Assembly (NCBI GenBank): GCA_018334075.1
Contig: JAGXSC010000034.1
Span: 1 to 37,514 of the forward strand
DNA length: 37,514 bases
Reading direction: 5' to 3'
From: Actinomycetota bacterium
GTDB taxonomy: Bacteria; Actinomycetota; Coriobacteriia; Anaerosomatales; UBA912
The notes beneath the pieces are model-generated. The model was not told where the DNA came from, searched no databases, and was given only the letters and a program-made list of their open reading frames with translations. How positions within the stretch are numbered: position 1 is the first letter of the stretch; each line of letters starts with the position of its first letter. This document shows positions 1 to 37,514 of this stretch, piece by piece. The translations under genes were made by a program, and so were the position numbers.

Positions 1-183
1 CGGCAGCCTGTCTTTGACGATATGCGCAAACGCGCCGAAGGCTACAGGGTCATTGGGGACCTGAAACACACAGATCGCATCATGCGAGACTCTTTTTGGA
101 TCGGGGTATATCCTGGCATGAGCGATGAGATGCTTTCTTATATGGCCGATACGCTCATTCACGCTTGCGGGAGAAAAAAGTGA
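1..183 (+). CDS. rfbH: RfbH-type CDP-4-keto-6-deoxyglucose 3-dehydrase, C-terminal end (partial)
   Basis: Frame 1 is open from the window edge to TGA at 181-183, giving the last 60 residues of a protein whose start lies outside. The segments YRVIGDLKHTDRIMRDSFW and FWIGVYPGM are the characteristic C-terminus of RfbH/DdhC, a PLP/[2Fe-2S] member of the DegT/DnrJ/EryC1 fold. The family removes the 3-hydroxyl of CDP-4-keto-6-deoxyglucose on the way to CDP-3,6-dideoxyhexoses in the cytoplasm. The active-site lysine and cluster cysteines are outside the window. The stop overlaps the start of the next gene in a GTGA arrangement, so the two are probably translationally coupled and in one pathway. The assignment rests only on the tail, but the motif is distinctive. 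Confidence 0.85.
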   Translation, partial: RQPVFDDMRKRAEGYRVIGDLKHTDRIMRDSFWIGVYPGMSDEMLSYMADTLIHACGRKK

Positions 184-1889
184 AGGTCAGCGACTACATT
201 GCTGCCTTTCTGGCTGAAAACGGCGTGAAAGTTGTTTTTGAGATGACTGGCGGCATGATTACGTTTCTGCTGGATGCTATCGGTGAGCGCGGTGAGATCG
301 AGCTTGTAAGCATGCATCACGAACAGGCCGCAGCCTTCGCTGCGGAGGCGGTAGCCCGTATGACTGGCGTTCCGGGAGTCGCGATGGCCACCAGCGGCCC
401 AGGTGCGACCAACCTTCTTACGGGAATCGGAAGCTGCTACTATGACTCGGTTCCGGCTGTGTTCATCACGGGACAGGTGAACATCGATGAGCTTCGGGGG
501 GATTCGGGAGTCAGGCAAGCAGGCTTTCAGGAGACAGATATCGTGTCGATCGTCGCTCCGATCACAAAACTCGCTGTCCAGGTTCGGTCCGCCGAGGAGA
601 TTCCGCGGATCATGGTAGAAGCGTTCGCCGTAGCGCAGGAAGGCCGGCCAGGCCCGGTTCTCATCGACATCCCGATGAATATTCAGCGCCAGACTCTCGC
701 CACATCAGCCGAGGGTATGCCGCACGTTCGCCTTCGCGATCCACTAGTGCCTTCCGATCTGTCCGGCGTGATTGAGGCTTTGGCATCCGCGAAACGACCG
801 CTTATTCTCGCTGGTGGTGGAGTGCGTGTCGCGAGAGCGGCAGCACTGCTCGAAAAATTCGCCGAAGCCACGAACATTCCCGTGGCCAGCACACTAATGG
901 GGCTCGACGTTCTTCCGCACTCACACCCGTTGCGAGTCGGAATGATCGGCACCTATGGAAACCGGTGGGCCAATCTGGCTTTAGGGGAGTGCGACTGCCT
1001 TTTGGCTCTGGGCGCCCGCTTCGATGTTCGGCAGACAGGGGCCGATGTGGATGCCTTTCGCCGAGGAAAGACGATCATCAAGGTCGATGTCGATTCGAGC
1101 CAGATTGAGTGGCGCCTGAAGCCTGACATCGGAGTCCGAGCAGATATAGCCGCCTTTCTGGCCGAGGCTCTGCAATACGCCCCCGATCTTCGCGACCACG
1201 ATATGAGCGAGTGGAGTGCAAGAATCGCTGGATTGCGTGTCGATCTGCCTGATGTAGGGGAGTTATCAGATACAGCGGGCATAAATCCATCGGCTTTCAT
1301 GCATCATCTGTCTGCGGTTACAGTCGGAGCATCCGCGATCATCGCCGATGTAGGGCAAAATCAGATGTGGGCGGCACAATCGATTCGTCTCGGCCAAGGG
1401 CAACGCTTCCTGACCTCCGGCGGGATGGGGGCGATGGGTTTTGCGCTTCCGGCTGCTATCGGTGTCGCGATGGCCTGCCCCGAAAGCCCCGTGTATGTCA
1501 TCGCCGGTGACGGAGGAGTGCAACTGAACATCCAGGAGCTTGAGACTGTCCGCAGATTGAAGCTGCCCGTCAAGATAGTGGTGTTGAACAACGCGTGCCT
1601 CGGCATGGTACGCCAGATGCAGGACGAGCTCTTTGACTCCCGCTATCAGTCGACCATGTGGGGATATGGCGCACCCGACTTTGTGAAGGTGGCAAACGCT
1701 TACGGTCTCGAAGCCAGACGCATCGCCGAGGGCAGTGATATGCAGGACGCCACTGCCTGGCTAGCCGAGGACGCGGAAGAACCAAAGCTGCTCGAGGTCA
1801 TGGTGGACTCAATGACGTGCGTTCGTCCCAAAGTCACCTTTGGGAATCCGGTTTTCGTGATGGATCCTCCGCCAAACCAGGTTTTCTGA
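180..1889 (+). CDS. ThDP-dependent acetolactate-synthase-like enzyme, possibly YerE-like
   Basis: A 569-residue protein of the acetohydroxyacid-synthase superfamily. The N-terminal pyrimidine-binding domain carries the catalytic glutamate in HHEQAAAF (about E48). A central domain follows, then a C-terminal PP-binding domain with the ThDP signature from GDGG (about 443) to LNN (about 471). I prefer GTG at 180: a GGGAG Shine-Dalgarno sits 7 bases upstream and the start overlaps the rfbH stop by 4 bases. A TTG at 165 is in frame but has no good ribosome site. Housekeeping acetolactate synthase is unlikely because no small subunit or ilvC is adjacent. Coupling to RfbH suggests the Yersinia YerE reaction, in which pyruvate-derived acetaldehyde is added to a CDP-3,6-dideoxy-4-ketohexose to make a branched yersiniose-type sugar. 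The family is secure; the YerE role is inferred from context. Confidence 0.82.
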   Translation: MKVSDYIAAFLAENGVKVVFEMTGGMITFLLDAIGERGEIELVSMHHEQAAAFAAEAVARMTGVPGVAMATSGPGATNLLTGIGSCYYDSVPAVFITGQVNIDELRGDSGVRQAGFQETDIVSIVAPITKLAVQVRSAEEIPRIMVEAFAVAQEGRPGPVLIDIPMNIQRQTLATSAEGMPHVRLRDPLVPSDLSGVIEALASAKRPLILAGGGVRVARAAALLEKFAEATNIPVASTLMGLDVLPHSHPLRVGMIGTYGNRWANLALGECDCLLALGARFDVRQTGADVDAFRRGKTIIKVDVDSSQIEWRLKPDIGVRADIAAFLAEALQYAPDLRDHDMSEWSARIAGLRVDLPDVGELSDTAGINPSAFMHHLSAVTVGASAIIADVGQNQMWAAQSIRLGQGQRFLTSGGMGAMGFALPAAIGVAMACPESPVYVIAGDGGVQLNIQELETVRRLKLPVKIVVLNNACLGMVRQMQDELFDSRYQSTMWGYGAPDFVKVANAYGLEARRIAEGSDMQDATAWLAEDAEEPKLLEVMVDSMTCVRPKVTFGNPVFVMDPPPNQVF

Positions 1890-1896
1890 AGCGGAC

Positions 1897-2874
1897 TTAT
1901 GGGCGGATAAGCCATCGCTTGGCTCGGCCCAATATTGGCCTGATGGCTGCGTAACCGGAGCCGACACCAACCAGCTTTGCTATAGCCGCAATACCCTGTC
2001 CATCGATTGCCCTCCAACGGAAAAGTTCTTCTCGCCGCGCCTGTTCGATAAATGAATGGAGAGGCATGCGGTTTGATGGATGTACGACCGAGCGCGCGTG
2101 CAACAGGTAGTTTGTGGCGTGGTCGATAAGAAGCGACTGGTCCTCGGCGGACAGTGGAGACGGAAGAGCGTCGCGGTAATATTTCATCAGGGAAAGCGCA
2201 TGGTGCTCCCTGAAGATGGGGTTGTGGGAGTCCTGGCCTTCGTGATGCCGATACAGGACCAGCGGTTTGCGAATAAAACCCACCGGTCCTGATACTGCCA
2301 GATCCGCCAGAAAGACCCTGTCGGCCACGATCTCGAACTCGTCGTATCTGATGGGCGGCGTGCGATCTAGGCTACGAAACATCACTGAACCGGAATTAAG
2401 GGAGACGTTTGCCAGTATGTCCCTCACCAGCTGCGCGGGAGTCTCATACACTGCTAGATCCTCTTCGCGGACGGATGCCCCGCCGAGATCGGGTATGAAC
2501 TCCGAGGCGAAGGGAACGCACTCCGTGGCCACCCACTGCAGATTCGGCATCCTGTCGAGCGCGTCTATTTGACATTTGAGCATCTCGGGATGCATCAGGT
2601 CGTCATCGTGAAAAATCATGTGATAGATGGACCTGGAGCCGATCTCTCTGGCTTTTTCGATGTTTCTTATCGCTCCGATGTTCAAAGTGTTTCGGTGGTA
2701 TTCGATTCTCAGCGTCTCAAATTTTTTGAGTGTCGGGCCGTAATCCTCAGTGCTGGCGTTGTCGAGTACCACCACGCTGAAATCGTGGAAGGTTTGGGCG
2801 GAGATGCTCTCAAGGCAGTCATGGAGGAAGCCGGGGCGGTTATACGTTGGTATGACGATTGTCAGACGGGACAT
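1897..2874 (-). CDS. GT2 family glycosyltransferase
   Basis: A 325-residue GT-A fold enzyme. It opens with MSRLTIVIPTYNRPGFLHDC, the nucleotide-sugar binding start of family 2. VVVLDNAS follows near residue 35-41 and the metal-binding DDD is at 90-92 (IFHDDDLM). The C-terminal third is less conserved and probably binds the acceptor. It should transfer a sugar from an NDP donor to a lipid-linked glycan at the cytoplasmic membrane face; donor and acceptor cannot be told from sequence. Its ATG lies one base past the stop of the upstream GT10 gene on the same strand, with AAAGGTG as a plausible ribosome site, so the two form a minus-strand pair. It converges on the ThDP gene with only 7 bases between stops. 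Confidence 0.88.
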   Translation of the reverse strand: MSRLTIVIPTYNRPGFLHDCLESISAQTFHDFSVVVLDNASTEDYGPTLKKFETLRIEYHRNTLNIGAIRNIEKAREIGSRSIYHMIFHDDDLMHPEMLKCQIDALDRMPNLQWVATECVPFASEFIPDLGGASVREEDLAVYETPAQLVRDILANVSLNSGSVMFRSLDRTPPIRYDEFEIVADRVFLADLAVSGPVGFIRKPLVLYRHHEGQDSHNPIFREHHALSLMKYYRDALPSPLSAEDQSLLIDHATNYLLHARSVVHPSNRMPLHSFIEQARREELFRWRAIDGQGIAAIAKLVGVGSGYAAIRPILGRAKRWLIRP

Positions 2875-2875
2875 T

Positions 2876-4012
2876 TCAGCGCACCTTTGACAGCGAGTCG
2901 AGCAGCAGGTCGGTCAGGAGATCTGCCTGGGCGTGTTCCGTGAAGCGCTGGGCCTGTTTTGAGCCGAGAAAGTTCCTCGCAGCCTCGATTTTTTTATGCG
3001 CGTCCTCGGCAGGCATGTTTCGAAGAAAGTCATCGAGGGAGGAGTAGTTTTTGAAGTCGCGGAAATCGATAAAGACATCTTTCGGCACGTAAGTATCGAT
3101 GTCTGGCGCGCCAAGGTAGATCGGGATGGTTCCGGCAAGCAGGCAGTCGAACAGTTTCTCGGTGATGTACCCGGGAAAGATCGTGTTTTCGAAGCACAAA
3201 GCGAATTTGTAGCCGGTCAAAGTTTCCAGCTTGCCGCCAGAAGCTATCGGCCCACGGTAAGATTGCGCAATGGCGTGCCGGGTCGTGGCATCGGCTCCAG
3301 AGACAGGCTCGTGCCAGTCGCGGCCATACAGATCGAGTCCGTCCGTGGTTCCGAAATAGCGAATAGCCGAAATCCGCTTGAGGTACAGATCGTGTGCCAT
3401 CCAGTGATGTTTCCTCCGGGCGCTTCGGGCTTCTAGTGTGCGGTACCATCTGCCGAGCGAGACCTTTGGACTCCGGAGCTCGAAAAGTGGCCTCGGCCAG
3501 CCGAAAGCTCTTTTGTTGCTGCTTACCAAAGCTAAAAGCTGGCGTCTCTGTTCCCACGGAGCTCCTTGTAGGGGAAGAAGATCCGGGCAGGGCCAGAAGA
3601 AATCATGGAAGCATGACCTGCCGGCTGTCATTGGGCGGGCGCCCGGAAAGAGCAGAAGGTTATCGTATCTTTTTGCCGTTTCAGGCAGATTTGAGTAAAA
3701 CCGCCATGCAACTATCGGTGATTCGCCGCTAAGGCAAACAGATCCCCGAAGGCCATGGCCGTCCAGCAGCTTTGGCGTGAATCGGGTTTGCTCGTTGCTG
3801 AGAACGACGACTCGTTTTGCGTCTGGTGTTTTTTGCAGGTACCGGTCGGCAGTGATCATCTCGACGTTCAAGTCCGCCAGACGTGAGGCAAGAGATGAGA
3901 TCGCCCCAGCGCCCGGATACTCTTTCATCAAGTCGTAGTCGAGGATGCGATTATCCAGGAACTGCGGAAAAGCGATATCGTAGACTACCAAGTTGTCGTA
4001 ACGTGTTGTCAT
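2876..4012 (-). CDS. GT10 (alpha-1,3-fucosyltransferase-like) glycosyltransferase
   Basis: A 378-residue protein whose C-terminal half matches family GT10. It has LDLYGRDW, then YRGPIASGGKLETLTGYKF, then FALCFENTIFPGYITEKLFD followed by LLAGTIPIYLG. The last two blocks are the GDP-fucose-binding signature of alpha-1,3/1,4-fucosyltransferases. There is no signal peptide or membrane segment, as expected for a bacterial cytosolic enzyme. The N-terminal 130 residues are poorly conserved and probably bind the acceptor. It is the first gene of a two-gene minus-strand unit with the GT2 gene at 1897-2874. Only 40 bases separate it from the divergent flippase gene at 4053, so both promoters must be compact. 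Fucose as donor is the family's usual chemistry, but no GDP-fucose synthesis gene is in the window, so another 6-deoxy sugar is possible. Confidence 0.85.
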   Translation of the reverse strand: MTTRYDNLVVYDIAFPQFLDNRILDYDLMKEYPGAGAISSLASRLADLNVEMITADRYLQKTPDAKRVVVLSNEQTRFTPKLLDGHGLRGSVCLSGESPIVAWRFYSNLPETAKRYDNLLLFPGARPMTAGRSCFHDFFWPCPDLLPLQGAPWEQRRQLLALVSSNKRAFGWPRPLFELRSPKVSLGRWYRTLEARSARRKHHWMAHDLYLKRISAIRYFGTTDGLDLYGRDWHEPVSGADATTRHAIAQSYRGPIASGGKLETLTGYKFALCFENTIFPGYITEKLFDCLLAGTIPIYLGAPDIDTYVPKDVFIDFRDFKNYSSLDDFLRNMPAEDAHKKIEAARNFLGSKQAQRFTEHAQADLLTDLLLDSLSKVR

Positions 4013-4052
4013 GTTAGCCTTGTCTTATTCAGCGGACTGATGTGGTAGGTAT

Positions 4053-5378
4053 ATGGGCATAGCAAAAAAATCGATAGTTGGTATCGGTGGACAATTGTAT
4101 ATCCTCTTTGTCGGCCTGGCGTCGACAATTATTACCGCGCGCTTGCTGGGTCCGGAAGGCAAGGGAATCCTGGCCCTGGTGTCGGCCGTCTCCTCGTTCG
4201 GGGTAGGGGCCGCTTCATTCGGACTGGGGTCAGCGCTTGCATTTCTGTCCGGCAAGGATAGGTACTCTCGGCGTGAATTGATCTCCGCCGCTCTCGCATG
4301 GTCTCTTGTGCTGGGGGTGGTTGTCGGCTTAGGAGCGTGGGCCGCAAGAGACCTTCTTCTTGGCTCTGTGTTGAAGGGAATGTCTTCAGTTGATTTTGCC
4401 GTGGTGCTTTTCGCGCTGCCCGCCTATTATCTAGGGGCGTTTATCGGCGCGTTGTTGGCCGGAGAAGGCCGAGCTGTCGAAATTGCCGGCCTGCAGGTAG
4501 CCGCAGCGACGGTGCTCCTTGCCGGAGTGATCGTGGCAAGCCTCCTTGTGCCGAGAAACGCTTCTGCTGTGGTTGTCGCTATGAGCGCAAGCGCCTTGAT
4601 CAATGCCGCTATTGCCCTTATCACGCATCGCTCGGGACTAACTTTTTCCCCGTTGCGGCTTTTGCGGGTCACACGGACAGCTCTGCCATATGCCGCCAAG
4701 TCCTATGTGGGACAGGCGTCATCGATGTTCTTCTTGAGGGGCGATGTATTTTTCCTGAATTACTTCGCGGGAGCATCTGTCGTCGGCGTGTACAGTGTGG
4801 CGACCAGTCTTGCCGAGAAGCTCTGGATGCTCAGCAACCCTATTTCCACCGCGGTGTACCGGCGGATCACCGGCTCCAGCCAATCGGATTCGGCTCGCAT
4901 CTCGACACTCACGGGCCGCTCTTTGCTTGTGGTGAATGGGTTTGCCGGCATCGCGCTTCTGCTGATTTCCATCGGGTTTATCCCGCTGGTCTACGGGCCC
5001 GATTTCGCTGACGCGATCTACTATCTTGGGCTGCTTGTTCCTGGAATCGTAATCTTCTCTATGTCTCAACCATATGGCCAGTTTTTCTCCGGCCAACTCG
5101 GCAGACCGGGCGTGACCTCGGCTTTATTGTTCATCATGATGGCACTCAGCGCTGTTCTCTACATCGTGATGATTCCGACCATGGGGGCAGCCGGAGCGGC
5201 ACTGGCTTCGACGATTTCATATAGCTTCGCCCTTGTTGGCTACTTGTGGCTAATGCCGAGGGCCGCGAGCGTGACTCCTCGTGAGATGCTCGTTCCGACG
5301 CGCCAAGATATTCAACTCTATAAGTCGATAGCCGAATCTGCGCTACAGGCGGTCAGGAGGCGGTTGACGCGTGGATGA
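4053..5378 (+). CDS. Polysaccharide flippase (Wzx/oligosaccharide flippase family)
   Basis: A 441-residue, very hydrophobic protein with roughly 12-14 predicted membrane helices. It opens with the typical N-terminus of the polysaccharide biosynthesis/MOP exporter family (GIGGQLYILFVGLASTIITA, then RLLGPEGKGILAL). Such proteins flip undecaprenyl-diphosphate-linked repeat units to the outer membrane face. A mid-protein segment GQASSMFFLRGDVFFLNYFA and the late GAAGAALASTISY are also typical of the family. It starts the plus-strand run after the divergent GT10 gene, and its 3' end overlaps the next GT2 gene by 8 bases. Together with the O-antigen ligase/polymerase at 26943 it implies a Wzx/Wzy-type pathway split across the cytochrome genes. 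Confidence 0.88.
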   Translation: MGIAKKSIVGIGGQLYILFVGLASTIITARLLGPEGKGILALVSAVSSFGVGAASFGLGSALAFLSGKDRYSRRELISAALAWSLVLGVVVGLGAWAARDLLLGSVLKGMSSVDFAVVLFALPAYYLGAFIGALLAGEGRAVEIAGLQVAAATVLLAGVIVASLLVPRNASAVVVAMSASALINAAIALITHRSGLTFSPLRLLRVTRTALPYAAKSYVGQASSMFFLRGDVFFLNYFAGASVVGVYSVATSLAEKLWMLSNPISTAVYRRITGSSQSDSARISTLTGRSLLVVNGFAGIALLLISIGFIPLVYGPDFADAIYYLGLLVPGIVIFSMSQPYGQFFSGQLGRPGVTSALLFIMMALSAVLYIVMIPTMGAAGAALASTISYSFALVGYLWLMPRAASVTPREMLVPTRQDIQLYKSIAESALQAVRRRLTRG

Positions 5379-6348
5379 CCCAGTCACGCAGGACTCAAGA
5401 GCCGGCTTGGATCTGCTCATATATATCCCGACCTATAATCGGCCGGATGCCCTCAAAAGGCAGCTTGAGGCATTAGCCTTCCAGCGTGCCAGTTGGCCGG
5501 GGAGGCTTCGCGTTCTTGTCAGCGACAACGCTTCATCCTTGCTTTCCGATGACGATCTTGTCGCCTATGCCGAGCGGTTCAATGTCGAAATCAGACGAAA
5601 TCCCTCCAACCTTGGAAGTAATGCGAACATCGCCCTGGGGTTCGTGTTCGCTGATACTGACGAATATCTTTGGATTCTCGGCGATGACGACAGATTGGGG
5701 CCGAATGCGCTGAGTTTTATCGCTCAGTTTGGACTCGGGGAGCAAGTCGACGCCATCGTGTTCAGTACCAAGGTTGCCGAACCTGCGGTTTTCGCTCATG
5801 AGTGGAAGTCGGCGTGGGATGGCGCGAATGAGACCGGTCTCATATCTAATGTGATCTATAAGATGTCAGTGTTCGCGCCACAGGCGCGAAACGCGTTTTT
5901 CTACCATAACACCAGCTTTCCGCACCTTTGTGTGCTCCTGGCGACACTACAGCGGCAAGGCCGTTTACGGTATCGAATGCTTCCGAGTAGGGAGGTGTTC
6001 GTCGAAAGCGCTTTACAAGCCGAGGAGCCCGGGGACTATTCCCTGGCGTATAGCGGGATGCCTCAGATGATGCCGCTTTTACCGAAAGCACAGGCAAAAA
6101 GATTTGCCTGGGAGTGGGTCAGACAGCAGGGGCGAGGATTTCTAAGTCATCGAGATTTTTATCCTGGCCTTCACGTCAGCACGCTTGCCCATCTTAGGCG
6201 ATATGGGGGCATGAAGGCTTTGTTCTGGCTCGCGGTACTCTCAGTCGAGCATGCGCTTTTCGGCCGTGTCAGGCCCCATCTTGTCGCGCTGGCGCGTAAA
6301 ACACTTCCCCCTGAAGTCAAGCGCTTTCTGCGGTCGCGGAAACGCTGA
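5371..6348 (+). CDS. GT2 family glycosyltransferase
   Basis: A 325-residue family 2 glycosyltransferase. IYIPTYNRPDALKRQLEAL (about 18-36) begins the GT-A fold, VLVSDNAS lies near 48-55, and the metal-binding DDD is at 105-107 in WILGDDDRLG. I keep the GTG at 5371: AGGAGG at 5355-5360 is well placed, and the start overlaps the flippase stop, implying coupled translation. The C-terminal 100 residues are basic and may sit on the membrane. It probably adds one sugar to the lipid-linked repeat unit exported by the preceding flippase; the specific sugar is unknown. It shares the family fold with the GT2 at 1897-2874 but diverges in the acceptor half. Confidence 0.87.
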   Translation: MDDPVTQDSRAGLDLLIYIPTYNRPDALKRQLEALAFQRASWPGRLRVLVSDNASSLLSDDDLVAYAERFNVEIRRNPSNLGSNANIALGFVFADTDEYLWILGDDDRLGPNALSFIAQFGLGEQVDAIVFSTKVAEPAVFAHEWKSAWDGANETGLISNVIYKMSVFAPQARNAFFYHNTSFPHLCVLLATLQRQGRLRYRMLPSREVFVESALQAEEPGDYSLAYSGMPQMMPLLPKAQAKRFAWEWVRQQGRGFLSHRDFYPGLHVSTLAHLRRYGGMKALFWLAVLSVEHALFGRVRPHLVALARKTLPPEVKRFLRSRKR

Positions 6349-6370
6349 GTGGTTTTTCGGCCAGTGTTTT

Positions 6371-7108
6371 TTAGAACTTACGAAACAGGCAGTCGATCTG
6401 ACATAAATTCCAGTGCGGATTCGGACCGGACTGCTCGATGTCGAAGATCCGACTTGGGGCAAACCCGAGAGAGTGCATCGTGGAGAACAGCTTGATGTAG
6501 TTTCCCTCTTCGCGTTCGTGCCGTGTGAACGATATCTCCAATATTACAGCGTCCACGATCTCACGAAAGGTTTGGGCGCCGCCTAGCAGCACCTCGTTTT
6601 CGACGCCTTCCACATCGATCTTAACAAGATCTATCTTTTTGATCCCATGCTCGCGAACGAAGTCGTCCAAACGGACCAGCGAGATCTTCTCGGTAGCCAC
6701 TGTCTCAATGTGAGGATTAGCTTCATGGTACAAGGCGCCAATCTCTAGCATGGAGCTTGCGCCGTCGAGCGACGCCAGATGAAGACCACCCTCCATGCTC
6801 TTGTCGAAAAATCCGATCTGATGTCCGCGAAACCTATCGGCGAACCCAACAGATTCAATGTTCGCGCACAAGCGGGAAAACATCTGCGAGCCTGGCTCGA
6901 AGCCGTAGACCGTCGCCCGGGGGAACCACCTCAAAAATGCCAGAGACAGATTTCCGACGTTGGCGCCTATGTCGAACACGGTTTCGATGTTTTGATCCAT
7001 CGAAAGCAGGGCCCCAAAGATACTATTGTCATCACCATGACGGCGCTCTCGTATAAGACGCTTCAGCTCATGGGGCAGGGCGTCTTTCACTCTTTGTGTC
7101 AGGCTCAT
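6371..7108 (-). CDS. FkbM family SAM-dependent methyltransferase
   Basis: A 245-residue class I methyltransferase. The SAM-binding motif VFDIGANVGNLSLAF is at about 44-58, the acidic loop GFEPGSQ follows, and the FkbM signature KIDLVKIDVEGVENEVLLGG is near 158-177. FkbM proteins O-methylate hydroxyls, often on sugars of surface glycans or secondary metabolites, in the cytoplasm. Here it lies between glycosyltransferase genes, so a methylated glycan residue is the natural expectation. It is read on the minus strand, converging on the GT2 gene with 22 bases between stops and diverging from the GT4 gene at 7273. Substrate is not deducible. Confidence 0.88.
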   Translation of the reverse strand: MSLTQRVKDALPHELKRLIRERRHGDDNSIFGALLSMDQNIETVFDIGANVGNLSLAFLRWFPRATVYGFEPGSQMFSRLCANIESVGFADRFRGHQIGFFDKSMEGGLHLASLDGASSMLEIGALYHEANPHIETVATEKISLVRLDDFVREHGIKKIDLVKIDVEGVENEVLLGGAQTFREIVDAVILEISFTRHEREEGNYIKLFSTMHSLGFAPSRIFDIEQSGPNPHWNLCQIDCLFRKF

Positions 7109-7209
7109 CTATCCTCACTCGCTGACCCGCTTTTCCAGCGCAGGCCGGTTGCTTTTCCTGGCGGCTGTCTTATGCTCTGATGGTACTATATCCGTAGCCC
7201 TCCACAATG

Positions 7210-7234
7210 CTTTGCACTCTGCCGAGACGCAAAG
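7210..7234 (+). other. Small leader hairpin upstream of GT4 gene
   Basis: CTTTGC at 7210-7215 is the exact reverse complement of GCAAAG at 7229-7234, giving a 6-bp stem with a 13-base loop in the leader of the GT4 gene. A TGGTACTAT extended -10-like element is at 7181-7189, upstream of the hairpin, without a convincing -35. The hairpin may be a leader structure or chance. Confidence 0.25.
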
Positions 7235-7272
7235 TGGATCATGTAAGTAGTCAACAAAAAGAGGGGAGTACC

Positions 7273-8475
7273 ATGCGACGGTTCTCGCTGATTATACCTA
7301 GCTGGTACCCCGATGAGGATCAGCCCACGGCCGGAACTTTTATAAAAGAACAAGTTTTGGCTTTGCAAGATTACGTTGACGTCGCGGTTTTGCATGTCAA
7401 AGAGACACCATTCACGGCAAAGCCACGGATCAGCGTTGAGGATGGCGTCCCGGTGGTCCGTGCACAGATCGCAGCAACTAGGAGAGGGCATGGTAAGGTC
7501 GTCCGCATCGCGGCGATGGTAGTCGACGTCTACCGTAAGCTCTTCCACTACCCTAAAGTCGGTCTTGAGGCTTTCGAGCTTTTGCGTGAAGCGCATGGAA
7601 CTCCGGACATCATTCATGTCCAAGCGCTGTGGCCGGCGGGAATCATTGCGCAGGCGATAAACCGGCGTCACAAAATCCCTTACGTGGTGACCGAGCATTC
7701 CGAGGAGTATCTAGTCGGCACCAACCGTAAACTGACCAAGTATCCCCTGTTCGTCAGGCACGTGCTTGTGCCGTTGGCTGCAGGCGCAGTTTCCACAATT
7801 GCAGTCAGTCGATTTCTCGGCGAGCGGCTGGTCGAGCTGGGGCTGGCTAAAGATCCCGTTGTCGTTCCCAACGCTGTTCGCCCGGTGAAAGCGTATCCGC
7901 AGGTGACACGGAAGCCGCATGTCATTACTCACGTCTCGGTAATGGGGCCGGCGAAGAACATAGCGGGCCTTCTGCGGGCGTGCGCGCTCTTGAGCACCAG
8001 GCGTGCCGATTTCAGGTTGCGCCTTGTTGGCGATGGGGAGTTGCGCGATGAGCTGGAGGCGATGTCAGGAGCCTTGGGGTTGAACGGAATTGTTGAGTTT
8101 ACAGGGCGCAAATCTTTGGATGAGGTTTATGATCTACTCGCCGACTCTGCTTTTGCGGTGGTCAGCAGTTCTTGCGAGACGTTTTCCATGGCTGGGGCCG
8201 AGGCGCTGATGTGTGGACGCCCTGTGGTCTCCACGCGGTGCGGCGGCCCCTCGGAGTTCATCACGGCGGAGACCGGCCTGCTGGTCGAGCTGGATGATTT
8301 CCAGGCTCTGGCCGAAGGATTGGAGTGGATGCTCGACAATTACACACGGTTTGACCCTATGCGGTTAAATGAGTATGCATGCAAGCGCTTTTCTCCTGAT
8401 GTCGTCGGCAGGCAGATCGTCGATGTTTACGAGGATGCGCTGGATATGATGACGCGAGCTAAGGATGCCTCTTGA
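7273..8475 (+). CDS. GT4 family glycosyltransferase
   Basis: A 400-residue GT-B fold enzyme. The N-terminal domain starts MRRFSLIIPSWYPDEDQPT with the GTF motif that binds the acceptor. The C-terminal domain has VVPNAV, VSVMGPAKNIAGLLRA, LVGDGELRDELEA, and the EX7E motif (about E302 and E310) in CETFSMAGAEALMCG that contacts the donor nucleotide. An upstream in-frame start at 7207 would add 22 residues with no family similarity; GAGGGGAG ahead of ATG 7273 decides the start. The enzyme should be cytosolic or membrane-peripheral, retaining, and part of glycan assembly. Its stop overlaps the next GT4 gene by one base (TGATG). Confidence 0.9.
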   Translation: MRRFSLIIPSWYPDEDQPTAGTFIKEQVLALQDYVDVAVLHVKETPFTAKPRISVEDGVPVVRAQIAATRRGHGKVVRIAAMVVDVYRKLFHYPKVGLEAFELLREAHGTPDIIHVQALWPAGIIAQAINRRHKIPYVVTEHSEEYLVGTNRKLTKYPLFVRHVLVPLAAGAVSTIAVSRFLGERLVELGLAKDPVVVPNAVRPVKAYPQVTRKPHVITHVSVMGPAKNIAGLLRACALLSTRRADFRLRLVGDGELRDELEAMSGALGLNGIVEFTGRKSLDEVYDLLADSAFAVVSSSCETFSMAGAEALMCGRPVVSTRCGGPSEFITAETGLLVELDDFQALAEGLEWMLDNYTRFDPMRLNEYACKRFSPDVVGRQIVDVYEDALDMMTRAKDAS

Positions 8476-9596
8476 TGGCGCGCGATTTTTCCTCTTCCAC
8501 ATTTGTGTTTATAACCGGACGCACCACTCCGACGACCGGTCGGGTCGAGCGCCGCCTGCTTCGTGTCATGGAGGCACTGCTTGTCCGCGGCGCGAGTGTT
8601 CACCTTATCTGTATCCCCGGGCATCCGATCGCCGCCCAGGCGAAGGAGCTTGGCGTGGAGGTCGCGCCCTATCGCCTGAGTGGGCTCAACTTCTTTCGCA
8701 CGCTTTCGCGAGTTCGCAAATACCTCAAGCGCTACCAGCCGGTAGTGGTGCACTCAACCGGTCTGGCCGCCGACCTCGTTTCGCGCATTGCGGCTTCTGG
8801 CCTCAAGACCTCGGCGGTCAACTCGCTTGCCTGCATCGCCTGGCCACGCAAGAGCGCCAATCCTGTGATCAAAGCGCTGCGCCGTTATCTGGACAAGATC
8901 ACCATAAATCGCGCGGATCTGTTCGTCGTCGACAGCGAGTCTCTCGTCACCCCTTTGGTATCTCTCGGAGTGCCTGGCGATTGTATCCTGGTGGATCATC
9001 CCAGCATTGACCTTGCCGAACTTCAGCAGCAGGCCGAGCACCCTTGGCAGCCTAATTTCCGTCCTACCGGTCCGCTTGTTGGCTATGGAGGCAGAATCGA
9101 GCCGAGCAGAGGGCTTGAACACCTCGTTGCCGCCTCGGCGATCATGAATGCCAGCGGCGCCGCCGTCGAAGTGGTTGTCGCCGGAGACGGCCCATTGCTC
9201 AAAAGACTCCGAGAGGACGCATTTTCCTCAAGCGTTCGCTTTCTGGGGCACGTTACCAGCGTCCCGGCGGTGCTAAGTCGACTCGAGGTAGCGGTTTTTC
9301 CATCGACTGGCCGAGGAGTTCCTACCGCGCTGATAGAGGCGGCCGCACTCGGGCGTGCGATAGTGGCATCGCGGGTAGATGGCATAGAGGAGCTTTTCAC
9401 CGACGGCGTGGAGATACGGCTGGTTCCCGCAGGCGATCCCAGGGCGCTTGCCTCGGCGATCGGCGAGCTGCTTGCTGCGCCGGACAAAGCCCGCAAGATG
9501 GGTGAACTTGCCCGTTTGCGTACGCTGGATCGCTATTCGTCAGCGGCGTCGATCGATCGTCATTTAGAGGCATATTCGCGTTTTATGTGGGAGTAA
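8475..9596 (+). CDS. GT4 family glycosyltransferase
   Basis: A 373-residue GT-B glycosyltransferase. VERRLLRVMEALLVRGASVH is the family's N-terminal acceptor-domain helix. LVGYGGRIEPSRGLEHLVAA, VVVAGDGPLLKRL and FPSTGRGVPTALIEAAALG form the C-terminal nucleotide-binding domain. The first acidic residue of the usual EX7E motif appears replaced: the loop reads STGRGVPTALIE, keeping only the second glutamate. ATG 8475 overlaps the preceding stop (TGATG), better than the TTG one codon earlier. It is the last gene of the first glycan block; 259 bases then separate it from the giant cytochrome. The altered EX7E position may change donor use, but many GT4 enzymes vary there. Confidence 0.88.
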   Translation: MARDFSSSTFVFITGRTTPTTGRVERRLLRVMEALLVRGASVHLICIPGHPIAAQAKELGVEVAPYRLSGLNFFRTLSRVRKYLKRYQPVVVHSTGLAADLVSRIAASGLKTSAVNSLACIAWPRKSANPVIKALRRYLDKITINRADLFVVDSESLVTPLVSLGVPGDCILVDHPSIDLAELQQQAEHPWQPNFRPTGPLVGYGGRIEPSRGLEHLVAASAIMNASGAAVEVVVAGDGPLLKRLREDAFSSSVRFLGHVTSVPAVLSRLEVAVFPSTGRGVPTALIEAAALGRAIVASRVDGIEELFTDGVEIRLVPAGDPRALASAIGELLAAPDKARKMGELARLRTLDRYSSAASIDRHLEAYSRFMWE

Positions 9597-9722
9597 AGCG
9601 CGCCAGGATCGATTTGGCCGCCTCTCTTGCACAGGGCGCTCTCACCGCTTAGACCGTTATAGTGCCGTTTATCAGATTTACATACCGCTCAATCTTCAAT
9701 ATGTGCCGATAGAAAACTCAAC

Positions 9723-9751
9723 TTTTGGAGAGCAGCTGTTTTTGATATATT
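9723..9751 (+). promoter_or_regulatory. Possible promoter of the giant cytochrome gene
   Basis: TTTTGG (9723-9728) and TATATT (9746-9751) are 17 bases apart in the AT-richest part of the 259-base gap before the cytochrome. The -10 matches 5 of 6 consensus positions; the -35 is poor. A leader hairpin with arms AGACGA (9772-9777) and TCGTCT (9802-9807) follows. No riboswitch core that I recognise is present. The rest of 9597-9722 shows nothing I can name. Confidence 0.25.
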
Positions 9752-9855
9752 GCATAATGAATATTAAGACAAGACGAGGCGGGTCTATTGGCTCTATCAT
9801 TTCGTCTAAGGGGCGGACGAACGGAGTCGGATGAGAGAAGCGGGGAGCAGTACAG

Positions 9856-12800
9856 ATGAATAAGCGACTAAAGTGGTTGCAGGCCGTGGCCCCTGTCCTG
9901 ATCCTTGCCGCAGTATTTATCTGGCCCAACGCTGAGGCTCTCGCCCAAATAGCCAACAACCCCGCCAACGAAGGCTGTATGGTATGTCACACTCAGTTTG
10001 AGGCTCCGCAGGTCGACCGCAACACGGCTTGCCGTTCGTGCCACATCCCCGGATTGGTTGGCACTCACCCCTATCATGCAGCGGGCTCTGTTTGTGGTGC
10101 CGCCTGTCATCAGTCGTGGGGGTCTCGGGCGGCCAATGGCACTTGGATGCCAGGTAACACCTGGGTGGAGGCGGTTCCGCTGCACTTTGACGTTGCGGCC
10201 CAGGCATCTTTTGCGTCTCCGAACTCAATAAATGCGCCCGCATCGGTGCTTCACGAAATACACGCTAACTCCAGGTGGTCCGGCAGCGTAAACACGAGAA
10301 TCAGCGCTTGCGCGAGCTGTCATGCGACCGCGTCGTGCGATTCATGCCACACTGGCGGAGTAGCTGCTACACACGCTAACCATAGCGCCACTACCTCACT
10401 GACGCTCAACCCCGCATGGACGGGCGAGGTAGCTCGAGGCGTCATCGGAACCGACCAGACGATTAGAAGCGTCACCACTGAAACGAATATGTGCGCTTCT
10501 TCCGGCTGTCACTCGATCACCGCCATGCGTAACTCCGCGCCGATTTTGCGCGAGGACTACTCACACATAGTCGGCGGAAATCCGGAGAATCCGACCGCAT
10601 CCAACGTGGTCACCACGACAGGCACATGGCGTTGGCAGTCCAATAGCATGAGGACCGGACTCAGGTTCCACTTCAGCAATACCCTGGGCTCAGCTCATTC
10701 GATCACGTTTACCGGACAAAGAATCGAGTTGATCTCCGACAGGGATCCCTTCAGGGGTCGTGCTGAAGTGTTTATCAACGGTACTTCTCGCGGCATCATC
10801 GATCTCTACGCGCCGACAACACAGATACAGCAGGTAGTGTTTAGTGCTAGCAATCTTCCCGCGGGGCAGAATACGATACAGGTGCGCGTCCTGGGTACGC
10901 GGCATCCCAGTGCGAGAGCCTCGTTTGTGGTCATCGACGCTTACAGGGTCTATCAGACCTTCCCGGCACTAGCTTCTCCGACCTGCATTAGCTGCCATGA
11001 CGATCTTGGTGCCCATGGCACTTTCGATCACGTAGCCTCTCAAACTGTCGGTATCTATCCGGGGCCGGCACCTAATTATCCTTGTACCGCTTGCCACAAC
11101 CTGAACATGGTTACCGAGCACAGGCGTCCCAGCTCGGTTTCGGCTGCGACAGACTGTGCAGCTTGCCATACCGTCTTCGCCGGCTACACGGTTACCAATT
11201 ACGATGGCACATGCTTCTGGAGCAACTGCCATGACGTCACCAATAATCACCTACCGCACGTGAACGCGGCTGCCAGCCACCTCGCTACGGATCAGGCTAC
11301 CGCGGAGTGTCGCGCTTGCCATGGCTCAGACTTGGCGATTATTCATGATGACTCGGCAGGAAATATCCTAGCGCGGAATTCCGGCTCCGTTGGTACCCGT
11401 ACCATGGACGCCGCCTTGAGAGTCAATCACTGGTCTACTGGATGCACGACCTGCCATAGTGCTACTCGCTTCCCCACGACGACTAACTGCATGGATGCGG
11501 GATGTCACGTGGCCAGCGGCGTAATCAATATGGATACCCACCCGATGCCGCCTGGGGTACACGTTGCTAGCGGGGCGGATACCGGAGTGCCAAGAACGGG
11601 AGGTTTTGCCTGTTCGACATGTCACGCACTCGATGTGGTTGACGAACACGACAAGCCAAGCAGTCGTGGTGCTGGAAATGCTGCTGTAACCTGCGCTTCG
11701 TGTCATACTGCGCCTTATTACCCGGCCGGTTGGGCGGACTCGCCGCCTACGAGCAACACTTGCGTAGCCTGCCATCCGGTCGCAGGCGGCAGGGCGGGTG
11801 CTCCGCATCTGCCAGCGACCTATGCGGCGGCACACAACTACTCGGTGCCGGCAATCAACGTTGCGAGCTGCGGAAGCGGTGCTGGAATCTTCTGCCATGG
11901 CGGCGTGAGCCCGCTTCTCGGCGATGTGAGATTTGCCGATCTCATGCATGCTCCGTCCCTGCCTGGAAACGCGAGCTGCACCAGTTGTCACACAACGAAT
12001 CTCGCGGTTCCCACGATTCGCACGTGCTCGACATGTCACGCTACACCTCACAACATGCCAGTGGCCCACTCGGCGGTTCCCGCAAGGTTCCCGGCGAACG
12101 CAGATTGCGTGGCCTGCCATGCAAGCTATGTGAATCTTGAGGCGCATCGTTTGACATGCGCCGGCTGTCATGCCAATAACACTCTTACCGCAAACAATAC
12201 CCGCTATCTGACCGGCGCATTTACAGGGCGGTGCACCTCGTGCCACACCAATACGGTGTTGGGCCGTTTGTACTCCCCGATAGATCCGAATCACTACAGC
12301 GAAACCACTCATACCGCGACCGCCATGAATGCGACGGCTACGGTAGGTACAGCCGGCAGGCGGTGCAGTGCGTGCCACGCCTCGGGGCTGAGAGCAGAGC
12401 ACGCTTTCACGCTGACAAGCGGGAACGTGGGTTGTATCGGATGCCATGTCGATACCACATTGGGTTCAGCCACTGTTGTAGCCAACAATTGGCCCCAGCG
12501 CAGGTGCAGCGATTGCCACGGAGCTTTGCACAATTCACTTACAGCCGCAGATCATAATATGTCGGCCTCTGCGACGGCACTAGGGTGCTCTGCTGCGGGA
12601 TGTCATACGAACGCCGACAACATCGCGACTCTTCACGCGAATGCGGTCAAGACGGGTCAGCCTGGAGTAACCAGTTGTAATGTATGTCACGCTACGGCTG
12701 ACACATCGCTTGCCGCCGCCAGTATCGGAGGTTGTGCCACCGCCGGTTGCCATCAGGGCTTCACGCATGACATGACCGTACACAACACCACGAGCGCCTG

Positions 12801-15258
12801 CTTGCGGTGCCATGAAAATCTGACTGATGGCGCAAGGCAAACGACGGCTACAATTCATCCGGTGCGTATCGACGAGATCCGTTGGTCGGCCGGGTATGGC
12901 GGAGGACTGGTACATGCCTGCGCCGATTGCCACAATGCGGGAGCCGGTATGGCCGGCAATATGGGCAGGTTCAATACCTCCAATTGCGTGGATTGTCACA
13001 ACAACAATCCCCTGGACACGTCTCGGATAGGGCTCAGGAACTACACCACATACACTGTGGATCACTACCCGGCCGCGGCGCACGCTGCCACAGCGCATGC
13101 TGGAGCAGCGACCACAACTGTCACAGCGTATGGCAGTGCTCAGGGAACGGTTATCAGAGACAGGTTCGGAAACGCCATTCCCAACTGGAACGTGCGATGC
13201 ACAGTCTGTCACAACACCGATTTGAGTGCGGAGCACGCCAAGACTACCGTTGCGGGATCGTTCACGACCGTTCCTGGTACTCATGCCGATAGATGCGTGG
13301 CTTGTCACGAGATCGACGTTGACAGGTTTACCGGGCGTTGGACAACCTCCACGTGGACTACCGGCACGCCACAGCCGCGTTCCTGTGGTGCGCAAGGATC
13401 GGTCTGCCACAATCTCAGCGGCGGTCCGCTACACGATAATTGGGCCGTGAAGCATGATGCGAGTTCAGTACTGGTCACGGGCACTGTCGGGTTCAGGCTG
13501 GATCCGACTGTGTCAGTCAACGAGACTTGGGGTACCGGGACCACCTGGCCTGGTACGTGGATCCGCTCCGACACGACAAATGTAACGGTCGTCTCCGGCG
13601 CGGGACGCACCGGCTCGGCGGCAAGGATCGTCGGTGGCACAACGGTCCGGAGTACAACATATCGCAGTTTCCAAAGAACCCTAGATCTCAGCGGCTTCAA
13701 CGAGCGGGCCTCTTTCAGCGTGTGGTACAGGACGAGCGGACTCGCTACCCAGGCAACCAGTTGGACTTCAACCAACCCCGACCAGGACCGCTTCCTGATT
13801 GAGCACTCACCAAATGGTGGTACCAACTGGTTCGTGCTCGAGGAGATCCGGGGCAACTACGGATGGACCAACTTCCGCTCCGGAGAGTTGACGCCTTCAG
13901 CGAATACCATCATCCGGTTCCGGGCCAATTTCAATACCAGTGCCACCGAGCAGGTCTTCATTGATGACATATTCATTCGTGGCGTGAACAGGCCAGGGAC
14001 ATCTGTTGTCACCACCAGGGCCGCTGTCAGCTGCATGAATAATCCCAATGGCCTTGAGTGTCACGATGTCACGGACGTCGCGAGCTTGCACAGCGCGCTT
14101 CCTAATTTCGGCTGCACTGTTTGTCACAACGCCACACAACATCCAGCTGCCTTGGGCTGCCAGTCCGCGGGATGTCATCCGGGCGTGAACCTCGACGCGC
14201 ACAATCTTGCGCCGATACACCGTACCGCTTTCACGACTTCAACGGTGCTGCCGGGCACTGGATTTCAGCCTGTGTGGTGCTCTGGCTGTCACGATGACGA
14301 TATCCATAGGGCCCACCAGCTCGCCACTCCCAATCCCCAGCTAGGCGTCCGAGACGGGCTCCAGTCATTTGCTGCGACACCGTGCTCGATGTGTCACCGC
14401 AGGGCCTCGAACACTCCGACACCCACGGTTGTGACCGCCGCTGACACCAGCGCGACGATCGCGCGGGCTCGAGGAACGGCGCTTTGCACCGACTGCCACA
14501 GAACCGTGGTGCGTAGAAGTGGTGGAACCACCACGACGATTCACGCTCAGCGGATGGGTTGGAGCGGCTTGCCGCAGGCCTCACCCGCCACCGCCGCGGT
14601 TGTAGGCGGCGTACAGTTCAACGATACCTGGTCGGGCCACAGGGTCTTCGACTCGATGCCGGGAATGAGGACAAGCTTCACACTTGCCATCGATGGAGTG
14701 TCTGCAACGTGGCCTACGCCATCAGTGGCTAATATGCTTTCCAACTGGGATCCTGTTCGCAGCGAAACCACTACAATGACAGTTCGCTGCAACGATTGCC
14801 ATGGGAGCTTTAGTGGAGCCGCGGGTCCACATGGCGCGGCGATGCGCATCCGTATGCATCCGGCTTTTCCCGCGCCTTACACGAGCGCGTTTATTACAAC
14901 AGGAAATTTGATTCAGTCGAACATCTCCGGCGCGGGATTGCCGATTTGTGCCAGGTGCCATAACGTTACAGCCCTATTCAGCGGAACTGCCAATTCTGAT
15001 GTCCATGGCAGAAGTGACCACAAGGGCGCGGTTGGCGGCAGGTGCGTCAACTGCCATGTCCGAACCCCACATGCCTGGAAACGCCCGAGGCTCATCGGGT
15101 ACGTGACCGATCCGCCAGCCTATCAGTCGCTGATGGTCACCGAGATCGCCGCGCGCTCGTACACTCCGACAGGGTGGCAAGACTTCCACTGCGCCGCTAT
15201 CGGATGCGATGATCGGCATGACACCGTTACCAACAATGGCTTCGCGGTTTGGCCGTAA
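9856..15258 (+). CDS. Giant secreted multihaem c-type cytochrome (about 43 haem motifs)
   Basis: An 1800-residue exported protein. The signal peptide (basic MNKRLK, hydrophobic core, likely cleavage after ALA30) is followed almost at once by CMVCH. By hand I count 33 CX2CH, one CX3CH and six CX4CH motifs. Three long-spaced candidates are CX7CH at C672, CX6CH at C1177 and CX8CH at C1393. A C-terminal CAAIGCDD looks like a motif that lost its histidine. Two beta-rich stretches without haem motifs (about 248-372 and 1200-1383) resemble jelly-roll sandwiches; the second has SFSVWYRTSG and EHSPNGGTNWFVLEEI. There is no C-terminal membrane helix or sortase signal. GGGGAG precedes ATG 9856 and a strong terminator follows, so it is probably monocistronic. 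It should conduct electrons at or beyond the wall; partner and acceptor are unknown. Confidence 0.93.
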   Translation: MNKRLKWLQAVAPVLILAAVFIWPNAEALAQIANNPANEGCMVCHTQFEAPQVDRNTACRSCHIPGLVGTHPYHAAGSVCGAACHQSWGSRAANGTWMPGNTWVEAVPLHFDVAAQASFASPNSINAPASVLHEIHANSRWSGSVNTRISACASCHATASCDSCHTGGVAATHANHSATTSLTLNPAWTGEVARGVIGTDQTIRSVTTETNMCASSGCHSITAMRNSAPILREDYSHIVGGNPENPTASNVVTTTGTWRWQSNSMRTGLRFHFSNTLGSAHSITFTGQRIELISDRDPFRGRAEVFINGTSRGIIDLYAPTTQIQQVVFSASNLPAGQNTIQVRVLGTRHPSARASFVVIDAYRVYQTFPALASPTCISCHDDLGAHGTFDHVASQTVGIYPGPAPNYPCTACHNLNMVTEHRRPSSVSAATDCAACHTVFAGYTVTNYDGTCFWSNCHDVTNNHLPHVNAAASHLATDQATAECRACHGSDLAIIHDDSAGNILARNSGSVGTRTMDAALRVNHWSTGCTTCHSATRFPTTTNCMDAGCHVASGVINMDTHPMPPGVHVASGADTGVPRTGGFACSTCHALDVVDEHDKPSSRGAGNAAVTCASCHTAPYYPAGWADSPPTSNTCVACHPVAGGRAGAPHLPATYAAAHNYSVPAINVASCGSGAGIFCHGGVSPLLGDVRFADLMHAPSLPGNASCTSCHTTNLAVPTIRTCSTCHATPHNMPVAHSAVPARFPANADCVACHASYVNLEAHRLTCAGCHANNTLTANNTRYLTGAFTGRCTSCHTNTVLGRLYSPIDPNHYSETTHTATAMNATATVGTAGRRCSACHASGLRAEHAFTLTSGNVGCIGCHVDTTLGSATVVANNWPQRRCSDCHGALHNSLTAADHNMSASATALGCSAAGCHTNADNIATLHANAVKTGQPGVTSCNVCHATADTSLAAASIGGCATAGCHQGFTHDMTVHNTTSACLRCHENLTDGARQTTATIHPVRIDEIRWSAGYGGGLVHACADCHNAGAGMAGNMGRFNTSNCVDCHNNNPLDTSRIGLRNYTTYTVDHYPAAAHAATAHAGAATTTVTAYGSAQGTVIRDRFGNAIPNWNVRCTVCHNTDLSAEHAKTTVAGSFTTVPGTHADRCVACHEIDVDRFTGRWTTSTWTTGTPQPRSCGAQGSVCHNLSGGPLHDNWAVKHDASSVLVTGTVGFRLDPTVSVNETWGTGTTWPGTWIRSDTTNVTVVSGAGRTGSAARIVGGTTVRSTTYRSFQRTLDLSGFNERASFSVWYRTSGLATQATSWTSTNPDQDRFLIEHSPNGGTNWFVLEEIRGNYGWTNFRSGELTPSANTIIRFRANFNTSATEQVFIDDIFIRGVNRPGTSVVTTRAAVSCMNNPNGLECHDVTDVASLHSALPNFGCTVCHNATQHPAALGCQSAGCHPGVNLDAHNLAPIHRTAFTTSTVLPGTGFQPVWCSGCHDDDIHRAHQLATPNPQLGVRDGLQSFAATPCSMCHRRASNTPTPTVVTAADTSATIARARGTALCTDCHRTVVRRSGGTTTTIHAQRMGWSGLPQASPATAAVVGGVQFNDTWSGHRVFDSMPGMRTSFTLAIDGVSATWPTPSVANMLSNWDPVRSETTTMTVRCNDCHGSFSGAAGPHGAAMRIRMHPAFPAPYTSAFITTGNLIQSNISGAGLPICARCHNVTALFSGTANSDVHGRSDHKGAVGGRCVNCHVRTPHAWKRPRLIGYVTDPPAYQSLMVTEIAARSYTPTGWQDFHCAAIGCDDRHDTVTNNGFAVWP

Positions 15259-15283
15259 GCTGGTTTCGCTGGGTTAGTTTTCG

Positions 15284-15323
15284 CGCGGGCCCGGGAATGC
15301 TCTCGGGCCCGCGACGCATTTTT
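15284..15323 (+). terminator. Rho-independent terminator after the giant cytochrome
   Basis: CGCGGGCCCG at 15284-15293 pairs perfectly with CGGGCCCGCG at 15304-15313, with a further possible G-T and G-C pair inside and a six-base loop. Five T residues follow at 15319-15323. This should separate the cytochrome transcript from the TPR gene downstream. Confidence 0.78.
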
Positions 15324-15378
15324 CGGCAGTAGAATTGCTGTATCATGTCAGGTGAAAATTCGCCTATCAGGAGCTTTG

Positions 15379-16104
15379 ATGCCTTCCAGCAAGGAACAAG
15401 GTCTTAATCACAGTGCCACGCCTTTTGACCGTGCGTCGATGACTTTGGCCGGCGGACTGCTCGTGGTCGTTTTGGTCGCGGCTATTTCGCTTGTTTTATA
15501 TACCCAGGGCCTTGATGCCCCACGAACCGCGCTCGAGCGCAACATCATGAAGCATCGCGCCGCTATTGACGCAAATCCATCCGACCTGTCTAATCATCTG
15601 CTCTTGGCCTCGTCTTACACCACCGCCGGCCGCAAGGATGACGCGCTTTATATTGTGCGCCGTGCTCGCGCTCTCTCAGATTCAGCGATAGTTGATCTGA
15701 CAGAGGCGGAGGTGTTGCGATTATCCGGATCTCTCCAGGAGGCCCTGCCTCTTTACGATGCCGCTATAAGCGATGCGCAGGTCGAATATGAGCAGCTGCT
15801 GGTTGACTTGAGAGGACGCACGGTGGCTTTTGAGCCGCCAAATACGCTGCTAGCTCGTGCCCTGCAAGGCCGGGGGATCGCGCTAGGGGAGCTGGGGCAA
15901 ACGGAAAAGTCTATCGAGGATCTGGCGAAAGCGAATGAAATCCTGCCATCGGATGCCACGATCCTTGTGGCTCTCGGTGATCAGCTCGGAAAATCCGGCG
16001 ATGCCACCGGCGCGGCTGAGGCTTACCGCACGGCGCTACGCTTCGTTCCGGACTATCAAGGTGCTCGTGAGGGCTTAGAGCGCCTGGAAGGGGGCAACCA
16101 GTAG
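15379..16104 (+). CDS. Membrane-anchored TPR protein, cassette A
   Basis: A 241-residue protein with a single N-terminal membrane helix (MTLAGGLLVVVLVAAISLVL) and an outward TPR domain. Repeats are seen at NPSDLSNHLLLASSYTTAGR, at ALQGRGIALGELGQTEKSIE, and at DATGAAEAYRTALRFVPDYQ. A GTG at 15352 is in frame, but ATG 15379 has AGGAG at 15369-15373 five bases ahead, so I use it. The stop overlaps the GTG start of the NHL gene (TAGTG), so the two are coupled. The protein is a paralogue of the TPR protein at 29807: both share an anchor, then a pattern like NPxDxxxxLxLxxxYxxAGR, and end AEAYRTAL / AEERYRLAL. TPR domains bind proteins; with NHL and cytochrome genes alongside, an assembly or scaffold role is likely (inference). 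Confidence 0.87.
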   Translation: MPSSKEQGLNHSATPFDRASMTLAGGLLVVVLVAAISLVLYTQGLDAPRTALERNIMKHRAAIDANPSDLSNHLLLASSYTTAGRKDDALYIVRRARALSDSAIVDLTEAEVLRLSGSLQEALPLYDAAISDAQVEYEQLLVDLRGRTVAFEPPNTLLARALQGRGIALGELGQTEKSIEDLAKANEILPSDATILVALGDQLGKSGDATGAAEAYRTALRFVPDYQGAREGLERLEGGNQ

Positions 16105-17270
16105 TGCGCCGCGTGTCACCGATGATCCCGAGAGTATTTTTTGGCGCCGCTATAGTTGTGCTAATCGGCGTTTTGGCATTTCTTGCTGTGGTCTTTACGC
16201 GCTTGCAAGCCCCTCCGGTGGAGCTGCGGCCCGATAGGGCGGGCATGCAGTGGGTTCGATCACTGTACGGCTTTGGACCGGCGGCGGAAGAGCAGCTTCG
16301 GCATCCTTATTCTGTCGCCATCGATCCTGATGGCAGGATTTACGCAGCTGAACCTGCTGGCGCCAGGATAATGGTTTTTTCGCCATATGGTCGGTTCGAG
16401 CGTGTGTTGAGCGGAGGTGATCTGCAGCCCGGCCAGGGCGGCTTTGCGCAGCCTGAGGCGATAGATGTCAATCGTAATGGTGAACTTTTTATCGCTGACA
16501 GTCAGGATCGGAAGATCGTTGCCTTTGGCAGTGATGGCGAATTTCTTAGGGAGTGGCGTGTCGATTACATGCCACGCGGCATAGCGGTATCCGCCGGCAG
16601 TGTCTACGTGTTGGGCGAGGGAACGGTCAATATATACTCAGAGGTCGGCGCAAAAACAGGGCAGTTTGGGACCCGTGGCCCCAACCCCGGTCAGATCGAT
16701 GCCTACATCGGCATCGAGGTCTTCAGGGATACCATCTTTATCGCGGATGCGTTCAACCGCCGCATTCAGGCGTTCGACAGAGCCGGAAACTTGTTGTGGG
16801 CCCGTCCCCAGCGCGCAGAGCCACGATCGCCGATGGCGACCCCGACTGCCGAGCCCGCTAGTTTTGCGTGGGATCTGCCGCAGGATTTGGTTGTGGATGG
16901 TGCGGGACGACTCGTCGTTGTGGACGCATTTCTCTTCCAGCTGGTGGTGCTCGACCCTGAAAGCGGGGAGATACTGTCGGTGCATGGAGATTTCGGCCAA
17001 CAGGAGAGCACCTTTATCCATCCTTCGTCGGTGGAGTACGATCCGCAGCGTGACTGGTTCGCTGTTGCCGACACCGATAACAACAGAGTGCAGATCGTTC
17101 GACTTCCAGGTTCGGGAGACGATCTGACCGCAGGTGTTCGGCGCTTGGCTGACTCGACCGCCAGGTGGGTCGTTCCAACGATGCTGGCGCTCATCTTGGT
17201 GCTGCTTGTGGCCCTGATGCAGTGGTTCAGGGTGGCTAGGCTACTACGGATTCAGGACGCTGATCTTTGA
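16104..17270 (+). CDS. Membrane-anchored NHL-repeat beta-propeller, cassette A
   Basis: A 388-residue protein with an N-terminal membrane helix (VFFGAAIVVLIGVLAFLAVV) and NHL repeats through most of its length, for example YSVAIDPDGRIYAAEPAGAR, IDVNRNGELFIADSQDRKIV and VADTDNNRVQIVRLPG. A second membrane helix (VVPTMLALILVLLVALMQWF) lies near the C-terminus, followed by a short basic tail. The propeller should sit outside the membrane between the two anchors. GTG 16104 overlaps the TPR stop; an ATG at 16122 is a possible alternative. NHL propellers usually mediate protein binding and have no catalytic signature here. It pairs with the paralogous NHL protein at 30460, which lacks the second helix. 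A 116-base gap leads to the hexahaem cytochrome. Confidence 0.88.
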   Translation: MRRVSPMIPRVFFGAAIVVLIGVLAFLAVVFTRLQAPPVELRPDRAGMQWVRSLYGFGPAAEEQLRHPYSVAIDPDGRIYAAEPAGARIMVFSPYGRFERVLSGGDLQPGQGGFAQPEAIDVNRNGELFIADSQDRKIVAFGSDGEFLREWRVDYMPRGIAVSAGSVYVLGEGTVNIYSEVGAKTGQFGTRGPNPGQIDAYIGIEVFRDTIFIADAFNRRIQAFDRAGNLLWARPQRAEPRSPMATPTAEPASFAWDLPQDLVVDGAGRLVVVDAFLFQLVVLDPESGEILSVHGDFGQQESTFIHPSSVEYDPQRDWFAVADTDNNRVQIVRLPGSGDDLTAGVRRLADSTARWVVPTMLALILVLLVALMQWFRVARLLRIQDADL

Positions 17271-17386
17271 TTTGATACTTAGCGCGAGAAAAAAAGACGC
17301 TGTTTGCTTTGCCAGCAATTTACTGTAAGATTACTTAACGGCGGGTCGAAACGCTTAGCTCAAAGGTCGGTCTTCGCCGGGTCGGA

Positions 17387-18337
17387 TTGGTGGGGATATT
17401 GGGTATTGATTTTTCCATAGCGCGCAAGGCGTTGCTCACAGGCATCGTATGTGCGTCGCTATTCCTGGGCGCAGCCTCCTCGGCGATGGCTACGTTCACT
17501 CCCACCTGGCAAGGCTTCGGAAGTACCCCCGGTTGGTATGACTGGTCAGTAGTTTCCACATTGCCAGGCAACGTAGGGCAAACCTCTCCTCACGGTGGGT
17601 ACAGTACCGCCACCGCAAAGTGTCGTGTCTGCCATTCGGTTCATGCCGCAAGCACAGTTTTGGGGAGCGAGTTGCTTCTCCCGACCAGCGTGCGTGACTC
17701 ATGCGCCTACTGCCATCTCAGGTCTGGCTCGGGCTATACGCAAGTTTATGGCGGAGACATCAACAATTACTCCGGCACAAATCTGCCGAACGCTCATAAC
17801 ACTTGGATAGCTGGCGGCGTTGAGCAAGGGGTTACCTGCACGATGTGCCACCAAGTGCATGCTGCTCAGAATCGCATGACTCAAAACGCCTCATTGACGC
17901 AGAGCCTGCTTATAAACTGGGTGATCTACGATCCGGCGGCTGGGGCGCCGCTGGCGGCCGATTCCAGGGAAATGGCGCTCACCAGATGGTGTGCGGGCTG
18001 TCACTTTAACCTGCCACCGGGCACATCATTTTTTGCTACCGAATATGACATGGGAACACACATAATGGGTCCAGCCCGAGCTAATTATGCAAATCCGGCT
18101 GCCAGTTTCACGGGAAGAGTGGCATGGCGCGACTCGACCTACTGTATGTCTTGCCATTCAAGCGATTATGGAGTTCCTGGAGGCTGGCCGCACATGACCG
18201 CCGGCGTGAGGTTTCTCGAGTCCGCGACCTCTGCCGCGGGCGTGACGATGCCGGCAAGTATCCCTACCCAGGATGGCATATGCCTGAGGTGTCATAGGGA
18301 CGGCACCGGAACCGCCGGTGTGGGAATCAGCTACTAG
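17387..18337 (+). CDS. Secreted hexahaem c-type cytochrome, cassette A
   Basis: A 316-residue exported cytochrome with a signal peptide ending near SSAMA. It has six CX2CH motifs: CRVCH, CAYCH, CTMCH, CAGCH, CMSCH and CLRCH. Outside these there are exactly six other histidines (SPHGGY, SVHAA, NAHNTW, QVHAA, GTHIMG, WPHMTA), enough for bis-histidine ligation of all six haems. The start is uncertain: TTG 17387, GTG 17390 and TTG 17399 are all in frame and none has a strong ribosome site. It is a clear paralogue of the heptahaem protein at 31619: PHGGYSTATAKCRVCH aligns with PHGGYSTGTQKCQTCH and the later motifs keep order. Low helix propensity and Gly/Ser/Thr-rich linkers suit an extended haem chain. 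It overlaps the convergent small gene by 4 bases. Confidence 0.9.
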   Translation: MVGILGIDFSIARKALLTGIVCASLFLGAASSAMATFTPTWQGFGSTPGWYDWSVVSTLPGNVGQTSPHGGYSTATAKCRVCHSVHAASTVLGSELLLPTSVRDSCAYCHLRSGSGYTQVYGGDINNYSGTNLPNAHNTWIAGGVEQGVTCTMCHQVHAAQNRMTQNASLTQSLLINWVIYDPAAGAPLAADSREMALTRWCAGCHFNLPPGTSFFATEYDMGTHIMGPARANYANPAASFTGRVAWRDSTYCMSCHSSDYGVPGGWPHMTAGVRFLESATSAAGVTMPASIPTQDGICLRCHRDGTGTAGVGISY

Positions 18338-18519
18338 TCAGCGTCGTCCCTGCCGAGATCGCTTTCACTCCTGCTTGCTCCGGGTGACGCGAGGGCCATG
18401 AGGATCACAGCCAAAAGCAGCCCTAAGGCCACCACGACCAATACAACCACAAGCGTTTCCTGGATGTTGTCGGCCGGATAGGCCAAGGCGTGCAGCGAAC
18501 GATCTATCGTATCTTCCAT
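18334..18519 (-). CDS. Small single-pass membrane protein, unknown function
   Basis: A 61-residue protein from ATG 18519. The reading frame extends to 18594, but GAGGAGAG lies 6 bases before the internal ATG, a strong reason to choose it. An amphipathic N-terminal stretch (MEDTIDRSLHALAYPADN) is followed by one membrane helix (TLVVVLVVVALGLLLAVILM) and a charged tail. I recognise no family. It runs opposite to its neighbours, its stop overlaps the end of the hexahaem cytochrome gene, and it diverges from the 18663 gene across a 143-base region holding an inverted repeat. It could be a small subunit or regulator of a membrane complex; nothing shows which. Confidence 0.6.
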   Translation of the reverse strand: MEDTIDRSLHALAYPADNIQETLVVVLVVVALGLLLAVILMALASPGASRSESDLGRDDAD

Positions 18520-18563
18520 TCTGTGCTCTCCTCGCCGCGTAAAGGCACCTGGCATGCTATCAT

Positions 18564-18594
18564 ATGAGTAATTAGTGTGTGATTTATCACTCAT
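18564..18594. promoter_or_regulatory. Inverted repeat in divergent intergenic region, possible operator
   Basis: ATGAGTAAT (18564-18572) matches the reverse complement of ATCACTCAT (18586-18594) at 8 of 9 bases. Inside, GTGAT-TT-ATCAC at 18579-18590 is itself palindromic. The element sits between the divergent 61-aa gene and the 18663 gene in an AT-rich stretch containing CATAAT at 18592-18597, a possible -10 for the plus strand. It could be a shared operator. It is not a standard FNR site, because the half-sites are only two bases apart. Confidence 0.35.
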
Positions 18595-18662
18595 AATCTA
18601 ATTTCAGCCGATAATACATTAATATGTTCGTAGGCTTTTGTCTCGATATTTGAGAGGAACCG

Positions 18663-19343
18663 GTGAGAATGCGACACGTTCTTGGTTCGATTCCTGTCCG
18701 TGTGGGACTTGCGCTTCTTGCAACCGCAGGGCTGGTTTTTGGGATTCTCACCATAAGCGTTGGCCCAGACCCCTCGCGATGGATTTCAGAGCTCTCTGAG
18801 CTCGGCGGTGCGCCTGAAGACGGCGCCAGACTGGTGCGTGTTTCCGGAGAATCCGATGGACGGGCTATTACTGACGGGGACGGCCCCGCTGATGATGCCG
18901 GTGCGCCCGCTGACGCTGCGGACCCCCAGGCACCAGGCGCTCCCGCAGGTAATGGTGGCGCTGCTCAGCCCGGTACGCCAGCCACGCCGACCGCTCCCAA
19001 TGCGAATGTGAACACAGTTCGCTTGATATGGTGGAACGACACAGACGCGAGCCCTCCTTCACGCCTTGAGCTGGTGTTGGCGTCTTCCGAGTGGCGCCCA
19101 GATAATTCCAGGGCCGCGAGTCAGACCGGCACGCTGGCCAGGATACCTGTCGGCGAGCGGCTCATGCTACAGGTGTTTCCTGATGGGAGGAACGGAAAGA
19201 GAATCGACGTTCCCGTAAAGATCACCGCCGAGATGATCGAAAACTCCGAGGAAGACGCCATTCACGTAGCGATATCGGACACAACGGTTCGCGTCGTAGG
19301 TACGCCGGTAGTCGAATTTGATGTTTCAAGCGCTCGACGCTGA
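18663..19343 (+). CDS. Membrane-anchored protein with Ala/Pro-rich linker, unknown function
   Basis: A 226-residue protein I do not recognise. One N-terminal membrane helix or uncleaved signal (VGLALLATAGLVFGILTISV) is followed by an acidic stretch, then a low-complexity linker of Ala, Asp, Gly and Pro (about residues 75-118) of the kind that spans the cell wall. A compact C-terminal domain of about 105 residues follows. It starts near VRLIWWNDTD, is predicted mostly beta, and contains ERLMLQVFPDGRNGKRIDV. GTG 18663 has GAGAGGA a few bases upstream. The next gene (the CWB2 wall protein) starts 8 bases after the stop, so both are likely one operon and the protein probably works at the wall. 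No cysteines or catalytic motif are evident. Confidence 0.75.
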   Translation: MRMRHVLGSIPVRVGLALLATAGLVFGILTISVGPDPSRWISELSELGGAPEDGARLVRVSGESDGRAITDGDGPADDAGAPADAADPQAPGAPAGNGGAAQPGTPATPTAPNANVNTVRLIWWNDTDASPPSRLELVLASSEWRPDNSRAASQTGTLARIPVGERLMLQVFPDGRNGKRIDVPVKITAEMIENSEEDAIHVAISDTTVRVVGTPVVEFDVSSARR

Positions 19344-19351
19344 GAGATTAT

Positions 19352-22300
19352 ATGGATAGTGTGAGGTTCTGTTTTAGGCGTCGCACGGGGGCAGTTTTGG
19401 TGCTGCTCCTTTTGTTTGCCATTCAATCTCTGGCCACCCCTCACCACTCGATGGCCTCGCTGCCGGGCGCTTACTACTCGGTCTGGATGGGACCAAGGCC
19501 CTATGGCGGTTTTGCCGACCCGCTATCCGCAAGCGTAGATTCTCTCGGCAACATATATGTGGCTGACACTCAGAATCACAGGATCAAGAAGCTTTCGCCT
19601 TCGGGTCAGGTACTTGAGGTCTGGGGATCAAGGGGCAGTGAGCCGGGGCGTTTTGAGTTCCCTTCAGGGGTAGCTGCTTCGGCGGATGGCCGCGTCTTTG
19701 TTGCCGATTCCGGTAATAACAGGGTGCAGATATTTGACACTACTGGAACGGTATTGGGCCAGTGGACAAGCGCAGGCGCTTCACCAATGTTCTTTCCAAC
19801 CGGTATGGCTGTCGACTCTTTTGGTGCCGTGTACGTCAGCGATACCATGAATCACCGGATTCTGAAGTTTTCATCCACAGGTCAACTGATCACGATTATT
19901 GGAGGACCCGGCATAGGTAACGGCCAGTTTAGTTCCCCGCATGGCTTGGCGGTGGATGACGCCCATCTGTATGTTGCCGATACCAATAATCAGCGGATAC
20001 AAAAATTCACCCTTGGCGGCGCGTATGTCGCACAGTGGGGCTGGATGGAGATAAGCACGGGAACTTTTTCGCGCTACGGAAGCCCGTTCGGGATCGCGGT
20101 GGCGGGCCCGGATCTCATACTCGTCTCAGATAGGGGCGGGATGCGGAATCCACCACTTAGCGGTCCAGTAAGGCACCTGGAGCGTTCCACGAAAAGCGGC
20201 TCATCGCCTGTGCAGTGGGGGGAGACGGGTGACGGCGCCGGGCAATACCGGATGCCGGGAGCCATCGTGGCAAGGCCCGGCGGTGGCACTTACGTCGTGG
20301 ATTCCGGAAACAATCGCATACAGCTACTTGACCCAGCATGGCAAAGTACGGAGATATGGTCCGGCGCTGGATCGGCGCCAGGGGAACTAAGTGCGCCGTC
20401 CTCGGCGAAAGTAGGACCTGGCGGTCTTATCTACGTCGCGGACACGGGAAACAATCGTATTCAAGTCTTCAATGCCGACAGAACCTATCTAAGTCACTTT
20501 GGCGGCTCCGGCATCAACTCAAGTCCCGCTGATATCGCGATCGCCGCGAACGGGGATGTGTGGGTGGCAGACTCGGGGGCGGCCTCCCCGGTGGCGAGAT
20601 TTTCCGCTGAGGGCGCGTTTCTCGGCGCTATCGGAGCAGGACAGCTAAGCGCGCCTCAAGGTGTTGCCATAGACGCCGATGGCGATATATGGGTCGCGGA
20701 TACCGGCGGAGCGCGTCTGAGGGAGTTTTCGCAGCAAGGCACGGTATTGCGGACGATACAGACGTTTACTGGCTCTACGGCCGGCCTCAGCTCGCCGGTG
20801 GACGTTGAGGTCGATGCCGCGGGGCGTTTGTGGGTTGTCGACCGCGACGCTGCCAGAGTTTTCGTGCTGGAGCCCACTGGCGCACTTGTTACGTCCTTTG
20901 GCGGACTTGGAGAATCAGCCGGCCAGTTCCGTCTTCCGATGGGTCTGGCGATAAGCCCGGCTGGACATGTTTATGTAAGCGATGGCGCGAATGGACGGGT
21001 ACAACGATTTTCCTCGGCTGGCATCTGGGAGAGCACGATCGGCTCGGCAGGCGCCGGGCCTGGCCAGGTGAGACGGCCGATGCGACCTACGGTGCTGCCC
21101 GATGGGATGCTGCTTGTGCCTGAGCGTGACAACCACCGGCTGCACTTGTTTGCGCATGATGCTACACCTCCCGTCACGACGGCGAGCGGGATTCCAGGAA
21201 TGTTGACCAATCGGGATGCGACTATCACGCTTTCCGCCGAGGATGCCGTCTCCGGCGTCGCTACGACCTTCTACAGGATCGGCTCCGGTTCGGAGATGGC
21301 GTACACTCAACCTTTTACGATCGACTACGATTTCGAAGGGTTCGTTCGATTTTGGTCGATTGACCGGGTGGGCAACACGGAAGCCGTAAATATCCAGCGG
21401 GTGCGCATCGACAAGACACCTCCGACCGGGACATTCGTCTTGAACGGGGGCGCGCAGTTTGCTACCACGTCCACCGTTGTCGCCAGCTCCACGATTACAG
21501 GCGCAAACGAGGTGCGTTTTAACGCCGGCTTCGGGTTCGAGTGGGGTCCGCTCTGGCCTTCGCAATCCCTCCTACTTCCGGGTGAGGGCGTTAGAGAGGT
21601 GCATGCTCAATACCGTGACGCGGCGGGTAACATACTGTCGCTTTCCGACACAATCACGGTCGATTGGACGCCTCCTGCTACAACCGCGCATGGCATCCCT
21701 GAGGGCCCGGTCGCTCACTCTGTCTCCATCTCACTTACGGCGACAGATGCGGTAAGCGGGGTAGCCTCGACCTTCTACAGAGTCGGTGACGCGGCTCTCG
21801 CCCCTTATCTTCCCGGCCAGACGATTACGATCGATGCGCAAGGCGAGACGCTTGTGCAGTGGTACTCGATCGACCGGGCGGGCAACACGGAGGCGACAGC
21901 CTCTGCTACAGTCAAGATCACCCCACCAGCAAAAGTGCCTGCTGAGATAACACGAATCGACGGCCCCAATCGCTATCAGACCGCGCTTGCAGTCTCTAGG
22001 AGGATGTTCTCCCAGGCAGCGACTGTGGTGATATCCACAGGAGAGTCTTTCCCGGACGCGCTTGCCGCCTCTTCTCTGGCAGGGGCGCTAAACGCACCGG
22101 TAATACTCACGTTGCCTAGTAGGCTTCCAACCGGGACCGTTGAAGAGATAAAAAGGCTCGATGCCAAGCACGTGTTTGTAATTGGCGGCAAGGGGGCGGT
22201 GCACGATACCGTCTTGGACGAATTAAGGGCCACCGGACTCTCGGTGACGCGTATAGGAGGCAGGGATCGTTTTGCGACTGCGGCTCAAGTGTCCGCCAAA

Positions 22301-22876
22301 ACTGTCGCAATACGCGGAAACGTAGCCTATCCGGAGACGGTATTCATAGTGCGTGGCGATGATTTTGCTGACGCTGTTTCGGCTTCCTCGGCGGCCTGGG
22401 CAAGTAAAATACCGATACTGCTTGTCATGCCTAGCGCTATACCTTCCGCGACTTCAGAGGCAATAACCAGTCAAGGATTCTCAAGGGCTATCGTGGTTGG
22501 CGGCTCCGGCGCGGTTAGCGATGGTGTAGCGGGTAAGATCAGAACTCTCGGGCTCAACACGGTAACCCGTGTGGGGGGGCCTGACCGGTATGTCACGTCA
22601 GCCGAGTTCGCCAAGTGGGCGCACAGAGAATCGATTCTCGGCTTTGAGAATGTGGGACTTGCGACAGGAGCGCGGTTCCCGGACGCTCTTTCCGGCGGCG
22701 CTGGTATGGGCGCGAGGGGTGGAGTGCTGCTGTTGACCAGGGCAGAAGCGCTTCCGGACGCCGTGCGCGGGACACTCGAGATCTTTTCCGCCGATATAAA
22801 ACGGATTGCGGTTTTTGGGGGAAAGAGTGCGGTCGAAGAGAGTGTCGTGCATTCGGTCTCGGTAACGTTGCAGTGA
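19352..22876 (+). CDS. Wall-anchored NHL-propeller protein with Ig-like and three CWB2 repeats
   Basis: A 1174-residue exported protein. A signal peptide (RRRTGAVLVLLLLFAIQSLA) is followed by a long NHL region (about 36-600) with repeats such as VADTQNHRIKKLSPSG, VADSGNNRVQIFDTTG and VADTGNNRIQVFNADR, enough for two propellers. Next come three Ig-like/OmpL47-type modules (about 604-860), two opening TPPVTTASGIP and WTPPATTAHGIP and containing SIDRVGNTEA / SIDRAGNTEA. The end (about 865-1174) is three cell-wall-binding-2 repeats, each with RxGGxDRYxTA-like and VIGGxGAV-like blocks; the first reads ITRIDGPNRYQTALAVSRR. CWB2 triplets bind secondary wall polymers in Gram-positive bacteria, so this protein displays NHL propellers on the outer wall. 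It is probably cotranscribed with 18663. The NHL part suggests it docks the same partners as the two membrane NHL proteins (inference). Confidence 0.92.
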   Translation: MDSVRFCFRRRTGAVLVLLLLFAIQSLATPHHSMASLPGAYYSVWMGPRPYGGFADPLSASVDSLGNIYVADTQNHRIKKLSPSGQVLEVWGSRGSEPGRFEFPSGVAASADGRVFVADSGNNRVQIFDTTGTVLGQWTSAGASPMFFPTGMAVDSFGAVYVSDTMNHRILKFSSTGQLITIIGGPGIGNGQFSSPHGLAVDDAHLYVADTNNQRIQKFTLGGAYVAQWGWMEISTGTFSRYGSPFGIAVAGPDLILVSDRGGMRNPPLSGPVRHLERSTKSGSSPVQWGETGDGAGQYRMPGAIVARPGGGTYVVDSGNNRIQLLDPAWQSTEIWSGAGSAPGELSAPSSAKVGPGGLIYVADTGNNRIQVFNADRTYLSHFGGSGINSSPADIAIAANGDVWVADSGAASPVARFSAEGAFLGAIGAGQLSAPQGVAIDADGDIWVADTGGARLREFSQQGTVLRTIQTFTGSTAGLSSPVDVEVDAAGRLWVVDRDAARVFVLEPTGALVTSFGGLGESAGQFRLPMGLAISPAGHVYVSDGANGRVQRFSSAGIWESTIGSAGAGPGQVRRPMRPTVLPDGMLLVPERDNHRLHLFAHDATPPVTTASGIPGMLTNRDATITLSAEDAVSGVATTFYRIGSGSEMAYTQPFTIDYDFEGFVRFWSIDRVGNTEAVNIQRVRIDKTPPTGTFVLNGGAQFATTSTVVASSTITGANEVRFNAGFGFEWGPLWPSQSLLLPGEGVREVHAQYRDAAGNILSLSDTITVDWTPPATTAHGIPEGPVAHSVSISLTATDAVSGVASTFYRVGDAALAPYLPGQTITIDAQGETLVQWYSIDRAGNTEATASATVKITPPAKVPAEITRIDGPNRYQTALAVSRRMFSQAATVVISTGESFPDALAASSLAGALNAPVILTLPSRLPTGTVEEIKRLDAKHVFVIGGKGAVHDTVLDELRATGLSVTRIGGRDRFATAAQVSAKTVAIRGNVAYPETVFIVRGDDFADAVSASSAAWASKIPILLVMPSAIPSATSEAITSQGFSRAIVVGGSGAVSDGVAGKIRTLGLNTVTRVGGPDRYVTSAEFAKWAHRESILGFENVGLATGARFPDALSGGAGMGARGGVLLLTRAEALPDAVRGTLEIFSADIKRIAVFGGKSAVEESVVHSVSVTLQ

Positions 22877-22970
22877 CCTTGTCTGAAAATCTCTCTGCTA
22901 TTTCGCTTTGTTCAGGCAAAATGTAGTTGGTGTATTGGCTGTTGTCGTGCAAAGGGATGGTATACGAAAT

Positions 22971-24368
22971 ATGAGCGGTGTGAGCGCAATAAAGTTCGGG
23001 ACGGACGGATGGCGTGCGAAGATCGCCGAGGACTTCACTTTCGATAACCTCCGACGCGTCGCCGATGCCATCGGGCGGGTGTTTGCACATGATAACCCTG
23101 GTGGTTTGATCGTCGTCGGGTACGATACCCGCTTCGAGGCGGGGGCTTTCGCGCGAGCGGCGGCCGAGGTATTAGCGGCGCATGGGTTGAAAGTCGCGCT
23201 TTCAGATCGATACGTCCCCACACCTGCGCTGTGTTGGGCGATTGCCCATGACAATGAGGCAGTCGGAGGGGTGATGCTTACGGCAAGCCACAATCCGGCA
23301 GCGTATCTCGGCGTGAAGGTGCGTATGGCCGACGGGGGCGCTTCACCGGTTGCTTTTACCGAGCGCATAGAGGCTCACCTGCGCGATCAGCCGCCTGAAG
23401 CACGAGGGACGTACGGCCTCGTCGACATTGCGAGCAGGTATCTGCAGGCGCTTTATCGGCTTGTCGACGCCGAGGCTGTGCGGGGCGCTGGCTTGAGGGT
23501 TGCGGTTGATCCGCTTTACGGCGCGGGTCAGGGCTATCTCGCCCAGGTGTTGGGCATGCTCGGCGTCGAGGTGATCGAGATTCACGGTGAGCGGAACCCG
23601 GGCTTTGCGGGGCTGCATCCGGAGCCGATTCCTCCCCATATCGATGAGGCTCGACGACTTGTACGCACAGAGCGCCTCGACGCCGGCTTTGTGACCGACG
23701 GCGACGCTGACCGCATCGGCGCTGTTGATGAGCATGGTGGGTTTGTGAACCCCCATAGGATCATCTGTCTTATCGCTCAGCACCTGGCGCAAGAGAAAGG
23801 CCTTACGGGGCGCATAGTCAAGACCCTTTCGACATCTGTGCTCGTGGACAGGGTAGGCGCGCTCCTCGGCCTGGAGGTCACCACTACGCCTGTGGGCTTC
23901 AAGTGGATCTACGAAGAGATGCTATCCGGCGATGTGCTGGTCGGCGGCGAGGAGTCGGGCGGCATCGGCGTACCTCACCACGTTCGGGAGCGCGATGGTC
24001 TGCTGATGGCGCTGCTTCTCACCGAGATGATGGCCAAACGCGGTCGTACCTTAGGCGAGTTGGTATCCGATCTTCTCGCAATGACCGGCCCCATGGAGTA
24101 CTCGCGTGTCGATCTCACGCTGGAGCCGAGGCAGATGGAAACCTTCGTCTCTGCCATTCCCGACCTGCGCCCTTCTCAGATCGCCGGCGTGGATGTGCTT
24201 CGCGTATCGCACATCGACGGCGTGAAGTTCGAGCTTGCCGATGATGCCTGGCTCTTGTTGCGAACCAGCGGAACCGAGCCCTTGGTGAGAGTCTATGCCG
24301 AAGCTCCAACAATGGGAGTGGTCGATGACTTGCTGGCGGCGGGTTCGGCGTTTGCGAGAGGGGCATAA
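22971..24368 (+). CDS. Phosphoglucomutase/phosphomannomutase (alpha-D-phosphohexomutase)
   Basis: A 465-residue phosphohexomutase with all four active-site signatures: catalytic serine in TASHNP (about S106), metal loop DGDADR (about 243-248), sugar loop GGEESGG (about 325-331) and phosphate loop RTSGTEP (about 431-437). It opens AIKFGTDGWRAKIAEDFTF. The frame extends upstream to 22908, but family homologues begin around MSAIKFGTDGWR, so ATG 22971 (or GTG 22980) is the start. It interconverts hexose 6- and 1-phosphates, feeding NDP-sugar synthesis for the glycan genes that follow. Ten bases separate it from the GT4 gene, the likely beginning of a long operon running through rex. Glucose versus mannose specificity cannot be decided by eye. 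Confidence 0.92.
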   Translation: MSGVSAIKFGTDGWRAKIAEDFTFDNLRRVADAIGRVFAHDNPGGLIVVGYDTRFEAGAFARAAAEVLAAHGLKVALSDRYVPTPALCWAIAHDNEAVGGVMLTASHNPAAYLGVKVRMADGGASPVAFTERIEAHLRDQPPEARGTYGLVDIASRYLQALYRLVDAEAVRGAGLRVAVDPLYGAGQGYLAQVLGMLGVEVIEIHGERNPGFAGLHPEPIPPHIDEARRLVRTERLDAGFVTDGDADRIGAVDEHGGFVNPHRIICLIAQHLAQEKGLTGRIVKTLSTSVLVDRVGALLGLEVTTTPVGFKWIYEEMLSGDVLVGGEESGGIGVPHHVRERDGLLMALLLTEMMAKRGRTLGELVSDLLAMTGPMEYSRVDLTLEPRQMETFVSAIPDLRPSQIAGVDVLRVSHIDGVKFELADDAWLLLRTSGTEPLVRVYAEAPTMGVVDDLLAAGSAFARGA

Positions 24369-24378
24369 GGCGAAACTG

Positions 24379-25521
24379 ATGCGGGTGACGATGCTCAACA
24401 AGTACTACCCTCCACACCTCGGCGGTATCGAGTTTCACGTTCGTGACCTGGCTGAAGGCCTGGTCGAGCGTGAAGGTGCCAAGGTTAGCGCGCTTGTCGC
24501 CAACGATGGACCAGGTAGCGTTCGGGAGATGCTTGGCGGTGTCGAAGTGATGCGAATGTCGCGATTCGCGCAGTATGCCTCGACTCCAATAGCGCTTGGT
24601 ATGCGTCAGCAACTGCGATTTCTTCTCTCGGGGCCTGAGGCCTCGGACGTGCTGCACCTGCACTTTCCTTATCCCTGGGGTGAAATTTCCTGGCTGTCGA
24701 TGAACGCTCGTGTGCCGGCAGTGATGACCTACCACAGCGACATCGTCAGGCAGAAGACCTCGCTTGCGTTGTACAAGCCCTTGCTCGAAAAGGTGCTGGA
24801 CCGAGTCGATCTGATAATCGCCAGCTCCCCCAATATGGTCGAGCATTCGGAATTTTTGGCTCCAAGGGCCGAGAAATGCCGCGTGGTGCCCTTCGGCCTG
24901 CATGTCGAACGTTTCGCGGCCACGCAAGAACTGCTTGAGCGAGCGGCGCGACTAAAGGCGAGGCACTCGCATCGCAAGGTAGTGTTGTTTGTGGGGCGCC
25001 TCGTGTACTACAAGGGTGTTGATGTGTTGCTGCGGGCAATGAGCGATGTTGACGCCGATCTTGTCATTATCGGCAAAGGACCCCTTGAAAGCGAGTTGAG
25101 GGAGCAGGCGCATTCGCAAGGCATTGCGAGCCGCGTGTTTTTCGAGCCGCCAGTTTCAGATGAGGACCTGACCGCCTGGTATCATGCCAGCGACGTTTTT
25201 TGCCTGCCGAGCGTGGCGCGCTCAGAGGCTTTCGGTCTGGTGCAGGTGGAGGCGCACGCTTCCGGGCTGCCCGTTGTCTCGACCGACCTGACGACCGGGG
25301 TGCCTTTCGTCAACGCCGACGGCGTCACGGGTCTCGTTGTGCCCCCGGGCGACTCCAGCGCCTTGGCGAGAGCTCTCGGCACGCTTCTTTCAGATGATGA
25401 CCTCAGGCGCCGACTGGGCGAGCAGGCCAGGAGTCGCGCGAACGCCGAGTTTTCGATCGAGCGCATGGTGACACAGACTGTTTCGGTATACCGGGAAGCG
25501 ATAGAGGGTCAGCGAAGGTGA
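24379..25521 (+). CDS. GT4 family glycosyltransferase
   Basis: A 380-residue GT-B enzyme. MLNKYYPPHLGGIEFHVRDL is a classic GT4 N-terminus. LFVGRLVYYKGVDVLLRAM and IIGKGPLESELREQA mark the donor domain, and the EX7E motif is complete in SEAFGLVQVEAHASGLPVV. The longer frame to 24295 overlaps the mutase and adds unrelated residues; ATG 24379 with AAGG 8 bases ahead is the start. It sits between the mutase and the polyprenyl-phosphate sugar transferase, whose GTG overlaps this stop by 4 bases. It may add the second, mannose-like sugar of the repeat unit, since many close relatives are mannosyltransferases; that specificity is a guess. Confidence 0.9.
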   Translation: MRVTMLNKYYPPHLGGIEFHVRDLAEGLVEREGAKVSALVANDGPGSVREMLGGVEVMRMSRFAQYASTPIALGMRQQLRFLLSGPEASDVLHLHFPYPWGEISWLSMNARVPAVMTYHSDIVRQKTSLALYKPLLEKVLDRVDLIIASSPNMVEHSEFLAPRAEKCRVVPFGLHVERFAATQELLERAARLKARHSHRKVVLFVGRLVYYKGVDVLLRAMSDVDADLVIIGKGPLESELREQAHSQGIASRVFFEPPVSDEDLTAWYHASDVFCLPSVARSEAFGLVQVEAHASGLPVVSTDLTTGVPFVNADGVTGLVVPPGDSSALARALGTLLSDDDLRRRLGEQARSRANAEFSIERMVTQTVSVYREAIEGQRR

Positions 25522-26930
25522 AGCGTGGGCACTTCATAGTTCTCTCGCTGCTGCTTGATGCATTGCTCATCAACGTCGGAATCGTCGCCTCGTTCTTCTT
25601 GAGGTTCGGTGGCACGCTGCCTGCGTTCAACTTCGAGCCATTTATCGTGCTGGCACCCTTCATTACGCTGTTGTACCTGGGGTGCGGATATATATACGGA
25701 CTCTATGAGCCCGAGCGGACAGAGTATCCCTGGGCGGTTGTGCGCGCTGTCTTTGCGGCCGCGACGCTCGGGACTGCCCTTACGGCAGCACTTCTCTTCT
25801 TTGCCGGCCCCGAGTTCTTCTCTTTTTCGCGTCTTGTGATCCTGATCAGTTGGCTGGTGATCGGGATCCTGCTCATCGGGTGGCGAATTCTCTTCCTTCA
25901 GGTGAGCACGATAACGTGGCCGCAGCAGCGGATAGTTATCGTTGGTACCGGTGACTTGGCGCTAGAGCTAGCTTCCGAGCTGGAGGAAAGGGGTCGGTGG
26001 GGCTATCAGGTTGTGGGGCTGCTGGAGACAAGCGCAAATGGTGCTTCGGCACCAGTGCATGCGCAAAGTGCGAACACAGGCTCCTCGGCAGGAGCGCCTG
26101 TCGGCAAAGAGTTTGCGGTGCTGGGCCGCCTTGATGAAATCGCTGAGATCGTGCAGAGGGAAAGCGTGGATCGCGTGATCGTGGTTTCACCCGTGGCCCT
26201 GCGCGATCTTATTGAAAGACTAGCCCTTGCTGATGAAATTAATGTGCGCGTGGATGTGGTGCCGGAGCTCTACGAGATATTCATAGGCACCGTTGACGGC
26301 CTCGTGGCAGATATCCCGTTGATGGAGATCACCCGAAGCTCACCGCCGAGGTGGGTTTTGTTTGTCAAGCGAGCTGTCGATGTTATCGGCGCCTTGCTCT
26401 TGCTGCTAGTGCTCCTTCCGCTGCTGGCGATCACGGCCCTGGCGATCCTTGTTACGATGGGTTGGCCGATATTGTATTCGCAGAGGCGTACGGGCAAGGA
26501 TATGCGGGAGTTTCGCCTATACAAGTTTCGCACGATGGTTCGGGAGGCCGAGAGTACCACCGGGCCGGTGCTCGCGGCCGAGTGCGATGCCCGGGTAACA
26601 CCCCTGGGCAGGATCTTGCGCACCTACCGGATCGACGAACTGCCGCAGCTTATCAATATTTTGCTTGGGCATATGAGCTTTGTGGGCCCTCGGCCGGAGC
26701 GCCCGTTCTTTGTAAGGAGGTATGTCGAAGAGATACCTGGTTATCGCGAGCGCTTCAAGGTCGCGCCAGGAGTTACAGGATTAGCGCAGGTAAGCGGTGG
26801 ATATGCGACAACCACCGAACGCAAGCTAAAATACGATCTCATTTACATGTATCATCATGATTTGTCGATGGACATCCAGATTTTAGTTGAAACCGTGCGC
26901 GTGATCTTGACCGGTCGCGGCGCAAGATAG
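25518..26930 (+). CDS. Polyprenyl-phosphate hexose-1-phosphate transferase (WbaP/CpsE type)
   Basis: A 470-residue membrane enzyme of the exopolysaccharide polyprenyl glycosylphosphotransferase family. Four or so N-terminal helices (about 1-125) are followed by a CoA-binding-like Rossmann domain starting IVIVGTGDLALELASELEER. The catalytic bacterial sugar transferase domain begins near 283 with KRAVDVIGALLLL. Signature blocks there include YKFRTMV, RTYRIDELPQLINILLGHMS, VGPRPERP and PGVTGLAQVSG; the acidic pair in RIDELPQ is catalytic in the family. It transfers sugar-1-phosphate from an NDP-sugar to undecaprenyl phosphate, the committed step of repeat-unit assembly. GTG 25518 overlaps the GT4 stop (GTGA). 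A low-complexity insert (about 171-195) between the domains is unusual but probably harmless. Confidence 0.93.
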   Translation: MKRGHFIVLSLLLDALLINVGIVASFFLRFGGTLPAFNFEPFIVLAPFITLLYLGCGYIYGLYEPERTEYPWAVVRAVFAAATLGTALTAALLFFAGPEFFSFSRLVILISWLVIGILLIGWRILFLQVSTITWPQQRIVIVGTGDLALELASELEERGRWGYQVVGLLETSANGASAPVHAQSANTGSSAGAPVGKEFAVLGRLDEIAEIVQRESVDRVIVVSPVALRDLIERLALADEINVRVDVVPELYEIFIGTVDGLVADIPLMEITRSSPPRWVLFVKRAVDVIGALLLLLVLLPLLAITALAILVTMGWPILYSQRRTGKDMREFRLYKFRTMVREAESTTGPVLAAECDARVTPLGRILRTYRIDELPQLINILLGHMSFVGPRPERPFFVRRYVEEIPGYRERFKVAPGVTGLAQVSGGYATTTERKLKYDLIYMYHHDLSMDIQILVETVRVILTGRGAR

Positions 26931-26942
26931 GAGCTAGCAGAA

Positions 26943-29138
26943 GTGGGAAAGCGCAGGAAAAACGTAGCAGGCGTGGAACCGAAAACCGCCCGCGGCAAAT
27001 CCCAAGGAGTGTCAAGTAATCAACCAGACGCAAGTCTCATGTTGAGCGCGTCGACGCTGGGTGGCATGACCACACCACAAAAGGTTGCCTGGTACGCCCT
27101 GCTGGCACTTGTCTTTTGTGTACCGCTCGCGACAAGCAACTGGACTTGGCTAGGGATTAGCATACCGTTTACTTTCGATCAGTTTGACCTCGTCAAGGTG
27201 TTTGTCATGCGGGCATGTTTGCTTGTTGGATTAGCCGCATGGGCTTGGCACATACTTTTTTATGGAGGAAAAATCCGCAGAACCAAGGCGGATTATCTGA
27301 TTCTCGTGTTCCTAGGGTGGGTGTTTTTGACAACATTGACCTCGATCCATCCAGAGACGGCATTTTTCGGGAAGTACCGCCGCTATGAGGGGCTAATGTC
27401 GTTTATCACGTACGGCGGTGTGTTTTTCCTGGCCACGCAGCTGCTCGATAGGACAGCAAGGATAAGGGCGCTTGCCAAGACATTCTTCTTCTCGGCGGTA
27501 GGCGTCAACGGCTACGGGGTTCTGCAAAGCCTGGGGATGGACCCGAATAGGTGGGGACAGCTTCCTTTCGAGGCAAACCGTGCGTTCTCGACGTTTGGCA
27601 ACCCCGATCTTCTCGGCGGATTTATCGTGTTTTCGCTGGCGGTTTCACTGGGACTTGCGCTTAGTGAGAATCGTCCGGGCTGGAGAGCGGTATGGTGGGC
27701 CGGTTTTCTGATCGCGGTTTGGTGCTGGATAGCCGCTTTCACTAGAGGTGCGTGGATCGGCGGCTCTGTTGCGCTGTTGATAATAATTGCAGTTGCGATC
27801 ACCCAGAAGGTCAAACTCAAGCGCACCGACGGTATATTTGCTGGAGCTATTGGTATATTGGTCGCGGCACTTGTCTCGCTGAGCCTGCGTTCAGAAAATC
27901 CCGTGATGAACGTATGGCTGAGGCTCAAGTCCATATTCGAGTTTGACGCCGGAAGCGCCGAGACTCGGTTCCAAATATGGCAAGCTGCGCTAACAGCCAT
28001 ACAGGAACGGCCGATTTTAGGGTATGGAGCTGATACATTTCGTCTCCACTTCCCGAGATATAAGCCGCTTGAGTATGTCGCGGATGCCGGCTACCTATCG
28101 GTTGCTGATAACGCTCATAACTATCCCCTGCAGATGGCTTCGGCTCTTGGGATTCCAGGGTTTTTGTTGCTCTACGGGCTCTTTATTTTTGTCGCGATCG
28201 CTACGGCCTCGTTCATATTCAAACGCACCAGCGGCTCCGTTGGAGACAAGCTTATCTTGGCGGGCATGTGGGCGGGGTGTGCTGGCTATCTGACTCACAT
28301 GAACTTTGGATTGGCGGTAACTGGCACCGCAGTTTTCATGTGGGTGTTTATGGCGGCACTGATGGCGCCAACCGCTCGCTTTGTCGAGGTAAAACCTCAG
28401 TCGGGGGCGCTGGTGGGCGCAGTTGCCGCAACGGTTCTGGCAGCGGCGCTTTTAATCTTCAACTTCACTCATGTGATTGCCGATAATTATCACCTCAGGG
28501 CCAGTGTGATGTCTCAGGGTTTTGATAGAGTGCGTTACGCTGAGGCAGCGGTAAGACTCAACCCCTTCAACGACCAATACCGCACCGAGCTTGCAATGGC
28601 GCATCTCGATATCTTTGTCACCTATTTGCCTGCACTACAGGCAGGGGACGATAGCCCCGAGGCGCTTGCCGTTCGTGCGCAGGCAGAGCAGCAGTTCCGT
28701 ACCACCGAACGAGCCATGCTCGATGCGATAGAGTTCTCACCTTGGGAGTTTGATAACTACGTATTTCTTACAAACCTGTATGTGGCTGGCGGCGAGTTTC
28801 TTGATCGCAGACACTTTGAAAGCGCTATATATTGGGGCAGAAAGGGAGTCGATGAAAGACACTTCATCTATGGCCCCGCACTACGGCTTCAGTTGGCCAG
28901 AGCACTCTATGCAACAGGTGACGTGCAGGCCGCTTACGATGAGATAAGTTTTGCGGCTTCGATGGACCCCAACTTCTCGCAAGCCCACTTCTTCCATGCA
29001 GTCATCGCGGAAAGCAGAGGTGATCTTGTGTCGGCGCGTAAGGCTTTGACTCAGGTCCTGCTTGTTCAGCCTGATTTTCCGACAGCCGCTGATTTCCTGG
29101 CCAGAGTCGAGTCAGCTGCAGCCGCAACTTCAAATTGA
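26943..29138 (+). CDS. O-antigen ligase/polymerase family protein with C-terminal TPR region
   Basis: A 731-residue protein. After about 35 hydrophilic residues come about 12 membrane helices, with the Wzy/O-antigen ligase features FGNPDLLGGFIVFSLAVSLG, then CWIAAFTRGAWIGGSVALL, and the late loop SVADNAHNYPLQMASALGIP. The outer loop contains RFQIWQAALTAIQERPILGY, typical of the family. From about 520 a soluble tail has TPR-like helices (VRLNPFNDQYRTELAMAHL, AASMDPNFSQAHFFHAVIAE). GTG 26943 has AGGAG upstream. The enzyme joins or polymerises undecaprenyl-linked glycan on the outer face. Without evidence of lipid A, the acceptor may be a wall polymer or a protein rather than LPS. The rex gene follows after 27 bases on the same strand. 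Confidence 0.88.
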   Translation: MGKRRKNVAGVEPKTARGKSQGVSSNQPDASLMLSASTLGGMTTPQKVAWYALLALVFCVPLATSNWTWLGISIPFTFDQFDLVKVFVMRACLLVGLAAWAWHILFYGGKIRRTKADYLILVFLGWVFLTTLTSIHPETAFFGKYRRYEGLMSFITYGGVFFLATQLLDRTARIRALAKTFFFSAVGVNGYGVLQSLGMDPNRWGQLPFEANRAFSTFGNPDLLGGFIVFSLAVSLGLALSENRPGWRAVWWAGFLIAVWCWIAAFTRGAWIGGSVALLIIIAVAITQKVKLKRTDGIFAGAIGILVAALVSLSLRSENPVMNVWLRLKSIFEFDAGSAETRFQIWQAALTAIQERPILGYGADTFRLHFPRYKPLEYVADAGYLSVADNAHNYPLQMASALGIPGFLLLYGLFIFVAIATASFIFKRTSGSVGDKLILAGMWAGCAGYLTHMNFGLAVTGTAVFMWVFMAALMAPTARFVEVKPQSGALVGAVAATVLAAALLIFNFTHVIADNYHLRASVMSQGFDRVRYAEAAVRLNPFNDQYRTELAMAHLDIFVTYLPALQAGDDSPEALAVRAQAEQQFRTTERAMLDAIEFSPWEFDNYVFLTNLYVAGGEFLDRRHFESAIYWGRKGVDERHFIYGPALRLQLARALYATGDVQAAYDEISFAASMDPNFSQAHFFHAVIAESRGDLVSARKALTQVLLVQPDFPTAADFLARVESAAAATSN

Positions 29139-29165
29139 GAGAGTTATCTGAAACGGAGAGATAGA

Positions 29166-29807
29166 ATGTCACCACAGCAACCCAGCATCCCTCCGGCAAC
29201 AGTTCAGAGGCTCCCTTTGTACTTGCGCTGCCTTGTGCAGCTCCAATCACAGCGGTTGGATATCGCCAACTCCGTCAAGATAGCCGAAGTGGCGGGCACG
29301 AACGCTGCGCAGGTTCGCAAGGATCTGTCGTATCTCGGCGAATTTGGTATCCGCGGACTTGGGTACGAGGTGAATGGGCTTATCGCCCATCTCACACGAT
29401 GGCTTGGACTTCAGGCTACTCGAAATGTGGTGATTATCGGCCATGGGCGGCTCGGTGCCGCGCTGCAAGGCTACGGCGGTTTGCAGGACCGAGGCTTTTT
29501 GGTCCGCGCGATTCTGGATATAGACCCCGAAAAGATCGGGACAGCCTTGCCCGGGGGGTTACAGGTGGAGCCGTTAGAAAGACTTGCGGATATCGCCAGG
29601 GAGCGCGAGATCGAGATTGCGATCTTGACAGTACCGGTCAACCAAGCCGAAAGAGTGGCTCGTGATGTTGTTGCCGCGGGAATCAGGGCGATTCTCAACT
29701 TTGCGCCGGTGCGGCTTGACCTTCCCGAGGGTGTACGTGTGCGTCAGGCCGATGTGGCAGCAGAGTTGCAGATTCTCTCTTACCATTTACGTGAGGAGTC
29801 TTTGTAG
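29166..29807 (+). CDS. rex: Redox-sensing transcriptional repressor Rex
   Basis: A 213-residue Rex. The N-terminal winged helix starts IPPATVQRLPLYLRCLVQL and includes the recognition region TNAAQVRKDLSYLGEFGIRG. The Rossmann domain begins NVVIIGHGRLGAAL (glycine loop about 92-97) with the acidic strand end in AILDIDPEKIG. The C-terminus has VPVNQAERVARDVVAAGI and ILNFAPVRLDLPEGVRV, typical of Rex. It binds NADH or NAD+ and represses anaerobic/fermentative or respiratory genes when NADH is low. ATG 29166 has GGAGAG upstream. Unusually it lies inside an apparent operon, 27 bases after the O-antigen ligase gene, with its stop overlapping the TPR gene start (TAGTG). I see no Rex-like operator directly before it; a candidate lies at 35629. 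Confidence 0.95.
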   Translation: MSPQQPSIPPATVQRLPLYLRCLVQLQSQRLDIANSVKIAEVAGTNAAQVRKDLSYLGEFGIRGLGYEVNGLIAHLTRWLGLQATRNVVIIGHGRLGAALQGYGGLQDRGFLVRAILDIDPEKIGTALPGGLQVEPLERLADIAREREIEIAILTVPVNQAERVARDVVAAGIRAILNFAPVRLDLPEGVRVRQADVAAELQILSYHLREESL

Positions 29808-30463
29808 TGACTGGTTTCGGTTATGACTTGAAGGATGGAAGCCGAGTTCCGGCCTGGTTGGCGGTAACCGTTGTTGTGCTGCTGCTCGGAGTCGTGGGGT
29901 CCGCGGGTTATATCATCAACGACCTTCTTTCTCCGTCCTCGCAACCCACCGCAATAGATAAGGAGATTGCTAGCAATAAAGAGGCGGTCGAACGCAATCC
30001 GGATGACATAGAGTCACTTCTTGCTTTGGGGCACGCTTATCAGAGAGCAGGTCGTTTTCGGGAAGCACTCCGACTTTACGATCAGGTATTGAATTTGCGG
30101 CCCCAGGATACTGCCGCCCTTTACAACAGGGGAATTGTTCTGCTGGAGCAGGGTAGATACAGCCAGGCGGAGGTCGCATTATGGGATGTCCTCGAGCGAG
30201 ATCGTGAGCATGCACTGGCGGCAAAGGCGCTAGGGGAGCTCTACGCCGAGCAAGGCAAGTACCGATCGCTGATTTATACCTTAAGGCCGGTTGTAGAGGA
30301 GAATGAAGCCTCTGCAGATCTGCAGTATCTGATGGGCCTGGCCTATGAGAATCTTGGCGAAGGAGATCTCGCGGAGGAGCGCTACCGGTTGGCCCTAAAA
30401 TATTTTCCAGATATGCCTGAGGCTAGAGAAGCACTGGACCGGCTGGGCGTAGTGATCGAGTGA
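29807..30463 (+). CDS. Membrane-anchored TPR protein, cassette B
   Basis: A 218-residue protein with one N-terminal membrane helix (WLAVTVVVLLLGVVGSAGYI) and at least four TPR units, including NPDDIESLLALGHAYQRAGR, AALYNRGIVLLEQGRYSQAE and ADLQYLMGLAYENLGEGDLA. GTG 29807 overlaps the rex stop by one base, with GAGGAG nine bases ahead; the NHL gene start overlaps its stop by four. It is a paralogue of 15379-16104 with the same order of anchor, helical linker and TPRs and the same closing pattern (AEERYRLALKYFPDMPEARE). The TPR face should lie outside the membrane. A role in assembling or holding the cytochromes is inferred from the repeated gene order. Confidence 0.9.
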   Translation: MTGFGYDLKDGSRVPAWLAVTVVVLLLGVVGSAGYIINDLLSPSSQPTAIDKEIASNKEAVERNPDDIESLLALGHAYQRAGRFREALRLYDQVLNLRPQDTAALYNRGIVLLEQGRYSQAEVALWDVLERDREHALAAKALGELYAEQGKYRSLIYTLRPVVEENEASADLQYLMGLAYENLGEGDLAEERYRLALKYFPDMPEAREALDRLGVVIE

Positions 30464-31527
30464 AGGGTCCTGGTGAGCCGAGCGGTTCTCGGCAGGTCTT
30501 CTCCATACTTGCCCTGGTGTTGGCTTTGGTGTTGATGGCACTGGTTGCCTATATCGTTTTGGCGATGAATGCAGATGAAGTTGATCTGGCGCCCGTTCCT
30601 CAAAAAGGAATCGTTCCGGTGCTGACCATCGATGGTCCAGGGACAGGCGATAACCCCGAGTTCTCTAAACCCCAAGGGGTGGCGTTCGCTCCCGACGGCA
30701 CTATCTATGTCGCGGACACCGGTAACAACAGGGTTTGCGTTTTTGACGAAAACGGAAGGTTCCTCTTTGAGTTCGGCGGTTTTGGTGTGGCCAAACCGGC
30801 TCCGGGTGTGATGGCGACCTGGGAGCCTGGCTTGATGAACATGCCGACAGGCATAGATGTTGCCGAGAACGGCGAAGTTTACGTTGCTGATTTCAAGAAC
30901 GACCAGATCCAGGTATTCGACTCGAAGGGCAAATTTTTGCGACGCTTCCCTGACCCGCTTGTGCGTGTGGGAAGGGGCGGATCCGGATATGGAGGTACCG
31001 GCATAGCGGTTACCGGCGTCGAAGTGATGGGCGGACTGGTCTACGCGACAGACGCTTACCAGGTCGTTGTGTTCACGACAGAAGGTGAGTTCGTGCGTCA
31101 ATTCGGCCGACCCGGAACCGGATTGGGTGAGTTGGATCGCCCCAACGGACTAGGGGTAACCAGAGACGGCATGATAGTTGTTGCGGACTCTAACAACAAT
31201 CGCGTTCAGGCACTTGCAAGCGATGGAGGGCCGCAATGGGTCACAGGCGAACCCATCGTCGAGCTGGATGAGCGCGTTGATAATGAGTTCGGATTACCAA
31301 GAGACGTGGCGATTACCGACGACGGTTCTATTCTGGTGGTAGACACGTTTGAGTTTGAGATAGTCGAGCTTGATCGCACAGGCAATGTGATAAACAGGCT
31401 CGGCGAGCGCGGTGTCAACCCCGGGCAGTTTAATTTTCCTGACGCAATAGATGCGCTCGGTGAGAGAGTTCTGATTGCCGACAGAGGCAACAACAGGGTG
31501 CAGGTAGTGGAAATCGCAGGCAGATAG
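30460..31527 (+). CDS. Membrane-anchored NHL-repeat beta-propeller, cassette B
   Basis: A 355-residue protein with an N-terminal membrane helix (VFSILALVLALVLMALVAYI) and about six NHL repeats, for example VAFAPDGTIYVADTGNNRVC, IDVAENGEVYVADFKNDQIQ and VTRDGMIVVADSNNNRVQ, ending VLIADRGNNRVQVVEIAGR. Six repeats suit one complete propeller outside the membrane. Unlike its paralogue at 16104 it lacks a C-terminal helix. GTG 30460 overlaps the TPR stop (GTGA), so TPR and NHL are made together as in cassette A. A 91-base gap with a possible promoter leads to the heptahaem cytochrome. No catalytic residues are evident; protein binding is the known use of the fold. Confidence 0.92.
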   Translation: MKGPGEPSGSRQVFSILALVLALVLMALVAYIVLAMNADEVDLAPVPQKGIVPVLTIDGPGTGDNPEFSKPQGVAFAPDGTIYVADTGNNRVCVFDENGRFLFEFGGFGVAKPAPGVMATWEPGLMNMPTGIDVAENGEVYVADFKNDQIQVFDSKGKFLRRFPDPLVRVGRGGSGYGGTGIAVTGVEVMGGLVYATDAYQVVVFTTEGEFVRQFGRPGTGLGELDRPNGLGVTRDGMIVVADSNNNRVQALASDGGPQWVTGEPIVELDERVDNEFGLPRDVAITDDGSILVVDTFEFEIVELDRTGNVINRLGERGVNPGQFNFPDAIDALGERVLIADRGNNRVQVVEIAGR

Positions 31528-31535
31528 CTGCGTGG

Positions 31536-31564
31536 TTGCTCATGAAGGTTCATTCAGGTAACAT
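31536..31564 (+). promoter_or_regulatory. Possible promoter of the heptahaem cytochrome gene
   Basis: TTGCTC (31536-31541) and TAACAT (31559-31564) are 17 bases apart, each matching 4 of 6 sigma-70/SigA consensus positions, in the only gap between the NHL gene and the cytochrome. It could give the cytochrome extra transcription beyond operon read-through. Confidence 0.35.
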
Positions 31565-31618
31565 TTGATCAGTGTCATGGAGCTGGTGCAGGGCATCTTC
31601 GTCCGCATTTGTTTGTGA

Positions 31619-32722
31619 TTGGCGGTTCAGTTGACTTTGGGGATCAGAGCGGCAAGACTCACACTACTGTGCGCATTGTCCATGGTGATCTTCTCTACCC
31701 CTGCGCTCGCTTACGACGAGACGATTCCCCCCACAGGCAGGACTTGCTCTGAGTGTCACGGATTGGATGAAACTGAGACGACCGGAACCGTGCAGGCGAT
31801 AAGGCCGAGAAAAGGACCGCACGGGGGATACTCGACCGGAACGCAGAAGTGCCAGACATGCCATACTATACACGGTGCGCCATTTGGCAGCATTATGCTG
31901 CTGTCGGCCGCTACGATTCGCGACACTTGTATGACATGCCATGATGGGACCGGCGGTAGAGGCGTATACGGAACCCTCGTGGCGAGAGGGCTCGAGGTGT
32001 CGTCCGCTCATAGGATAGAGTTTACTAATTCTGTACCCGGTGGCGCCCTTACCGGAGGGGCGGAAACAAAGACCTTTCTTGCCAGTGGCGGCTTGCTTAC
32101 ATGCAGCGATTGTCACAGTCCACATGGAACCGATACAGTCCAACCGTTCACTGGAGACCGTGTTCGCATTTCCACACCCCAGGCTTTTCCCGCAACGCAT
32201 CCCGCGGATGTCGTGAAGACCGACCGGCTTCTCAAGAGACGACCAACCACGGCGACTCAATCCGTTGATGTTTATGGTTCCGAGTGGTGCGGTGCTTGCC
32301 ATGTGGGCAGGATGTCCGGCTCGGCAGGGGTAGTCAATCATCCGGTGTCAACCCAAACTATCGGAGTCCACTACGACAGGATCGTTCGCGTCCGCTCCGC
32401 CAATACCACATCGGTAGAGTGGGGATCCTTGGGCGGCTCGAACCGGGGATATGTGATGCCTACGGCAACCGCCACCCCGCCACGGCAGCCCCCCATTTGT
32501 CAGCAGTGCCATGAGGACGCGCGTTCGGTAGGAAACGACCCGGCCAGGCGCCAGCAGATCTCCACCCTGGGTGGTTTCAATGAGGAGTTTCGGGTTACCG
32601 CCGCCGATGGCGCAGTGGCAACAGACAACCCAAGGTTTCAGGTGTTTCCACACGAATCGGCGACCCCTAGGCTGCTTATCGAAACTGGCAACAGCTTATG
32701 CTTGAACTGCCATGACGCCTGA
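31619..32722 (+). CDS. Secreted heptahaem c-type cytochrome, cassette B
   Basis: A 367-residue exported cytochrome with a signal peptide (LTLLCALSMVIFSTPALA) and seven CX2CH motifs: CSECH, CQTCH, CMTCH, CSDCH, CGACH, CQQCH and CLNCH. Eight further histidines can supply distal ligands. Six motifs align in order with the hexahaem protein at 17387, including PHGGYST before motif 2 and RDTCMTCH against RDSCAYCH; the first, CSECH, is extra. The start is TTG 31619 or TTG 31631; both precede the signal peptide and neither has a strong ribosome site. Long glycine/serine/threonine-rich linkers suggest an extended structure. It should lie outside the membrane and pass electrons between the anchored 15-haem protein and the exterior (inference). 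Confidence 0.92.
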   Translation: MAVQLTLGIRAARLTLLCALSMVIFSTPALAYDETIPPTGRTCSECHGLDETETTGTVQAIRPRKGPHGGYSTGTQKCQTCHTIHGAPFGSIMLLSAATIRDTCMTCHDGTGGRGVYGTLVARGLEVSSAHRIEFTNSVPGGALTGGAETKTFLASGGLLTCSDCHSPHGTDTVQPFTGDRVRISTPQAFPATHPADVVKTDRLLKRRPTTATQSVDVYGSEWCGACHVGRMSGSAGVVNHPVSTQTIGVHYDRIVRVRSANTTSVEWGSLGGSNRGYVMPTATATPPRQPPICQQCHEDARSVGNDPARRQQISTLGGFNEEFRVTAADGAVATDNPRFQVFPHESATPRLLIETGNSLCLNCHDA

Positions 32723-32777
32723 GTCGCCATAGTCAGACCGATGGCTTGATGACCACTAACGAGAAGGATGGTGCCCG

Positions 32778-33356
32778 TTGCTGGCCACAACCCGCAATAT
32801 AATTTTGATACTGCTGATCTCCATGGCGTTTTTGAGCTCCATAGCTCTGCTTGGCTGTGCGGCGACAGGTGGAGACGGAGGGTCCGCTGCCGGGGAGTCG
32901 GCGACTGAAGATGGCGCATCCGAAGAGACTCCTACCGCACAGTTCACGCCACCGGAAAACACCGATCTTTCGACGCCCGAGAAAGCTGTTCGCACATATC
33001 TCGACTGGATATCATACGCTTACAGAACTAAAAATCCGCAGGCGGCTTGGGACTATATGACTTCCTGGGAGTTTGTCCGGGTAGATGCCTATGCACAGAA
33101 GAATCTCGCCGAAGGTCGTGGCATCGACCAGCAGTTGACGGTATTTGATATTACTCAAGTGTCAGGCAGTGAGACGACAAAGAGCGTTGATACGAATGAG
33201 GAATGGGTCTACCGTTATTTTGGCCCGGATGGGGAGTATATCAGCGAGGAGCTGACTGCTACCTTCGCGAACCGGTACACCGTTGTGCGAGACGCGCAGA
33301 GGGGCGTCTGGCTGGTCGACAGGGTTTATGTCACTCCCAAGGGCGAGGTCGAGTAG
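32778..33356 (+). CDS. Lipoprotein with NTF2-like domain
   Basis: A 192-residue protein beginning with a lipoprotein signal peptide: a hydrophobic core, then lipobox ALLGC with the cysteine at about residue 27. An acidic Gly/Ala/Ser-rich linker follows. The C-terminal 130 residues start STPEKAVRTYLDWISYAYRT and end YTVVRDAQRGVWLVDRV, a pattern common in NTF2/SnoaL-like extracytoplasmic domains. No haem motif is present. TTG 32778 with AAGGA nine bases ahead is the only reasonable start. It sits between the heptahaem cytochrome and resB, and resB starts 4 bases after its stop, suggesting a part in cytochrome assembly or in binding the complex at the outer membrane face. That role is inferred from position only. 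Confidence 0.8.
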   Translation: MLATTRNIILILLISMAFLSSIALLGCAATGGDGGSAAGESATEDGASEETPTAQFTPPENTDLSTPEKAVRTYLDWISYAYRTKNPQAAWDYMTSWEFVRVDAYAQKNLAEGRGIDQQLTVFDITQVSGSETTKSVDTNEEWVYRYFGPDGEYISEELTATFANRYTVVRDAQRGVWLVDRVYVTPKGEVE

Positions 33357-33360
33357 AGTC

Positions 33361-34740
33361 ATGACCTTGCCGGTGGCTAGTGGTCGCCGCTTGACCAAGC
33401 TGCTGCGCTCCCCGAAGTTTGCAGCCTGGCTCATCGCGGTCATCTGTATCTATCTTGTCATAGGCTCGATATTTCCCCAGCGCGATCTGGATCGTGCTGC
33501 TTATGAATTATGGGCTGCCCAGAATCCCGTACTCAGCTCGGTTACCGCCGCCGTCGGGCTGGACGCTCCATTTGTCCATCCAGTCTTCTTCGTATTGTTG
33601 GCGGTGCTGACAGCTTCAACGGCTCTCTGTTCTGTCCAGCGTACGCAACGTGCGCTAAGAATCTTGCGCCACACAGGCGCCATCGACGAAGCAAGAGCCA
33701 AATCGATTCGTCGCAAACCAACCGTGCGGTTCGAGGTTGATGAGCAGCATCTGGAAGAGGGGCATCGGAGACTGGACGATGCGCTTCGCCAGTTGGGACT
33801 CAAGGTTCATAGTGGACCGGTTGCAAGCCATGCGGTCTCCGGGGCGTGGGGACTTCTAGGGTCTCCAGTATTTCACTGGAGCCTGGTTGGCTTGCTTGTG
33901 GTGATATCTGCCGGAATGCTCACGAGATCCGAAGGATTGCTCGGAGTGGTTGCTGGATTCGAAAGGCAGAATGTCGAGGAGTCCTACGGCCTGCTCCAGA
34001 GAGGTCCGCTACACGGTGAGTTGAGTGGCTTTACCATAGGAGTCGAGTCCGATATGCCGCTGCAGTACGTTATCGACGGCATAGATCGTGGTGCGGCGCC
34101 GATGGTATATCTCAGAGATGGCGAGCGCGAATTAGCGAGGGGACGTGTATTTCCGAATCAGCCCCTGCGCTACTACTCTCATATGATTCACCTCTCCGAC
34201 TGGGGGCTCGGGGTCGTCATTACTATCGCGGAAGAGGGCAGGGCAGAGAAGTCCTCACAGGTTTTTATCGATCGGAATCCGGTTCGGCCTATGGAGTGGG
34301 GTAGCTCAACCGAGGTGTTCCTCGATGAAACTGGTGCCGAAATAGCCAGAGTGAATTTCTCCACTCAACCCGGCACGGGTGCGGCAAAGGTTGAAGTTGT
34401 GCGTGCCGATGGGACTGCCGAGAGCAAGACTATGAGTGTCGGGGACACAGTGCAACTCGGGGAGGCCCTTGCCTTGCGCATCGATCATCTTGGAGGTTAT
34501 GTCAGGCTTTCCGTGGTAGACGATTGGTCGATCATCCCTCTTTACCTACTTATGGCGATTGCTTGCGTCGCAGTCAGTGTTTCCATACTCGTCCCCTATA
34601 GGGCTGCCTGGATCGTCATTGACCGCTCGAAGAGTAAGCCAGCGCTTTGTGTGGCCATTCATCACAGCCGAGGAAGTCATGGGTTTACAGAACTGGCCCG
34701 CGGCAAGCTGTCTGAGACGTTGCAGGAGGTAAAGCGATGA
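33361..34740 (+). CDS. resB: Cytochrome c biogenesis protein ResB (Ccs1)
   Basis: A 459-residue ResB family protein. Three membrane helices in the first 200 residues (FAAWLIAVICIYLVIGSIFP, FFVLLAVLTASTALCSV, SPVFHWSLVGLLVVISAGML) are followed by a large extracytoplasmic domain. A fourth helix lies near the end (IIPLYLLMAIACVAVSVSIL). The early GSIFPQRD and the HWSL histidine are family features. With CcsA it forms the System II synthase that delivers and attaches haem to CXXCH motifs outside the membrane. The frame extends to 33283 inside the lipoprotein gene, but ATG 33361 begins the recognisable protein. The last bases overlap the ccsA start (ATGA). Its place among multihaem genes suggests it serves them. 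Confidence 0.92.
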   Translation: MTLPVASGRRLTKLLRSPKFAAWLIAVICIYLVIGSIFPQRDLDRAAYELWAAQNPVLSSVTAAVGLDAPFVHPVFFVLLAVLTASTALCSVQRTQRALRILRHTGAIDEARAKSIRRKPTVRFEVDEQHLEEGHRRLDDALRQLGLKVHSGPVASHAVSGAWGLLGSPVFHWSLVGLLVVISAGMLTRSEGLLGVVAGFERQNVEESYGLLQRGPLHGELSGFTIGVESDMPLQYVIDGIDRGAAPMVYLRDGERELARGRVFPNQPLRYYSHMIHLSDWGLGVVITIAEEGRAEKSSQVFIDRNPVRPMEWGSSTEVFLDETGAEIARVNFSTQPGTGAAKVEVVRADGTAESKTMSVGDTVQLGEALALRIDHLGGYVRLSVVDDWSIIPLYLLMAIACVAVSVSILVPYRAAWIVIDRSKSKPALCVAIHHSRGSHGFTELARGKLSETLQEVKR

Positions 34741-35573
34741 GCATCGAAACCGAAGTCATTTTGATGTGGGCGGGGGTGACGTTTTACGCGTTGTCCTCGA
34801 TTGTGTTCTCGGCGGCACTGTTTTTCAAGCGTGACGTGCTGTGGTCTGCAGGGCTCTGGCTGGGCGCAGCGGGACTTCTTCCTCACCTGGCAGCGATCGT
34901 CGGAAGGTGGATCCGCATTGACAGGGGTCCCTACCTTGGCTTTTACGAGGTAGTGTCCAGCTACGCGATCATCGCGGTCGCACTATTTGTGTTCCTTGCG
35001 TTCCGGCGTCGGAATATGGTCGGGCTTGGCATCGTATTGATGCCCCTCGCTTTTATCATGCTCGGTATCTCGATGTTCACGTCCAAAGAGGAGCTTGCCC
35101 TGTCGGGGCCGTTGGCCAGTTGGTGGCTGAGCATCCACGTCATTTTTGCGAAAATCGGGTATGGGGCTTTTCTTGTATCCTTTGCCTTTTCCATGATCTA
35201 TCTGTTTCGGCATAAGGCAACGGGGTTATTGTCGGCGGCGCTTGAAAAGATGCCGCAACAGGAGATCCTGGATGATCTGCAGTTTAGATTCGCGGGTCTC
35301 GGATTTATCTTTTACGGCATCATGATAGTGTCTGGCGCGATTTGGGCAAACGAGGCATGGGGCAGATACTGGGCATGGGATCCAATCGAGACCTGGTCGC
35401 TTATTGCATGGGTGGTCTATGCACTTTTCCTGCATGCGCGGCTTACCTTGGGCTGGAGCGGCACTAAGCTGGCCTGGTTCTCGGTCGTTGCACTTCCGGT
35501 GGTTTCGTTCTCCCTCATGGGGGTTCCGCTCGTATACGACTCGATCCACGGTGCATATTTGCTCGGTTACTAA
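34737..35573 (+). CDS. ccsA: Cytochrome c biogenesis protein CcsA (haem handling)
   Basis: A 278-residue membrane protein with about eight helices and the tryptophan-rich haem-binding motif WGRYWAWDPIETWSLIAWVV (about 207-226). Conserved histidines are in SIHVIFAKIGYG, FLHARLTLGW and DSIHGAY, the flanking ligands expected for this family. It exports and presents haem for attachment with ResB. ATG 34737 overlaps the resB stop by 4 bases, so the pair is made together. Length and helix number match CcsA (also named CcsB or ResC) rather than the shorter CcmC. No thiol-reducing partner such as CcdA or ResA is in the window; it may be encoded elsewhere. Confidence 0.94.
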   Translation: MSIETEVILMWAGVTFYALSSIVFSAALFFKRDVLWSAGLWLGAAGLLPHLAAIVGRWIRIDRGPYLGFYEVVSSYAIIAVALFVFLAFRRRNMVGLGIVLMPLAFIMLGISMFTSKEELALSGPLASWWLSIHVIFAKIGYGAFLVSFAFSMIYLFRHKATGLLSAALEKMPQQEILDDLQFRFAGLGFIFYGIMIVSGAIWANEAWGRYWAWDPIETWSLIAWVVYALFLHARLTLGWSGTKLAWFSVVALPVVSFSLMGVPLVYDSIHGAYLLGY

Positions 35574-35628
35574 TCTTCACGAGTATCGCACCCGATCAAC
35601 TGCCGAGAAATATAACTAGGTAAACGGC

Positions 35629-35646
35629 TTGTGAGATTTTTCGCAC
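35629..35646. promoter_or_regulatory. Candidate Rex operator upstream of the 15-haem cytochrome
   Basis: TTGTGAG (35629-35635), four bases, then TTCGCAC (35640-35646) matches the actinobacterial Rex operator form TTGTGAA-N4-TTCACAA at 6 of 7 and 5 of 7 arm positions with the correct spacing. It lies in the 183-base gap after ccsA. A TATAAC -10-like box is at 35611-35616 just upstream, and a second promoter-like pair lies downstream at 35655-35683, so bound Rex could block either. A rex gene is 6 kb upstream. Confidence 0.42.
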
Positions 35647-35654
35647 TTGGTCCG

Positions 35655-35683
35655 TTCAATCCAGCGCCAGACAGTGCTACTAT
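35655..35683 (+). promoter_or_regulatory. Possible extended -10 promoter of the 15-haem cytochrome gene
   Basis: TGCTACTAT (35675-35683) is an extended -10 element (TG-N-TACTAT). TTCAAT at 35655-35660 is a weak -35 at 17-base spacing. It lies 74 bases before the TTG start of the cytochrome gene and just after the candidate Rex operator. Confidence 0.38.
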
Positions 35684-35756
35684 GTATTGAGTATTGTTGT
35701 GGGCTTGATATCCGCCAATCAATAGGCCGGATAGACAGGCAGAACCGGGAGGACCT

Positions 35757-37232
35757 TTGAGTGGCCCGGAAGTCGTCGTAGGCGACGTCGATACAAATGA
35801 GGGAGAATCTGGTTCGCAGCGCAAAGTAGGCCGTCGCGTGCACTGGGTTCTGCTTTTGTTGCTGCTTCTGTTGTTAATCGGCTCAGCAGTTGCAGTAGCT
35901 CAGTTGATCACGAGAGGCCCGGATCAGGCGAGGTTCATCGCACGCAATCTCGAGTGCCTGCAGTGCCACACGCAATTGATCCCCGACCTCGGCAAGCCAT
36001 CTGTCCATAGCCCGTTCATGCTCAAGGAGTGCACAGTTTGTCACACTCCACACGGCGTAGAGCTGGAGAGGACCATCATCTATGGCGGCTTCTCGAATGC
36101 ACTTGATCGCGCCCAAACGGTGATCGAGTGGCTTCCTTTGAACTGGGTGCTGGGCTTTTGGGACGGCGTTACCGGGACAGAGCGAGCGGAAAGAGAGCCC
36201 GGCGAGCAAGGTGAAGTCACAAAAAAGGTAGTTGAAACTGAATCGCGCCTTGTGGCGCCTGTCGAGGAATTGTGCTGGACGTGTCACGGTGATATCGGTG
36301 TAAAAGTTGATGATAGGCATCAGCATAGACCCTTCGAGTTGGCGGATTGCATGGACTGCCATGAGCCCCACGCTTCTGATTACAGGGACCTGCTTGTCCA
36401 GCACGAGCGAGACCTGTGCATAACGTGCCATCAGGTAGGAACCGAGATGGCTAGGGATCAGACGCACCCCCCCTTCGCTCGGCGACATTGCCTGGATTGC
36501 CACGATCCCCACGCATCTCCCTGGGAGGGAATCCTGGTTACTCGGCAGACCGACCTTTGCTTCATGTGTCATCCCTCTGTAGCACCTCTAAGCTTGCTGC
36601 CGGTCCAGCACCAGCCGTTTGCGTACGACAACTGCATGGGATGCCATGAGCCGCACGGATCTAATTACAGGCCCTTGCTGCTCAAGCCGGAGCCGGACAT
36701 TTGTTATGACTGCCACCCATATATCGAGGATGATTTCCGGAAGGCAAGCATTCATCCGGTGGGTACTTCAGAACTGAACTGTGCCGACTGCCATGACGCG
36801 CACGCAGCCAACTACGCCGGCCTTTTGATCGCCGAAGATAACGAGTTATGTTATGAGTGTCATGCGACTGCAATCGAGGCGCGTTACGAGGCCTCCGCTC
36901 ATCGCGATACGCTGTGTGTGGAATGTCATACGCCTCATGGCTCGAATTACGCACCGATACTGTTGGATCAAAATCCTGATGTTTGCCTTAGATGTCATGA
37001 TCCGAGACACTATGATGAGTCCTCACCAACGGTCAGGCGCAATAACCACCCGGTTCGGCCGGTGCACTTTGACGTAAACAATAGATCGCCGCTGACATGC
37101 ACCTCGACTTGCCATGATCCGCATGGTACAGATAATACTGCCATGCTCAGATATATGGATGCGCAATATGACGGGAACTGCTTAATCTGTCATGCTGTTG
37201 TGGCAGGTGAGCGAGTGGGGATCGATTTCTAG
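35757..37232 (+). CDS. Membrane-anchored 15-haem c-type cytochrome
   Basis: A 491-residue cytochrome with one N-terminal membrane helix (WVLLLLLLLLLIGSAVAVAQ, about 30-49) after a hydrophilic tail, probably uncleaved. I count 14 CX2CH motifs and one CX3CH (CTSTCH). Many alternate between CXXCH-x-PH(G/A) (CTVCHTPHG, CMDCHEPHA, CLDCHDPHA, CMGCHEPHG, CADCHDAHA, CVECHTPHG, CTSTCHDPHG) and plain CXXCH, the doubled-CXXCH arrangement. At least 19 other histidines lie outside the membrane, enough for bis-histidine ligation. A haem-free charged linker separates motifs 2 and 3. TTG 35757 has GGGAGG about 5 bases ahead. The NapC/NrfH-type gene follows after 27 bases, so the protein probably accepts quinol electrons and moves them off the membrane (inference). 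Confidence 0.93.
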   Translation: MSGPEVVVGDVDTNEGESGSQRKVGRRVHWVLLLLLLLLLIGSAVAVAQLITRGPDQARFIARNLECLQCHTQLIPDLGKPSVHSPFMLKECTVCHTPHGVELERTIIYGGFSNALDRAQTVIEWLPLNWVLGFWDGVTGTERAEREPGEQGEVTKKVVETESRLVAPVEELCWTCHGDIGVKVDDRHQHRPFELADCMDCHEPHASDYRDLLVQHERDLCITCHQVGTEMARDQTHPPFARRHCLDCHDPHASPWEGILVTRQTDLCFMCHPSVAPLSLLPVQHQPFAYDNCMGCHEPHGSNYRPLLLKPEPDICYDCHPYIEDDFRKASIHPVGTSELNCADCHDAHAANYAGLLIAEDNELCYECHATAIEARYEASAHRDTLCVECHTPHGSNYAPILLDQNPDVCLRCHDPRHYDESSPTVRRNNHPVRPVHFDVNNRSPLTCTSTCHDPHGTDNTAMLRYMDAQYDGNCLICHAVVAGERVGIDF

Positions 37233-37259
37233 CTACACCGAAAGGAATGTGATAGGGAA

Positions 37260-37514
37260 ATGATACGTGACAAGTTGCGAAAAATATCACTTGCCGGATT
37301 CAAGGATCCGAAGAGACGGCCACGCTATATCATCTGGACAGCGACAGCGGCCTTCTTCCTGGCAGGTTTTATCCTTTTCGCGCTCATGGTCACCTCCACC
37401 AACTGGTTTTGCGCTGATATCTGTCACGCCGTTCAGGTAGATAGCGTTATGGCTTGGGAAAGATCCACCCACGCAAACGTCTCCTGCGTTTCGTGTCACA
37501 TGTCTGTCAACATG
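37260..37514 (+). CDS. NapC/NrfH-type membrane cytochrome c, N-terminal part (partial)
   Basis: The first 85 codons of a gene running off the window. After a basic N-terminus (MIRDKLRKISLAGFKDPKRR) comes one membrane helix (WTATAAFFLAGFILFALMV), then CADICHAV (CX3CH) and CVSCHMSVNM (CX2CH). A single helix followed at once by haem motifs is the layout of NapC/NrfH/CymA quinol dehydrogenases, which oxidise menaquinol and reduce partner multihaem cytochromes. ATG 37260 is chosen because other nearby starts hit stops; the best ribosome site, AAGGA at 37242-37246, is rather far away. Total haem number cannot be seen. It directly follows the 15-haem gene, its likely partner. Confidence 0.82.
   Translation, partial: MIRDKLRKISLAGFKDPKRRPRYIIWTATAAFFLAGFILFALMVTSTNWFCADICHAVQVDSVMAWERSTHANVSCVSCHMSVNM

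Follow-up and report, generated by a model that had tools for sequence, protein, structure and literature searches.

The window analysed here, a stretch of 37,514 nucleotides (contig JAGXSC010000034.1, positions 1-37,514, forward strand, assembly GCA_018334075.1) from an Actinomycetota bacterium (Anaerosomatales; UBA912), carries two trios of genes, each encoding a TPR protein, an NHL beta-propeller protein and a multihaem cytochrome that is, by profile comparisons, a distant relative of OmcS. The explanation that best fits the whole, to which we give slightly less than an even chance, is that the trio is an extracytoplasmic electron-conduit module with a TPR-NHL platform. In monoderms, this platform probably corresponds to the osc machinery of Geobacter and assembles or anchors the OmcS-family conduit at the membrane.

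According to this model, each trio would encode one such module of a subsurface host that is expected to be monoderm (single membrane). The TPR and NHL proteins would be co-translated and anchored in the cytoplasmic membrane, their domains facing outward, where they would receive the haem-loaded cytochrome and assemble or anchor the chain. The secreted hexahaem cytochrome would likely stack or polymerise through a conserved histidine, which in OmcS ligates a haem of the neighbouring subunit. Electrons would be fed to the chain by an enzyme-specific input module (hydrogenase, molybdoenzyme, quinol cytochromes or a Rex/ResBC-14-haem set). In diderms, a secreted or lipoprotein NHL protein would share the job with the OscE/F/G channel and the OscH chaperone, both of which the TPR partner would replace in monoderms. 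What the data establish is the homology, the ligand conservation, the synteny, the topology and the exclusion of osc genes; polymerisation, the platform role and the handling of the substrate belong to the proposal.

Gene content of the window

The features of the two trios and of their surroundings are collected in Table 1. The gene maps, here and in the loci compared (L-numbers; C-numbers designate other contigs of the same genome, w1 and w2 the two trios of the window), were built with profile-guided calls, which recover genes lying under antisense open reading frames.

Table 1. Features of the two trios and their neighbourhoods
Feature	Position	Strand	Evidence
Secreted 33-haem cytochrome, immediately upstream of trio 1	9856..15258	+	33 CXXCH; c7/MtrC-type domains
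Terminator-like hairpin between 33-haem gene and trio 1	15284..15313	+	13-bp stem, then T-run
TPR protein 1: single TM helix, N-tail in the cytoplasm, TPRs extracytoplasmic	15352..16104	+	Pfam TPR; TM near residue 31; relatives in 74 TPR>NHL loci
NHL beta-propeller protein 1, TM helices at both termini	16104..17270	+	NHL PF01436 E=1e-12; TM at 11, 355
OmcS-family hexahaem cytochrome 1	17387..18337	+	Signal peptide; six CXXCH; exactly six other His
Wall-bound NHL protein downstream of trio 1	19352..22876	+	NHL propellers (Pfam 2.7e-70); three CW_binding_2 repeats (CWB2 4e-47)
Rex redox repressor	29166..29807	+	Pfam Put_DNA-bind_N and CoA_binding; 1-nt overlap with TPR 2
TPR protein 2, single N-terminal TM	29807..30463	+	Pfam TPR
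NHL propeller protein 2, TM at N-terminus only	30460..31527	+	NHL E=1.6e-33
OmcS-family cytochrome 2	31619..32722	+	7 CXXCH: extra N-terminal haem and six OmcS-type haems
Small lipoprotein-like protein	32778..33356	+	Conserved within operon in L092, L099, L100, L123
ResB, cytochrome c biogenesis System II	33283..34740	+	PF05140 E=2e-30
ResC/CcsA-type haem lyase subunit	34737..35573	+	PF01578 E=1.8e-37
Membrane-anchored 14-haem cytochrome	35757..37232	+	14 CXXCH; phmmer matches to OscI/OscJ-type proteins

The coordinates bear out the initial annotation in its description of two trios with coupled TPR and NHL genes (their frames overlap by 1 nt in trio 1 and 4 nt in trio 2), and Pfam backs the TPR, NHL and multihaem assignments. 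The start it gave to the first TPR gene, an ATG at 15379, is a possible alternative, the first start codon being at 15352. Both cytochromes contain PHGGYST ahead of a haem motif as well as RD(S/T)CxxCH; the six haem motifs in order that it ascribed to the two of them describe cytochrome 1, an extra N-terminal haem preceding the six in cytochrome 2. Among NCBIfam models, no equivalog is matched by the trio proteins above its curated cutoff, and only a doubled-CXXCH domain model is exceeded.

Upstream of trio 1, the 33-haem cytochrome has a 32-haem homologue in the equivalent place in L096. The hairpin that follows it has a z of -2.7, 1 of 200 shuffles folding equally well; in the NHL-cytochrome gaps, no conserved RNA structure was detected beyond shuffles (z=1.6 and 0.1). 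Large NHL proteins close to a trio, such as the wall-bound one, also occur in L096 and L124.

The surroundings of trio 2 recur within related loci: the position of Rex is conserved in five (L092, L099, L100, L013 and L123), and orthologues of cytochrome 2 in L092, L099 and L100 are 65-74% identical. The lipoprotein-like protein has no match in Pfam or NCBIfam. ResB probably starts downstream of 33283, since that position overlaps the preceding gene. Geobacter osc loci contain 26- and 16-haem cytochromes to which the 14-haem cytochrome is similar.

Relationship of the cytochrome to OmcS

The best PDB match of the cytochrome profiles is OmcS, with E-values of 7.5e-13 for a profile of 5 sequences and 2.8e-18 for one of 39, the runner-up being at 5e-11. 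In the latter hmmsearch alignment, to 6ef8, profile positions 42-310 cover residues 7-406 of the chain with the six haem motifs in register. Profile-profile comparison likewise gives the highest score, 207, to the hexahaem cytochromes of diderm osc loci, other multihaem families scoring 146, 81, 79 and 42.

The likeness to OmcS (PDB 6ef8/6nef) includes six CXXCH in the same order, and it extends to the haem ligands. Of these, 11 of the 12 apparent ligand-histidine positions of OmcS, namely all six CXXCH histidines and five of the six distal ones, are kept at 97-100% in 39 relatives, the column of OmcS H2, which lies outside the aligned part, having been inferred from diderm relatives. One of the kept columns is the candidate inter-subunit ligand, H16 of OmcS, which is histidine in 100% of the 39 family members and of 15 diderm OmcS-like proteins. 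The sixth distal histidine, H335 in OmcS, has an equivalent in 59% of relatives but in neither window cytochrome; both carry another histidine near that position, and the ligand may have moved to WPH/FPHES. The family members also differ from OmcS in length (about 270-430 residues, mature OmcS having 407), pairwise identity is very low, and cytochrome 2 has a seventh haem. AlphaFold modelled both window cytochromes with low confidence (pLDDT 53 and 48). For other OmcS relatives (OmcT, OscC, OmcJ), no polymerisation is known (PMC12977616). The missing H335 equivalent, the low-confidence models and these relatives count against the proposed conduit.

Recurrence and paralogy of the trio

Neighbourhood loci were collected from genome contigs with the cytochrome alignment as query, which makes the neighbourhood test independent of NHL. 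Against same-locus controls, an NHL gene followed by a cytochrome gene was found in 30 of 51 cases versus 15 of 133, and a TPR gene directly before an NHL gene in 34 of 53 versus 8 of 298. In eight genomes of the order, a TPR gene lies immediately upstream of 32 of 44 anchored NHL genes, and 42 of the 44 have a same-strand multihaem cytochrome gene less than 8 kb away. Trios occur throughout the order and also in other classes of Actinomycetota, in Bacillota and in Chloroflexi. These counts and the recurring gene order support the earlier suggestion that the trio is a functional unit.

The topology is conserved as well. In a set of 50 gene pairs, 47 TPR proteins and 49 NHL proteins have an N-terminal TM segment, and 29 of the pairs overlap or lie at most 5 nt apart. 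Some NHL proteins bear a cytoplasmic C-terminal domain. Variation is seen downstream: in some cassettes (C21 type) a cytochrome with 4 or 5 haems takes the OmcS-like position, and at a few loci the first downstream gene encodes an enzyme rather than a cytochrome. Within the order, w2-type cytochromes also occur with no TPR or NHL gene nearby (L014, L016-L019, L021-L023). These exceptions weigh against the proposed module.

The counterparts in the two trios align better with each other than with a generic member of the family: E is 1e-32 between NHL 1 and NHL 2 and 2e-19 with the wall-anchored NHL protein encoded at 19352; between the two cytochromes it is 2e-14 and between the two TPR proteins 1.4e-5. 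The two trios had been read as two diverged copies of one unit. This genome, however, contains six TPR-NHL pairs, and across the order there are about five strong NHL matches per genome. The nearest paralogues lie outside the window, on C21 for NHL 1 (1e-48), C30 for NHL 2 (3e-35) and C33 for TPR 2 (7e-16). A two-copy duplication of a single trio is thereby ruled out.

Comparison with the osc operon

The initial annotation knew of no named system of this composition; a close functional relative is the osc (omcS companion) operon of Geobacter sulfurreducens (GSU2504-GSU2493), which according to published proposals folds OmcS nanowires, secretes them and gives them their shape (PMC12977616, PMC13194489). 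In a Geobacter metagenome-assembled genome (L056), the gene order is NHL-cyt6-OscD..OscH-cyt26-cyt16-NHL-cyt6, and from this synteny we infer that the eighth osc gene, GSU2493, encodes an NHL protein. Both systems encode a hexahaem OmcS-family cytochrome together with an NHL propeller and large multihaem cytochromes, and an NHL gene stands beside an OmcS-like gene in L056, L155, L048 and L053 as in monoderm loci. The common purpose is likely an OmcS-type chain built outside the cell.

The companions are different. The osc operon has OscD, OscE, the OscF/G lipoproteins and the prolyl isomerase OscH; phmmer searches with the L056 proteins found no OscD-H homologue in any of 74 TPR>NHL loci, while matches occurred in 8-15 other loci. 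Conversely, the trio loci have a membrane-anchored TPR protein, and their NHL protein is TM-anchored, whereas in diderms a secreted or lipoprotein NHL is encoded ahead of the OmcS-like genes, with osc secretion and chaperone genes and without TPR. The TPR>NHL order is present in 21 of 39 monoderm loci and 0 of 32 diderm loci (p=1.3e-7). The assembly platform with a conductive cytochrome that had been suggested for the trio agrees with this exchange of genes and with the OmcS homology, and as a function it stays conjectural. In the published account of the Parvivirga hydrogeniphila cluster MCL4079323-32, the TPR/NHL genes, the repeated cassette and OmcS are omitted (PMC9686372).

The assembly and anchoring of OmcS-type nanowires are described as unresolved even in Geobacter (PMC12307469). 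If the proposal is right, the essential elements could be told from an alternative gene set that has two companion proteins, lacks an outer-membrane channel and occurs several times per genome, the NHL propeller being the common part and the TPR and osc genes the swapped part. It would also predict OmcS-like conduits in Gram-positive subsurface lineages, each tied to a particular input enzyme. A wider claim, that monoderms (Actinomycetota, Bacillota, Chloroflexota) build OmcS-type nanowires by a TPR and NHL membrane machine evolved in place of the osc channel and chaperone, with several wires per genome and an electron-donating enzyme for each, is a possibility that we hold as doubtful.

Alternative roles of the TPR-NHL pair

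TPR and NHL domains are generic scaffolds, and identical profiles would be obtained if the pair had an altogether different role, which weighs against the platform model. Like CcmI/CycH and NrfG, the trio TPR is a membrane-anchored extracytoplasmic protein adjoining cytochrome genes, and the pair might act in cytochrome c maturation, TPR binding the apocytochrome and handing it to ResBC, NHL stabilising the pair, with no filament formed. Genes for ResB and ResC are indeed part of the w2 cluster and also occur in L123, L129 and L130, and TPR 2 weakly matches TPR_CcmH_CycH (1.2e-5), at 25.6 bits against a curated cutoff of 42; TPR 1 has no match. However, ResBC is missing from most cassettes, and the genome has six pairs although a single maturation factor should suffice for all cytochromes; CcmI/CycH and NrfG differ too in that the trio TPR is coupled to an NHL protein and present in many copies. 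A C-terminal tail, GVG(I/V/L)xY/F, shared by two unrelated cytochrome types could be a tag for TPR, but neither the w2 cytochrome nor most others carry it. As a universal tag it was rejected, occurring in 21 of 408 cytochromes, only of the w1/C21 and 14-haem types. We consider a maturation role unlikely.

The TPR-NHL pairs adjoin varied electron-input modules ([NiFe] hydrogenase, molybdopterin oxidoreductases, quinol-type multihaem cytochromes, Rex/ResBC). This could mean that the pair is a docking scaffold in a membrane redox complex, holding the input enzyme against its multihaem partners with no part in assembly. At C33, C71, C30 and the loci homologous to them, the pair adjoins the large cytochrome genes and the enzyme genes or is placed between them, different pairs accompanying different enzymes. 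Nevertheless, w1 and the Chloroflexi and Bacillota cassettes have an OmcS-like gene, and no enzyme gene, adjoining the pair, and the diderm NHL gene precedes OmcS-like genes without any TPR, so that pure docking also seems improbable.

Finally, the two proteins might have general tasks at the surface or in regulation (mineral adhesion, sensing) and accompany cytochromes for no other reason than a shared part in extracellular electron transfer. This reading is in keeping with such common scaffolds, with the cytoplasmic domain of some NHL proteins and with a published suggestion of mineral binding by NHL proteins beside multihaems (PMC12016550), but is very unlikely, since the tight overlapping order, strand and topology of 50 pairs in three phyla exceed loose functional clustering.

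Two trios among six TPR-NHL pairs

The window carries two TPR-NHL-cytochrome trios (table below), whose order, common strand and coupled TPR/NHL starts were found as initially annotated; Pfam finds the corresponding domains. They are not simply two diverged copies, as had been proposed. The same genome (1.89 Mb, 99.7% complete) holds four further TPR-NHL pairs, making six, and the nearest relative of the trio 1 NHL protein is the copy on contig C21, that of the trio 2 protein the copy on C30. Since these copies lie outside the window, the two trios belong to a larger set. The C21 pair accompanies quinol-type 12- and 11-haem cytochromes; that on C71, a molybdopterin oxidoreductase, an FeS protein and 20- and 7-haem cytochromes; that on C33, a [NiFe] hydrogenase and 20-, 12- and 7-haem cytochromes; and that on C30, another molybdopterin enzyme. 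A cytochrome of the PHGGYS type lies in the same cluster for 5/6 pairs, C21 having a related 5-haem protein instead.

Coordinates of the features discussed
Feature	Position	Details
TPR gene, trio 1	15352-16104	same strand as rest of trios; Pfam TPR
NHL gene, trio 1	16104-17270	1-nt frame overlap with TPR; Pfam NHL
Cytochrome gene, trio 1	17387-18337	6 CXXCH; Pfam multihaem cytochrome
TPR gene, trio 2	29807-30463	same strand; Pfam TPR
NHL gene, trio 2	30460-31527	4-nt frame overlap with TPR; Pfam NHL
Cytochrome gene, trio 2	31619-32722	7 CXXCH; Pfam multihaem cytochrome
Terminator-like hairpin	15284-15313	strong
Wall-anchored protein	19352-22876	NHL propellers, three CW_binding_2 repeats
O-antigen-ligase-like/Rex/TPR 2	26943-30463	Rex/TPR 2 overlap 1 nt
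Shared C-terminal tail	18314-18337, 37209-37232	also L009, L013, L092, L094-L096, L099, L100, L117, L119, L122, L124, L125, L140
NHL with C-terminal domain	L010 6403-7938; L012 7510-9003	also L115, L121, L136, L141

Upstream of trio 1 lies a gene for a 33-haem cytochrome of 1800 residues, and the hairpin between them suggests that the two are transcribed separately or with attenuation. Downstream is a wall-bound NHL/CWB2 protein, as if a second propeller sat in the cell wall or S-layer; large NHL proteins also occur near trios in L096, L124 and L129. Trio 2 is preceded by an O-antigen-ligase-like gene (with C-terminal TPRs) and Rex, and followed by a small lipoprotein-like gene, ResB, ResC and a 14-haem cytochrome. 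The order O-antigen-ligase-like/Rex/TPR is kept across the family (L092, L099, L100) and in L013, L123 and L137; because Rex-TPR order is conserved, the trio 2 cassette may be under NADH/NAD control.

Recurrence in other genomes

The NHL profile matches 66/69 genomes of the order Anaerosomatales, mostly several times each. Among 44 anchored NHL genes in eight of its genomes, 32 immediately follow a TPR gene, and 42 have a same-strand multihaem gene within 8 kb; the hydrogenase, molybdoenzyme, quinol-type and Wzy-Rex-ResBC contexts are seen again in other families. In a phylum sample, strong matches occurred in 28 genomes outside the order and in 0/17 listed genomes from other orders of the class. 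Most of 20 loci retrieved from outside the order repeat TPR, NHL and a six-haem cytochrome gene (cyt6). Six such loci are present in Thermincola ferriacetica. A cytochrome follows NHL in 30/51 cases, versus 15/133 for other genes in the same loci, and TPR precedes it in 34/53 versus 8/298, so that the predicted co-occurrence recurs across genomes above same-locus controls.

Other arrangements were also encountered. L014, L016-L019 and L021-L023 carry close relatives of window cytochrome 2, at about 40-46% identity and in part arranged in tandem. These have no TPR or NHL gene nearby, and most adjoin a conserved gene about 730 codons long. Two Nitrospirae loci (L055, L088) have the order 13-haem cytochrome, TPR, TPR, 8-haem cytochrome, with no NHL, a possible third arrangement.

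The cytochrome is a relative of OmcS

Searching genome contigs with the cytochrome alignment, independently of NHL and TPR, yielded 79 loci spread over many phyla. The best PDB match of a 39-member cytochrome profile is OmcS, over its full length (E=2.8e-18), followed by the multihaem chain 6r2q_A (5e-11); in profile-profile comparison the hexahaems of diderm osc (omcS companion operon) loci scored strongest and four other multihaem families more weakly. A joint alignment shows 97-100% His in the columns of all six CXXCH histidines and in five of six distal histidine columns, including that of OmcS H16, presumably the joining histidine, paired with haem 5. The sixth distal position (OmcS H335) is not kept in either window cytochrome. 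OmcS subunits are joined through a neighbouring subunit's histidine (PMC9473688, PMC12307469).

The w1/C21 type and the 14-haem type of cytochrome, although unrelated to each other, share a C-terminal tail, G-(V/I)-G-(I/V/L)-x-(Y/F) or RVG(I/V)D(F/Y), in 21 cases, all from actinobacterial loci; it is possibly a recognition tail.

Comparison with the osc operon

The eight-gene block GSU2500-2493 beside an OmcS-like gene has been linked to maturation and secretion of OmcS nanowires (2026; PMC12977616). OscH is given a role in folding, OscE/F/G in secretion and OscD in morphology, OscI and OscJ being the cytochromes GSU2495 and GSU2494 (PMC13194489). The matching block of a Geobacter MAG reads cyt6, YNCE-type propeller, 750-residue protein, two GNA1162/CsgG-like lipoproteins, prolyl isomerase, 26-haem, 16-haem, NHL, cyt6; an NHL gene adjoining an OmcS-like gene is therefore shared by diderms and monoderms. 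TPR-NHL loci differ from osc loci in having a TPR gene, a TM-anchored NHL protein and no OscD-H homologues (0/74 TPR>NHL loci). The TPR>NHL pair occurs in 21/39 monoderm versus 0/32 diderm loci (p=1.3e-7), labels being assigned by phylum and loci not fully independent. By eye, diderm NHL proteins have a cleavable signal or lipobox, monoderm ones a TM anchor. The pattern looks like a single task solved in two ways, each specific to the type of envelope.

The TPR, NHL and cytochrome families are individually known, and an earlier paper lists part of the w2 (trio 2) cluster as a cytochrome cluster, leaving the TPR and NHL genes unmentioned (PMC9686372). In the literature searched, which did not extend to the two most pertinent papers, Shen 2025 and Baquero 2023, the TPR-NHL pair is nowhere described as regularly accompanying monoderm OmcS-family cytochromes.

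Topology and proposed role

One N-terminal TM is present in 47/50 TPR and 49/50 NHL proteins, and positively charged residues precede the TM. Together with gene order and overlap, these features put both domains on the outer side of the cytoplasmic membrane, a topology inferred from hydropathy.

The homology, synteny and hydropathy-based topology of the trio are shown, and TPR-NHL is most likely a membrane platform assembling or anchoring the OmcS-like cytochrome. TPR and NHL together would form the platform, which would take over the haem-loaded cytochrome and assemble or anchor it, and electrons from the local input enzyme, with which the platform presumably makes contact, would exit through the wall. 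The cytochrome itself would polymerise. Rival explanations make TPR-NHL an apocytochrome chaperone for ResBC or a docking scaffold for input enzymes, or regard TPR and NHL as generic surface proteins.

NHL proteins from the hydrogenase and molybdoenzyme cassettes carry a C-terminal domain of ~110 residues beyond a second TM, with no match in Pfam. This domain is probably cytoplasmic; on visual inspection it is similar to a PIN-like fold and may be a sensor.
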